Below are positions 1-64,000 of a stretch of 64,000 nt of DNA, in pieces; the first letter of the stretch is position 1, and each line of letters begins with the position of its first letter. The stretch is taken from contig JASJOG010000108.1 of NCBI GenBank assembly GCA_030142905.1, positions 449,001-513,000 on the forward strand, in the 5' to 3' direction. This DNA comes from Heliopora coerulea (Eukaryota; Cnidaria; Anthozoa; Scleralcyonacea; Helioporidae). The position numbers were made by a program, and so were the translations under genes. A model generated the notes under the pieces. That model did not search any database, had not been told where the DNA came from, and saw nothing but the letters and a program-made list of their open reading frames with translations.

Positions 1-2
1 AG

Positions 3-614
3 GATAAACCAAGTAATGAGAGAACACCAATGAAGAAGACCTGCTTGAAAGATGGTAGATTTATTTTTCAAACTAACAAAATTGATGATGAGAAAGGCCA
101 AAAACTGTCATCAGAGAATGCACTCTCAGATCAAACAAGTAAAACGGATGACGGCAAAACAAGTCAATATAATGGAGACGGTCAAAAGAAGGAGTTAGTC
201 CAGAAGCACAGTAATACTTGCTCCCAGTTTAACAACAAGGATGATGACAAGGGCCAGGAAATGTCATCAGAGAAAGCACAGTCATATAAAACTGAAATCC
301 ACATTGAAGGAGGGCACGATGGCAATGATGAATCTAGCAACATTGACAGGATTCCAGCTCAACCCCAAAGCAGTAATAATAACAAGGACGACAAGAGATC
401 AAGCCAGTACGACAATATTCAAGAATTACCAAGTAATGAACATAACACACAAAATCCCGACACTCCATCTGGAACAATGACTCAACCAAGTATGACTGGC
501 GGAGAGAATGACAAAGAGGAAACAACCAACCACAATAAAAAGCAAAAAAATCAACATTCTTGCTGTTGCTCTTGCTGTTGCTCTTGCTGTTGCTCTTCCT
601 GTACCATACTATAA
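3..614 (+). CDS. C-terminal part of a hydrophilic protein with Cys-rich, CaaX-like tail (5' end outside window)
   Basis: The frame is open from base 3 through an internal Met at 30 to a TAA at 612-614, so the window holds only the C-terminal part. The protein is low-complexity, rich in D, N, S, K and Q, with repeated phrases of the type PSNE..T, and has no recognisable domain. The tail is striking: a basic stretch (NKKQK), then ten cysteines in CCCS blocks, then a last tetrapeptide CTIL. CTIL fits a CaaX box, with a final Leu that favours geranylgeranylation, and the nearby cysteines could be palmitoylated. The Cys block is encoded by three 12-base repeats at 561-596. Membrane attachment is inference. 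The missing upstream part could be any enzyme; some interferon-inducible GTPases end in similar CaaX boxes, but nothing here shows a GTPase. Confidence 0.5.
   Translation, partial: DKPSNERTPMKKTCLKDGRFIFQTNKIDDEKGQKLSSENALSDQTSKTDDGKTSQYNGDGQKKELVQKHSNTCSQFNNKDDDKGQEMSSEKAQSYKTEIHIEGGHDGNDESSNIDRIPAQPQSSNNNKDDKRSSQYDNIQELPSNEHNTQNPDTPSGTMTQPSMTGGENDKEETTNHNKKQKNQHSCCCSCCCSCCCSSCTIL
561..596 (+). repeat. 12-bp coding minisatellite (Cys-Cys-Cys-Ser)
   Basis: Three exact tandem copies of tgctgttgctct encode the CCCS blocks of the left-edge protein. Copy-number change here would lengthen or shorten the cysteine tail without shifting the frame. Confidence 0.8.
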
Positions 615-2601
615 TTTAAACCGGCCACACAAACGGAATGTTTTGTCAAATGAATTATGTGATTTGGATTTATTAAAAATTGACGTTGAGGAAAAGAAGA
701 GGACATTGAAGTGTGGTTTAGTTATTAGATGTTAAAGACTTGATACATGAATGTCTTAAACAATATTTCATTACTAATGATTTTCACAATTACAATGCAA
801 GATTAAAAAATTACATGCACGTCCGGGAGCGTAATGTGGAAATATTTAAGAATTCTTTTATTTATTCAGCTGCTTTTCATTTTTATAGCCTGCCAAAAAT
901 AACTGAGGAAGTTTCGTTTTTGGATAGTTTTAAAGGACAGATTTTTCAACGTTCTTTGTTTGACATGCAACTTTCTTTTTTAATCACATTGTCAGGTCAA
1001 TATAATGACTGAAGGTCAATTCAATGACGCTCAAACTATTACAGTTAACTATTAAAAGAAATATTGCCAAGGCAAACCAAGGCACCGCACAATCCATGAG
1101 TTATTCTTTGTGCGTTAATTATAGACGTATTTTGAATTATATACATGTCGAAGATTCGATAATAATTATAATGAAATGTCACTACGGTAGCGCATTTTAA
1201 AATTAATTCGTGCCTTGTAATAGGAAACCCAATTCTGGATACGTCGAGCAGACTGTGTGAAAGACCACGAGTACTGCAGAAGGTAATCTTGAGCAACATT
1301 TGTCATCAACATTATCTCCGAAGTCGCGTTTTCAGTTAAATAATCCAGCGTACTTCAGAACGTAGTTTCATTCTGGCCTTTCTCCACGACGACCACCGCC
1401 ATTCTTTCAAATTGAACAGTCGTCCAATTGATTGAGGTTTTGTTGATTACAGGTTATGGGAGGATTTAAGGCGCTGTTACACTATATGTAACTTGTCTCT
1501 CAATTTTGTTGCGAGACAAACTACAGGAGTAATTGCATAGTGTAGCATAGTCTGCAATCACCAAGTCTCGCAACATTTTTGTTGTTGTAACAGATTTTTA
1601 AGGCATTGCACGTTGTAACATCCTTCGTACAACTTGTCTCACAGCAGTAATCATGATCAGCCAATGAAAATGAATGACTGACTCATTCTTAGTCTTTTCC
1701 GCTCGTCGTTGCACGACAAGTTCCACAGAATCTTGCCAGCTGTAACATCCCTTTATCGTGCAAATGCAACGCGACGGATTCAGCCGTTGCGACACAAGCG
1801 GCAAGACAAGTTGAATATTGTAACAGCGTCTTTCAGAGAAGGGCAAATCAAAGGAAGACGAATACGTGTTGAAACCGGAAAAGGACATACAATAACCAAG
1901 AAAAATATAAACAAGAACTAACAAGTGTTAAGCATGAACAGTTCAACTTACACTCAACCAGTTTCCAACCCTCGGTTAATAACTTGTGGAAAGGTGCTAA
2001 GGCCAGGAAGTAGTCACACATAAAGGAATGTAAAATGACGACTACATTTCAACGCATTTAATATGCATTTATTTCATCACAGATTTATCCGCAAGTAATT
2101 TCCTGAAGATCTCAGCTGTAAAGCAATAAGCTCAATCGCTCTAAAGGAAGAACTATCGTAACTCTCTTCTCAAGTATTCAGAACTGCTGATCAGCCAGTT
2201 CAAAATAGTTAAGGATTACGTTCACTACCCTATAGCTTAAGCTAAAGAATAGGACGCGACGGTCCCAGTCCCAATTAAATTACACCATAATTCCACGTTA
2301 TTAGCACTGATGGCGTTTTATTTAAGGTATATACGGACCGTTTTTCTGGCATGTAAAGATCACACGCGTTGGCAATGATATTTTACGAAAGTCCAGCTAA
2401 ATGTGTTCATTTTATTACTCATATTTCTGTAATCTTCGATAAATGTCGACCAACATTAAAATTTTGATCTGTGCTCTTTTTCTCGCATGTCAAAAGTATC
2501 AAGGAGCATCTTTAGACTCGTAGATCTTTCAAATTAGTAACTATGACGTACACTGCGTCCTGGATGAAAGCAGACCAAGAGCATCAGTGTTGTATCTCTT
2601 G
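615..2601. other. Intergenic DNA with one foldback element
   Basis: Apart from the foldback element at 1467-1834, I see only AT-rich sequence. The open frames here are short, lack compositional support and match no family I know. The 3' UTR of the left-edge gene probably occupies its start. Confidence 0.5.
1467..1834. mobile_element. Foldback / MITE-like element
   Basis: The left end reads aaggcgctgttaca followed about 9 bases later by aacttgtct. The right end is the inverted counterpart (acaagttg, then tgtaacagcgtctttc). The ends are imperfect terminal inverted repeats of roughly 30 bases around about 310 bases of non-coding DNA, with internal repeats of gagacaa. No transposase is present, so it would be non-autonomous. 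I could not fix a target-site duplication. Confidence 0.5.
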
Positions 2602-3042
2602 TTATACTTTTTTTAAAGGCATATGTCCTAAAAAGGTATCCAAAGGATCTCCCGTACGAAGGTACCCTTCATAGGCCTCTAACCACAGACGACCTTTCAT
2701 GAAAACTTGATATAATGTATTATCACAAGTCCAATGTGAAGAGCGATAGTGACAAATTCTTAGATATCCATCCCTGGGCTTTAATGTGTGTGTTTCACCG
2801 TTGCCACCCCAATCCGGCATTGGTGCTGGTGATCCACAAACTATCATGTCTGGTACGCTGTTTGGAAAGTCAGCAGGCAGATAAACACGAAGACGGTATG
2901 TCTGATCACTGTTCGTTGTCATTGTTATCTCCACTTTAGTGTCTCCCCTAGGATCAATCCATTGTACTTTGCCGGAAAAATACGTGTCAAGAATGTCTTT
3001 TTCGATGACCATCCTCCTACGTTGAGCAAGACTCCAAGGCAT
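2602..3042 (-). CDS. E2-like (UBC-fold) protein 1
   Basis: This is an intronless frame of 146 residues starting at the ATG of MPW. The frame stays open 8 codons further upstream but has no ATG there. It reads as a compact E2 core. There is a basic N-terminal helix, beta strands, the E2-type strand and turn LRVYLPADFPNSVPDM, and then a His (HTL) about 12 residues before Cys97 in the strand LRICHY. A Trp follows, and then the tail helix motif KGRLWLEAYEGYL.TG. The Cys sits where the catalytic Cys of ubiquitin-conjugating enzymes sits. The HPN of classical E2s is replaced by HTL, as in divergent prokaryotic E2s. It is the first of three E2-like genes in a row on the minus strand. A perfect IRF-type site lies about 110 bases upstream. 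Activity is inferred. Confidence 0.75.
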   Translation of the reverse strand: MPWSLAQRRRMVIEKDILDTYFSGKVQWIDPRGDTKVEITMTTNSDQTYRLRVYLPADFPNSVPDMIVCGSPAPMPDWGGNGETHTLKPRDGYLRICHYRSSHWTCDNTLYQVFMKGRLWLEAYEGYLRTGDPLDTFLGHMPLKKV

Positions 3043-3152
3043 AACGGCTTGTACAGACGAAACCACCGAAGATCCTACATAGCTTCGAGGTTAAAGCAGA
3101 AGAACCTGAGAAGAACAGACATTTTCAAAGAATTTTGCTGAATTCAGAAGTC

Positions 3153-3162
3153 GAAAGTGAAA
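3153..3162. promoter_or_regulatory. ISRE/IRF-like site upstream of E2-1
   Basis: GAAAGTGAAA, a perfect GAAANNGAAA, about 110 bases upstream of the E2-1 start codon on the opposite strand. This is the core recognised by interferon regulatory factors. Confidence 0.45.
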
Positions 3163-4028
3163 GCTATGGTCAGCGGAAAGCAGTTGTAACGTCACAGGTA
3201 ACGTATCCAATCAAAATGCAAAAGAGAAAAACGGAAATGAATGAAACCGGAAGATCGACGAGTCTACAAAAACTTCACCGCAATTCAACCTGCGTAGAAA
3301 TAATTCAGTAGTTTTGGCAATATTTATATTTCTGCAACAAAAGTACATTATAAAATAAGGTGTATGAGTGAATGAACGTAAGGTTACGTGACAGCTTTGT
3401 AAGCACTGTTGGAGAGTCATTCCACACCATTAGACTCTCCAGGTGATTAGTAAACATTAACACTTCATACTCTTCAGGAATTTTTGATTGTCTCAGTTGC
3501 AATTCTGTTTAAATGACTCTAGCTTACATCAGAGGTTAAGCCATTCCGTTAACGTTGCCAATACCCACATTTTATTTCCATAAGTGTTTTACGAATGGCG
3601 TCATTTGCTCAGAGGTGAAGTTAGCGGCAGTTCCTTGTCGTTTACTGCTGAATCTTCTATTTTACACAACATGTATACAATTACAGGACAGGATTAATCT
3701 TATGGCCATTTCAAGGTCTTAAATCATTCAATCTCGGGGCCTTGCTTATAAAAATCTTCTTCTTTATTGTGGAAGCATAAGTTGAATGGAAATATGAAGC
3801 TCCTCGATATACCCACGGACAACTATTCGAACTTTAACAGATAACACAACAGGCTTTCCTCAATCTCATAACATTCAGTATATGTAAGACTCGACCATCA
3901 GCCCTAAACAACTGTACCTCGTCTGAAAATTGATCTGTTGTTAATCCCTGAGCTGAAGTATTTTAGGTTGAATATCTGTCACATATTTATAATGCAGATT
4001 TGAAGAATGTACATGTCTTTACCATCTC
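3163..4028. other. Intergenic DNA between E2-1 and E2-2
   Basis: It holds the promoter side of E2-1 and the 3' flank of E2-2. I see no further coding frame or RNA gene. Confidence 0.5.
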
Positions 4029-4463
4029 TTAATCCGTATCTTCCAAATAGAAGTCTATTGGACGTCCAGTTTCAAGTGAACTTTCATAGGCCTCTAACCA
4101 TAGTCGTCCTTTCTTGAAGACTTCACACAACTTATTCTCATTGGGTGACCAACAACTCCAGTAAAAATGACATATGTTTACCAGACCATCTCGTTGGTCT
4201 AATGTATGGTGGACATGACTGCTGTTCCATTCTGGCATTGGCTTTGGTGAGTCACAAATTACCATCTCAGGAACACAGTATGGGTAATCTTCGGGGATGT
4301 AGACACGAAGACAGTAAGAATTGTTCCTGTTTGTAGATACTCTTACTTCTACCTTTGTGTTTTCTTTGGGGTTTATCCATTTAACATCCCCGTCAGGAAA
4401 GCCGTCGGCGAGAAGCTTTCGTTCGTGTGAAAGGCGCAAACGTTGACGGGTACTCCAAGGCAT
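4029..4463 (-). CDS. E2-like (UBC-fold) protein 2
   Basis: An intronless frame of 144 residues from the ATG of MPW. It is the same family as the E2-like gene at 2602-3042 but clearly diverged, so this is an old paralogue and not part of the recent duplication. Landmarks are LRVYIPEDYPYCVPEM, then HTLDQRDGLVNICHF with the presumed catalytic Cys98. A Trp follows the Cys by 8 residues, and the tail helix reads KGRLWLEAYE. All E2-core landmarks are present and there is no disruption. It has four extra cysteines (two in the core strands and one each side of the Trp region), so redox-sensitive behaviour is possible. The role inferred from context is accepting an activated small modifier from the E1-like protein of the cluster. 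Confidence 0.73.
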   Translation of the reverse strand: MPWSTRQRLRLSHERKLLADGFPDGDVKWINPKENTKVEVRVSTNRNNSYCLRVYIPEDYPYCVPEMVICDSPKPMPEWNSSHVHHTLDQRDGLVNICHFYWSCWSPNENKLCEVFKKGRLWLEAYESSLETGRPIDFYLEDTD

Positions 4464-5584
4464 CGTATTTTTCAAAAAACAAGTTGTAGTGTCACAGGAA
4501 AGTTGTCGAGTTCTATAGTTAGCAGCAGATGTGTAGATAGTAACTGAAACACGTCACACGTTCTGTATACCGATCAGTTCAATCAACGGCAAACCAACAA
4601 TGGCTTTGCTTTGCAGTTGTTCTCACATGTTGAAGGTTGGGGAATCCCGGGTATCACGAGGTAATACAGGTTAAAAATTGTCCAGAACAAACCTCAAGAA
4701 CGGTTGAAGTATTGCATCCCTATTTGGCCATTCTGATGGAATTTCAAGCAATTGTGATGACTTGCCGTTTCTCCAGGAAGTATTTGCGCCATTCCCGGAA
4801 CTAATTATGTATTTGTCGTATTTTGAATACTTATGGCGAAATAAGAATATCATGCAAATTCCAAAACAATTCCTGACCAAACAGAATGGCTGTTAAAAAC
4901 GAAGTAATCTGGTATTGACAAGTTCATGGCATACCATTAAGTTAGTAATATTGTAATAGAGAGAGATATAAATGTTTTGCTAATTTTTAGGAACTAAACT
5001 ACCAGTGAACAAACATGAGCGCGCAATATCGAACCTTTAAAAACAACAGCTGGATATTAATGAACTTAACACAGCTGCAGGTAAACGGGTTTCCCCTTAA
5101 CCACTAATTAACAATCTCGAGTTTAATTCCTTGAGACAGAAATTTTCATTGTGCGCCAGTTGTTCACTTAGTTTTACATTAGTTTCTTCAAGTACACAAT
5201 AGAACAATTTCAACACGAGTTGACAACAAGCCTACTACAAAATTCTATTATTTGTTATCTGTAGTTTAGGCACGAGGTAGTACTGCTATGATAAAACAAA
5301 GTTCGTTATATTTTCGACAATTCACAAAATCCGAGCAAATATTTAGATGAGATATTGTACGACTGCGTTCAGCCTGATATTTATTCTTGGTTCAAAGATA
5401 GCAATTTTCATCTCCAACGTATAGCATTAATTACCCAAATGATTTATCCAAACGTATTCCGTCATTCCCTGCACAAAATCCATATTGAAACTGGATAAAA
5501 ACCCATGATTTTCGACAGAGTCGACGAACTCTTTCCCCATCTGATACGAACCACGGTAGTAGGATTCTAACTCTTGATCCAACT
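4464..5584. other. Intergenic DNA between E2-2 and E2-3
   Basis: The promoter side of E2-2 and the 3' flank of E2-3. I see no convincing gene, RNA or mobile element. The 69-codon minus frame near 4671-4880 has no start context or homologue I recognise. Confidence 0.45.
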
Positions 5585-6163
5585 TTATATTTTCGCCAAA
5601 TCATCTAAAGCTCTCGCATTGATGAAATAATTGGCCATGGCCAAAAATTGAGGAAAATCGATCAACACTTCGGGCATCAATTGTTCGAACTGTTCGACTA
5701 AGCGACGTTGTTCGGCAGCTTCTTCTTCTGATGGCTCCATTTCATCCACATAATCTTCTATTGGCCTTCCAGTAACAAGATGTTTTTCGTAAGCTTCTAA
5801 CCATTCTTCTCCCTTGTTGAAAACCTCATAGAGCTTGTTCTTTCTCGTCCAACATGACGGTCGGAAAAAGCAGATTTTTAATAGTCCATCTTTAGGCTGC
5901 CATGTGTGAGTACTGTGACCTCCTTCCCATATAGGCATTGGTTTAGGAGAATCACACACCACTAATTCTGGCATTTCGAATGGGTAATTTGGTCCAATGT
6001 AAATACGAAGGCGATAAACATTCCCTTTGCTTGTTCTTACTTCACGTTCAAAGGTCGGCTGTCCGTTCTTTCTTCTGATATGAAATGTTTCACCGTTGAA
6101 GTATCTTTCGAGAAAGTTCTTTTCATACTTCAATCTGGAACGCAAAAATCGATTTTCCTGCAT
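5585..6163 (-). CDS. E2-like protein 3 with C-terminal helical extension
   Basis: An intronless frame of 192 residues from the first ATG (MQENRF). The E2-like core spans about residues 5-140: LRIYIGPNYPFEMPELVV, then HTWQPKDGLLKICFF with the presumed catalytic Cys98, then a Trp, then KGEEWLEAYEKHLVTGRP. Unlike its neighbours it lacks the MPW start and continues for about 50 residues past the core with an acidic stretch (EPSEEEAAEQ) and predicted amphipathic helices. The tail may recruit a partner or position substrate, as C-terminal extensions do in class II/III E2s; this is inference. It is the most divergent E2 of the window, and the His motif is HTW. Confidence 0.72.
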   Translation of the reverse strand: MQENRFLRSRLKYEKNFLERYFNGETFHIRRKNGQPTFEREVRTSKGNVYRLRIYIGPNYPFEMPELVVCDSPKPMPIWEGGHSTHTWQPKDGLLKICFFRPSCWTRKNKLYEVFNKGEEWLEAYEKHLVTGRPIEDYVDEMEPSEEEAAEQRRLVEQFEQLMPEVLIDFPQFLAMANYFINARALDDLAKI

Positions 6164-7556
6164 TTTTTTCACGTTAAGGTCTTTCGAACCGTTCTTAACT
6201 AGTGGTACAACCTATGTGTTCAATTGTGGCCAAGTGATCTGATGTAATTGAGACAGGGGATTCCCGAAGACAAGATAAATATGCCATCCTAGCAATTTGT
6301 GATGACGTAATGGGCGAGACACCTGACAAAGTAACATTGGGAGAGCTGATTTTTAATACAAGAATCTTAAAATTATTTTTCACTTTAAACTTGTTTGTCA
6401 TACAGTCTGGAAAACATGTATCCGCGTAATACGAGCAAAATAAATCGGAGTACTGTTGTTTGGCTTGTGCGAGATATTATGCATCAATGCATAATTTGAA
6501 CGTTCATGACAAGCAAAATAAGATGCGGTTTATATAAGATGCTCCTCAGATCGGACACGTCAGGCCCGTATGTTCATGTCTTGGACAAATGGTGTCTAAG
6601 GCACGACGCACAAGTCTTACTTGTACAATTCCGTCAGTTTGTGCTTTACATAATGTTCATCTTATTTCTCTCGTATAAATGATCCTGTAGTTTAAATTTG
6701 TCTGCACTCCCGGGTGGTCTCTGTTTAAACATGTTTATTATGGAAAAATGCCGAAACCTTAAAGTGTTACAAGAGATCCATTCTGTGCGAAGTTTACCAA
6801 GTTGAACCCTTTTCCGCTCAACACTTTTACAATTTCAGGTGATTGCAGTCGCGCTCGTGATCGTTGTAAGATTTCTCTGCATACTCGCTGACAGACAGAT
6901 CAAGAGGTCGTAATTTGCCTTTCAAAGTATTGATCACGGTTATTTCATCCAATAGTATTTTTCTTCCCTTTGCAAAGCAGCGAAGCTTGGATTGCGTCGG
7001 CAGTTTGGAAGCAAATTGGCACTTGTACGCGGTCTTCATTGAGGGCGTGAGAACGTGAGCCGAGGCAGTTTGTTCTGCCTCTAGGTCAGTCAAAGGTACG
7101 GCAGTCAAAGCTAATCCTTGATAGCTTGTCGTACATATATGTGCTATTGTCGGTTGAAAGAATCTGTCGGTTGAACGGTGAAAAATTGGCACTGGTGAGT
7201 AACATTAACTGATTAAACTCATTTAATTATTAAGGGAATGTACTAACTATTAGCTTTCATAAATTGAAACTAAAACAATGTAAAGTATTTCGTTTTCTCA
7301 GCAAAAGTTTAGTGGCTTCCAGGAAGAGATCATCCAATTGAGAAACACATTAATCAACACAGGTAATAAGCTTACGACAAAACCAAAAATTTTTACGGTA
7401 ATTACAAGTTAATGGCTAAGATCTATTTTCTAAGATGAAAAGATACGCTTATCTCTTCAAAATATAGATACGTACTATCCATAAAGCATTGCATTATCGA
7501 ATGGATCACCACATACGATGCTCATGAAGACGGTCACGGAAAGACAAATTTTCAAA
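6164..7556. other. Intergenic DNA; left boundary of the large duplication
   Basis: The promoter side of E2-3, then unremarkable sequence. From about 6939 the sequence is repeated at 19098, marking the left edge of the tandem duplication. A 121-codon minus frame (6827-7192) begins just after a splice-acceptor-like CAG. The duplicate copy has an in-frame stop, so I do not call it a gene. Confidence 0.5.
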
Positions 7557-7985
7557 TCATTTCATGTGTCCAAGGTAGAATTCAATGTCTTTCCCAGTAG
7601 TCAACCAACCTTCATAAGCTTCCAACCAAACGCGACCTTTAACAAATATTTCATAGAAGGTGTGCTGAGGGTTCCAACGAGGAGCGTAGTAATGGCAAAT
7701 TTTTAAACAGTTGTCACGAGTTCCAAGCGTATGAGTGCAACCATCTACTCCCCATTTTGGCATGGGTCTTGGTGATCTACAAACTACCAAATCAGGCAAG
7801 CTGTTAGGATAGTCTGGTGGAACATAAACTCGCAGAGAGTAAACTTGATTGCTGTTGCTCTTCATTGTTACTTCAACTTTTGTGTTTCCAGTCGGATCAA
7901 TCCACTGAACATTACCCGGGAAATATTTATCAAGAATTTCTCTCTCGACAGCCAATCGCTGACGCTGGATTGCAGTCCAAGGCAT
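7557..7985 (-). CDS. E2-like protein 4 (recombinant copy)
   Basis: An intronless frame of 142 residues from the ATG of MPW. It has LRVYVPPDYPNSLPDLVV, HTLGTRDNCLKICHYY with presumed catalytic Cys97, and KGRVWLEAYEGWLTTGK. The C-terminal three quarters are nearly identical to the E2 at 19716-20144. The N-terminal part and upstream flank match the E2 at 20926-21360 instead, so the gene looks like a product of recombination between two tandem E2s, with the switch near 7921-7937. It is divergent from the mini-gene at 8594. The frame is intact, so it is likely expressed. Confidence 0.73.
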   Translation of the reverse strand: MPWTAIQRQRLAVEREILDKYFPGNVQWIDPTGNTKVEVTMKSNSNQVYSLRVYVPPDYPNSLPDLVVCRSPRPMPKWGVDGCTHTLGTRDNCLKICHYYAPRWNPQHTFYEIFVKGRVWLEAYEGWLTTGKDIEFYLGHMK

Positions 7986-8058
7986 GGCAGAAATTACAGT
8001 AGGCTGGAACACCAAATAATGAGTAAGATTTGCTCACCAGCCTATGGCTTGTTATTGT

Positions 8059-8570
8059 CATGGGATGTAGTTGATATCAAAGTTACACCAAGGAATTACT
8101 GACTTCATTGTAAGTCTACTGCGCATGTTCAAAACATCTACCACTGCCAAGAATCGTGGATAATTCCAGGAAGAAAGCGCGATACGACAGTCAAGCACCT
8201 AAACCTGAACCCAGGGAGCCTAAATGGAAAAACTGGTTGAATAACATTATTACACACAGTGAACAAAACGCATCCACCACAAGATACGTGGTGTACCAAA
8301 CATTGCAGTACACAGCAACAACAAACGACAGGAGTGAAATTCACAAAGCAGTTTATGACTTGTTATAGACAAAGGATGTAGGTGATATTCAAACTACGTC
8401 GAGTATTTATTGACTTCCTCTACGTGCGCTGCGCATGTTCGAAACTCCTATCATTACCAAGTATCGCTGACAGTTCCTGGAAAGGCTACAGATACATACG
8501 ACAGAGACCAGCTATTAAGACATCCAAATCTCAACCAAGAGAGCCTAAGTCGAAAGCCAGTTGAATAAAG
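8059..8570. repeat. Diverged tandem repeat of about 320 bp upstream of mini-gene 1
   Basis: Two diverged copies start near 8059 and 8377. Both carry the block gatgtag.tgatat, then ctgcgcatgttc, then tcc.ggaa, then a run ending gagcctaa. They separate the divergent E2 and mini-gene. The same pair occurs in unit II (about 21437-21935). Possibly a duplicated promoter or 5' UTR; the open frames across it start without an ATG. Confidence 0.5.
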
Positions 8571-8593
8571 CTGTTGCAAATAGGGGGAAAATC

Positions 8594-8815
8594 ATGTCCA
8601 GCAGTAAAGACGTTCAAGGTCATTTACAAAAGGTGGCGGAAGGGAAAAGCACGCGACAGAAAATGACGTTTGATCCAACTACTGGGAAATTGAGAGTCGT
8701 GAACGAAGGAACCAATACTGGGGACAACGTAGTTTGTACCGACATGGCTGCCGCTGGCTTCTTCACAAAACTCTTGGAGAGTACAAAATGTTTTTTTTTG
8801 AATGCAAGTCATTGA
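8594..8815 (+). CDS. Mini-protein 1 of the FDPTTGKLRV / M-x3-GFF family (73 aa)
   Basis: The frame starts at ATG in an aaaatcATG context. It encodes MSSSKDVQGHLQKVAEGK, then a basic stretch, the core MTFDPTTGKLRVV, a polar linker, DNVVCTD, and MAAAGFF, followed by a variable hydrophobic tail of 18 residues. The family layout is an N-terminal helix with D-[VI]-Q, a predicted beta hairpin around TGKL, and the conserved end M-x3-G-F-F. I know no named family with this pattern. Its repeated occurrence in a cluster of E1-, E2-, E3- and JAB-like genes makes it a candidate modifier, tag or adaptor. The variable tail after GFF would suit C-terminal processing by a JAB peptidase. Function and fold are unproven. 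Confidence 0.6.
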   Translation: MSSSKDVQGHLQKVAEGKSTRQKMTFDPTTGKLRVVNEGTNTGDNVVCTDMAAAGFFTKLLESTKCFFLNASH

Positions 8816-9167
8816 TCGCAACTTGTGAGAGGGAGGATTGCAGATGATGATTAACTGTCCAGAAGATGGCTGAACATTGATGAATATCCTTCTTATATAT
8901 ACAGTATACGTATATACCTTATCAAACATATGTTTTTTACATGTATGTTTTAAAAAATATTTCTAATTTAGTACCTCGTTACTTTATTGAAGCATATATT
9001 CCTTCACAAACGAGAAATTTTCCCAGGTTGGAAATCTTCAATACTTATAAACAATACATAATTACATCTTGAAATGGATTGTATGTAACTGAATATGATA
9101 ATCTTAAGATAAGTTTACACTGCAATAAAAAGTACATTTTTACCGACTGTCAATGTGCTTACAAAGG

Positions 9168-9177
9168 GAAAATGAAA
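9168..9177. promoter_or_regulatory. ISRE/IRF-like site upstream of TRIM-1
   Basis: GAAAATGAAA followed by C, a perfect GAAANNGAAA, about 560 bases before the TRIM-1 ATG. The same site is preserved in the TRIM-2 and TRIM-3 copies (11683 and 22537). Confidence 0.4.
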
Positions 9178-9737
9178 CCAAATTTTGGCCGTAGCTTCTC
9201 ATAGAACCAAACAAGTCGTTTTACCGAGAAATCAGACGTCCCGCTGTGTGAGGAGGGACAGGTGAAGAGAAAAGGATGAATTTACTTTCACTCGGTGTCT
9301 TTAGTCTAACGTTACTCACTCACTCGATATGCAATCAAATGTGGCCAAAAATGTTGGTCACATTTACTTTTATCAAAGGCGTAAATTCGCTTTTCATGCA
9401 TATGTCTCCCAAACGTTTATTAACCTTTTAACCGGCCCTGTGGCCATTTGGCAACTTATTAATCTTACTTCGGCTTACGTCAGACAACTTTACTGATCAA
9501 CGGGAGACCTCCAGAAAACCTTCGCAATAAAGGGTGAAAAGTAAGTTCTTTTCATTTTAAAAAGATCTCGTGTATAATGACCCGTGATAAAAACGTGAGG
9601 TCCACGAATAAAACCCGCGATTCACGATAATTTGTCTGCAGTCCTCGCTTCAGGGAAAATAAATTTGAAGGATTTTGGCTATTTCGTTTTATGCCTGCAC
9701 ATTCAGCGTTGTTGAAGTAAAGAAAACGTCTACTTCG

Positions 9738-10895
9738 ATGGCTTTGTCTATTAAGGCTTCTTCCACCGATAAACTAGAAAGTTTACTTCAGTGTTCGATC
9801 TGTTTAGAGACACTCGATGATCCACGAACACTGCCATGTTTTCATTCCTTCTGTAAATGCTGTTTAGAAAAATTTGTGAAGAGCTACAGGGACAAGAAAG
9901 CTGGCCAAGACTTAAACTGTCCCGTCTGTCGTTCAGAGTTTACACTGAGTCAGAATGGAGTGTCGGGAATGATTCAAAACCATTTTATCTGCAATATGCT
10001 GGAGGTATTGACTATTCAGCGACAAGTTAAAACTGTTCCTTGCTCACATTGTGAAGAGCCGTCGATCGGGCGCTGCGTAACATGTGAGCTGTTTATGTGC
10101 GAGGATTGTTTACAACCGCACAATAATTATCCAGGCTTCAGTGATCACTCCGTTTTATACATGGAAGAACTATCAAAGTCAGAAAATCAAGCAAAGATAA
10201 AAGGAAGGTCTCGATGCAAGGAACACCACAACAAAAAGCTCAAATTCTATTGCGAAACCTGCGAGGAACTCATTTGTAGATACTGCATGGATTTTGATCA
10301 TATGAGACCTGACCATGTGTGTTTACCTCTGGAGAAAGTGGCCAAGACAAAAATCGAAGCCTTGAAGGAAAGTTATGCAACCCTTGATGACAAATTGACT
10401 GAAGGTCATGAAGCGTTACGAGTATTGAGAAATGTTGCACAATCGCTTGAAAATAACGTACATAAAACAAGGCGAGTAATTAATGAACGAAAAAAGGAAA
10501 TCTTGACTACGGTGGAACAAATGTTAGACAAGAAAGCTGAATCACTAATAGAACAAGCAGAGGAGATATTTCAGTATAAGCACCAAGGAATCGCTGAGCA
10601 AATGAACCAAGTACAAAATTATGTTGATAAATTAAAAGGATCTTCTGATGTGTCCAGCAGTCTGCTTGCGAATGGCAACGACGAAGAAATCGTCGTATCT
10701 CAAAAAGTAATCCAGGAAAATGTAGAAAAGATAAACAATGAATATCCGAGAAATGCAAGCCCTGTCCATGACGACAAAATTCTGACTTACAACAGCGAAC
10801 GGATTGATACTATGCTTATGGTAGACGTCGTGAAAATGTTCGGAGAGGATGAAGGTAGGATATCATTCGCGCAAGTAATTATTAACCAAATTTAA
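9738..10895 (+). CDS. TRIM-like E3 protein 1 (RING, B-boxes, coiled coil)
   Basis: The frame of 385 residues starts at the ATG of MALS; the upstream open frame has no ATG. The RING finger has Cys19, Cys22, Cys34, His36, Cys39, Cys42, Cys61 and Cys64. B-box 1 lies at about 99-140 (CSHCEE...CVTCELFMCEDC) and B-box 2 at about 157-200 (CKEHH...CETCEELICRYC...DH). A coiled coil covers about 205-330. There is no NHL, filamin or SPRY domain. A strong splice donor (gaag|gtagga) ends an exon at 10854 in phase 1. The acceptor gttgcag at 11105 would join in frame to the mini-gene 2 module (11106-11296), replacing the last 13 residues GRISFAQVIINQI. The likely role is E3 ligase, recognising E2 through the RING and oligomerising through the coiled coil. 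It is the only undamaged TRIM of three. Confidence 0.8.
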   Translation: MALSIKASSTDKLESLLQCSICLETLDDPRTLPCFHSFCKCCLEKFVKSYRDKKAGQDLNCPVCRSEFTLSQNGVSGMIQNHFICNMLEVLTIQRQVKTVPCSHCEEPSIGRCVTCELFMCEDCLQPHNNYPGFSDHSVLYMEELSKSENQAKIKGRSRCKEHHNKKLKFYCETCEELICRYCMDFDHMRPDHVCLPLEKVAKTKIEALKESYATLDDKLTEGHEALRVLRNVAQSLENNVHKTRRVINERKKEILTTVEQMLDKKAESLIEQAEEIFQYKHQGIAEQMNQVQNYVDKLKGSSDVSSSLLANGNDEEIVVSQKVIQENVEKINNEYPRNASPVHDDKILTYNSERIDTMLMVDVVKMFGEDEGRISFAQVIINQI

Positions 10896-11119
10896 GCGAA
10901 TTAACATTAACTAGCTTTCAACGGCTGTATTTTCCTAGGTGCCATTGTACGTTGTATGTTTGTAAACATGGGGACAAAGGTGTGGAAAGTACATAAAATC
11001 TTCTCCAGTAACTTTTTACTCATTGTAGTTAGCCATAATAAATACTATAAATTGCTATTTTATTGTATTTTTTGAATTTTTTGAATTTGAATAAAGCTGT
11101 TGCAGATAAGGAAAAAATC

Positions 11120-11296
11120 ATGTCCAGCAGTAGAGATGTTCAACGTCCGTTACAAATGTTGGCAGAAGGGAAAAACCCGCGAGAGAAACTGGTGTTTGAT
11201 CCAACTACTGGAAAATTGAGAGTCGTGATCGAAGGAACCAATTCTGCGGACAATGTGGTTTGCGCCAACATGGCTGCACTTGGCTTCTGTGGATAA
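11120..11296 (+). CDS. Mini-protein 2 / alternative last exon of TRIM-1 (58 aa)
   Basis: From its own ATG it reads MSSSRDVQ, then the core LVFDPTTGKLRVV, then NVVCANMAALGFCG and stop. It is shorter than its paralogues because it ends right after the conserved M-x3-G-F motif. Upstream, gctgttgcag at 11105 is a splice acceptor in phase 1, and the frame from 11106 (DKEKI) is continuous with this protein, so the region can be the last exon of TRIM-1. It lies just right of a tandem-duplication junction at about 11080-11090, which placed the mini-gene behind TRIM-1. Whether it is expressed alone, as a TRIM fusion or both is open. Confidence 0.55.
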   Translation: MSSSRDVQRPLQMLAEGKNPREKLVFDPTTGKLRVVIEGTNSADNVVCANMAALGFCG

Positions 11297-11412
11297 TTCT
11301 TGGAGAACACAAAATTATTTTTTTGAAAGCAAGTCATTGATTGCAACTTGTGAGAGGGAGGATTGTGGATGATGATCAACTGCCCAGAAGATGGCTGAAC
11401 ATTGATGAATAT

Positions 11413-11414
<2 letters not shown>

Positions 11415-11459
<45 letters not shown>
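11415..11459. repeat. (TA)n microsatellite
   Basis: About 22 TA dinucleotides in the 3' flank of mini-gene 2. The matching place in the paralogues (8890 and 22260) has a much shorter, interrupted version, so the expansion is specific to this copy. Confidence 0.9.
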
Positions 11460-11463
<4 letters not shown>

Positions 11464-11682
11464 ATCAAACATATGCTTTTTACATATATGTTTTAAAAAA
11501 TATTTCTAATTTAGTACCTCGTTAGTTTATTAAAGCATATTTTCCTTCAGAAACGGGAAATTTTCCCTGGTTGGAGATCTTCTTGAAATGAATTGTATGT
11601 ACCTGAATATGACAATCTTAAGATAAGTTTAAAATGCAATAAAGAAGCACACTTTTACCGACTGTCAATTTGCTTACAAAGG

Positions 11683-11692
11683 GAAAATGAAA
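11683..11692. promoter_or_regulatory. ISRE/IRF-like site upstream of TRIM-2
   Basis: GAAAATGAAAC, in the duplicated TRIM promoter region, at the position equivalent to 9168. Confidence 0.35.
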
Positions 11693-12240
11693 CCAAATCT
11701 TGGCCATAGCTTGTCATAGAACCAAACAAGTCGTTTTCCCAGGAAATCAGACGTCCCGCTGAGCGAGGAGGGGCAGGTGAAGAGAAACGAATGAATTTAC
11801 TTTCGCACGATGTCTTTAGTCTACTCACTCACTTGACATGCACTGGGCCAAAAATGTTGGTCACATTTACTTCTATCAAAGGCGTAAACTTTTGCTTTTC
11901 ATGCATGTCTCCCAAAAGTTTATTAACCTTTTAACCGGCATTGTTATCATTTGGCAACTTATTAATTTTACTTCGGCTTACTCCAGACAACTCTACTGAT
12001 CAAGGGGAGACCTCCAGAAAACCTTCGCAATAAAGGGTTAAAAGTAAGTTCTTTCCACTTTAATTAGATCTCGTGTATAATGACCCGTGATAAAAACGTG
12101 AGGTCCACGAATAAAACCCACGATTCACGATAATTTGTCTACAGTCCTCGCTTCCGGGTAAATAAATTTGAAGGATTTTGGCTGTTTCATTTTATTCCTG
12201 TACATTTAGCGTTGTTGAAGTGAAGAAAACGTCTACTTCG

Positions 12241-13690
12241 ATGGCTTCGTCCATTAATGCTTCTTCGAGCGAAAAACTAGAAAGTTTACTTCAGTGTTCG
12301 ATCTGTTTAGAGACACTCGATGATCCACGAACACTGCCATGCTTTCATTCCTTCTGTAAATGCTGTTTGGAAAGATTTGTGGAGAGCTACAGGGACAAGA
12401 AAGCTGGCCAAGTCTTAAACTGTCCCGTCTGTTGTCCAGAGTTTACACTGAGTCAGAATGGAGTGTCGGGAATGACTCAGAACCATTTTATCTGCAATAT
12501 GTCAGAGGTATTGAACATTCAGCGACAAGTTAAAACTGTTCCTTGCTCACATTGCGAAGAGTCGTAGATCGGCAGTTGCGTAACATATGTCAGCTGTTTA
12601 TGTGCGGGGATTGTTTACAACCACACAATAATTATCCACGTTTCAAAACCAGAAAATCAAGCAAAAATAAAAGGAAGGTCTCAATGCAAGAAACGCATCA
12701 ACAAAAAGCTCAAATTCTATTGCGAAACCTGCGAGGAACTCATTTGTAGATACTGCATGGATTTTGATCATGAGACCTGACCATGTGTGTTTACCTCTGG
12801 AGAAAGTGGCCAAGAAAAAAATCGAAGACTTGAAGGAGAGTTGTGCAACCCTTGATGACAAATTGACTGAAAGTCATGAAGCGTTGCGAGTATTGAGAAA
12901 TGTTGTACAATCACTTGAAAGTAACGTTAGTAAAACAAGGCGAGTAATTAATGAACGAAAAAGGGAAATCTTAACTACCATGAAACGAATGTTAGACAAG
13001 AATGTTGAATCACTGATAAAAGAGGCAGACATGATATTTAAGAATAAGTACCAGGCAATCGCTGAGCAAATGAAGCAAGTACAAAATTATGTTGATAAAT
13101 TAAAAGGATCTTTGGATATGTCCAGCAGTCTGCTTGCAAAATGGCAACGACGAAGAAATCGTCTTCTCTCAAAAAGTAATCCAGGAAAATGTAGAAAAGA
13201 TAAAGAACGAATATACGAGAAATGCAAGCCCTGTCCATAACGACAAAATTCTCATTTACAACAGCGAACTGGTTGATACTATGCTTGTGGTAGACGTCGT
13301 GAAAATGTTCGGAGAGGATGAAGGTAGGATATCATTCGCGCAAGTAATTATTAACCAAATTTAAGCAAACTAACGTCAACTAGCTTTCAACGGCTGTATT
13401 TTTCCGGTGCCATAGTACGTTGAATATTTGTAAACATGGGGACAAAGGTGTGGAAAGTACATAAAATCTTCTCCAGTAACTTTTTACAAATTGTAGTTAG
13501 CCATAATGATTGCTATCAATTGCTAATTTATTATATTTTTTGATATTTCAGGTCATTCAGAAATAGTAGTTGAAGGAGAAGAGGTACAAGAGCGCTTAAC
13601 CTTCGACCCAACTACAGGAAAGTTGAGGATTACAGATAATACAGATAATTTTGTTGCAATGCAGATGGCTCAGCAGGGGTTTTGCCCATG
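12241..13690 (+). pseudogene. TRIM-like gene 2, disrupted
   Basis: It is a close copy of TRIM-1 starting at ATG 12241. The RING is intact, although its last loop reads CPVCC. A TAG stops the frame at 12565 in B-box 1. Small indels and a roughly 36-base deletion follow between B-box 1 and B-box 2. A two-base deletion near 12772 and a one-base insertion near 13139 shift the frame again. The 3' donor (gaag|gtagga, exon end 13323) and an acceptor (atttcag, 13551) survive. They would join in phase to a last exon at 13552-13690 encoding GHSEIVVEGEEV, LTFDPTTGKLRI and MAQQGFCP. A RING-only product of about 108 residues remains possible. The gene arose by tandem duplication inside unit I. Confidence 0.8.
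13552..13690 (+). CDS. Module exon of TRIM-2 (FDPTTGKLRI ... MAQQGFCP)
   Basis: The exon follows a consensus acceptor and starts in phase 1, matching the TRIM donor at 13323. It encodes 46 residues: VEGEEVQERLTFDPTTGKL, RITDNTDNFVAMQ and MAQQGFCP. It aligns with the stand-alone mini-proteins over the core and the terminal M-x3-G-F motif but lacks their N-terminal D-[VI]-Q helix. Its own frame is intact although the upstream TRIM is broken. Confidence 0.5.
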
Positions 13691-13867
13691 AACCCGCAAA
13701 TTTCACAAGCATCCGCACGCATAAACGCCAGTAGTAATTTTCCCGTGCATTTTGTGGCTTGACACCAGAGCCTCTGTAAACGTGTTTCCAGCAACCGTAA
13801 CCGCAGCAAACGAAATCTTCTGTTGTCTTTTTTCTACTTTCACAACTCAGGCTCTAGCTTCTTCCGA

Positions 13868-13939
13868 GCCTCGGTAAGTCAATGGTTAGACCATCTTACC
13901 AACCCGCAGAAACTTACGGGTTCGATCCCAGTCTGGGGC
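13868..13939 (+). repeat. tRNA-derived (SINE-like) sequence
   Basis: A 72-base tRNA-like body. The 7-base ends gcctcgg and ctggggc can pair with wobbles, an A-box-like segment precedes, and the B box ggttcgatccc matches GGTTCGANNCC. The anticodon and T stems do not close well, so it is a tRNA-derived repeat and not a working tRNA. It is present at the equivalent place in unit II (24901), so it predates the duplication. Confidence 0.55.
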
Positions 13940-15829
13940 TAAGGAACATTTTTTTGAGGGTTTGTGCTCGAAGCAGGGGTGGTGCCAGAGGGACTACAGC
14001 TCCTGTGTAAACCGTAGCCCCCTTGTCGGGGAAAAGTTAACAATTCCTCGGGGAATTTTAACTGATCATAACATATTTATATATTGTACTTACTAGGAGT
14101 ACTTGTTACTGATTATGCCAAGAAAGATAACAGACTCTTCGCTTCATGTCAAATCTAAAAGTGAACTGTTTCCAGTCAGTTGCTGCGAAAAATAGCGTAA
14201 TATTTACTTCCTTTAAATAAAGAAATCATAAAGAGGGCGTGGTTCTGGTCCCTCTGTTTAGCTCCAACGTCAAGGAATTCCTGGCGCCACTCCTGGCTTG
14301 ATAAACAAATGAATGTAGTCTGGAAATTTTTCTTGGTAATAATTTTGGTTATTAAGTCACAACATGACAAGGTCACCAAAATGGAGATAGAATCAAGTAA
14401 AGTCTACTCTTTTCCACAGCTTCCCGTTTATCGCTTTTCTTCCTCCGTTTTTACCGGTACTCGTTTACCTATTCCAGCCTAATATCTCATTTGTCAATGA
14501 GATGCGCAGGCATTCTGATAAAAGAATTTTTTCGTTTCAGAGTTGACTTACTCCTTTACGCAATTGCTCCTGTGCATAGTCGTTATCCTTCTTGGACCGT
14601 CTCATATACAATTCATGGCTGGATTGTTTTATCCCTGTGAATGTTGTTCCAAGGAGCTCAACGCTCAAAAACTGCAATTAGTAAAAAACTCAAAGTTTTT
14701 TTCAGTAAAAAAGAGAAACGCCAGGTTGAAAAAAAACTCGAGGTAATTTTATTCCGCTTCGGAGATACCTCCAACCATAAAGGTGTTGAATTTTGTCCGA
14801 AAAAGAGACGTCGCCAAATTCATCTATATCCATGTTTAATGATAATTCAAAATTTTCATCTGGTTTTTCTTAACTCCATAAAGTTGATGATTAATCTCAT
14901 TACAGCTGCTGGCCGCTCGATGTTGACTTACCGCAGGCATGTTGAAAGTGCGTAATTTGCTCAAAGATTAACAAGTTGCAGTCCTATATAATTACCAGAA
15001 TCGACGTCCCACTATCAGAACTAGAATTCAAGAGCAAAATCGACAACTCTTTCTTGCTAAAGCGTCGTTAGAGTCAAAGATTGAGTTATGTTTGGGGTTA
15101 ATTAATTAAGCCAATCAATTTATATACCACGGGAAGGCAGCAGTCATGTGAGAACAAGACTGCATATATCTTGGTTAGGATTTCGGCAATCGAGATACCA
15201 GGCGTTCGGAATTAGACACTCTCATTCGAGAAAGTTTGCTGATTGCTAAAATAAATCCCTCTCTCAACGTAAATATAAGGTCATTTCCTCTCTTGTTATT
15301 CTAATTGCTTTTCTTTTCTTTTCTTTTCTCCTCCACCTTAATCCCTGTCATGACACCTCATTCATCATTCTCTCCTTCTCTTACCTCTATTTTTGTAATC
15401 GTGTAGGTTATTTAAGCCGAAAATTTTCATGTAAATAGACACTCTGATGATGTTACTTGTAAAGTGACGAAACGTTAGTTCCTCATTAAATTTCTTTCAA
15501 AGTATCCTGACATGTGTATTTGATTATGGGCTTCTTCAAAATTATCTGCTGGGCAATAATCTTTATCACAAGACTGCATATAGTCTATAAAATGGCGATA
15601 CCTTTGAGATAAAGTATTTTTCGATGGAAGGAACCTTAGGAGGCGATAGTCATCTCTATTTAATGCGTCCTGGCCTAGCTCAAAAGGCGTCAAGCAATCA
15701 CACGACAGTGCGGAAATTTTGTCCTCACAGCAAATTATCGAAAATTTGAGTACGTTTCTAAGTCTTTGTCGAATCACCATTTCCGTAAACACTGTCAATT
15801 AAACAGAAGACGACAAAAAGAATTGAAAA
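13940..15829. other. Non-coding stretch between TRIM-2 and mini-gene 3
   Basis: This is conserved with unit II (24973-26670), apart from a retroposon-like insertion at 15169-15567 here and a roughly 200-base indel in the other copy (26259-26459). The open frames at 14543-14955 and 15475-15798 are not preserved in the duplicate and are not called genes. Confidence 0.5.
15169..15567. mobile_element. Retroposon-like insertion with 15-bp target duplication
   Basis: About 399 bases flanked by the direct repeat acaagactgcatata (15154-15168 and 15568-15582). Unit II has a single diverged copy of that site and no insert, so this inserted after the duplication. A pyrimidine-rich run (ttttc repeats) lies inside. 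The 15-base target duplication suggests a LINE-mobilised element, and no coding region is seen. Confidence 0.6.
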
Positions 15830-16039
15830 ATGGATAGTAAAGACATCCAAAGTTATTTATCCAGCACAGCAAGTGGGAAAGACAGTGATCGACAGAAACT
15901 GACCTTCGATACAATTACTGGGAAGTTGAAAGTTTCCGAGGAAGTCGAACACCCTGACAGTCAAGTTACAGTCGAAATGGCGAAGGACGGCTTCTTTACG
16001 CGACATCCAATGACCATGGAAATAGCAGATTACTTTTAA
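15830..16039 (+). CDS. Mini-protein 3 (69 aa)
   Basis: From ATG in a strong context (gaaaaATGg) it encodes MDSKDIQSYLSSTASGK, the core LTFDTITGKLKV, an acidic linker, SQVTVE and MAKDGFF, then a 15-residue tail. It is a second subfamily: TI replaces the PT of the others, and the linker is acidic. The copy in unit II (26671) differs by one residue, S to D/G class, while the flanking DNA has changed more, which favours protein-level constraint. It sits about 2 kb upstream of JAB-1 on the same strand. It is a candidate modifier or tag like the other mini-proteins. Confidence 0.62.
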   Translation: MDSKDIQSYLSSTASGKDSDRQKLTFDTITGKLKVSEEVEHPDSQVTVEMAKDGFFTRHPMTMEIADYF

Positions 16040-16999
16040 AATGAGAACCGCTCCTGCTCAATCGAGAGGATTTTAAAACAACGAGATGATATCATCTTTC
16101 GTTTCACTTTCGAATCAACACGGAGCTGACGTTTCATGGAGAAATGCTCGTGTAATTTAAATATACTGTATTTTAAACTTTAATCGTACACCTAGTGTAA
16201 GCTTCATTCTTCAATTATGAACGGGTTAAACGGCAGTCTGTAGTTTACGTCCAGATTTTAGCATTGAATTAATAAGCGTTAGTTTGAGTTTGTATGTCAA
16301 ATTCATTACTTCTAATTAGATTTTCTGATATTTTGTCAAAATATTCACTATAGATCACTACAGTACGTATGTCGGCTAGTTAAAGAACGACAACTTACAG
16401 ATATCAAGAACGTTAAGTTCAACGGATGAACGTGAATTTTTGCTGAAATTTTATCAAGCCACATAGACAATGGATGAGCTGTTACATATATCCAGCACGA
16501 AATCATAATTATATTTCAACAACCTTGTGTGGTCGCGGAATAAGTAAAGGTACTTTGAAAAATGAAAGAAAGCATCAGATGATAACCTTTTTGCACGGCA
16601 ACTCTAGGCCGCAGAGGAAATACCGTTTTTAGGTTTAACACAATGTTGAAAAGGAGAACACCGATAGGTAAAATGGAGTCTTCAGAACAGGGTTTATAAC
16701 AACACAAGGACATCGTAAAAATAATTTTAGATTAAACTTTCACATCAACAAAAAAGTTTACACCCTAAAACTGTTTTTGTCACATCAGGGGAAGACAGAA
16801 TTTATAAGTATGAAATTCACTCAGCGTTAGAGCTTGAAATACGGATCCTCGCGGTGAAAGAGTGATAGACTAAGGTTAAAATACTTCAATGGCAAAATTA
16901 AGAACACGTGAAACATATTTCAATTCAAAATTTATAAATAAAACAGTTTGGTTGGCTCCTGAACACGAACTACGTTTTGTGAAACCAAAATAAATGTCG

Positions 17000-17458
17000 T
17001 GTTTGTGGTAGCTTGGTAATTATATTCTTAATACGCACACTCTCAAGCTGTTCTCTCAGAATAACTTTCTGAGTCCCTGACGGGAATCGTACCCGTAACC
17101 TGATCGCCGGTGAGACGCAGATGGTGAGCGAATGGGACTCAGAAAGTTTTTCTGAGAGAACAGCTTGAGAGCATGCGTATTAAAAACATAATTAGCAAGC
17201 TATCACAAACATATCATTGATTAACATAAAAATAGACGACATACCGAGACTAGCAGACGGGCAGTACATATGCCTACCATCTATACGAACCAGTCCACAA
17301 ATTTAACCTTCGCTCACCATCTGAGTCTTTGTAGCTCAATGGTTAGAGCGTCTCACCGACGACCTGAAGGTTACGGGCTCGATTCCCGTCAGGACTCACA
17401 AAGTTTTTCTGAGAGAACAGCTTGAGAGCGTGTGTATTAAAAAAAATAAAGTTCGACC
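17000..17458. mobile_element. Composite tRNA-derived SINE insertion
   Basis: Absent from the equivalent site in unit II (after aaataaatgtcg). It contains two tRNA-like bodies, one inverted (about 17070-17141) and one direct (17323-17397). Three copies of a flanking module occur, cagcttgagag with ctgagagaa, the first inverted relative to the other two. This suggests nested or head-to-head SINE insertion after the 11-kb duplication. Confidence 0.6.
17323..17397 (+). repeat. tRNA-like body within the SINE
   Basis: The ends gagtctt and aggactc form a 7-bp acceptor stem with one wobble. The D arm gctc...gagc pairs, and a T arm acggg/cccgt surrounds ctcgatt. The anticodon stem does not pair, so I call it a tRNA relic and not a functional tRNA. 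Confidence 0.5.
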
Positions 17459-17984
17459 AACTTTCCGTGCCTAAGGTAGCCTCAGGACTTCAACGGGAAA
17501 ATGATGACACAGTTATTCTTAAAGATTTAACCTGCTTACATTTGTAATGATGAGAGAAATATTGGTAAGTCTAACCTTACTTGCCACACATCCATTATTC
17601 TTAACATGAAAGATTGGGTGAGTGTGTTTAAAACAAAGTGGATATGGGCTTATGCGGTTATTTCCGGTAACTCAAATTTCAAGCAACGTGCGATAGACAA
17701 TATCCAAATAAGTTTACTCGTGGCGAAGACATTCTATCTAATTTTCAGTATGTTCAGACTCAAATATCCAAGCTTGAGATTATTCCAAGGAACTCCGCTA
17801 AAGTATGCCCTTTTGATATCATTTTCACTAATTTTAATCTCACTTCCGTATCCGATCGTGGTTCGTCGTTCCAAGAAGTAACCAATGAATTCATTCTCGG
17901 TAAAGGGAAGCGTCGGTATTTGGGAGACAAACATTTCTCCTAAACTGCAAAGCGATACACTGTGAAAATTTTGAGCGGAGCATT

Positions 17985-18911
17985 ATGTCGAGAAACTTTA
18001 CTGCTTACGTTTACGAAAATGACTACAAAGAGATGCGAAAGCTTGTCCAGCAGTATCCAAATATCGAAACTGGAGGAGATCTGTTTGGTTTGTGGCAAGA
18101 CAAGGAGAATGTTGTGATCCAACTCTTCATCGGCCCCGGCAAAAACTGCCAACGAATCACAACGTCTTTCTACCAAGATGTTAATTACTTGCACAAAGTT
18201 GGAACAGTGATCACAAGGGAGGAAGGCCTGTGCAAAGTTGGCGAGTGGCACTCCCATCACCAAATTGGTATGCCTCGTCCAAGTGCATCAGACCACCGCA
18301 CGGTGTTGTCGAACATGCCACAGCTTGGACTCAGCCAATTTGTCCTTTTCATCGCCAGCATTGAGAATTCTTTTTCAAGAAGAGAACCAGTGAAGCGTTC
18401 ACGTGATATCGCCCTCGAGCAGATCAAAATCCGACCTTTCCTGTTCCGCGAAGGCTTACGTCGTGATGAACAGCCTATTGAAGGTAAAATTGTCCAGATT
18501 AAAGGCGAAAATCCACTTTATGCAAAGAACAAAGCCAAGCATGCCATAGAACAGGGAGCTGAGCCTCCACCCAGGCAGCGTGAATATGTTGGAGGTAAAC
18601 AGGACAAGATTCGAGAGGGCAGTGATACAATGAGAAGTAAAAGTGATGAATCCCATTTTTTCCGAAAAGAAAGCTCTCCGACAGATAAAAACACATCGCC
18701 GAACAGAGGCTACGCCCAGCGGCATTCCCAACCGCCCGAACGTATTACCACGGTGAAGGAGACGCCAAAGCTTAAACCATCCTCGATGGCTACACCCGTA
18801 GCTGTTACACTGTTTCAGAGAGAAACTCGCCGGAGTCAGGATAATTCTAGTCCTCAAGTTAATGTTGGTAGAATGAGCGGGAGAGGATTTTTCTCAGGGT
18901 TTGATATGTAA
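17985..18911 (+). CDS. JAB/JAMM isopeptidase-like protein 1
   Basis: An intronless frame of 308 residues. The JAB domain spans about 1-150, with Glu28 in NIETGGDLFG. The metal-binding signature GEWHSHHQIGMPRPSASD has His89, His91, Ser100 and Asp103. Spacing is H-x-H-x(8)-S-x2-D, one residue longer than the usual x(7). A basic, Ser/Pro/Arg-rich disordered region follows, about 165-295. The C-terminus reads VNVGRMSGRGFFSGFDM and carries the same M-x3-G-F-F pattern as the mini-proteins. By family it should be a zinc-dependent peptidase that removes or matures a ubiquitin-like protein. It lies 2 kb downstream of mini-gene 3 in the same orientation. Its duplicate at 28386 is about 90% identical by eye. 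Confidence 0.8.
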   Translation: MSRNFTAYVYENDYKEMRKLVQQYPNIETGGDLFGLWQDKENVVIQLFIGPGKNCQRITTSFYQDVNYLHKVGTVITREEGLCKVGEWHSHHQIGMPRPSASDHRTVLSNMPQLGLSQFVLFIASIENSFSRREPVKRSRDIALEQIKIRPFLFREGLRRDEQPIEGKIVQIKGENPLYAKNKAKHAIEQGAEPPPRQREYVGGKQDKIREGSDTMRSKSDESHFFRKESSPTDKNTSPNRGYAQRHSQPPERITTVKETPKLKPSSMATPVAVTLFQRETRRSQDNSSPQVNVGRMSGRGFFSGFDM

Positions 18912-19715
18912 AATCTATAAAAAAGTACCTACCATTGTTCATGTAGCACTAATCTTGTAATTCATTACTAGAGCACACATGGACATCCTATGCTGCATTT
19001 AAAGTATTGACCACGATTACAATTCATTTTGTTTATTACCTATGGAAACAAACGTTCCCGTTGAAATGTCTTTCTTCTTTGTCGAAGAGTGGACAGAGTT
19101 ATTTCATCCAATAGTATTTTTCTTCCCTTTGCAAAGCAGCGAAGCTTGGATTGCGTCGACAGTTTGGAAGCAAATTGGCACGTCTACGCGGTCTTCATTG
19201 AGGGCGTGAGAACGTGAGCCGAGGCAGTCTGTTCTGTCTCTAGGCCAGTCAAAGGTACGGCAGTCAAAGCTAATCCTTGATAGCTTGTCGTACATATATG
19301 TGCTATTGTCGGTTGAAAGAATCTGTCGGTTGAACGGTGAAAAATTGGCACTGGTGAGTAACATTAACTGATTAAACTCATTTAATTATTAAGGGAATGT
19401 ACTAACTATTAGCTTTCATCAATTGAAACTAAAACAATGTAAAGTATTTCGTTTTCTCAGCAAAAGTTTAGTGGCTTCCAGGAAGAGATCATCCAATTGA
19501 GAAACACATTAATCAACACAGGTAATAAGCTTACGACAAAACCAAAAATTTTTACGGTAATTACAAGTTAATGGCTAAGATCTATTTTCTAAGATTACAA
19601 GATACGCTTATCTCTTCAAAATATAGATACGTACTATCCATAAAGCATTGCATTATCGAATGGATCACCACATACGATGCTTATGAAGACGGTCACGGAA
19701 AGACAAATTTTCAAA
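18912..19715. other. Junction of the two duplication units
   Basis: The 3' flank of JAB-1 runs into the repeat of the E2 downstream region. From about 19098 the sequence equals 6939 onward. No independent gene is seen. Confidence 0.55.
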
Positions 19716-20144
19716 TCATTTCATGTGTCCAAGGTAGAATTCAATGTCTTTCCCAGTAGTCAACCAACCTTCATAAGCTTCTAACCAAACGCGACCTTTA
19801 ACAAATATTTCATAGAAGGTGTGCTGAGGGTTCCAACGAGGAGCGTAATAATGACATATTTTTAAGCAGTTGTCACGAGTTCCAAGTGTATGAGTGCGAC
19901 CAGCTGTTCCCCAGTTTGGCATGGGTCTTGGAGATCTACAAACCACCAAATCAGGCAAGCTGTTAAGATAGTCTGGTGGAACATAAACTCGTAGACAGTA
20001 AACTCGATTGCTGTTGCTCTTCATTGTTACTTCAACTTTTGTGTTTCCAGTCGGATCAATCCACTGAACATTACCCGGGAAATATTTATCAAGAATATTT
20101 TTCTCAATCGCTAATCTTTGCTGCTGGTCTGGGCTCCAAGGCAT
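19716..20144 (-). CDS. E2-like protein 5
   Basis: An intronless frame of 142 residues starting at ATG (MPWSPDQQQ). It has the E2 core with LRVYVPPDYLNSLPDLVV, HTLGTRDNCLKICHYY with presumed catalytic Cys97, and KGRVWLEAYEGWLTTGK. It differs from E2-4 mostly in the first 20 residues, where E2-4 carries the sequence of E2-6. One substitution, Leu for Pro in the PPDYP turn, changes a conserved E2 position and may mark weaker constraint. A perfect ISRE-like site lies about 110 bases upstream. Confidence 0.73.
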   Translation of the reverse strand: MPWSPDQQQRLAIEKNILDKYFPGNVQWIDPTGNTKVEVTMKSNSNRVYCLRVYVPPDYLNSLPDLVVCRSPRPMPNWGTAGRTHTLGTRDNCLKICHYYAPRWNPQHTFYEIFVKGRVWLEAYEGWLTTGKDIEFYLGHMK

Positions 20145-20255
20145 TGATAACTCGAGGTTGGATAAACTTCACAAATCCTTGCTTTAAGAGAGGAGGCGAT
20201 GCTCAGTTAAACATGAACACACTGAGTTAAATATGATATCGATACTGTTCATTGG

Positions 20256-20265
20256 TTTCACTTTC
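20256..20265. promoter_or_regulatory. ISRE/IRF-like site upstream of E2-5
   Basis: TTTCACTTTC, the reverse complement of GAAAGTGAAA and the same ten bases found upstream of E2-1. It lies about 110 bases before the E2-5 ATG, a spacing like that of E2-1. Confidence 0.45.
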
Positions 20266-20925
20266 ACACCCTTAAAGTATCCAATCATGAATCGATCTGT
20301 TTGATCTTAATTGACCCTATCGCGACCATTCAAATTTGAGTCATAAAATCTCAATATGCAAACCAACGGGCTTCAGACCCCAAGAGCCTTGCACGAACGT
20401 GTTTTCTGATATAGATAATTCTGACGTGTTTGGAATCAGCAATTTCGTTGTTGGAAATTATTTTTCAATGAAAACTATAAGCTGAGCTTTTTTTTAAATA
20501 CTTGTTATGTAAAACATAAAGAATTAAATACTCAAAAATACCAAAAAGCAAACCATATAAAAATTTAAATAAATTTTATTTTGGCAGAAAACTATCACTA
20601 TTGTAAGATAAAAACCACTGTAAATACAGACGATCAAGTCGAGTCGTCAATCCTTACATACAGACAAAAAATATTAAAAAGTCAAAAACAAAATTACGGA
20701 CTGTTTTTGGACTATATTTCTTAATGATGGCATTTTTAGCATGCATGTATATTAGTTCTTTAGAACCTAACATTATGAAAAAGTCAAGCTAACTGCTGAA
20801 AACTTAAGCGATTTACCATTCAGAAAATACAGCCAGGTAGCTTTCATTCATAAACAGAAAACCAGCAATGACCATCAAGATAGATTTATTCGTTGCGACT
20901 TTTAAAGGTTATAGTTAGATCAGAT
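20266..20925. other. Intergenic DNA between E2-5 and E2-6
   Basis: AT-rich, with no unit I equivalent because the recombination that formed E2-4 removed it. No gene, RNA or repeat is recognised. Confidence 0.45.
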
Positions 20926-21360
20926 TTATCCTTGCATGTGGCCAAGGTAGAAATCCATTGGCTTTCCAGTTGCCAAATGACCTTCGTAGGCTTCCAGCCA
21001 AACGCGTCCTTTGACAAATACCTCATAGAACGTGTGTTCGGCGTTCCAACGATTTTCATGATAGTGACAAATTATTAAGTAACCTTCACTAGTACGGCCC
21101 AACGTGTGAGTATCGCCAGAGCTACCCCAGTTCGGCATGGGTGCTGGCGAACTACGAACCACCATAGTGGGGAGGCTGTTGGGAAAATCTGGAGGGACGT
21201 AAAGTCGAAGACAATACACTTGATTGCTGTTTGTAGTCATCGTTACTTCAACTTTCGTGTTCCCAGTTTGGTCAATCCACTGAACCCTTCCCGGAAAATA
21301 TTTCTCAAGAATTTCTCTCTCGATAGCCAATCTCTGACGTTGGATTGCAGTCCAAGGCAT
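20926..21360 (-). CDS. E2-like protein 6
   Basis: An intronless frame of 144 residues from ATG (MPWTAIQRQ). It has LRLYVPPDFPNSLPTMVV, HTLGRTSEGYLIICHYH with presumed catalytic Cys98, and KGRVWLEAYEGHLATGKP. The ttggtgtttcag just upstream resembles a splice acceptor, so a 5' non-coding exon is possible. It is divergent from mini-gene 4, as E2-4 is from mini-gene 1. Its 5' part and flank match E2-4. Confidence 0.74.
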   Translation of the reverse strand: MPWTAIQRQRLAIEREILEKYFPGRVQWIDQTGNTKVEVTMTTNSNQVYCLRLYVPPDFPNSLPTMVVRSSPAPMPNWGSSGDTHTLGRTSEGYLIICHYHENRWNAEHTFYEVFVKGRVWLEAYEGHLATGKPMDFYLGHMQG

Positions 21361-21962
21361 GGCAGAAATTACAGTAGGCTGAAACACCAAACGATGAGTA
21401 AGATTTGCTCACCAACCTATGGCTTGTTATTGTCATGGGATGTAGTTGATATCAAAGTTACACCAAGGAATTACTGACTTCATTGTAAGTCTACTGCGCA
21501 TGTTCAAAACATCTACCACTGCCACGAATCGTGGATAATTCCAGGAAGAAAGAGCGATACGACAGTCAAGCACCTAAACCTGAACCCAGGGAGCCTAAAT
21601 GGAAAAACTGGTTGAATAACATTATTACACACAGTGAACAAAACGCATCCACCACAAGATACGTGGTGTACCAAAAATTGCAGTACACAGCAACGACAGG
21701 AGTGAAATTCACATAGCAGATTATGACTTGTTATAGACAAAGGATGTAGGTGACATTCAAACTACGTCGAGTATTTATTGACTTCCTCTACGTGCGCTGC
21801 GCATGTTCGAAACTCCCATCATTACCAAGTATCGCTGACAATTCCTGGAAAGACTAGAGATACATACGACAGAGACCAGCTATTAAGACATCCAAATCTC
21901 AACCAAGAGAGCCTAAGTCGAAAGCTAGTTGAATAAAGCTGTTGCAAATAGGGGGAAAAATC

Positions 21963-22169
21963 ATGTCCAGCAGTAGAGACGTTCAAGGTCATTTACAACA
22001 GGTGGCAGAAGGGAGAAACACACGACAGAACCTGGCGTTTGATCCAACTACTGGGAAATTGAGAGTCGTGAACAGAGGAACCAATATTGGGGACAACGTA
22101 GTTTGTACTGACATGGCTGCCGCTGGCTTCTTCGCAAAACTCTTGGAGAGTACAAAATGGTTATTTTGA
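21963..22169 (+). CDS. Mini-protein 4 (68 aa)
   Basis: The unit II copy of mini-gene 1. It encodes MSSSRDVQGHLQQVAEG, the core LAFDPTTGKLRVV, DNVVCTD, MAAAGFF and the tail AKLLESTKWLF. The core and terminal motif are unchanged relative to mini-gene 1, while the tail and the linker vary. The tail is shortened by one small frameshift after ESTK, showing that the end beyond GFF tolerates change. Confidence 0.6.
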   Translation: MSSSRDVQGHLQQVAEGRNTRQNLAFDPTTGKLRVVNRGTNIGDNVVCTDMAAAGFFAKLLESTKWLF

Positions 22170-22536
22170 ATGCAAGTCATTGATCGCAACTTGTGAGAGG
22201 GAGGATTGTAGATGATGATTAACTGCCCAGAAGATGGCTGAACAGTGATGAATATCCTTCTTATATATACAGTATACGTATATGCCTTATCGAACATATG
22301 CTTTTTACATGTATGTTTTAAAAAATATTTCTAATCTAGCACCTCGTTACTTTATTGAAGCATATATTCCTTCACAAACGAGAAATTTTCCCAGGTTGGA
22401 GATCTTCGAGACTTATAAACAATACATAATTACATCTTGAAATGGATTGTATGTAACTGAATATGATAATCTTAAGATAAGTTTACACTGCAATAAAGAA
22501 GCACATTTTTACCGACTGTCAATGTGCTTACAAAGG

Positions 22537-22546
22537 GAAAATGAAA
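22537..22546. promoter_or_regulatory. ISRE/IRF-like site upstream of TRIM-3
   Basis: GAAAATGAAAC, about 560 bases before the TRIM-3 ATG, at the same position as in TRIM-1 and TRIM-2. Confidence 0.4.
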
Positions 22547-23099
22547 CCAAATTTTGGCCGTAGCTTCTCATAGAACCAAACAAGTCGTTTTACCGAGAAA
22601 TCAGACGTCCCGCTGTGTGAGGAGGGACAGGTGAAAAGAAAAGGATGAATTTACTTTCACTCGGTGTCTTTAGTCTAACGTTACTCACTCACTCGACATG
22701 CAATCAAATGTGGCCAAAAATGTTGGTCACATTTACTTTTATCAAAGGCGTAAATTCGCTTTTCATGCATATGTCTCCCAAAAGTTTATTAACCTTTTAA
22801 CCGACTCTGTGGCCATTTGGCAGCTTTATTAATCTTACTTCGGCTTACGTCAGACAACTTTACTGATCAAGGGGAGACCTCCAGAAAACCTTCATAATAA
22901 AGGGTTAAAAGTAAGTTCTTTTAAAAGACCTCGTGTAAAATGACCCGTGATAAAAACGTGAGGTCCACGAATAAAATCCACGATTCACAATAATTTGTCT
23001 GCAGTCCTCGCTTTCGGGCAAATAAATTGAAGGATTTTGGCTGTTTCGTTTTATGCCTGCTCATTCAGCGTTGTTGAAATAAAGAAAACGTCTACTTCG

Positions 23100-24152
23100 A
23101 TGGCTTCGTCTATTAAGGCTTCTCCGACCGATAAACTAGAAAGTTTACTTCAGTGTTCGATCTGTTTAGAGACACTCAATGATCCACGAACACTGCCATG
23201 TTTTCATTCCTTCTGTAAATGTTGTTTAGAAAAAATTGTGAAGAGCTACAGGGACAAGAAAGCTGCCCAAGACTTAAACTGTCCCGTCTGTCGTTCAGAG
23301 TTTACACTGAGTCAGGATGGAGTGTCGGGAATGATTCAAAACCATTTTATCTGCAATATGCTGGAGGTGTTGACTATTCAGCGACAAGTTAAAACTGTTC
23401 CTTGCTCACATTGTGAAGAGCCGTCGATCGGGCGCTGCGTAACATGTGAGCTGTTTATGTGCGAGGATTGTTTACAACCGCACAATAATTATCCAGGCTT
23501 CCGTGATCACTCCGTTTTATATATGGAAGAACTATCAAAGTCAGAAAATCAAGCAAAGATAAAAGGAAGGTCTCGATGCAAGGAACACCACAACAAAAAG
23601 ATCAAATTCTATTGCGAAACCTGCGAGGAACTCATTTGTAGATACTGCATGAATTTTGATCATATGAGACCTGGCCATGTGTGTTTACCTCTGGAGAAAG
23701 TGGCCAAGACAAAAATCGAAGCCTTGAAGGAAAGTTATGCAACCCTTGATGACAAATTGACTGAAGGTCATGAAGCGTTGCGAGTATTGAGAAATGTTGC
23801 CCAATCGCTTGAAAGTAACATAAATAAAACAAGGCGAGTAATTAATGAACGAAAAAGGGAAATCTTAACTACGATGGAACGAATGTTAGACAAGAAAGCT
23901 GAATTACTAACAGAAGAAGCAGAGGAGATATTTCAGTATAAGCACCGAGGAATCGCTGAGCAAATGAAGCAAGTACAAAATTATGTTGATAAATTAAAAG
24001 GATCTTTGGATATGTCCAGCAATCTGCTTGCAAATGGCAACGACGAAGAAATCGTCTTATCTCAAAAAGTAATCCAGGAAAATGTAGAAAAGATAAAGAA
24101 TGAATATCCGAGAAATACAAGCCCTGTCCATGACGACAAAATTCTGATTTAA
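23100..24152 (+). CDS. TRIM-like E3 protein 3, C-terminally truncated
   Basis: The frame of 350 residues from ATG 23100 has an intact RING (same eight ligands as TRIM-1), two B-boxes and a coiled coil. A TAA at 24150-24152, where TRIM-1 has a Tyr codon (TAC), ends it about 35 residues early. Downstream the old frame continues open from 24180 (MVDVVKMFGEDED) through an acidic minisatellite to the conserved donor gaag|gtagga (exon end 24351). A phase-matched exon at 24582-24769 follows. The truncated protein keeps every E3 domain and could work, but without the C-terminal module. It could alternatively be a decaying copy. Confidence 0.68.
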   Translation: MASSIKASPTDKLESLLQCSICLETLNDPRTLPCFHSFCKCCLEKIVKSYRDKKAAQDLNCPVCRSEFTLSQDGVSGMIQNHFICNMLEVLTIQRQVKTVPCSHCEEPSIGRCVTCELFMCEDCLQPHNNYPGFRDHSVLYMEELSKSENQAKIKGRSRCKEHHNKKIKFYCETCEELICRYCMNFDHMRPGHVCLPLEKVAKTKIEALKESYATLDDKLTEGHEALRVLRNVAQSLESNINKTRRVINERKREILTTMERMLDKKAELLTEEAEEIFQYKHRGIAEQMKQVQNYVDKLKGSLDMSSNLLANGNDEEIVLSQKVIQENVEKIKNEYPRNTSPVHDDKILI

Positions 24153-24269
24153 AACAGTGAACAGATTTATACTAGGCTTATGGTAGACGTCGTGAAAATG
24201 TTCGGAGAGGATGAAGATAAAATTCTGACTGACAACAGCGATTGGATTGATACTAAGCTTATGGAAGAC

Positions 24270-24350
24270 GAGGATGAAGACGAGGATGAAGACGAAGATG
24301 AAGACGAGGATGAAGACGAGGATGAAGACGAGGATGAAGACGAGGATGAA
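24270..24350 (+). repeat. Acidic coding minisatellite (gaggatgaagac)n
   Basis: About six to seven near-perfect 12-base units encode alternating Glu-Asp behind the premature stop of TRIM-3. TRIM-1 and TRIM-2 have only one unit here, so it expanded in this copy. Confidence 0.85.
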
Positions 24351-24581
24351 GGTAGGATATCGTTCCCGCAAGTAATTATTAATAAAATTTAAGCGAATTT
24401 GACGTTAACTAGCTTTCAACGGCTGTATTTTTCCCGGTGCCATTGTACGTTGTATGTTTGTAAACATGGGGACAAAGCTGTAGAAAGTACATAAAATCTT
24501 CTCCAGTAACTTTTTACTCATTGTAGTTAGCCATAACGATTGCTATCAATTGCTATTTTATTGTATTTTTTGATATTTCAG

Positions 24582-24769
24582 GTCATTCAGAAATGCTAGT
24601 TGAAGGAGAAGAGGTACAAGAGCGCTTAATCTTCGACCGAACTACAGGAAAGTTGAGGATTACGCGTTCAGATTATACAGATAATTTTCTTTTTACGCAG
24701 ATGGCTCGGGAGGGCTTTTACCATGAACCCGCAAATTCCACAAGTATCCACATGCATGAATGCCAGTAG
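24582..24769 (+). CDS. Module exon behind TRIM-3
   Basis: After an atttcag acceptor, in phase 1, it encodes GHSEMLVEGEEVQERL, IFDRTTGKLRI, NFLFTQ, MAREGFY and a 19-residue tail ending HECQ. It is the equivalent of 13552-13690. The Pro of FDPTTGKL is Arg here and the terminal motif reads GFY. With the stop in TRIM-3, translation of this exon would need another splice route. Confidence 0.45.
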
Positions 24770-24900
24770 TAATTACTGTGCATTTTGTGGCTTGACACCA
24801 GAGTCTGTGTAAACGTGTTTCCAGCAACCGTAAACGCAGCAAATGAAATCTTCTGTTGTCTTTTGTCTACTTTCACAACTCAGGCTCTAGCTTCTTCCGA

Positions 24901-24972
24901 GCTTCGGTAGGTCAATGGTTAGACCATCTTACCAACCCGCAGAAACTTACGGGTTCGATCCCAGCCTGGGGC
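24901..24972 (+). repeat. tRNA-derived (SINE-like) sequence, unit II copy
   Basis: The duplicate of 13868-13939 with the same B box ggttcgatccc. It is a degenerate relic and not a tRNA gene. Confidence 0.55.
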
Positions 24973-26670
24973 TAAGGAACATTTTTTTGAGGATTTGTGC
25001 TCGAAGGAGGGGTGGTGCCAGAGGAGCTACAGCCCCCGTCAGGAAACCGTAGCCCCCTTGTCGGGGAAAAGTTAACAATTCCTCGGAGAATTTTAACTGA
25101 TCATAACATATTTATATATTGTACTTACTATGAGTACTTGTTACTGATTTAGCCAAGAAAGATAAGACTCTTCGCTTCATGTCAAATCTAAAAGTGAACT
25201 GTTTCCTGTCAGTTGCTGCAAAAAATAGCGTAATATTTACTTCCTTTAAATAAAGAAATCATAAAGAGGGCGTGGTTCTGGTCCCTCTGTTTAGCTCCAA
25301 CGTCAAGGAATTCCTGGCTCCACTCCTGGCTCGATAAACAAATGAATGTAGTCTAGAAATTTTCCTTGGTAATAATTTGGGTTACTAAGTCACAACACGA
25401 CAGGGTTACCAAAATGGAGATAGAATCAAGTAAAGTCTACTCTTTTCCACAGCTTCCCGTTTATCGCTTTTCTTCCTCCGTTTTTACCGATACTCGTTTA
25501 CCTATTCCAGCCTAATATCTCATTTGTCAATGAGATGCGCAGGCATTCTGATAAAAGAATTTTTTTGTTTCAGAGCTGACTTACCCCTTTATGCAATTGC
25601 TCCTGTGCATAGTCGTTAACCTTCTGGAACGTCTCATATACAATTCATGGCTGGATTGTTTTATCCCTGTGAATGTTGTTCCAAGGAGCTCAACGCTCAA
25701 AAACTGCAATTAGTAAAAAACTCAAAGCTTTTTTCAGTAAAAAAAGAGAAACGCCAGGTTGAAAAAAACTCGAGGTAATTTTATTCCGCTTCCGAGATAC
25801 CTCCAACCATCAAGGTTGGAGGTTTTGAATTTTCTCCGAAAAAGAGACGTCGCCTAATTCATCTATATCCATGTTTAATCATAATTCAAAATTTTCATCT
25901 GGTTTTTCTAAACTCGATAAAGTTGATGATTAATCTCATTACAGATGCATGGCCGCTCGATGTTGACTTACTGCAGGCATGTTGAAACTGTGTAACTTGC
26001 TCAAAGATTAACAAGTTGCAGTCCTATATAATTACCAGAATTGACGTCCCACTATCAGAACTAGAATTCAAGAGCAAACTCGACAACTCTTTCGAGCTAA
26101 AGCGTCGTTAGAGTCAAAGATTGAGTTATGTTTGGGGTTAGTCAATTAAGCCAATCAATTAATTTATATACCACGGGAAGGCAGCAGTCATGTGAGTGCA
26201 AGACTGTATATAGTCTATAAAATGGCGATACCTTTGAGATAAAGTATTTTTCGATGAAAGTCTTAAAAGAAATTGCAAAAATTTTACAAAAAATTTCAGT
26301 TAATCTTCTGCAAAATTGTGAACTTCAGAACCCTTGGCATCGAGTCAAAATGTCCGTTTTACCGATTGTGCCAATTAATTCCATGTCAATTTTTTACAAA
26401 AATGGGACACACCCTGACGTAACTGCCGTGTAACCCTTCCGAGCCATGATGAGTCTTAACGCAAGGAACCTTGGGAGGCGACAGTCATCTCTATTTGATG
26501 AGTCCTGGTACTAGTCTAGCTCAAAAGGCGTCAAGCAATCACACGACAGTGCGGAAATTTTGTCCTCACAGCAAATCATCGAAAATTTGAGTACGTTTCT
26601 AAGTCTCGGTCGAATCACCATTTCCGTAAACACTGTCAATTAAACAGAAGACGACAAAAAGAATTGAAAA
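24973..26670. other. Non-coding stretch between TRIM-3 and mini-gene 5
   Basis: Collinear with 13940-15829. It includes the roughly 200-base segment at 26259-26459 bounded by agtcttaa direct repeats and absent in unit I. No gene is seen. Confidence 0.5.
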
Positions 26671-26880
26671 ATGGATAGTAAAGACATCCAAAGTTATTTA
26701 TCCAGCACAGCAAGTGGGAAAGACAGTGGTCGACAGAAACTGACCTTCGATACAATTACTGGGAAGTTGAAAGTTTCCGAGGAAGTCGAACACCCTGACA
26801 GTCAAGTCACAGTCGAAATGGCGAAGGACGGCTTCTTTACGCGACATCCAATGACCATGGAAATAGCAGATTACTTTTAA
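26671..26880 (+). CDS. Mini-protein 5 (69 aa)
   Basis: The unit II copy of mini-gene 3, identical except for one residue (SGRQ for SDRQ). It has the core LTFDTITGKLKV and the end MAKDGFF plus tail. Near-complete protein identity, beside indels and insertions in the flanks, supports it as a real coding gene. Confidence 0.63.
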   Translation: MDSKDIQSYLSSTASGKDSGRQKLTFDTITGKLKVSEEVEHPDSQVTVEMAKDGFFTRHPMTMEIADYF

Positions 26881-28385
26881 AATGAGAACCGCTCCTGCTC
26901 AATCGAGAGGATTTTAAAACAACGAGATGATATCATCTTTCGTTTCACTTTCGAATCAACACGGAGCTGACGTTTCATGGAGAAATGCTCATGTAATTTA
27001 AATATACTGTATTTTAAACTTTAATCGTACACCTAGTGTAAGCTTCATTCTTCAATTATGAACGGGTTAAACGGCAGTCTGTAGTTTACGTCCAGATTTT
27101 AGCATTGAATTAATAAGCGTTAGTTTGAGTTTGTATGTCAAATTCATTACTTCTAATTGGATTTTCTGATATTTTGTAAAAATATACACTATAAATCACT
27201 ACAGTACGTATGTCGGCTAGTTAAAGAACGACAACTTACAGATATCAAGAACGTTACGTTCAACGGATGTACGTGAATTTTTGCTGAAATTTTATCAAGC
27301 CACATAGACAATGGATGAGCTGTTATATATACCTAGCGTGAAATCATAATTATATTTCAACAACCTTGTGTGGTCGCGGAATAAAGGTACTTTGAAAAAT
27401 GAAAGAAAGCATCAGATGATAACCTTTTTGCACGGCAACTCTAGGCCGCAGAGGAAATGCGGTTTTTAGGTTTAACACAATGCTGAAAAGGAGAACACCG
27501 ATACGTAAAATGGAGTCTTCAGAACAGGGTTTATAACAACACAAGGACATCGTAAAGACATATTTAGATTAAACTTTCACACCAACAAAAAAGTTTACAC
27601 CCTAAAACTGTTCTTGTCACATCAGGGGAAGACAGAGTTTATAAGTATGAAATTCACTCAGTGTTAGAGCTTGAAATACGGATCCTCGCGGTGAAAGAGT
27701 GATAGACTCGGATTAAAATACTTCAGTGAAAAAATTAAGAAAATGTGAAATATATTTAATTCAAAATTTGAAACTAAAACGGTTTGGTTGGCCTCTCAAC
27801 ACAAACTACGTTTTGTGAAACCAAAATGGAGATGAGTGCATTGCAAAATAAATGTCGATTAACGTCCCGTGCCCAAGATAACCTCAGGACTTCAACGGGA
27901 AAATGATGACACGGTTATTCTTAAAGATTTAACATGCTCACATTTGTAATGATGAGAGAAATATTGTTAAGTCTAACCTTACTTGCCACACATCTATTAT
28001 TCTTAACATGAAAGAATGGGTGAGTGTGTTTAAAACAAAGCGGATATGGGCTTAAGCGGTTATTTCCGGTAGCTCAAACTTCAAGCAACGTGTGATAGAC
28101 AATATCCAAATAAGTTTACTCGTGGCGAAGACATTCTATCTAATTTTCAGTATGTTCAGACTCAAATATCCAAGCTTGAGATTATTCCAAGGAACTCCGC
28201 TAAAGTATGCACTTTTGATATAATTTTTCACTAATTTTAATTTCACTTCCGTATCCGATCGTAGTTCGTCGTTCCAAGAAGTAACCAATGAATTCATTCT
28301 CGGTAAAGGGAGGCGTCAGTATTTGGGAGACAAACATTTCTCCTAAACTGCAAAGCGATACACTGAAAATTTTAAGCGGGGCATA
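26881..28385. other. Non-coding stretch between mini-gene 5 and JAB-2
   Basis: Collinear with 16040-17984 without the SINE. It preserves the empty insertion site near 27850-27860. No gene is seen. Confidence 0.5.
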
Positions 28386-29252
28386 ATGTCAAGAAACTTT
28401 ACCGCCTACGTTTACGAAAATGACTACAAAGAGATGCAAAAGCTTGTCCAGCAGTATCCAAATATCGAAACTGGAGGAGATCTGTTTGGTTTGTGGCAAG
28501 ACAAGGAGAATGTTGTGATCCAACTCTTCATCGGCCCCGGCAAAGCCTGCCAACGAACCACAACGTCATTTCATCAAGACGTTGATTACTTGCACAAAGT
28601 TGGAACAGTGATCACAAGGGAGGAAGGCCTGTGCAACGTTGGAGAGTGGCACTCCCATCACCAAATTGGTATGCCTCGTCCAAGTGCATCAGACCACCGC
28701 ACGGTGTTGTCGAACATGCCACAGCTTGGACTCAGCCAATTTGTCCTTTTCATCGCCAGCATTGAGAATTCTTTTTCAAGAAGAGAACCAGTGAAGCGTT
28801 CACGTGATATCGCCCTAGAGCAGATCAAAATCCGACCTTTCCTGTTCCGCGAAGGCTTACGTCGTGACGAACAGCCTATTGAAGGTAAAATTGTCCAGAT
28901 TAAAGGCGAAAATCCACACTTTGTAAAGAACAAAGCCAAACATGCCATAGAGCGGGGAGCTGAGCCTCCACCCATGCAGCGTGAATATGTTGGAGGTAAA
29001 CAGGACAAGATTCGAAAAGACAGTGATACAATGAGAAGTAAAAGTGATGAATCCCATTTTTTCCGAAAAGAAAGCCCTCCGACAGATGAAAACACATCGC
29101 CGAACAGAGGCTACGCCCAGCTGCCTTCTCAACCATCCCCGATGGCTACACCCGCAGCTGCTACGGGGTCTCAGAGAGGAACTCGCCAGAGCCAGAATAA
29201 TCCGAGTTCTCCAGTTAATGTTGGTAGAATGAACGGGAGAGGATTTTTCTAA
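28386..29252 (+). CDS. JAB/JAMM isopeptidase-like protein 2
   Basis: An intronless frame of 288 residues, the duplicate of JAB-1. Glu28, His89, His91, Ser100 and Asp103 are all kept (GEWHSHHQIGMPRPSASD). It lacks a stretch of about 15 residues in the disordered region. It ends exactly at VNVGRMNGRGFF, because a TCA in JAB-1 is TAA here, so the protein ends on the M-x3-G-F-F motif itself. The predicted role is zinc-dependent processing or removal of the modifier of the cluster. Confidence 0.8.
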   Translation: MSRNFTAYVYENDYKEMQKLVQQYPNIETGGDLFGLWQDKENVVIQLFIGPGKACQRTTTSFHQDVDYLHKVGTVITREEGLCNVGEWHSHHQIGMPRPSASDHRTVLSNMPQLGLSQFVLFIASIENSFSRREPVKRSRDIALEQIKIRPFLFREGLRRDEQPIEGKIVQIKGENPHFVKNKAKHAIERGAEPPPMQREYVGGKQDKIRKDSDTMRSKSDESHFFRKESPPTDENTSPNRGYAQLPSQPSPMATPAAATGSQRGTRQSQNNPSSPVNVGRMNGRGFF

Positions 29253-29901
29253 AGGTTTCATATGTATAATCTATAAAAAAGTACCTACCATTGTTTATGT
29301 AGCACTAATCTTGTAATTCATTACTAGTGCACACATGGACATCTTATGCTGCACTTAAACGTTTATTACAGTGACTGTATGATGTGAAGAACTACTCCTC
29401 GTAATAAGATACCAACCTAAAACCTCTCACTCGCCTTAAAACAAGATTTGTAAGGGGAAGCAAGAATACCACATTAAAGGAAATGATTCCCATTCAAAGT
29501 AAGTCTCTTCCAAATGATATTTAGTTATCAATTATATAATATTAAAGTCTGCTATTTATTTAATAAAAAGCCACTCTTACAATTTGCACGAGATTTAAAA
29601 GGCTGTTTTTATCTTCAAGGGTCACTCATGCAAAGTATTTTTTTATTTTATTTTAATTTTATTTTATTTTAATCCTCTCATCTTGACGTCTTGAAGTACC
29701 TCCCAGTTCTATTCTGGTAGCCCAAAAGTCGGAAAAGCACGTGACAATTCAATTTCCAATCGGGTGGGAAAAGGGGGAGGAGTTTGTATGGCACAGTGGT
29801 AATACTAAGAAGTCTGGTCGATGATGAGTTCCAGGAATACAAAATGTAGAATGAAACAATGGTTCTTCATGGTTGGTAATTTAAAACGCGTACCTTAACC
29901 G
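29253..29901. other. Intergenic DNA between JAB-2 and JAB-3
   Basis: AT-rich, with a run of attttatttta-type repeats near 29638-29672. It contains the JAB-3 promoter. No gene or strong regulatory site is seen. Confidence 0.45.
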
Positions 29902-31269
29902 ATGGATATGGCGAAACCGAACTTTTTCACGTACTCAAGTGAATATAATAACATAGAACAACTGGTGCTAGCAAAACCTGAGATTGAGACTGGTGGAGAT
30001 TTGTTTGGTTTGTGGGTGAACGAGTCCACGGTTGTGCTCCAGTTAATTACAGGACCAGGACAGAACTGCAAACGAACTGAGCACTCGTTCTTTCAAGATG
30101 TCGAGTATCTTTCAAGAACAGGAAATCGACTGACCCAGTGCGAAGGTTTGTGTAACGTGGGAGAGTGGCATTCACACCATCGATTGGGCTTGCCTAAACC
30201 GAGCGAAGGCGATCAGAGAACAGTTTGGGAAAACTTGCCGAAGTTAGGTCTGCCAAGATTCGTGTTGCTTATAGCCAACATCACAGGAAATGCTAAGTCT
30301 TCGAAAGTAAATATAGGAGCGTTTTTGTTTGACTGGGGTGCCAGGAAGATGGTAGAGGGTGATATTGTGAAGCTGGGTGGACCGAGTGTGTTCAGAAGCA
30401 ACCCGTTGGTTATGGACGCACTAGAAAGTGGAAGGGAAGAGAAGGATGAGGATTATGGTGGTCAGCAGGGATCCACCGTGATCAATGGGGGTTGTGGGGT
30501 TAAGACGATAAAAGCGAAAAGGGAAGTGGATATGAAACAAGATGTTCAGAATACCATGACGACCCTAACTAAGAGACAGAGAAAACGAAATCGAAAAAAG
30601 GAAAACAAATCAAAGAGGCAAAATGAGCAAGTCCCGGACCATGTGTTAAATGGACACCAAAAACAGGCCCTAGAAAACACCCATGGTGCCATTGACAGTT
30701 TTGAATCTATTGATAGTCAAATTAAACACGACAGCAAAGCCCTCCAGCAGGTTCAATGCAAAGACGTTGGAACCCAAACACAACAAGAGTCGGAAACGAT
30801 CCAAAATGACATAAAGAAAAAGAAAAGAAAAGGTGGGAAAAACAACGGCACTCTTTGCAAGAAAATTCTGACACATGCTTCACAAATCTTAGAGTTCACT
30901 AGTCAACTTTACAAAGATCTTGATGACCCAAGGTTTGACGTCCACAATAAATCAACGTTTCGTCTTAATTTTCAACTGGAATCAGAGGAAGGTTCGGGAA
31001 TTTCTATTTCGCTTTCCAAGTGTGCTACGGAGAGCAACGCCTTTCCAAAAATCACGTTGAATACGAAAGAAGGGACTGTAGTCGAACAAGTGTCGTCGTG
31101 GCCTTTACAGGAAGCAGAAAACCAAAAAACAGTTAAAAATCTTAAAAAGAAGTTGGTATCTTTGAATGCTCCAAGCAACGTTGGTATCAGCCCATGGCAA
31201 CATTTCATAGTGAACCTATGTAAGACAGTCAAAACAAGAGTGCTACAATCTGACTGTGTTATTTTGTAA
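29902..31269 (+). CDS. JAB/JAMM protein 3 with basic linker, C-terminal domain and CaaX-like end
   Basis: An intronless frame of 455 residues. The JAB domain spans about 1-170 with Glu29 (EIETGGDLFG), His90, His92, Ser101 and Asp104 in GEWHSHHRLGLPKPSEGD, so catalysis is plausible. Residues about 220-245 are very basic (KRQRKRNRKK) and look like a nuclear signal or RNA/membrane-binding patch. A second basic patch (KKKKRKGGK) lies near 305-315. About 320-450 form a separate globular domain that I do not recognise. The last four residues are CVIL, a CaaX-type box predicted for geranylgeranylation. It starts 650 bases upstream of the E1 gene on the same strand. It differs from JAB-1 and JAB-2 in having no GFF end. 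Confidence 0.78.
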   Translation: MDMAKPNFFTYSSEYNNIEQLVLAKPEIETGGDLFGLWVNESTVVLQLITGPGQNCKRTEHSFFQDVEYLSRTGNRLTQCEGLCNVGEWHSHHRLGLPKPSEGDQRTVWENLPKLGLPRFVLLIANITGNAKSSKVNIGAFLFDWGARKMVEGDIVKLGGPSVFRSNPLVMDALESGREEKDEDYGGQQGSTVINGGCGVKTIKAKREVDMKQDVQNTMTTLTKRQRKRNRKKENKSKRQNEQVPDHVLNGHQKQALENTHGAIDSFESIDSQIKHDSKALQQVQCKDVGTQTQQESETIQNDIKKKKRKGGKNNGTLCKKILTHASQILEFTSQLYKDLDDPRFDVHNKSTFRLNFQLESEEGSGISISLSKCATESNAFPKITLNTKEGTVVEQVSSWPLQEAENQKTVKNLKKKLVSLNAPSNVGISPWQHFIVNLCKTVKTRVLQSDCVIL

Positions 31270-31918
31270 GGAAAAGAGTAAAATTACCCACACCTTAAAT
31301 TACCTAAGACACACATTGTCTTAATTACGAAAGCAACATTTACACCTTCAACAAACACTAACCGGACGCGATCTTCGATCTGACTGTCTCAAACGTCAGA
31401 CAATATTAACATGTAATAGAATAACGTTATATTTGTCTTCCTCACACATTATGCTGATAGCAAGAAACGCAAGATTTTCAATAAATTTGTCATGACTTTT
31501 CAAAATATTACTGGGAAGTGGTTTTTATTCTTCGATTAAGCATGTAAGTTGCAAATATGACCCAAGTACCTCTGTAACGAAAAGACGAGGAAATGTCAAA
31601 AATTCTGAAGTATTTAATGAGTCTACCTTAATTTAAGTCTAAAATCAAAGTAAAAAAAAACCCTTGAACTTTGACCTTCAAATATCAAATCTAATTTTAC
31701 ATACATCAAATGGAACCTTTCAATAAAGAAAGCGAAAGCGGATGTACCTAAAACGATGTCATTCCATGTTGACAACAAACATTCAACCACCCGGAGGTTT
31801 CAAAGTAATACTCAGTTTTCCAGGAAGTTTTTGAAGCACAGATCACTTTCGCTATTCTTTCATTAAAAATTCAGCAAGCAGGTGCCTCTTGCATATTCGT
31901 GCTCCAAGTCGATTAAGA
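31270..31918. other. JAB-3 / E1 intergenic region
   Basis: It contains the ISRE-like site at 31728. Otherwise it is AT-rich with no gene. Confidence 0.5.
31728..31737. promoter_or_regulatory. ISRE/IRF-like site upstream of the E1-like gene
   Basis: GAAAGCGAAA, a perfect GAAANNGAAA, about 180 bases before the E1 ATG. Confidence 0.45.
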
Positions 31919-33259
31919 ATGGCCAGTGCTAAGAATAAGCCAGTGGTTTGCTTTCTACAGCCAGACTTCATCGAAAAAGTGAAGCAATGTGAGAATCCTT
32001 TGTTTGATGTGACCGCCTTAGACGATGCTACCGTCTTTCACGTTCGTTACCTCGAGCCGGCTGCCGAGAAAGCGAAAGAAATCCCAAACTGCAAGGAGCC
32101 TCATGACCACCAGAAAAGCAACGGGAACTCAGCCTTCACAAAGGTGTTACCTAAGATACTTGGAGACGAAGCTATCGAAGGCGACAAAGAGAAGGAAATA
32201 CTATCAAGCACGTTTGCCTCCGACGCTCCTTCAAAGCCTGAGTTACTCTTGCTCATCGGAGAAAAGTTAAACGATGATGGTCTGAAAGTTTTTCTCAGGA
32301 GCAAAAAGTACCCGGATACAATCCAATGCAACGTCCTCGTCCAGCCTTCGAAGGACTTGCTGTACTCTCGAAGTAAGGGTATACTGGAATCAGGTTTGCT
32401 GGAAAAGCGGAAAGTAGCTGTGGTAGGGTTGGGAAGTGGGGGTTCGTTTATTGCAGTAGAGTTGGCTAAAGCGGGTGTTGGCCATTTTATACTCATCGAT
32501 TTTGATCGAATTGAGCTCAATAACATTGCCCGTCATGTCTGCGGCCTTAACGATCTTGGCCGACTGAAAACCAATGCGGTCCGAGATATCCTTCTGAACA
32601 AGAATCCTTTCATCACGATTGAAACTCACTGTTGCAGCGTGAACGAGCTGCCTAAAGCTAGAAAGATACTCAAGGATTGCGACCTCATCATAGCCGCAAC
32701 TGACAACATACGTAGCCGTTTGAATATCAATAGCATTTCCATCGAGTACAAGGTTCCTGCGATCTACGGAAAATGTGCCACACGTGCGGCTGGAGGTGAC
32801 GTGCTTAGGGTAAGACCAACAGATGGTCCTTGCTTTAGTTGCGTGTATACCAACCAGGTGATTGAGAGTAGCCAAGAAGAGATGTCAACCTTTAGACAAG
32901 CGCGAGAAGCCCAACCAAACTATGTTCCTGACGATGAGGTCGAAGCAACGGTACAAGTTGGTCTCTCCTCCGACATCATTCCCATTGGTACCATGATTGT
33001 AAAATTGGCGTTGGTGGAGCTGTGTCGAGGACAGGACAGCGCCCTGGCCACGTTGGAAAAAGATTTCGTAGCACCATACTATCGTTGGGCTAACAGACGA
33101 GAGCAAGACTACGCTGGATATCCTGAAGACGGTTTTCTAAAATTCAACCAGCCTTCCGTTCTACGCTGGTACCCAGCAGAATTAGAAAAGAAAGAAGATT
33201 GCACAGCCTGTAAGCCGTTGCCAGAGATTTCGGAAGAAGAAGCTTCATTTTTTGGCTAA
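31919..33259 (+). CDS. E1-like ThiF-fold adenylating enzyme
   Basis: An intronless frame of 446 residues from the first ATG. Residues 1-160 form an N-terminal domain I cannot name. The ThiF/MoeB/E1 Rossmann domain follows. The nucleotide loop is GLGSGGS (170-176), acidic and Asn residues lie in IDFDRIELNNIARH (Asp194, Asp196, Asn201, Arg205), and Lys217 lies in GRLKTNAV. Asp262 is in AATDN. Cys305 and Cys308 (CFSC) with Cys428 and Cys431 (CTAC) make a likely structural zinc site. Cys286 (YGKCATRA) is a candidate E1 thioester Cys. The layout and the GLGSGGS/LAKAGVG/ARHVCG wording resemble bacterial ThiF proteins of E1-E2-JAB operons more than animal UBA proteins. It is the only E1 in the window and would serve all six E2s. 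It ends ASFFG. Confidence 0.82.
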   Translation: MASAKNKPVVCFLQPDFIEKVKQCENPLFDVTALDDATVFHVRYLEPAAEKAKEIPNCKEPHDHQKSNGNSAFTKVLPKILGDEAIEGDKEKEILSSTFASDAPSKPELLLLIGEKLNDDGLKVFLRSKKYPDTIQCNVLVQPSKDLLYSRSKGILESGLLEKRKVAVVGLGSGGSFIAVELAKAGVGHFILIDFDRIELNNIARHVCGLNDLGRLKTNAVRDILLNKNPFITIETHCCSVNELPKARKILKDCDLIIAATDNIRSRLNINSISIEYKVPAIYGKCATRAAGGDVLRVRPTDGPCFSCVYTNQVIESSQEEMSTFRQAREAQPNYVPDDEVEATVQVGLSSDIIPIGTMIVKLALVELCRGQDSALATLEKDFVAPYYRWANRREQDYAGYPEDGFLKFNQPSVLRWYPAELEKKEDCTACKPLPEISEEEASFFG

Positions 33260-34523
33260 AGTTAGAGAACAGATCTCATCTAGGCGCTATATGAATGACA
33301 ACAATGATAAACTGCCTATTTTTTTTTTTTTTTTGGTTTTGGAGGTGTTTATGGAACACTGCAAACTTATGTGCACAATTACAGTTTGGAGACAATTCTC
33401 CATGAACATGGACCTTCGAAATACTGCAAATTTCAAAAACTCGACTCAATTGCACAATTGCACCTTTTAATCAGAATTGTATTTTTGCCAGCCAGGTCGA
33501 TATAGACACTGCTAAGGCAAGCAATAATGGTTAACTTGGAACACTTAAAGTAGATTCACAAACCTGTTTCAGAAGTAGGAACAAATTTAAAATAATCACA
33601 ATAAATGTAATCAAAATAAATCGAATATTCTCTATTCGTTTTTATAAATTACTTTAACAAGGCAGAAAGGCCAACAGCGACATCTTGAAGGCAAACAAAA
33701 ATGTCGAGCTTGGATCAATAAAAGTTGATCAATAAACTTGCTTCATAACGCGGGGTAAAATCAAAATAATCACAAGTGAAAGCAAAAGGAATTAAATATT
33801 CTGCATTTGGTTTTGTTTCTGTTTTAGAATGACTGGCAAAGGTAGTTTCGTTTTCTTTGTCAAATATTTCCGGCTTGAAAAGAATTCCAAGAAAACCTGA
33901 ACTTCGAAGGAATTTGATCCGATCACGTTATCACCTGCAGGCGTCAAACTTGGTCTACAATATCCGAACATCTTTTCCAGCTCCTGAAACCAATTAAATT
34001 TAAGACTTTTAAGTCCGCGGACTCCCGGCTTTACTTAAAAAGCACATCATTATGGACAGACACAGGGGTAATCAAGAATTACAGCAACCAACGATCTTTT
34101 AAGAACTAGTTTGAGTAAAATTATAACCAAATGTAAGCTACCGACGTATGAGAATTAAGATAGGAGAAAGCCTAAAACAAAGTATAAAAACAAAGCATGT
34201 AGCTCTCTTGGAATCAAACTCCGATAAATAACGACATAACGATGGACTTTGAATTCAACCCATAGGTCGCCGCAGAACAGTTATTTTCTCGCTCTTCCTT
34301 AAATTTTTGCTCACAATTATACTCTAAAGTTGAGGCTTTCTTTAAGTTTGTCTCATTAATTTAACCTTTTTTTCAATACACCTCAGTCACGTTCAAGAAG
34401 TTGAACAAGGTTAATCACACATAGAGATCTAGTTTTGAGATGGAAAACCATAGTTAACAGAAAGGGGAGACAGGAGAAAACCAGTGGTGAACGGTTCAAG
34501 GTTCTTTCCATACAATGCGGTAT
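33260..34523. other. Intergenic DNA 3' of the E1 gene
   Basis: AT-rich, with a T16-17 run near 33320. No convincing frame or RNA gene. Confidence 0.5.
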
Positions 34524-34540
34524 GAAAACGAAAATGAAAC
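34524..34540 (+). promoter_or_regulatory. Tandem ISRE-like site
   Basis: GAAAACGAAAATGAAAC contains three GAAA units at 6-base spacing, so two overlapping perfect GAAANNGAAA sites: the strongest IRF-type site seen. No start codon of a recognised gene lies close, so an uncalled transcript or a shared enhancer is possible. Confidence 0.45.
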
Positions 34541-34819
34541 CGGACGAATTTCCGGTTACGACGATGGCTGATGAAATAGAGTTTGCCAAGAGTAAACTAG
34601 GAAACATGTTTTTAAACAACCAAAAATTACTATGACGTTTTTCAGATACTGAGAGTAAGAAGAGAAGAACGTACTCATGACAATTAACTAGGGAGGGGGA
34701 AAATTGCAGTCAACTCAGAATAACAATTGCGTGTTCAAGTTTTAACGATATATTCACACTAATGATAAACAATGTTAAGGCATACCGCATGATGTTGGCG
34801 ATTCAGCTATACGTTCATA

Positions 34820-35133
34820 TCAGTTAGTTCTAGCAGTATCCACATAATTCTTTAATTCACTATCGCTATTATATTCTTGCAGATCAGTGTAACGCTTAAA
34901 ATGTTCTTCCACTTTTGAAATTCTATTAAAACGCCCGGTGTCAAAGATGAATGATGCCTTCTCTTGCTTAGGATTAGGCCAATAGCTCTTGAAACCATAA
35001 CACTTCTTCGAATTCATGCCAATATCCCATGCAGATACAGGCTTCTCAAAGCTACCATCCAAACGAGACGGAGGCGTAGTGATCATACAGATGATGATGA
35101 CGAAGACGAAACATAAACGGACCAACTTAACAG
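34820..35133 (-). CDS. Unidentified coding exon, possibly a secreted or anchored protein
   Basis: On the minus strand an acceptor-like attttag precedes an open frame of about 104 codons ending in TGA. It starts with a hydrophobic run (LVRLCFVFVIIICMI) and continues with polar, aromatic-rich sequence (SAWDIGMN, CYGFKSYWPNP, FDTGRFNRI). No ATG precedes the hydrophobic run, so either an upstream exon supplies the start or translation begins at the inner Met. I recognise no family. It lies just downstream of mini-gene 6 on the same strand and could be its later exon or a separate gene. Confidence 0.35.
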
Positions 35134-35222
35134 CTAAAATTACAGACAAGATTCCCCCAAGAACAAGTTCAATTTAAAGAAAATATCTTTACATTACTCC
35201 CAATAAAGTACCTCTTACATGG

Positions 35223-35429
35223 TCATATAAAAGATATCAGAGTATTTGATTTAAAGATGCAAGCAAAGAATCCTGACGCGGCCATTTTCGTGGCGACAAC
35301 GTTGTCCGGATTGGGAGATCTGGTCACGCGAAGTTTGCCAGTCGTTGGGTCAAATTCTAACTTCTCTTGCGGCTCATCTCCCCGTGCTACCTTGGAAAGA
35401 TGTCCTTGGATATCTCTGCTGTTCGACAT
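35223..35429 (-). CDS. Mini-protein 6 (68 aa)
   Basis: From ATG at 35429 it encodes MSNSRDIQGHLSKVARG, the core LEFDPTTGKLRV, NVVATK, MAASGFF and the tail ACIFKSNTLISFI. It is outside the duplicated units and on the opposite strand, so it is an older paralogue. The constant features across this distance are the D-[VI]-Q helix, FDPTTGKLRV and M-x3-G-F-F, which shows that these are the constrained parts. The linker and the tail after GFF vary. Confidence 0.62.
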   Translation of the reverse strand: MSNSRDIQGHLSKVARGDEPQEKLEFDPTTGKLRVTRSPNPDNVVATKMAASGFFACIFKSNTLISFI

Positions 35430-36382
35430 TTCTTCAATGAAACAGTTGTTCGTGAAACACTGAATTCGTCCTCTTTGTCTTCTGTCGCTTGCTAGGCAAG
35501 ACTGCGCTGACCACAGAGTGTGCACAGAGTTAAGGAGCCTAAGATTAGCCAATCACAAGCGAAACATGTACCAAAATAGATGCATTGTAATGAACTTGGG
35601 CCATCCCCATTAGGGGTTTTCCAGTCATCAAGTCTAAATATAAAACTTGTTTTAAACAGGTTTTTGAATCATGAAATATGACAAGGTACCACTAAGAAAA
35701 TCATTTCTTCACAATTTTGTGAGATTAGTTCAAGAGAATAGAAAATCTGGCACATTAATTACAGTGTAAAAGATAACCATACTTTGAAATTGTAATTCAC
35801 GATACATTTTCTTGTTCATGTCTTACAACGAAGGATAAGAGTTAAGGCAAAGATGAAACAGATGAATCATCCCGGATAAGGGTTTTCCAGTCATCAAGTA
35901 TAAAACTTGTTTTAAACAGGTGTTTGAGAAAATAAATATGGCTAGGTGCGACAAACAAAATTATGTCTTCATAATTTTGAGAGATTAGACAATAGATCAA
36001 AAGCGTGCAAGGAAAAGGTGGTACATTAACTCCAGGGTAAAAGATAAGCGTTTGAAACTGTAATCTAGGTTTCTTCTTGAAGTTTACGTCTTATCTCAAA
36101 CGATAAGAGCCTTGGTTCGTATGACTGTTTTAATATCAAAATATTATAAGTGAGTGAAACAGTTGACGTAATTGAATCAATCCTCTGAAAGAAATTAGAA
36201 ATTAGCAGTAATCAAAGCTAGGATGTGTTTCTATTTTCTACCAACAAACTTCACAGAAAAACAAACCGTGAAAGACATAATTTGACCAATATCATGCCCT
36301 AAAGGAATACTGTCCATGCTAATATAAGCGACAACGAGATGAGGAACATTGGATATTTCACTATCACTAGGTCATTTAGTGA
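35430..36382. other. Intergenic DNA between mini-gene 6 and inactive JAB A
   Basis: It contains two diverged copies of a block including ggttttccagtcatcaag and aaaacttgttttaaacagg (near 35616-35662 and 35881-35922), a local duplication of roughly 260 bases. No gene is recognised. Confidence 0.5.
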
Positions 36383-36399
36383 GAAAGCGAAAATGAAAG
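36383..36399 (+). promoter_or_regulatory. Tandem ISRE-like site
   Basis: GAAAGCGAAAATGAAAG, three GAAA units at 6-base spacing, just past the stop of the inactive JAB A gene. On position it could serve mini-gene 6 (about 950 bases away) or be an enhancer. Confidence 0.4.
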
Positions 36400-36412
36400 T
36401 ATAATTTTCCTT

Positions 36413-38390
36413 TTAAAAGGCGTGCAAAACTCTCATCGCCCCGTTGACAATTCTTTGACAGGTTTCATCATGGTTTCCGAGGTGACGAACTCTCCGGTCA
36501 CTGGTCCACGACAGAGACGGTTCCTCTTTGGGAAATTCCCTTGGGAAATTTAAACAAAGCTTTCCATTTAATTCAAACGTCATGTCATGCGTCTTCGCAT
36601 TTCTAGACATTTCAACGGAGACGGCGTTTCTTTCGAAGGCATTTAATAACTTGACTAAGAGAGTGCCACCATCGTCACTTTCGTACCACTGCTGCTCCTC
36701 ACTTCCATCGTGCACCGGTCTGTGGGCTTCGTTCGAGCTCGGCAACTCATGTCTTGAAAAGTAATGCTTCTCTTGTATGTCCTTTGAGGAAAACATAGCT
36801 CCATGTTTAACTTCTTTCGAAATTGGCTTCAACAATCTAAAGCAACTGTGTCCAGGAAGAACATCTAAAGAAAAAGATGTCAGAGAAGAAAATATGAACC
36901 ATTTTAGGAAGCTAGAACGACATTCAAATAACCAGTAAATATTGTAGTAATAAAAAGACAATATTAAATCATCGAGCAGATTACATCATATTCTAATTCC
37001 ATCCAAAATTGCGACGTATTATACACGAAAGCTAATGAAAATACACAAATGTACTGGGAGAATAAAATATTTCAAACATAATAATCCTTCATTGAGTATA
37101 TATGTATAAGTTAATCATTATTTTTTTCTTTAATCTAGTACAAATGACGTAGTACATTATATACCTTCACGATGAAGTCTATTAAACGTGAAGGACTTCG
37201 GGTTATTTCTGTCGACGATAAAAAAGTCCATAGATAGACTTGGCACGGTGTTGACGAACAAAAGAACGGCGTATTTTCCTTTGTCCGGCATTGTCTCAAT
37301 TCTCACTCGAAAATCAACGTTATGCGGATCAACTGCAAATGAAAGACAAAGAAAAAATTGGGTAAGACCAGCATGTGGAGGATATAAGGCAATATAAGAA
37401 TATTTAACCGCCTTTCTATTGTTCATTATGCATTCCGTAGTTATAAAAATAATAAAACGGAGTAACTGCTATGTTCTCACATTACAAAAGACATACGAAA
37501 TGTCGGGGCTGTAGAGGAAAATTTAGCAATTCTTGTGAGCATCAAAACGTACCAGCACCGATGTGAAAAATTTCTGCCCGAGCTGATGCTTCATTGCATC
37601 TGATACAGTCTGTTCTTTCAAACTATAACAGTTGCGTGGAGAACATATTTGTAACGTTCCGTCACATAAAAGTGACGCAATACTGGCTAAAGAACTGACT
37701 ACTGCAGTCTGACGCCGTCAGCTCAAACAGCCTGTCATTGTCGTAGCAATAGTTCCCATCCAGATATCTTAGGTCAAATACTAAGCATCTTTATATCCTG
37801 TAAGTGTTTGCTGAAGAAGAAAAAGTTTGAATGCAGAATAACAAAGCGAAAGCACAATTGAGATCTGTTGCGAGAAGTGCAACTTTAGGGCCTTTCGTTA
37901 AGAATTCAACCAAGCCAACTGCTCTATACTGACTGATTTCAGTAAACAGGAAGGCGATAATGGCTGACAGAACTGTTTGACGAGTGTAAAGTGTATAGTT
38001 ATGTAATAAATTATACCATAGTTAGTATCACTATGATTATACCAACTGCAGGGTGGTTGCGGTCGAATACTTACATTTTGGGTATCGTCTTGCACTTCCG
38101 GAAAGCCACAAACCAATTTGCAGTAAGCCATGGTTCTCCTTCAAATGCTCCTTACATCTGCTATGGTAACAGACGTCCGGTGCAAAAGCACTCTTTCTTA
38201 CTTTCGCATTTTTTCCAGGCCCTGTAACAAGGTAAACTACCGGTTGCGTGAGCGAATTTCGCCACAAACCAAACAAACTACCTCCTAATTTCACTTCAGG
38301 ATTTTTTGCGGCTTTTATCATGCCAACAATTTGATTGAGTTCTCCATCATGTATAAGCAGCTGAGGCTTAGAACTCATAGCCATACTCAT
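36413..38390 (-). CDS. Catalytically dead JAB-fold protein A (3 exons)
   Basis: Exons 38075-38390, 37165-37332 and 36413-36864 join in phase at consensus GT-AG sites to give 311 residues from MSMAM. Exon 1 keeps the JAB framework (GGSLFGLWRNS, VVYLVTGPGKN), but the metal-site Glu is Lys. The HxH signature is gone: where active paralogues have GEWHSHH, this has GLWLSGS. Exon 2 carries the following strand (KYAVLLFVNT). Exon 3 carries a linker and a C-terminal domain with WYESDDGGTLLVKLL and LNGKLCLNFPREFPKEEP, which resembles an RWD/UBC-like fold and is shared with B and JAB-4. The likely role is a scaffold or regulator, as inactive MPN subunits are in other complexes. Confidence 0.7.
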
Positions 38391-39433
38391 CAGAAACGAT
38401 ACAACGCACTCTGCACTAAAGGTTAAAACAGAGGTTTGGAAAGAATAGCAACCAGACAAAAATATTCTTCCAAATCGAAACCAAATTTTCCCTCCAGCGG
38501 AGGATAGGACAAAAGAATTCCCGGTATCTTGATGACGTAGATAAGTCAAATAACTTGACCCTGGCGTGAGATTCCATGTCGTGAACTTGTGAAGAAATCG
38601 CTGAACTTTTATGGCGAGCTATGTACCCTCTATTAGCAGTCACTCGTTCAAACAGTTCATGAACAAGTGCTACTTACAGCATTCCGGAGCTAGCCTCCAT
38701 GCATTGCATCAAATAATTCAATCATAAACATCTGCTGTGCATACTGTACCTGTACCGAGGAGTCGGTCCAAGCGGTATGGTGGTAGTTTGGAAACCGCTT
38801 CATGCAGTGAACTATTAGCATTTATTTTAAGTTATTTCACGGGGAAAGATCGATACACACGGCATATGAGTCGAGTCCACAGCTCTGCATAGCAATTCGA
38901 GTAATCTGCCAACAGAAGTCGGTCTCTTTTTCCCTCTTCAATTTCTGAACTGGATTGAGCATAATTTTAAGAGACTAGCCCAACCTGGCTCCAAAGATTA
39001 AGTTTCATATTTAAACGGACTAAAAAAGTAGACGGATCTGTTGTCAGTTCGTATGGCTTGTTAACTAAAGGCAAATGTCTACCACGTTTTCCTTTACAGA
39101 AAATTACGAGGTACAACCACACAGAGAAGGATTTTTAATATCATTCTTCAAGCATTGGCTTTACAGTTCACAAATGCAAGAGTTCATGTTACTAGGCTAC
39201 ATTTCCAATCAATGTCATGAGATAAATGTTCAGATTTCATATTCAGTGTCATGCCACGAGATAAGTGATCAGTTAAGCAGTAAAACTGTCATGGAGAAGC
39301 ACAGTGCATACTTTAGATTATTTGGAATATTTTAGCTTATTTATAACCAACAGAGTACAAACACTTTCCAGAATAAAATAATCGCTAAAAATTACAAGCC
39401 AACTCAAGGTGAAGTTAAACAGGGGTTTAAATT
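38391..39433. other. Intergenic DNA between inactive JAB A and B
   Basis: Promoter side of A and 3' flank of B. I see no gene, repeat or strong site. Confidence 0.45.
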
Positions 39434-40871
39434 TTAACGGTTGTAACGACGACTATTCCCATGCTGGAGGCATGAACGCACTGCATCGACAACTGTGCGA
39501 CAAATATCCATATCACTTTTGTAGTGATAATCCAGACCCACACGATTACCGCGAGAATCCCAAAGAACAGGCGCTTGTTTCGGGAAATTAAGTGGAAAAT
39601 CTAAACAATATCCACCATTCAAATTGAACTGAAGGTTGTGAGTAGTAGCATCTCGACTCATGTCCACTTGAATGGATGCACTATTCATGTACTGGACCAA
39701 CGACTGCAAAAGATTTACGCCTTCTTCACCTGAGTACCACTGCTCTTTCCTGGTTTCCGGATCTCGTACTTCAACACGGGATGGAAAATTTTCAATCAAA
39801 CTCGATAGTGAACGGATTTCATTTTCTTCTGACCGTGATGCGTACTTCGCACCAGCCTCGTCGATCGCCTTTGTAAGCGGATAGTAGAGTCTGAACGAGC
39901 TGTTGCCAGCTAATACATCTAAAATTATTGCACAGAGTATGTTATTTCAATAAATTCAACTCATATCATCCGAATTACCGAATAGCATAATTTATTTTTT
40001 AAATAATAACAGCTTAACAAAAGAATAAAATTTCATTCCAACGTAGATTTTCTGAGCATATTACAGTAGGCAACAGAATGCCTTCCGATGCGATGTCAGT
40101 TCGCAAAGTTATCCAAAGCTTCAGAGAAAACTTTGACCCATTCTCAGCATAAACTTCATAGTCAATCAATGCGACAGCTACAAAATTACCATGATTACTG
40201 TGGGTGCGTTACACATACTAGCCTAAGTCATAAAAAATTGTCATTTGAATCCTTCGTCCAAAAGCATTCCTACCTTCTTTACATAGTGATCCGTGATCTT
40301 GTTCACGATCTTTTCTCAAATAGTATTCTCCACTCAGTTCTTGTTGAGATAAGTCCACGAACAGTAGCACATGTTCAGTGGAACGAACAAACAGTTCATA
40401 AGCTGAAAAGAAAATTTATAAATGATTTTATATATATAATGCACACATTCATAAGTGTATATTCATCAAAACAACCTTGGGAACAATAAAAGGTCTTACG
40501 CCTATACTGGCTTGGCATCGACAATTTCAACTGACTCTAGTCACACGTCCTCATGTGACAGTCTTACCTTGGCTTCTCTCGTCATTGGAGCCAGAGAACC
40601 AGTAACCAAGTTTTAACATGGCGTGTTTGTTCCACATGATGTCTTCACATTTTCTGTTGTATTCGCTGTGTAACACACTTTTAACTGTGGAGTTCTTTTT
40701 AAATCCTTTGCCTGGACCAGTGACGAACTGAATCACGGGCTGTTTTAACGAATTTCGCCATAAGCCGAACAGACAGCCTCCGACAGAACTACCATTGCTT
40801 TGTTGTATGGCGTGAACAATTTGCCACAGTTCTCCTGCGTGTAGCAACACTTGTAAGTTAGATTGACTCAT
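39434..40871 (-). CDS. Catalytically dead JAB-fold protein B (3 exons)
   Basis: Exons 40568-40871, 40274-40402 and 39434-39918 join in phase to 305 residues. The exon positions and phases match those of protein A, so they are tandem paralogues. JAB framework: GGCLFGLWRNS and VIQFVTGPGKG. Ser29 replaces the catalytic Glu, and GYWFSGS replaces GEWHSHH. Exon 2 has the strand HVLLFVDLS. Exon 3 starts DVLAGNSSFRL and has the C-terminal domain with WYSGEEGVNLLQSL, MSRDATTHNLQF and CLDFPLNFPKQAP. A perfect ISRE-like site lies 75 bases upstream of the ATG. Confidence 0.7.
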
Positions 40872-40945
40872 GGCGACTACAGCTGACGACCAGCAAAAAG
40901 AAGCAAAGCCTTAGTCTAGCTCAAACAAAAATGGAAGTAGAATCC

Positions 40946-40955
40946 GAAAGTGAAA
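40946..40955. promoter_or_regulatory. ISRE/IRF-like site upstream of inactive JAB B
   Basis: GAAAGTGAAA, 75 bases before the ATG. The same ten bases occur upstream of E2-1 and, inverted, E2-5. Confidence 0.45.
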
Positions 40956-41450
40956 ATACTTTAAATTTTCATTCGCCACCGACGTAAACAAAGCAGAAAT
41001 TCCCGGTAAGATGCCACTTAAGTGCAGGACCAAAGGTCAAATGGATTCTTGGAAAACGATGAAAGTAAAATAATATGTCTTCCAGGAACAGGACAACAGC
41101 TAACAACAATATGCAATATAATGGTAATACATTATACAAATAAAAATACCCTTATTACTATATAATAGATTCATTGGTTAAATTAATTTCACAAATGCTT
41201 TTTTGCGTGACATTTAATACATTAGGATAGTAAATATAAAAAGTAATACCACAGAAGTGATCTACATTTTTTGCAGTGATATATTTATTTTATAGGAAAG
41301 ATAGGTCTTGCTAAGCGTGTAATATTATTGATCGTTAACGAAGACGAACAAAGCTGGTCAAATGCATTTAGTTAGCTAATTTGTCTCATACGATGTTAGT
41401 GTGAATTTAAATCAGCGTACTGTAGATCTCTCAGAGATCAGAGAGACTAT

Positions 41451-44400
41451 TTATACTTTGCTACGTAAGCTATCTTGCAAACGTGCAATCACAGTATCGA
41501 GGTTGGCTAGTTCTTGTTTGAATACGAATTCATCGGCGGATGATAACGACAAGGACACATCATCTGTGCTCTCTTCCTCAGGAGAGCCCCTCTGTTGTTG
41601 TACATTCTCGTTACCAGGACCTTCCGCTTTTTTCTTGCGGTAATCACTAGCAAATTCATCTCGAAGTGCCTCCTTACGATCATCAAAATTATCCCAGGTT
41701 TCAAGTTGATTCACACAGTTCCCTGGTGCCATTAGGCCAACACTGTGTAATGTAAATGGAGATCTGAGTAAACAGTATTCTTCCCAGACCGTTCAACCAG
41801 CACGGATGGTTTAACGGTTAAATGAGTAAAATGCAGAATGTCGTGTAGGCTGGGTAAGACGACGTGCAATACGGCCAAAAAATTGAAATTAGAAAAAAAA
41901 AAAAAAGCACGGAGCTGAAGCGTCAAGTTTCTACTCATCAAAATGCTTCCTTCCAGATGTCGAATCACCGTTGGGGATAAACATTACCGCAAAAATCACC
42001 AATTCGGTAGCAAAACAGCACATCAAACCAAAGACATAAAACTGAGTTAAGCAATTTAAAACTTGCCGGATATTTTGGACAGCAAAGAAGGTAAAGAGAA
42101 CTCCCTTTGAGTCTTCAACTAGACAACAATAACCCAGGATTAATTTTTAATGTGTTTACCGTCAAACATTTGAGAAATAATAATGAGATGAGCGCTGGGG
42201 ATGTATTCGACAGGCCCCTATCGCTTAAACTACGGCAACTCAGGCAAATATGTAGTGATGACGGCAGTTCTGTAGCAAAGAATCTTCAAATTCATTTTAC
42301 TTAATGGTATAAATAGTGCTTGTTTCTGCATAGCATAATAGCTTGTGAGATTTTCAAACTCATCGCAAACAGAGATAAAAACCTGAAGACTACCCTGCAC
42401 TTCAGCAGAAATAAGACAAGTTTAGAATTATTCGCGTTCAGGAAACATATCTAAGCAAATGCAAAGAAGGAATGCCAAAGCTGTCATCTTACTGATGCAG
42501 CAGAGGTAGAAATTTACCTTTGCTAGTTTACAAGTGATAAATTCTGTATCAGAAACAGAATGAAATTATATAAATTAAGTGATTAGAAAAACTTCGAAAA
42601 GCAAACAGCAAACTACTGGAAGAAGCTCACGACAAATACAGTTCCCGAGTGACGGTCATGTTAAGATAGAACGGCTGAAAAATTGTAGTTTTTCACAATG
42701 AGAAAAGGAGGAAACAGCCAAGTGAAACGGATCAAACAGAATTGCTGATGTTACTGACATCGCATTGAGTGCGTACTTAAATTTGAAGAAAAACGCATAA
42801 TCCTTCATTCCGCGTCGTAATCGATGGACTAAGTCAACACAACAGTTTCAATCATTTCTGAGTCTTAATCCTCCAAGCGTAATCTCATCTGGCTGCAAAG
42901 GGCTCATTGATGGAAATAAACACTCAACGCAACTGTTTCTGCAGTACCTGCTGCAACAATAAAACAATATAAACGCACCTTGACTTAGTTGCTCTTTGTT
43001 CTGTCTGCCACGAATCCACAAACGAAGGGGCTGTGGATACTTCACTGACGATGTCGTCCAGATGAAGATTTTGGACGTTCGTTAACACCCTGGTCAGGGA
43101 TTGCTGCAGCCCTCTAGAATAAAAGCAGGGAAAGTAAGTCACAATATCCAAGGCACTACAGCAAAAGTTTGGGAATAACTGAATATTTTAACTGAAATCA
43201 AAAAAATAAATTTCTCCGCCAAACAAGAAAGCAAACCTTCAGGTAGTTTGATGGGAATTTTGGGATGCATTTGTTTGTGCCAATTGTTGAATTCTTATTC
43301 CAGAATACGAATAAGAGATTAAACGGAATGATGAACAGTGGGAAAAGAACAGATATTACGAAACCGTAATGAGATTGACCGTGGTGACCTAGTTTCTAAC
43401 ATCCCACTACTCACACTCTACGTCTTTTATCTTGTGAAATAGGTGGCGTTGGCTTTTGAAAAGCTCAAGCAGGAAAACACTAACTCTCGAAACCAGGGTG
43501 TTATATCTTTTTTCTTTAAAATTAGGATTTCTTTCTGAACACGATTCCGACATTTTGGAAAACATTGCCGGTCGGTGAGCATTATCAGGTATTCAGCTGC
43601 CTTTTGCGGAATACTCAGAATCCTATTTCGTCTATTTCTAAACCGTAACAGATCCGGGAATAACACAATAACCCTTTTCTATCCATGTATTCTTATTTCC
43701 GAATGCTTCCTGAAAACGTGCTCTACGAGCTGCTGTAGGATTATACTTACTGGCACTAAATTTTAAACAAATCAATTTTTTTTTGTCAATAAAGGATCGA
43801 CGGTATAACATGTACACGTAGGGCAGAAAAATTCGAAATACTCAAATTCTATGAAATACTCGTCTGATGTAAGACAACAATCCTTACCTAGTTAATTCGG
43901 TTAAACGCTCGATCTCTGCATCACGTTGTTGTAAGGCAAGATTTAACAATTCAACTTCTTTATTTTTTGCACAGAGAGTAATTTGAAGTGACTCAAGTTG
44001 AAGTTTTGCCTGACTATCCACTAGATGATCAATACAGAAAGATCAAAACACTGTAAGTTACTTAAATTACCACCAGACAGTCGCAACATTTCACCGTTAT
44101 CGACATGAATCAACCAGGTTAGCAAATCCCAAAATGTCTCCAAGAAATACTACAAAACAACTCTTTGCAAACCATATAGTTGAAAAAGACGACGTGAATT
44201 CCTTCTAAACATTTTCAATTAATAATTATTCACCCAGGTGGTCAAAAGTGATCAAATAAAAGGAATGGGCAAAAAGCGTTAAATTAATTAGAGTCAAGAG
44301 ATTGTTATTCAACCCCTAAAATGCCGCATCCATCACAGAATATCAAACGGTTACATTTAACAACAGAGTAGAGCAGGTCACTAAAATCTATTTGTTCATG

Positions 44401-45482
44401 AAGTGTGGGGTAAAATACCTGCCATAACTTTGCTCTTTTGTCTTTTCAGTTGTTCAATTAACGTCTTCACTTTCTTTTCCTGTTGCAGAATGTTAAGAAG
44501 AGAAATAAACGTGCAGTCGGTAAAATGAATTATCCCGGCGTCGAAAACTTTCATTTCTAAAGATGAAATCTCTGAATCTTTTGTGGCGTTAAGTGAGGGT
44601 AGTCTGCGTATTGATGATCACGATAATAAATCACAGATTAATAGGTAATAATAGATTAATAAATAACAGGTTAATAGATAACAATAAATAAATCACAGGT
44701 TAATAGGCATAGCCAAGTACACACCTTCGCAATGTTGTCGCGATCATCTGATTTTTTTCCTCGCTTGAAAGTTACTCATGCATACTTACATCCAACAATC
44801 AAGGATTTTAACTGACATGTATGACAAAAAAATGGCTGATATAAATTCAGATACTTTTACTGCCCTGACAGTCATCTAAATGTGTCACAAGTCATGACAT
44901 CGAACAGTTTGGTCCAAAACATCAGTCTCCGGTACATTGACTCAGTTTTACAGAATCAGGACGTTGACACTCAGCTAAAATTCCGAGTTCAACAGAAGAA
45001 AACCTAGCTGGGAATCGATTTGTATGGTGTTTGATCAACTTTAACATGACAAAAATTTTTCTTTCATCGTATTAGTTTTGTTATCATAAGTTTTATTATA
45101 TCAATTTAAATACATTACGTGCAGTAGGGGATTAATGGCTTAACTAAAGAAATATCACGTTAACCTCCCGACATACTTAAAAAAAACGTGAATCAGCACA
45201 TGCCACAACATACCTTCTCAGCCAAAAGGTGTTGAAGACTTAATTTGTCTTTCTCGTAGTCGGCAAACGTCTGAAAAAATTTCCAATTAGTTCTTTACGT
45301 TTGTTTACAAAAAATATTGACACTGCATTAAAGGCCAAAACGTTGGCTCAAAAAGACTTAATTCTAACTAGACTTTACACATAGTTTTGACAGATGAGTG
45401 GTGGACATGATTTCGAAGAAAGCCAAAATACTATGACATATAAGCACATGTGAATGTCTACAGGGAGTACTAGTATACCAAG

Positions 45483-45538
<56 letters not shown>

Positions 45539-48500
45539 CCATAGGACGTTACGGCATTTACACTGACCGGTAACTGTTAAGTAGATAATTCTGAACGAGG
45601 AAAATCTCGAGTATCTAAGATTAAACCGGACCTGTTGCAAAAAATGCAACAATGGGCCATCCGGGAGTGTTCGAAACTTATATGAATACCTTTTCAACTT
45701 GTTCTTTTTCATGTCTTAGTTTTCCAACACTTTCCTTTTCCACGAGCAGTTGATGATGTAAGTTTTCGATCAGATCTTCGTTAGCATTATCTGAATAAAA
45801 AATTTGATAATTGAGCGCAGTTTGAATTTCATGTATCAAAAGGACAAGGAAATATTTCGATTCTGTTTCAAAGTCGTTGTCCATAGTTTGTCAAATAAAG
45901 TCAAAATGTCACCAAGCTCACTTTTGTTTTGTAATTTAGTTATCGAGTTTAGATCTTAGAGCATGTTTCTTGCTCTACTCCTTAATGTAGTGGGTTTGTA
46001 GTACATCATTCGTTATTTTAACATGTCTATTCTTTCAACGTACAGGTCCTGTCTTTTTCTGAAACTTGTCGACGTTGACTTTCCATCTCTCTTAGCCTTT
46101 GATTTGCAATTCGCAGTTTTCTTGACGAGAATAAGATAACACGGGAACGTTAAATACGATCAGATGTGGAAAAGGGCGAATAGTATAAAAGAGTACTGGA
46201 GTATAACCTAACACTCATTCTCACCTTCGTAAATCGCTGTTTTCGGATCTCAGTGGTTGTAAAGCTACTTCTGTATCTACGTCATGTTGTTTAGTGGTAC
46301 CACCACTAACTGGGGATGTTCCTGACCTCTGCGGTGAGAAGGACAACAAACGAAACTCGTTTTCAATTTCCATAAGTAGGCGTTCCACTTCCACGTCTTC
46401 TATTTTAAAAACAAAAGAAAATCCTTGATAATCACAACCCAACGTAAAGATAGGAGATAAAGCACCATGCTCCTTCATATTTAATAGAGTTCTTGGCAAA
46501 AGTGTAACATTCATCTACAAAAGTAGAGTGCTTCGTAGGCAGTTTTAACTGTTGACGTTTTTCAGTCAAGGTGTTGTACATACGACATTGAAATATAAGA
46601 ACTAACAATGCAAACCTGATGTTGCTAATACTGCTTTAAGTTCTCCCACTAGGTAGGTCAGTATCCTGAAATGATCGCTGTTTCTGCTCGGGGATTGGTG
46701 TTTGGAAACGCTGCCTGTTTTAGACTGATTGCACTTTTTCCCTCTCTGTTCTTCTTCAACGTCTAAAGAAAGACCTGTTGATCCTTTTTCATGTAATATA
46801 CTTGTGGTAGGAGGTGAATGATCCCCTTCGGCTTCAGTCGAGTTTAAAGGAGACGTTCCAGGAGTGCTTCCTTTAGTTTCTTGTGCTCTACACTGGCTCT
46901 GTTTTTCGAACTGTACCTTCCTCGTGGTAGTGTTTTTTTTCATTTCACCCTCCAGATTACCTTCGTTCTGGATATTTGAAGAAGTGGAGTCTGTAACTGT
47001 ACCAAAGCTTTCGTGTTCTTTAAGGTTATCAATGAACGGTTTCTCAGCATTGCTACGGAAATCCAGACTTTTCCTAACAGATCTAGTATCTAGACTGGAG
47101 CTGTTTTTATCGGCAATATGTTCTTGGCTTGTGTTCAATAGTTGATGGAGGGTACCCATTTCAAGCTGTGAGGGAGAAGCTTGTTCGGACTGACCAGTAT
47201 TCTGTTTCTAGTCAACGTAATATACATGTACATAAAATGTTAAATTTAGAGTAATAAAAGAGACAAAACTAAGAAAGAAAATAGAATTGCAGTAATTCGT
47301 TTACTTGTCACGTTTGCAGAGGTGCAGCAAAAGATCTCGCTGCTATGATATTCATGGAGCTAGGACAATGTGCTGCATTTTACACTACATCAGGTATCCT
47401 TAATGGACTGATACAGTAAACTGTAGGACCATCCAAGCCTACTTAAACTATCTCGTCTTATTCAACGCGTATTGTCCACTCTAATTACTGATTTTGTTGG
47501 TTCTTAGTGGCGTTATGATTACCTGCAAATTTTCATACTGTGCCTGCAGCAAATGAATTTGTTCTTCTAGAACTCTTTCTCTGTGTTGTAACTCCTGTTG
47601 CCGTTTTCTTTGATCAGTAGTGAGGAGAGGGGTTGAGGCAGCGACTCTTTCATTATATCGAGGTTTTGACTTTGATAACTGTGATTTACTTGGAGTGGCT
47701 GAAAAACAGAATAACCAGAGGACTGCTGAACTAATTTTGAGATTACCTTATCCAATACATCTCAAGTTGAAGTTTATTAATGAGATTATTTAAACGAAAT
47801 TTACAGCATTTCATCAAGTTTCACCACTAGCATAAGAAGACAGAGTAAATTCAAGAACAGAAACAATAAATGATGGCAGAAAAGCGAATCCCAGCTACTT
47901 TAAATTCACATGACAATCCAAAAGATGAAGCAATACAGTCTGTGATTTTTTTTCAGTTTTCTTAAAGAAATTGAGCAAAATTGATAAAAAAGACTACATA
48001 CACATTTTGCAATTTCCAAAACTTATTATACAGTAAAGACATTAGATTAGGATCTTGAGGACATTGAATTTATGCAACATCTTACTTTGAGTTGATACTG
48101 TTGGCACATGAATGGAAGTTCTTGATTTTCGTTTTGGCTTCTGGTCTCCTTTTTCCTTAATTGAAGCAGGTTTGGAACTTGGATCAAGTTTTTGTTTTTT
48201 ATTCCTTGACACAACTGACTGCCAATGTTTGCTGGTATGATGTAGAGACTTTTGGGTTTCTAAATTATAAAGTACAGTGTATTAAAATCTAGATGATGGC
48301 AAGCAGATTATCTGGTAAAAAGAGTTGATCACCAGTCTGAGCTGGGACAGAAAATTTCTTATCTGACAATTATTGCAGCTTACTATTATACAGTTTACTA
48401 ACTGTACTATTTTAGTAGCCAAGAATTGATTACCCAATTATTGCAAATCTTGAATGAGGTGCATGGTCAAGAAATTAAGCATGTGCACAATGACAGGAAA

Positions 48501-50651
48501 CTACCGTAAGTCTGTAACATTACTTAATCTGGGCTACAATCCTGTGAGCATACACATCTGTATAGTTACAATAATTGTGAATAGAGCCTAGCTGAGGGCT
48601 GGTTGTGGCAATCTAAAAACTAATTAGCTATACTAAGAAGATCTGACAACTTTGTATTCAGTTAAAAGACTGTACTTTTGATAAATGTCCACTAAGACTG
48701 CTCTCACATAAAGCAAGAAAAGAAACAGAACAGTTTGCTGGGAGCACAAATGTACATTAATTAATTCTACATACAAGTATACTGTTATGTGGGTTGATAT
48801 TCACTGTCTCAAGATATATATATATTAACTTAAGGGGCAGGGTTCATCCCCTAGATGAGTAAAATTATCTAACATTAGCCATAGTAAAATTATGTAGTGT
48901 GTCCTTGCCTCTTAATGGGTTAAATTAGTTTATTAAAAAAGAAACTTTTATCTATCAAAGAGAACAGGGATTAATTGATATGTCTAAATTGATGTTAAAC
49001 TGAATGCACAACATTTAGAATTTCAAACCTTTTTCACCATTAATTTCCAAGATGTTGGTCAAGAGCTTTGCACATTTGTCCAGCCCTTTACTGACACCAG
49101 CAACCTATAAAATAAGACAGAATGAAATACTGTAGGTTTTTCATTCACTTTTGATAAAATTGTTGACAGTTAGTTATTTTTTGAAGACTAAAATACAACA
49201 CTAAAATACACTCTGTAAATATGAACAAATTAATAGCACAAACTTACAGTATCCCAGGATGATAGCTACATTGTCAAAGTGTTAAATGGATAGATATATT
49301 ATTTAGGGGTACTGGATAAACTACCCCATGGCATAGCCAATTTCTTCAATGTCTGGTACTTAAGAAAATATACATTATTTTTCATTATAAATCAGGAATT
49401 TACATGCAGTTGTTACATCAAGATTGACATGTCAGATAGATTTCTTACATTATCCTCTGAGTCTGTAGAATAAAGAGAATAACATCCATCTAACATCAAT
49501 GTCTTTGATCCTCGCCTAACAGGTCTAAAATGTTGATATAAAACACATAGATTAAAAGGGGATCACTTTCATTGTACTAATGTTGAACTAGAGTGCCAGT
49601 ACTGCATGGTAATCTTAATGTATTTAAAATAAAATTAATCCTGCCAGTTGTAGTGACAAAATGATAATGAAACTACAGTTTATAGGCCTGATATCTCATG
49701 ATCCTGTAAGTAAGTGGTTCTCAAACTTTTCAAAAAATTTTACATGGCGGCCTCCTTACTATTTTTTTATGATTCGCGGTCTCCTTACAAAACTAAGGAC
49801 AATCAACATAATCAAAATGTTATTTGGTAAGCAATTATTTATTTCAAAAACAGCAAATCTCAGTCATCAATTTTACAGTACAGTTCAATGAGATGGGTGC
49901 ACCTGCTTGACTTTTAATAGTTCTTCTACGTTGGGCTGTGTTTTGGACAGTGCAACTCTCATGTCATGAGTCACATCCAATCTGTCTCGGGATTTTGTTT
50001 TGATGGCAAGTAGAGTTGAAAACGCAGTCTCACACGCATAGGTGGTTAGTTAAGCTAGTCTAAAGTTGGTCTGTAAACAAACACCTAAAGGAATGTTAGG
50101 CTAGTAAAATGTCCGAGTGAAAACGCACCCAATGTGTTCTAAATGCCCAAGAACCATAACTAAAATTTAAAAACTCAGCATCCTTGTCGCGGTCCCCTTA
50201 AAACTGTTTCACAGTCCCCTAGGGGACTGCGGACCCCAGTTTGAGAACCAATGCTGTAAGTGAAGGGTGGACTGAGCATCATAATTATGCTTTCAATTTT
50301 TTGTACCATTTTGCATTTTGTAGGCCCAAAATTTACCAGGAGGGGGCTCTTGAATGCTTGAAGGTGCCACTGTCAATCTTGTCCCTGGTTTTCAGAAAAG
50401 ATCTCATGACAGCAATAACTTGACATTTTCTAATTTCTGTTCTAAAAACTGTTCCTCTTAAGCCCAGCAGATTCATGATTTAAAAGCTATTGATCTGATA
50501 GCACTAGAGTATATTTTATAGTATATAAACAACAGTTGTCACCTGGAAGACTCTGGAGGCAATCCCCTTGACATAAGTGAGGACTTTGAGGGCTGTTTGG
50601 ACAGAAATAAAAAAAAAATGCCCAGTATAGTAATCTATCATTATAAAAATG

Positions 50652-50687
<36 letters not shown>

Positions 50688-51013
50688 TCTGTTGTGGCCT
50701 TACCTGGTGGGGTGTTGGGAGCCCTTAGCAGGCTGATACCTGTTCCACTGTCCTTAGCTGGGTGGTGTGTGAGTTGTAATAATAATGGTAATGATAATAA
50801 TGGAATACTAGCAATGTTCACCAAGTATTCATACTCAGTTCAACTGCTACAAGTCATTCTTATATTTAATATTGTTTAATATTAATTAGTAAACGCTAAA
50901 ATTGTCCATACATTTAACAATTATGCAGTTATGGCACTTAAATACAATTGAATTTTCAGGCACAAAATCAAAAGTTTTACCTTGCTTGCCAAACCTCGCT
51001 TAGTCTTCAACAT
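41451..51013 (-). CDS. CCDC14: CCDC14-like centrosomal coiled-coil protein (15 exons)
   Basis: Exons (descending): 50981-51013, 50543-50592, 49449-49524, 49029-49104, 48086-48259, 47523-47698, 46616-47207, 46225-46399, 46044-46120, 45690-45790, 45214-45270, 44419-44479, 43888-44020, 42979-43113, 41451-41742. All splice sites are GT-AG, the phases agree, and the sum is 735 residues. Recognition rests on remembered CCDC14 features: GYSLYSTDSED-like text (here CYSLYSTDSEDN), GLDKCAKLLTNIL, YLVGELKAVL, and ALQPLRSENSDLRRKLRIAN. Long coiled coils fill the C-terminal half. In vertebrates CCDC14 is a centriolar-satellite protein. It is unrelated in function to the flanking ubiquitin-like cluster. 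The exon structure is well supported; the family name less so. Confidence 0.65.
45487..45532. repeat. (TA)n microsatellite
   Basis: About 23 TA units in an intron of the CCDC14-like gene. Confidence 0.9.
49712..50253. mobile_element. Non-autonomous hAT element with 8-bp target duplication
   Basis: It begins aagtggttctcaaact and ends agtttgagaaccaatg, imperfect terminal inverted repeats. The perfect 8-base direct repeat ctgtaagt flanks it (49704-49711 and 50254-50261), the hallmark of hAT insertion. It contains the 3' end of a transposase frame (49885-50040, minus) and lies in an intron of the CCDC14-like gene. Confidence 0.8.
49885..50040 (-). pseudogene. hAT transposase fragment
   Basis: The minus-strand reading YACETAFSTLLAIKTKSRDR, then DVTHDMRVALSK, ends in TGA. 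It is the C-terminal dimerisation end of hAT/ZBED-type transposases. The rest of the gene is missing, so it cannot act. Confidence 0.6.
50651..50687. repeat. (AAT)n microsatellite
   Basis: About 12 trinucleotide units in the first intron of the CCDC14-like gene, transcribed strand minus. Confidence 0.9.
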
Positions 51014-51272
51014 TTATGAAATAGGTTTGCAGTCATCGTTATATTTCAATTTCGCAAGAACTTCGTGAAAGAATAGGGGGAAAAGCCAAATCTTCCGTCC
51101 AACCTTTTTAACAAAAAATTTCACATTTTCCCGCCAATTTGACAACCTTTTATTTCTGCTCAAAACCGCTGACCGAACAGTTATCTCTGGTGCCCAGGAC
51201 TACGGATATTCAGACCACTAAACGTAAACAAAGGAATTACAATCAATAAATCAGTCAATACAATTGAGTGAC
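51014..51272. promoter_or_regulatory. Bidirectional promoter of CCDC14-like and COA1
   Basis: The two start codons face away from each other only 259 bases apart (51013 minus, 51273 plus). This stretch must hold both promoters and 5' UTRs. Confidence 0.6.
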
Positions 51273-52888
51273 ATGAAATATGAAAGCTTAAGAAAGATTG
51301 CTATTTACGGAGCAGTAGCTTCTATCAGTGGATCATTCCTCCTGCACCACTTCACTCAAGGTAGCCAATGTACTTATTGTATTAGTAAAGAACTGGGTTT
51401 TTCTAGATTGTTATAATCATCATTGCCCATCATTATAATTATAGTTAATATAATCACTATCGTTATCATCATTAGTTTTATTATTGTTACATCATAATAC
51501 AGATGATCTCAATGATGTGTTCAAGTGATTATCCAATTCAAAATATATAAAGAATTGATAGTCATGTTGGACACTAAAGTACTTTTCAGATTTTTGATTT
51601 ACATGTAACTCAATGAGGGACAAGGGTGCACCTTAAAATTCTATTCTGGCTAACATCAAGCAATTTTGTTCAGCAGAGTGGGATTTTCATGGTGTTCATG
51701 AGTTAATTTAATTTTCAGTTAACTCCATTATAATTATAAGCAAGAAATACTCATATTCTTGTTTCTTTCTTGAATGTCAGCAAACCTTGCTGCTGGAGAT
51801 TATTATAGGCTCACTCTAGAAGCAGTTAAAGCTCATCAACAAGCAAATGATGTTTTAGGAAGACCTTTGAGATTTGCTTACATGAACCTTGCAAGGAAAG
51901 ACATTCGAATATCTGCTGATAAAGCACAGGTATTTGACAACACCTTACTCCAATTTGTAGAGTATTTTCCATGAACTTAATTCAGTAGGTATCAGCATAA
52001 TTATCAGCTTTTTGAAGAAAATTTAAAAATAATGGTTCCAGGCTGGACTGGTAATTCTTTTGTAGCTCTGGAGGTGTAATGCCCATGTGCAATGAAGTCC
52101 ACATTTTAACTGGAGTTTTGGTGATGTGGACAGTATCTTAGTTTAGACAGAACCCCTGAGTTGACTTAGAAATTAACATGAAAAAGTAAGACATGAAAAC
52201 CAAGACATTTACATTTACCACCCCATCTGATGTTGCAGGAAATAAATGAAATGTATTATGAAAAGAAAACCAGGTTTAATGGCACACCTGGAGTGAAGTT
52301 AATGCAGTCATGAAAATGTAGATTGCCATTATAGAGAAACATTCATGATACTAATGACTCTTTGCATTATGGAAACTAGTAAAATTACTGTCTTACTTTA
52401 GATTGTCGTACCTGTTAGAGGTTCAAAGAGAACAGGCAATGTTTATTCAACATCATACAAGATAAATGAAAGGTAAATTTTATGACAGAAACTTAACTTT
52501 GGTTTCTTTCAAGGCATGAGATTTCATTTCTGTTTGTTGTCAGGAAATAAACAGGAAAGGGGACCAGAAAAAAGCTTTTCCACCAAAAAATGAAAAATTT
52601 GTCAGAAAAACTTGAAACATGGCACCTACTTTTAAAAGTTGTAGGTTCTTTTCAGCCTTGTCACAGTACTCTCCAAATAAGTTTTGTTTGTTATTTGTGG
52701 TGACTCAGAAGTGAATTAAGTGGTGTTTTCAATGTATCAGTTTTCAATAATATTGTACTAAATGAAATTGAATGTGAAAGAATTCACACATGTATCATTT
52801 TTGTTGTAGGTGGTATCTTCAGAAAGTTGAAGTTGAAGTGAAGGAACATGAAGGACACAGAATAACTGTCATTTCTGATAAAATATAA
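51273..52888 (+). CDS. COA1: Cytochrome c oxidase assembly factor 1 homologue (4 exons)
   Basis: Exons 51273-51360, 51781-51929, 52402-52472 and 52810-52888 join with consistent phases. The protein has an N-terminal transmembrane segment (about residues 7-27, KIAIYGAVASISGSFLLHHF). It continues ANLAAGDYYRLTLEAVKAHQ, LGRPLRFAYMNL and VPVRGSKRTGNVY, and ends with WYLQKVEVEVKEHEG. This follows the COA1 (C7orf44) family: one inner-mitochondrial-membrane helix, a Y-Y-x-L-A/T-x-E helix, LG-P-L, a GS-x-G-x-xY strand and a W-L-x-V-x-E strand. COA1 helps assemble cytochrome c oxidase and complex I. It is an ordinary housekeeping gene here. Confidence 0.82.
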
Positions 52889-53416
52889 AAGATAAAATGT
52901 GATGCCATCATGTCTTTTACAAGTTGAGATCTGTTAATCCAAGCAAACTATCACAAAAGGACATTATTTTCAAATACATGTAAATAATGCAAATGATCAT
53001 TCCAGATGAACTTGTGAAAAATGAAATAATTAATGCATGATGATAACAAATATATTTATCAAAAGAATTAAGTCATACACATATTTGACTTATAATATAG
53101 TGGGCAATTAAACTGAAAAGAAACAATACAAAGATTTTATAGCTGAATAACTATTATGGTGAAGTTATAGTACTATAATAATTGTTTGAAAAAGTACAAC
53201 ATGTATACAGACAACTAGTAAATAACTATATTATCCATGAAATTTTGAAAGACATGTAAATCAATGTGATAAAATGCCAGTGATGAACCAAGGTGCTTCC
53301 ACATTTAATAACAGGTTAAATATGATCCTATCATGGTGGATTCTGATTGCTCTTCACAATCAGATATGGATCTGATATTTCATTGATGTATAATGCTGTA
53401 GGTCCTCCAACAGTCA
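52889..53416. other. Convergent 3' flanks of COA1 and NT5C3
   Basis: AT-rich 3' UTR and spacer with aataaa-like signals. No gene is seen. Confidence 0.5.
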
Positions 53417-56400
53417 TTAGTGCTTATCCAGAAGCTTCATTAATAAAACGCCAACAAGAGTCATTGACTCAGGATCAACAATTATTATGTCATACAATTG
53501 CTCAAATTTCTGTCTGAGTTCATTAACCTTTAAAAAGCAATAAAAAAGTTGACCAGTTAAATTGGTTAACTGTGAAATGGCAAATAATTGCATCTGCACA
53601 GAGTGTGTCTTACATCATGATTCAGGAAGCCAATTTTTAAACAAGTTTTGATACTGTTGAGTACTTTTAGTGTACAACCATCTCCTTCATTGTCGCCCAG
53701 CAGGATAACATTAGTACGATCCTGTGAAATGAGGAAATTCGAGATAATAGTTGTTATTTTTGTTTATCTGATACAAAATAGGCAAACCTGATGGATACTA
53801 TAGTACTTACTTGACTTTGAGGATAATTTAGACTGAAATCATCCAGTAGACCATAACCAACAGTTAATCTCAATACAACATTTACATAGACTAGCAAAAT
53901 AATGCTGACTGTTCCCTGCCATACAGTACAGATGTGTGAACTTGACTTAAATATTGAACTGCTGTGAATTACATCCTATAAACTTATGTACATGGCATTT
54001 TATAGTAAACCAACAGTTATTGCAATAGTTTGTCTTTTTGCTCTCTAAACTGTTCATTATTAGGTTATTTCTTGACTTCACTTGATCTTTAATAGTGCAT
54101 ATTGTACATATAGTACCTTAACAGTGTTTCCATAGTTTAGAGAAGCAGCAACATCTCCTTTATTGAATGAGTGTAAAATATCTGATCCAACAATACCAGT
54201 CATATTTCCCTGCAGGACACAGGTTTATTGATAAAATTAATGCAGTGTGGGAACAATCCTTTTATCATAATTAAAATATATGAGCATGGTATAACAATAC
54301 ATAACATTCCATCATAGTTACATAACTTACTACATACAGCTTTTGGACTAGTTTATGCAGATGATTTGTAGTAATTTATTAAGTGAAAATAATCCTGCTC
54401 AGAATTTCAATTAACCCTTCAATCCCCAAAACTAGTTACTTTTAATTATGTTATTATTTTACACTCTCTGGCAAACACCAGAAAGTTTTACTCATGTAAG
54501 GAGACAACTTGGAAAGCTTGACAATTACTGTAACCTATTCCTTTCTTAGATGACCAGCTGGCATATTTGTCTAAGAACAAAACAGAAAAGGCCTTCTTTG
54601 GTAGCAATGGATTAAAAGGGTATGCATTACTGCCAAAAGTGGCAGGCAGTACTTTTCCTCAACTGAATTTGTGTCTGACATTAACCATAATGAAATGGAG
54701 TAATGTCATGGTGGCAGATCTGTCATAGTGTATTTACCTCATTATCCCATTCAATAAAATTTGACACATAGTGGATGTTGTTGTAAAGAGAGGCTTGCTG
54801 GTTAATGACTTCCTTTACAACATCTAACATAAGGAATAAAAAACAGAATTGAAAAATAGTCAAAGGAATGTTGAATTAAAATAATGAAGATTGGTACACA
54901 TACAGTACAACACTTGACCTGATGTTCAACACTTACTTGACAGCTCCACAAAATACAGGTACACTGAACATGAGAATAAGATGTCATACAGTAACCCTGA
55001 AGTGAGTTATCTTGGTGTTCAAAACAAGCATAAAAATGAAACAGGCAATAATGTGATGATAAAGCCATGGTTTGTCAAGATTGTAGTGTCTTTGTCTTCC
55101 AATTACTGACTGCATGTGTATTTTGGTGAAAAGATACCTTAAAAATGCCACTTTAAAATGATTGTGTTACCTCCAATTCCAGCTGAGAATATCAGTAATG
55201 GAATTTTCTCTTCATGGAACTTCTTCAGAACATAAGCACAACCTTCTCTTGAGAAATTAAGAAATAAATATTTATAATGAAGTGTCCAAAACACTTAAAG
55301 TTTTCCTGTATGCTATTACTAATATTGACTTATAATTATACATTGTATTTACAATAAAGTGAGGAAAACATATTATGTTTTGTATACAGTACCTTAGAAC
55401 AGAACTACCATCTTTAACCATTCCTGGAATCATGTTCTCCTTCAAACCACCCTCTTTTATTACTTCAAAAATCTTTTTCCACCTGCAGAAAGACAGGAAT
55501 ACTATTAAAAAAGAATAAATTTATTCTAACAATGCAAATTAAGAGTAAATATATTGACAAGAAATTATAACCAGTACCAGTGATGAAGAATACTTTGCAA
55601 GCCAAACCATGTGCATAAGGCAAAACTTTCATGAAATGGGAACAGATTCATTTTTCAAGGTCACAGATACTTCCCCAAGCCAAAACCAACTCAGTTCAAA
55701 CAATTCTTTTCAATCAGGAGTCTAAAATCTTTGACCAGGAGCTTTCCCTAATCAAATAACTCATGGTTATCATTGCATTTTATAATGTAAACTCTGAGAA
55801 TACGTTTTACATACTAAAAAGATAGGATTCATGAGGTGGTAACAGCATAAATGAATATTAAATCTCTTAAATAATTCAAATCTAGAATGTACTTTATATG
55901 TTTATCAATTTTAATACCTTGAAAAATTTCTAATTAAGTTCTCTTTTAGTGGTACAAAATTTGTAAGAGATGATCATAAAATAGAAAAATCTAAATTCTT
56001 GAACTATAATTTCCAGAGAAATTAGCTAAATATTTTGCAATAACATTATCCTACCATTCCTCCATAGAGGGACTTTTCTCTTCTTTAGTTTTAGTGCTGA
56101 TAAGAAAGAAATAGAAAACTTCACAAAATGTTCTAAAACATTATAATTATAAAATCCTGGTAATAATCCATGGCTATAAAATAATTTGAACCATTCCCTC
56201 TGTTGAATAAAGTTGCTTGGCATTTCCAGTCACAAAATAATGAGCTGGTCTTGGGTTGGATTGGGGTGTACAAAACAGCTTGAGTCAATAGCCAAAATTA
56301 CTTCTCCTGAAGTGTTTTTACCTGTCTCTCTCAATAGGAAGAAACTTTTCTCGCATTTCAATTTCCTTTAAAAATAAAATGCATGACAAGTACAATATTT

Positions 56401-59346
56401 TATGATAATTTTGATGCATGAAATTATAAAATAATCTAAATTAAGAGATCATTTTATGGAAAGTTTGGACAGTAAAATTCAATATTAAATACATGTAATG
56501 ACTAAAATTAATTATTATGATTATTAATTATCATCTCTCAGTTTTTTGGATGATCATGTAATATTAAAACTGAAATACTGATGACTATGTATCACGAACA
56601 GAATCTTATGTGTACATGAAAATGTCAGTGTATTTTACTGTAATAATAACAGCACAAAAAACAGCTGAAACTGACAAGGAACAAACACCCTGAAATGATC
56701 CTACTACAAGTACTGCTTTGATAATCAACAAAAATTTAATAAAATTAAGCAAATCTGTTAAATTAACTAATATTTGGCATGATAATATTCCTTATTATTA
56801 TTATTCCACATCTCTTATTATTACAGTATACATTACTTGTCTTTTTACATCTTGTGGCAACAAAGATGACTGTGCAACAACAGCTAAACAAAAAATTACA
56901 ATATCAATCACAAAATAGAAATTTCAGATTTATCAACAAATGTAATACATGAACTACTATACCCTAAACTAGGGGTACGCAACCTGTGGCCTGCGGGCCA
57001 CTTCCGGCCCGCGAGAGTCGTTTATGTGGCCTGCAGAGAATTGCTAGTTGAAAAATAAATACTTTCTATGCTAAAAATTAGAAATTTTTATTGTTAATAA
57101 ATGTCAGAAACTTTTCCAAGAACAAATTTTGCACCCTAATTAGCTTAACTCAAAGGTAGGAACTTTACTAAGTTTATTAAGTTATAAAAATACTATCTTT
57201 GCCATAGAACAATTGACCCCATGGAGGGAAATGAAAGGCGCAAACAAAAACTGGTGGCCCGCTAACTATTCTAAGCCAGAAATTTGGCCCACAAAACCAG
57301 AAAGGTTGTGCACCTCTGCCCTAAACCAACTGCTGTTCTATTTGATGTCACTCACCAAAACTAGTCTGAGCATTTTTCCCACCAACTGTTGCTCTAGTTA
57401 ATGTGCCATCAAAATCAGAAATACACTGTCAACAAAAACATTATCAGTTACAATATTATAGATGAAGAACCTGAACAATATTGAAATAATACTTATACAA
57501 GATACGTGGATTCCTTGATTTTTGTAAAGGCTAAGTCCCTAAAGATGCAATCTTGTCCTTTTCCTTTTTAATTGGTTTAAACTGAGTATGTGTACAAGCA
57601 AACTGTAAGGTACACAAGTCAACTATTATGCCAAATAAGAACACAGGGAAAAAAATTAATTATCCTTTAACACAGCTTTAAAAATCATTTGTCATAATCA
57701 TTAAATCTTTAATCTGGTACTAGCAGACAATTTTATAAAACAAAGTAAAAAACAAACTCCAAAAAACAATGACATCTTGAAAAACTCAAGATATGAGTTA
57801 AAAACAAGATGACAAATGATTGTGATGATATTTCGATGTTATTTCAACTTTATTGCAAAGTCATGACAGTGATTTTGCAATAAAGTCAAAATATCATCGC
57901 AATCATTCATCGTCTTGTTTTTAACTCATATCTTGGGTTTTTCAAGATGTCATTGTTTTTCGGAATTTGTTTTTACTTTATATTAACTCTTTCCTGACAC
58001 AATCACTCTTCTATTGCTTTACCCGGGCTTGTACCAGCTGATTTAACTCATCAAAGCAAGCCATCATGATAGGGTGATAACAATGACAATTAATTTCACA
58101 TATTAAGCATTAATGTTGTAATAATTATTGTACTCAGGCAGTGATAAATCAATACAGACATAATATATTAGAACAGTCTCAAAGTAAAACCTGTAAATGT
58201 TCAGTGCCTCCCTCAAGTAAGGCTTGCAGCTTTTCCCTTAGTCCAACTTGATCATGAATGAAGACATCAGCTTTAGATAACTCCATCATCTGCAGTACAG
58301 AACACTGTAGTTAACAATCAAAAACTTGAGTGTTTTCAACCAGTAAGTAGGTGTGTCAGTAAGTGTTAATTGAAATTGATTGCCCAGGTTAAGGCACAAG
58401 TCTTACACATTTTGACATCCTCATCTGTGGCCATCCTTAGGTTGAAGTCGATTAACTTTACTTTTTCATAATTATGTTCATGTAGAAAATATTTCAGAAG
58501 GGTAACAGGTAAACCTTTCGTCGGGAACATGGATTTTAAAACTTGCCTCCTTGTTTCACATGTGCATAATACTGTGCAGTCAAAAACCTTGACCAGAAGA
58601 CAACTTCAAAAAATATAAGAGAAAGCAAATTCCGAAAACGAAGGCCATCTTTTAACTTAAGATTTAAGTTAACGAAAGAGGAAAACTGTGAAATGGTGAT
58701 ATTTCGATTTTATTGCAAAATCATCTTCAGACCAAGTGAACTAACATAAGCGGACCTAAAGTTTATATATACATGGGAAAAGTGATTACATCATTGATGA
58801 AGAATTGAGGGAACGCCTACTCTATTTGACATCACTGTGCAGTCATGTCGCTCTGTTTTGGAAACGTGTAATTTAATGCCCATCAATAAACAGCGACAAG
58901 AAATTTAAAATAGAAGTGGGGGTGTTGGTCTTCCAAACATGGCTCGTGGACTGATGGATAAGAAGTGAAACAAGAACTACAGTATCAAGAACACTAAGAT
59001 CATGACTTCAGAAAACCACCTAAGCGTTAACAAACCGACTGAATGTAAAACAACCACAACAAAATGAACACAGGCTCGACAGCAGCCCACTTTTATGCAC
59101 GATTTAAAGCTTACTCTGTTACATTTCGAGTAACAAAATATTTACTATCTCGAGACTATGCTACATACAAAAATGTATCATTTTGTTCTGTATTCCTGGA
59201 CCTACCATTTCGTCTACAACAGCCTTGATCTTTTTTTTCCTGTTGTGTTGAACATAGGAATAGACCCCATATCCAACAACTACCCCGGCAGCTGCTAGTC
59301 CTGCTGTAAACATGCTAAGTCTTTTAGAATGACCACCAAAGAACAT
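53417..59346 (-). CDS. NT5C3A: Cytosolic 5'-nucleotidase III homologue (12 exons)
   Basis: Exons (descending): 59206-59346, 58191-58289, 57356-57425, 56837-56883, 56322-56365, 56055-56096, 55393-55482, 55171-55247, 54738-54823, 54117-54209, 53614-53721, 53417-53527. Phases are consistent, and the total is 335 residues. It is a HAD-superfamily enzyme. The nucleophile and acid/base aspartates are Asp84 and Asp86 in CISDFDGTLTRA. LIFSAGIG is the phosphate-binding motif II, and LLGDNEGDG carries the acidic metal-binding motif. It hydrolyses pyrimidine (and 7-methylguanosine) nucleoside monophosphates. The first exon adds a hydrophobic segment (MFTAGLAAAGVVVGYGVYSY) that could anchor it to a membrane, as in some animal isoforms. 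Whether it is the A or B type cannot be told. Confidence 0.85.
56970..57318. mobile_element. hAT-type MITE with 8-bp target duplication
   Basis: It begins taggggtacgcaacctgtgg and ends with the inverted form aggttgtgcacctctg. It is flanked by perfect ccctaaac repeats (56962-56969 and 57319-57326). 349 bases, no transposase. It ends only 37 bases from exon 3 of the nucleotidase gene. Confidence 0.8.
57741..57980. mobile_element. Long palindromic foldback element
   Basis: Two arms of about 100 bases, near-complementary, from aaagtaaaaaacaaactcc to ggaatttgtttttacttta, around a short centre. It lies in an intron of the nucleotidase gene. A related half-copy (gatatttcgattttattgca) is at about 58694-58730. 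The transcript would form a long hairpin. Confidence 0.75.
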
Positions 59347-60513
59347 ACCACGTCTGAATTTAAACGCCTGCAAACAATTTGGTTTGCTAACCAAGGGACG
59401 ACCTCCTGTACGATCTCGTAACCGGGGTCTTCCACCCGGCCTTGGCTGGATTATTGGTGGGTACGGGGTCGAGAAAGGTTATTTTGAAGTAACTTGGGGT
59501 TATTTCGGGTGATCTCGAAGCTATTTTAAGGTTATTTCCCTGCAGTCAGGAAAATTGTCCAGCACCTTATTTTATCTAATTCGAATGCCCATTTTTTATC
59601 TTGCTTTAAAACAAAAATATAATAATTCAAATGAGAGATCTCCCCATGACGAGTAAAATCATCTGTACATGGCGTAAAGTGGTCAGGCGTTACCTAAGGT
59701 AAAACGGTAGAGCGGGTCCTTGGTACTGAAAGGGTTAAAAATAAAATCAAATAGAAACATTTTTTATTCTTACTTTGTGTAAAAGCCCCTTATTACACCA
59801 CTTACCATATACCAACGAGTATTTGCATGATTTCTTATTCCCAATGTTTCTTTTTAAAGTAAGTTTAACTCTTATCTCTCAAGCTTCTCCCCATTTGAAA
59901 GAAAGGAATTACAAAAACATTTTCCTTGTGGTTGGGTCATAAAAGGTTAATCAGTTATCACAAGTGTGTTAAAGGATTTACTATCGTTCGTGAAGCTTTA
60001 ACCTCAACTTGAGGTCTACTTCCCATTGCGCGCGTGAAACTTCACTCGCCATGTTATCATATACTTAACTTTGACGGAAAGACATGTTTAGGTTGGAACT
60101 ATGAACTGCGCATTTGTCATGAGATAATATGAATAATAATAATATAAATTAGCTGAATCCGTTCAATTAAAATCGGTCGAATGCACACATCACATTTGAA
60201 TTTTATGAACTAATAATAATACAAGAATTATACTGAGATTTCATACGCTTTTTTTTTTAGAGAGGCTAGATTTTGTCAGACGTATCTTTAACCTGTGTTC
60301 TATATCATCTCTTCACATTTCATATTTTACTCTATTATGCTTGTCTTCGACCAGAATTGCTTGAAATTTTTAGGTCTAGAGTATCCAAACGAGTTACAGA
60401 ATGCGAAAATTAAAGAGTTGTGATTGCTAAATACATTTCATGGAGAAGTGGTGCGCTAGGTGACATACAAACTAATCTCACTTCATCTATCAATCAGAAG
60501 AGACAACTAACAA
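59347..60513. other. Intergenic DNA between NT5C3 and JAB-4
   Basis: Promoter side of the nucleotidase gene, then AT-rich spacer. A repetitive block near 59434-59530 (ggttatttt, gtgatctcgaag) repeats short phrases. No gene is seen. Confidence 0.45.
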
Positions 60514-61428
60514 TCATTTGTTCCGCTTACTGCAACTAAAGCAGTGTTTTCGGAGAGTTTCAATAACTTGATCCACTTGATATTCATATGAATGGCCTTT
60601 TGCGTGCTTTCGATTTGCCCTCGGCACAATTACAGTGTTTCCTCGTTCGATGATGAGATTTTGCCTCGGAAAATCAGGTGGAAATCGCAAGACCCAACGG
60701 ATTTGGTGATGGAGGAAAGAAAATTCGAGATAACGCGAGCGCAGAATTTTGTCGATATCAGATTCGTTATTGATAAACTTGTCCAACTCGCTGTGCAGGT
60801 GTTGAACAAAAGCCGCTCCAGACGAGCTTTCGAACCATAAAGAATCTTGGGATGGTGAAGAGCGTTCTATCTTGCTCGGTTTTACCTTTCTAACTTCTGC
60901 GCCACTGGCTGTCTGGTTTGCAACTGCTTCATCAATCATAAAGACATTGTTTTTCTCAATGATTTTAACATCGATGGCGCTGTGCGTATGGGACGAAGCA
61001 GTGAAAAGCCATGGCCACAATTTTACTTCTTCAGATTCAATAGTGGCAATTACTAGAAGAAAGTGCTCCACACCAGACGGGAAGTGTTTCCAGATGCTGT
61101 TTAGATCACCGCCACTTGGCTGCCTAAGTCGCAGACGGTGGTGTGAATGCCATTCCCCGATGTGGCACATCATAAACTCCTTATTGAGGAAGTTTCCTAC
61201 TTTCTTTAAGTACTCAATGTCTTGGTGAAACGAATGAGTTTCATGACGACAATACACTCCAGGCCCGATCACAACGTTCACGTAAGGATTTTTATTTTGG
61301 GTCCACAGTCCGAAGAATTGTCCACCGGTTTCACTGTTAGGGTATTGCAAGACCCAGTCCTTGATGCGTTCATAGTCATTTTGAAAGAGCAATACAACAG
61401 GCTTTGTACATGTCATGACTGACAACAT
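60514..61428 (-). CDS. JAB/JAMM isopeptidase-like protein 4 with C-terminal RWD/UBC-like domain
   Basis: An intronless frame of 304 residues. The JAB domain spans about 5-150. Glu33 is in NSETGGQFFG, and His94, His96, Ser105 and Asp108 lie in GEWHSHHRLRLRQPSGGD, so the metal site is complete. After a short linker, about 200-300 form a second domain: LWFESSSGAAFVQHLHSEL, RYLEFSFLHHQIRWVLRF, then PPDFPRQN. It is shared with the inactive JABs A and B and resembles an E2/RWD-like fold without a catalytic Cys. It lacks the GFF and CaaX ends. It lies 20 kb from the rest of the cluster, beyond three unrelated genes. A perfect ISRE-like site lies 37 bases upstream. Confidence 0.78.
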   Translation of the reverse strand: MLSVMTCTKPVVLLFQNDYERIKDWVLQYPNSETGGQFFGLWTQNKNPYVNVVIGPGVYCRHETHSFHQDIEYLKKVGNFLNKEFMMCHIGEWHSHHRLRLRQPSGGDLNSIWKHFPSGVEHFLLVIATIESEEVKLWPWLFTASSHTHSAIDVKIIEKNNVFMIDEAVANQTASGAEVRKVKPSKIERSSPSQDSLWFESSSGAAFVQHLHSELDKFINNESDIDKILRSRYLEFSFLHHQIRWVLRFPPDFPRQNLIIERGNTVIVPRANRKHAKGHSYEYQVDQVIETLRKHCFSCSKRNK

Positions 61429-61464
61429 GCAAAATCACAACAGCCGTAACATACAAACATAGAC

Positions 61465-61474
61465 TTTCGGTTTC
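61465..61474. promoter_or_regulatory. ISRE/IRF-like site upstream of JAB-4
   Basis: TTTCGGTTTC, the reverse complement of GAAANNGAAA, 37 bases before the JAB-4 ATG. Confidence 0.45.
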
Positions 61475-62979
61475 ACGTCTCTGTATATTAAAAAGCCGGA
61501 ACTGTTCCGTAATTTGTAATTCTTAGAAAGGGAATCACGTTAACTTTCTTTTATCACAATAAATAAAAAGAGAAACGTTTCTCCTTCGTTTAACTCACAA
61601 CTAGGTTTTACGATTCACGTCAGAACCAGAGGTACGCAGTAGTTTATGAGTGTAACATTATCGTCTGTTTCTCATTTTAGTCACAGACAATGAGTGATTG
61701 GTCGATATTAACCCCAGCAACAAGTCCAATGAAAGGAAATTTATAATTCATTATTGTAAAATGCATCAGGTAATTCCGCCGGAAATGGTTCTGTGTTCAT
61801 CAAAAGTGAAACCTCTTCGACATTTTCAGCTTCCAGGAAAGACTACATCAGAGCAACAAAACGCATTTCATAAGTCAATATACGCTGCTGTTCAAGTCCA
61901 CGTCAGCTGAAGATGAATTTGAACGAACGGCAATTTTTACCTAGCCATTTTGTTCAGGCTGCCGTGTTGCTCCGGCCGCTTGCTTAGTTAAGATCTTGGG
62001 AGCGAGGTTAAAATATACGTTGTAATCAGCAATATTAACCAATAACAGTCAACACCAGCCGTGATAGTTTAAAAGTCACGGGATTCGACTATCAAGCATT
62101 GAGCAAGGTAGAACTGACAATAATGCTGAGCATAAAACGTTCATTATTTCTACTGTCATGAACCATCATAAGTTTAATGACGTAAGACTCTATATTTTTG
62201 TGAAAACTGAACCGAGTTCCATTACAAGTAGTAGATTATAAAAGAATTCACCCTACTATTGCTGATGTTCTAAAACAGGCCTTAGATCTAAATGGTGTTA
62301 AGACCCTGAGCAACGTAATGCAAAGTCGAGCTTTATCAGTCGAGGTAAACCTGTCAGTACACCAGTTCAACTGTTCCTGCGACAGTTTGCTTATTTATCA
62401 CACCAAAAGAGAAGCAACAGGTTCAAGCCATGTAGATATCTTTGACCTGATTAATAAGGCGCGAGTCTCAGCAATTTGAATAGAAAAATAATGGACTAAT
62501 GAGTTTCTGGAATCATATCCTTTTTACAATGTGTTTCTTGGACAAGCTCTGACAATATTGTGAGAAACAACTCTCCTTTATCTCGCCCAACATTGTGCTA
62601 ATCTGATTGTTGATCTTTCATATGCAAGGTTGAAGATATTTTGTCCCATGAATTTGGCATAATTGAACACTTTTGGCTGAACATAATCCTACATGTGCAT
62701 GACCTCCAGCTGGTGTATATGACCTCCAGGAAGTTGACAACGCTGAAGTTATCACTGGTTCATTTTTTGACTAAATGGCATCATACTTAAACACACAGGA
62801 TTGCGAAGAGAAAATATGTGATAAATACATTACATTGCCAGGAAAAATTAACCAAAGCTCATTAATTAGGTGGTTTTCGACTATTAGGGTTACTATTTCC
62901 GGCATATGGTATGATTTAGTATATCATATGATAGGATTTGATATTTGACATGATATATCATGCATATATCATGTGAGAC

Positions 62980-63238
62980 CAGGGGCGGATTAACAGCCGG
63001 CGGGACCCCCTGGCCAGATTTCACGACGGGGGGTCTTTGCTTGAATTTGATTTAGGACGAACATTAGTCTACATATATAAGCTTAATTATAGCACCTGAT
63101 TGATACAGTCAGAATTTTGTCCGTTGGCCTGCGTTACTCGTTACAAACGAGCCAGCATTTCCTGTTGAAATGCGGGGCGCCCTCTATTCGAAGGCCATCG
63201 GCATTTGCCGAGCTTGCCATGGTGTTAATCCGCCCCAT
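62980..63238. mobile_element. hAT-like MITE with 8-bp target duplication
   Basis: It begins caggggcggattaaca and ends with the inverted tgttaatccgcccca(t). It is flanked by perfect tgtgagac repeats (62972-62979 and 63239-63246). 259 bases, non-coding. Confidence 0.75.
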
Positions 63239-63466
63239 TGTGAGACAATATATCGTATGTTCTCTTCATATTTCAGGAGAAAATTTAGGAAGAATGGCTT
63301 TAAAAAGCACTCGAAATCCGCCAATAAGAATTTAAAATTACCAATCTCCATTTTTTTTTTTACTTCACACGTAACATGCCCAGGTACCGACGGAGATCTT
63401 CATGTGATCAGCGACAGAACTAACGACACCAGAATGTTCGGAAAAATAACAGTATAAATGGCTATC

Positions 63467-63545
63467 ATTATACCATTATATAACATACTGCATAATATAT
63501 TATATTGTAATATATTATATAATAATGTATTATATAATATTATAG
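63467..63545. repeat. AT-rich palindromic tract
   Basis: Repeated tatataat and attatata units make several overlapping palindromes about 180 bases before JAB-5. It is probably a degenerate microsatellite. Confidence 0.6.
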
Positions 63546-63727
63546 CATTAATTGCTGTTAGGCCTTCTGGAATGACTCATTGCGCAAGAAACCAAAACGC
63601 GCGTCACGCGATGAAAACACGGTTCTCGTGACCTGTGAAAAATTAGATCAGCTGTTAATAGCGATGCCGAACCAAATCCTCAGCTTTCCACAAAACTTAA
63701 AGCCAATAACTGTTCATGATTAGCAAT

Positions 63728-64000
63728 ATGACGAGTAAAACCTTCAAAGTATTTATCTACGAGGAGGAACTCGAGTATCTAAAGTGGCTCGTGTTACAGA
63801 GACCTAACATTGAGACTGGTGGTGACTTGTTTGGTTTGTGGAGAAGTGATGACGACGTTCTTGTTCAGATCATCCTTGGCCCAGGACGAAACTGCTCAAG
63901 AACAAAGACCACATTTTTTCAAGATGCACAATATTTGGATAAGGTAGGCTCGTATTTGGCATCATCCCAGGGGCTCTGTAATCTCGGAGAATGGCATTCA
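63728..64000 (+). CDS. JAB/JAMM isopeptidase-like protein 5 (cut by window end)
   Basis: ATG at 63728, open to the last base, 91 codons. It has the family start (YEEELEYLKWLVLQRPN), Glu29 in IETGGDLFGLW, GPGRNCSRT, FFQDAQYL and LCNLGEWHS, so the window stops inside the HxH motif right after His90 and Ser91. It is closest in wording to JAB-1 to JAB-3. The rest of the metal site and the C-terminus are not visible. Confidence 0.75.
   Translation, partial: MTSKTFKVFIYEEELEYLKWLVLQRPNIETGGDLFGLWRSDDDVLVQIILGPGRNCSRTKTTFFQDAQYLDKVGSYLASSQGLCNLGEWHS

Follow-up and report, generated by a model that had tools for sequence, protein, structure and literature searches.

Genes for E1-like, E2-like and JAB proteins stand together in the bacterial operon types 6a-6e (Iyer et al. 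2006, PMC1779556), and type 6d adds a small protein. In the accessible text of that paper, the E2 of type 6d lacks the usual histidine and is joined by a conserved alpha-helical protein and by a beta-grasp protein with a C-terminal glycine. BilABCD combines four parts, a modifier with an E2, an E1 and a JAB; as far as the accessible text of PMC11354881 describes them, BilA contains two ubiquitin-like domains, BilB carries a CEHH motif and the Bil E1 includes a cysteine domain. CBASS type II contributes Cap2 and Cap3, and for Bub the PDB titles give BubCD as a single unit alongside BubB and BubA.

We analysed 64,000 nt of the coral Heliopora coerulea (GCA_030142905.1, contig JASJOG010000108.1, positions 449,001-513,000 of the forward strand), hereafter the window, which carries a cluster of E1, E2, JAB, TRIM and mini-protein (mini) genes. 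We think it probable that this cluster is the animal descendant of an early-acquired bacterial cassette, multiplied in the coral, in which E1 and E2 attach the mini and JAB trims or removes it.

Comparison with described systems

The window E1 and JAB resemble CBASS type II Cap2/Cap3, matching the PADLOC models E1-E2 (1.5e-30) and JAB (1.2e-15). The likeness extends to the 6A E2-E1-JAB protein: JAB1 matches NCBIfam 6A-MBL at 3.9e-10, far below the curated cut-off of that model. Cap2 is the top Foldseek match of a mini-E1 structure model, a comparison that covers mainly the E1 part. However, E2 and E1 are encoded by two ORFs, both in the window and in the bacterial loci where both were found, the mini lying between them in the operon, and the cassette JAB, unlike Cap3, has a C-terminal RWD/E2-like domain. 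With BilABCD the cassette shares its four parts, but its mini of about 65 aa is short for the two domains of BilA, and the model of its fold, at pLDDT 63, is a weak one. From what the accessible text says of BilB and the Bil E1, the cassette differs in having a His upstream of the E2 Cys and an E1 without an invariant catalytic Cys. Joint E1-like, E2-like and JAB genes are common to the cassette and types 6a-6e, and a small protein to the cassette and 6d, yet by the description accessible in PMC1779556 none of the five types has the arrangement JAB - free E2 - mini - E1; unlike the type 6d E2, that of the cassette keeps the upstream His. By its PDB titles Bub is also unlike the cassette, whose E1 and JAB are separate genes.

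The nearest bacterial relatives of the window genes form a separate JAB-E2-mini-E1 operon that is neither Bil nor CBASS. In the literature searched, which lay mostly outside subscription journals and included accessible parts of PMC1779556, PMC11354881, PMC7159879 and PMC12424679, we came across no account of this operon or of its animal version. The first-pass annotation had proposed a ubiquitin-like pathway akin to Bil and CBASS. This is partly supported, by bacterial-type E1, E2 and JAB and a mini tied to E1 by operon and fusion in bacteria; conjugation and any immune role are putative, and Bil and CBASS are not the closest relatives.

Gene content of the window

All 1588 window ORFs of at least 25 aa were searched with profiles built from bacterial loci alone, using reversed ORFs as decoys (Table 1). 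The E1 profile gave 1 match (E 7e-134), the E2 profile 6 (6e-41 to 1.5e-30), the JAB profile 5 (5e-45 to 2e-29) and the mini profile 8 (6e-17 to 2.6e-6); the JAB profile also matched 2 degenerate JABs (1.5e-17 and 2.4e-12). The first real-ORF matches below the accepted set lay at 0.62 (E2), 0.81 (JAB) and 0.094 (mini), and the best decoys at 0.46, 0.19 and 1.0, respectively, with none for E1. All four parts of the cassette (E1, E2, JAB, mini) have window homologues by these profiles, and the decoys remained unmatched. Because window- or animal-derived profiles had served to choose the JAB, E2 and mini sequences from the bacterial loci, this test lacks full independence; its independent part is the neighbourhood of these genes to E1. 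The gene cluster is confirmed as real. The enzyme tally proposed earlier (one E1, six E2, five JAB and two inactive JAB genes) is reproduced, and the bacterial character claimed for E1 and JAB extends to E2, all of them grouped together. At least six minis had been announced and eight were found; the three TRIM loci are present, but only one is intact, one being truncated and one broken.

Table 1. Features of the window, with E values against the bacterial-built profiles.
Feature	Position	Strand	E value	Remarks
E2a	2602..3042	-	5.7e-41	His...Cys motif
E2b	4029..4463	-	2.2e-33	
E2c	5585..6163	-	1.5e-30	C-terminal extension
E2d	7557..7985	-	6.1e-39	relatives found
mini m1	8594..8815	+	5.6e-17	
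TRIM1	9738..10895	+		intact, with RING, B-boxes and coiled coil; donor-like site (10855) is in phase with m2
mini m2	11120..11296	+	6.7e-12	may also be last exon of TRIM1
TRIM2	about 12172..13361	+		split over several frames, not intact
mini exon m3	13552..13691	+	1.5e-6	behind splice-acceptor-like site, downstream of TRIM2
mini m4	15830..16039	+	9e-12	
JAB1	17985..18911	+	2.2e-42	complete JAMM site; Pfam Prok-JAB 6.9e-6
E2e	19716..20144	-	1.7e-37	duplicate of E2d
E2f	20926..21360	-	1.7e-40	
mini m5	21963..22169	+	2.4e-16	duplicate of m1
TRIM3	23100..24152	+		RING/B-box region intact, stop at 24150 upstream of shared donor-like site
mini exon m6	24582..24769	+	2.6e-6	behind splice-acceptor-like site, downstream of TRIM3
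mini m7	26671..26880	+	1.9e-11	duplicate of m4
JAB2	28386..29252	+	8e-43	duplicate of JAB1; complete JAMM site
JAB3	29902..31269	+	7e-43	complete JAMM site; long C-terminus
E1	31919..33259	+	7e-134	ThiF-type adenylating enzyme, 446 aa, single ORF; Pfam ThiF 1.5e-35; clade with cnidarian/sponge E1s
mini m8	35223..35429	-	2.1e-13	
RWD/E2-like exon	36413..36985	-		probably exon 2 of the 38037 gene; domain common to bacterial JAB C-termini (best L002, E=3.1e-9)
degenerate JAB exon	38037..38618	-	1.5e-17	metal ligands lost
RWD/E2-like exon	39434..39946	-		probably exon 2 of the 40554 gene
degenerate JAB exon	40554..40910	-	2.4e-12	metal ligands lost
JAB4	60514..61428	-	5.2e-45	complete JAMM site; C-terminal RWD/E2-like domain
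JAB5	63716..64000	+	1.9e-29	cut by window edge

Part of the copy number is due to a segmental duplication (about 6.9-18.7 kb versus 19.1-29.1 kb), visible as seven aligned blocks of more than 250 bases with 89-97% identity. The bacterial operon order on one strand is absent here: the genes are multiplied and scattered over both strands, and the window therefore holds a descendant of the cassette and not the operon itself.

The bacterial operon and its neighbours

Among 73 close bacterial E1 loci, 53 show the order JAB - E2 - mini - E1 on one strand. Twelve further loci have no profile-detected mini, and each of the 11 inspected has a small ORF in the slot; JAB was undetected in L011, L056 and L063, although space for it is present. 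The mini is fused to the N-terminus of E1 in L004, L006, L007, L036, L047 and L070. Alignment A1 shows the fusion in 7 of its 21 E1s, of which P0072 and P0094 come from the organisms of L006 and L004; L067 and L037 carry doubled mini units. Operon position and E1 fusion indicate that the mini is a core part of the cassette. By record title, the hosts are cyanobacteria, Bacteroidota, Caldisericota/Cryosericota, Verrucomicrobiota and others.

Clp-like AAA+ genes are among the operon neighbours, and in two loci so is the defence ATPase PtuA. Of the 20 long Walker-B ORFs, all but that of L075 judged, L064 and L065 show an IGF loop and L003 a GLGF, the latter in a distant gene that is not beside the operon; the Clp-like neighbours therefore look ClpB-like, and direct, ClpP-linked degradation is not indicated by these motifs. 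CD-NTase was absent among the selected neighbour proteins scanned. No conserved alpha-helical partner gene was seen between the four operon genes; the flanks were clustered by sequence, taking ORFs of at least 90 aa. The plasmid collection gave 2 distant records (38% identity), viral contigs one weak partial locus and the phage collection none, so that at the limits used these collections yielded no carrier of phage or plasmid type.

Origin of the animal genes

The window E1 scores 382 bits against the cyanobacterial Halomicronema P0077 and about 52 bits against UBA5. Nesting within a standard eukaryotic family, which the first-pass annotation had named as evidence against its reading, is not what we see for E1: the canonical eukaryotic enzymes (UBA5 and others) are not its closest relatives. 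The phylogeny it had proposed as a check places the E1 relatives of corals, an anemone and a sponge in one clade apart from bacteria. Three trees each unite the animal rows in a single group, with 28 rows at 100 in one and 11 rows at 100/100 in the others. In the tree with an outgroup, animals, cyanobacteria and P0074 make one clade (99/98; 96 in the 28-row tree), and the tree without an outgroup was unable to place animals relative to cyanobacteria. A sister position of cyanobacteria is thus favoured, while the rival topology, animals with other bacteria, is not rejected by the AU test (p-AU 0.316). The E2 tree agrees with the E1 tree, less firmly, and the JAB tree is unresolved. These comparisons show a bacterial rather than standard eukaryotic origin, and animals probably acquired the cassette from bacteria long ago. 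The donor most likely stood near the cyanobacterial lineage.

Bacterial contamination of the assembly, in the window or its enzyme genes, would account for enzyme genes that are mostly intronless and bacterial in type. We regard it as extremely improbable: TRIM genes and splice-like exons are interspersed with the genes in one stretch with a GC content of 0.31-0.43 in 2-kb steps, and the E1 relatives, which come from named anthozoans and from a sponge, group apart from bacteria.

Conserved features of the enzymes

Among 194 aligned E1 rows, the only invariant cysteines are the four zinc Cys. The RHxCG motif keeps its Cys in 175/194 rows and the KDCD-type site in 115/193; with no invariant non-zinc Cys, a classical E1 thioester is therefore not evident. 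The His...Cys motif of E2 is present in 6/6 window and 71/71 bacterial sequences, and in alignment A4 its His is invariant, 12 residues before the Cys. None of 3 bacterial E2s scanned reached the Pfam cut-off, two of four window E2s gave weak RWD/Med15/UEV matches below it, and PHROGs gave no match for 2 E2s. Matches of the E2 profile to the PDB begin at E 0.0009 (FANCL, RNF25, UBE2T) and support the fold only.

In the alignment, E-TGG and HSH-x8-S-x2-D are present in each of the four complete JABs; of 65 JABs compared with a loose JAMM pattern, 64 fitted it. No PDB match was found for JAB1 alone, and the JAB alignment gave two weak ones (0.016). Both degenerate JABs resemble genes of two exons; the putatively joined exon 2 is an RWD/E2-like domain, which bacterial JABs also carry.

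If the coral genes were relics or reused, with no working conjugation cascade left, this would fit the decay of two JABs, the broken and the truncated TRIM and the high dN/dS of some mini pairs. We consider this quite improbable, since intact ORFs keep their catalytic residues and dN/dS is well below 1 for E2 (0.16-0.30) and JAB (0.17-0.18) in the pairs where dS was computable, 5 of 15 and 2 of 10, respectively. E1 is moreover retained from sponge to corals, and the EukProt relative P0110 bears a transcript-assembly style name, which is a source label only. Among young mini pairs dN/dS is high (0.61, 0.94, 0.62, 1.26), with m4/m7 alone low (0.24).

The mini-protein and the TRIM genes

The structure model of the mini is a helix-hairpin-helix (mean pLDDT 63, pTM 0.30), which at low confidence leaves a ubiquitin fold unsupported. 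Neither of 2 minis scanned reached the Pfam cut-off; the L014 mini gave three Pfam matches (best RibLong, 0.0095) and one NCBIfam match (YPDG, 0.0041), all below cut-off, and PHROGs gave no match for 3 minis. PDB entry 7pvp, matched by the mini profile at 1.1e-5, was set aside as no single stretch passes alone.

A GF lies somewhere after residue 25 in all 120 listed of 286 mini relatives. The tail reads GY in L062, L064 and L065 and RF in L069, and of the 11 divergent ORFs that occupy the slot of the mini, 10 lack the glycine (DYY, PYY, PYF, PFF, VFY). The missing glycine makes a model in which this residue is exposed at the C-terminus less likely, and with the GY and RF tails it weakens the glycine as a universal attachment point.

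Pup of actinobacteria is small, of low predicted order and has an AAA+ partner; its ligase is glutamine-synthetase-like, not E1/E2/JAB. The cassette mini is like Pup in size, in low predicted order and, in part of the loci, in an AAA+ partner, but differs from it in using E1, E2 and JAB.

From their splice-acceptor-like sites, m3 and m6 look like 3' exons. TRIM genes may be tied to the pathway, as judged by co-duplication and a predicted in-phase splice from TRIM1 (10854) onto a mini exon (11106).

In three pairs of E2 and mini relatives, the longest contig has the same length within each pair: P0121/P0165 (18383), P0131/P0195 (18210) and P0137/P0224 (3109). This hints at E2-mini linkage among these relatives but does not prove it.

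Proposed mechanism

We infer activation of the mini, its conjugation, an E3 role of TRIM and any defence role. The E1 would adenylate the C-terminal end of the mini, near the conserved Gly-Phe tail, and the E2 cysteine would accept the mini and pass it to target proteins, perhaps helped in the coral by TRIM RING proteins. JAB would then trim the variable tail of the mini, remove the mini from targets, or both.

Alternatively, the mini may stay unattached, as a small E1 substrate or regulator (as MccA for MccB) or an E1/E2 docking element, while E2 and JAB serve an unlinked modifier such as host ubiquitin. This seems rather unlikely to us, because the mini comes with an E2 that has His...Cys and with a JAB whose JAMM is complete; to our knowledge, MccB-type peptide-antibiotic systems have neither. 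The operons showed no further modifier, although the size limit of the flank clustering could have missed a small one.

Beyond conjugation of the mini, a fuller reading is possible but doubtful: cnidarians and sponges would hold a tagging pathway in which a small non-ubiquitin Gly-Phe modifier is handled by ubiquitin-type E1, E2 and JAB from bacteria, tied there to AAA+ unfoldases and defence genes, with coral TRIM wired in by splicing the modifier onto the ligase.

Animals may thus possess an undescribed protein-tagging pathway that resembles ubiquitin tagging and has its own tag. If the mini is conjugated, bacteria and animals would share a modifier, maybe outside the ubiquitin fold, driven by ubiquitin-type enzymes; this would allow a direct test of how bacterial tagging systems turn into animal pathways, with the bacterial operon itself a ready laboratory subject, and would add a candidate immune pathway to corals.

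Operon context in bacteria

Searching genome contigs with the E1 alignment (A1, 21 sequences) gave 115 confirmed relatives, and an operon census was taken over 73 close bacterial loci (L numbers) among the best 80 of them. JAB, E2, the mini-protein (mini) and E1 follow one another in the same order and on the same strand in 53 of the 73 loci, and 12 have JAB, E2 and E1 without a detected mini. The other classes are E2, mini and E1 (5 loci), mini and E1 (1), E2 and E1 (1) and E1 alone (1). The operon reaches the end of the sequenced stretch in L009, L017, L042, L045 and L046, and JAB was not detected in L011, L056 and L063 despite sufficient flanking room. A small ORF lies between E2 and E1 in all 11 inspected mini-less loci (L031 was left out); ten of these slot ORFs carry an aromatic pair near their end and that of L061 a single Trp. 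Mini and E1 are fused in L004, L006, L007, L036, L047 and L070. Of all the evidence for the mini as a part of the cascade, this linkage in bacteria is the strongest. The mini is doubled in L037 and in L067, a Chlorobiota locus whose two mini units in one ORF, accompanied by two E2 genes, recall poly-ubiquitin.

Of the 73 loci, 21, mainly Bacteroidota, have a Clp-like AAA+ gene no more than 1.5 kb downstream of E1 (62 loci have 2 kb of downstream sequence; Pfam was run on two Clp-like examples). Most of these neighbours lack the ClpP-binding loop. Septu-like PtuA stands directly behind E1 in L012 (E = 3.2e-92) and L019 (2.2e-66), accompanied in L012 by PtuB (8e-45). Among the other downstream proteins scanned, PADLOC identified an IetA-like AAA gene in L035 and matched the Clp-like proteins of L064 and L078 to AAA parts of other defence models; it gave no match for seven (one each from L024, L014, L030, L029, L053 and L046, and the SH3 protein of L078). 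Seven cyanobacterial loci (L001-L006, L010) share a related upstream gene on the opposite (minus) strand, divergent from the operon; the one scanned, in L006, is NB-ARC/STAND-like. These neighbours hint at possible conflict or stress roles for the operon. Some proteins downstream of E1 start with a mini-like hairpin motif (e.g. VFDPRTGEL, YIFDPETGEF, LVYNPKTGEF); they might work with the system as partners or be targeted by it.

Coordinates of features in bacterial loci and in the window
Sequence	Coordinates	Feature
L067	7068-7814, 6438-7357	ORF with two mini units; pair of E2 genes
L064	9269-11935	Clp-like AAA+ gene
L012	8674-10615	PtuA/PtuB
L019	9212-10609	PtuA
L023	9115-9588	hairpin-start protein
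L036	9230-9478	hairpin-start protein
L059	9100-9540	hairpin-start protein
L054	5019-6707	hairpin-start protein
L024	9251-10033	hairpin-start protein
L078	11282-12061	hairpin-start protein
Window	10854-11106	candidate intron, TRIM to m2 in frame (donor-like site 10855)
Window	13323-13552	candidate intron, TRIM to m3 in frame (donor-like site 13324)
Window	24351-24582	candidate intron, TRIM to m6 in frame (donor-like site 24352)

The mini-protein and the enzymes

The mini is about 60-70 residues long. A helix-like part at its N-terminus is followed by a hairpin with the motif LxFDPxTGxLxV and by a last segment whose end is mostly G-F-F/A. Gly and Phe of this tail are invariant in the 46 hand-selected rows of alignment A2, from which L069 (tail RFA) was left out; the minis of L062, L064 and L065 have GY instead of GF. 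A profile search returned 286 relatives (E ≤0.01). All 120 listed have GF after residue 25, 64 of them as QDGFA, and no Pfam domain is listed for any of these 120. Beyond GFF, animal minis differ in length and sequence, as would a removable tail; the glycine is mostly missing in the divergent slot ORFs, which counts against this reading. Since the AlphaFold model is a low-confidence helix-hairpin-helix (pLDDT 63, pTM 0.30), modelling neither supports a ubiquitin fold nor speaks firmly against one.

Invariant residues of E2 (A4, 25 rows) are R, E, Y, P, P, His, Cys, W, K, W and E, with the His 12 residues upstream of the Cys, matching the HPN...C arrangement of classical E2s. Those of JAB (A5, 14 rows) are E, H, H, S and D. 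Bacterial JABs (best L002, 3.1e-9) share a C-terminal RWD/E2-like domain with JAB4 and with the probable second exons of the two degenerate JAB genes. In E1, two CxxC pairs are invariant (194/194 and 191/191 rows), the RHxCG cysteine occurs in 175 of 194 rows and one further Cys site is kept in 115 of 193, all remaining Cys columns of the alignment staying at 40% or less. In the structure model of the mini-E1 fusion P0046 (pLDDT 77, pTM 0.66), the E1 part matches Cap2, Bub, UBA5, MoeB and ThiF, with UBA5 and MoeB tied at the head of the Z list.

The animal gene cluster

The window has the appearance of animal DNA. The E1 encoded there shares 98% identity with a protein on an ENA contig and 71% with LOC114525714 of the octocoral Dendronephthya gigantea; other named carriers of relatives are Actinostola, Desmophyllum and the sponge Oscarella. 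Profiles from bacterial loci alone, run with decoys against all 1588 window ORFs, retrieved one E1, six E2, five JAB, two degenerate JAB and eight mini sequences. This control is not fully independent, since profiles derived from the window or from animals had originally picked out JAB, E2 and mini in the bacterial loci. The best decoys reached E-values of 0.46 (E2), 0.19 (JAB) and 1.0 (mini), with none for E1. The cluster described in the first-pass annotation is upheld; its numbers of minis and of intact TRIM genes had to be corrected. Part of the array goes back to segmental duplication of a stretch of about 10-12 kb (seven aligned blocks above 250 bases, 89-97% identical).

In unsaturated pairs, dN/dS is 0.16-0.30 for E2 (5 of 15 pairs) and 0.18 and 0.17 for JAB (2 of 10). 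For the minis, 8 of 28 possible pairs were compared over 45-69 codons: values are 0.61, 0.94 and 0.62 among m1, m2 and m5, 0.24 for m4/m7 and 1.26 for m3/m6, and three pairs with m8 are saturated. The enzymes are therefore constrained and the young mini copies, on these few codons, relaxed or diversifying.

All three TRIM copies retain a phase 1 donor-like site (AAG|GTAGGA), each followed by a phase-matched acceptor-like site before a mini exon. The joined frame of TRIM1 and m2 is open and ends in ...GFCG; TRIM2 is frame-broken, and in TRIM3 a stop precedes the donor-like site. Because each region holds 3 to 5 sites with 7/9 donor matches (one of them in phase 1) and the three copies have a common origin, the predicted TRIM-mini splicing is a lead, not a finding.

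Ancestry of the animal genes

In a midpoint-rooted E1 tree of 78 rows, which drew long-branch warnings, the 28 animal rows form one group (support 100) and cyanobacteria another (97), united with the single protein P0074 at 96. With long branches removed (39 rows, no outgroup, root not given by the tree), animals (100/100), cyanobacteria (95/97) and other bacteria (100/97) are separate. Taking three distant loci as outgroup placed animals, cyanobacteria and P0074 in one clade (99/98). The alternative, animals with other bacteria, is 3.83 log units worse and not rejected (p-AU 0.316). In the E2 tree, 20 animal rows group at 95 and adjoin cyanobacteria, with support of 88 for a grouping that includes L069; in the JAB tree, the five window JABs cluster (93) on an unresolved backbone. 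The animal genes are therefore clearly of bacterial origin; the trees favour a cyanobacterium-like donor without proving it. Sponge-type E1 rows branch off first, ahead of those from cnidarians, which is what a transfer older than the sponge-cnidarian split would produce; several separate transfers into animals are also conceivable.

Biological interpretation

The first-pass annotation likened the cluster to bacterial Bil and CBASS systems; membership in either is not supported. Conjugation is the best reading and a reasonably probable one; the unusual tail, a mini fold that is unproven and the missing E1 cysteine speak against it. The annotation's core proposal, that animals have their own version of a bacterial E1-E2-JAB pathway, is essentially correct, and the case is stronger than first put because the mini is tied to E1 in bacteria.
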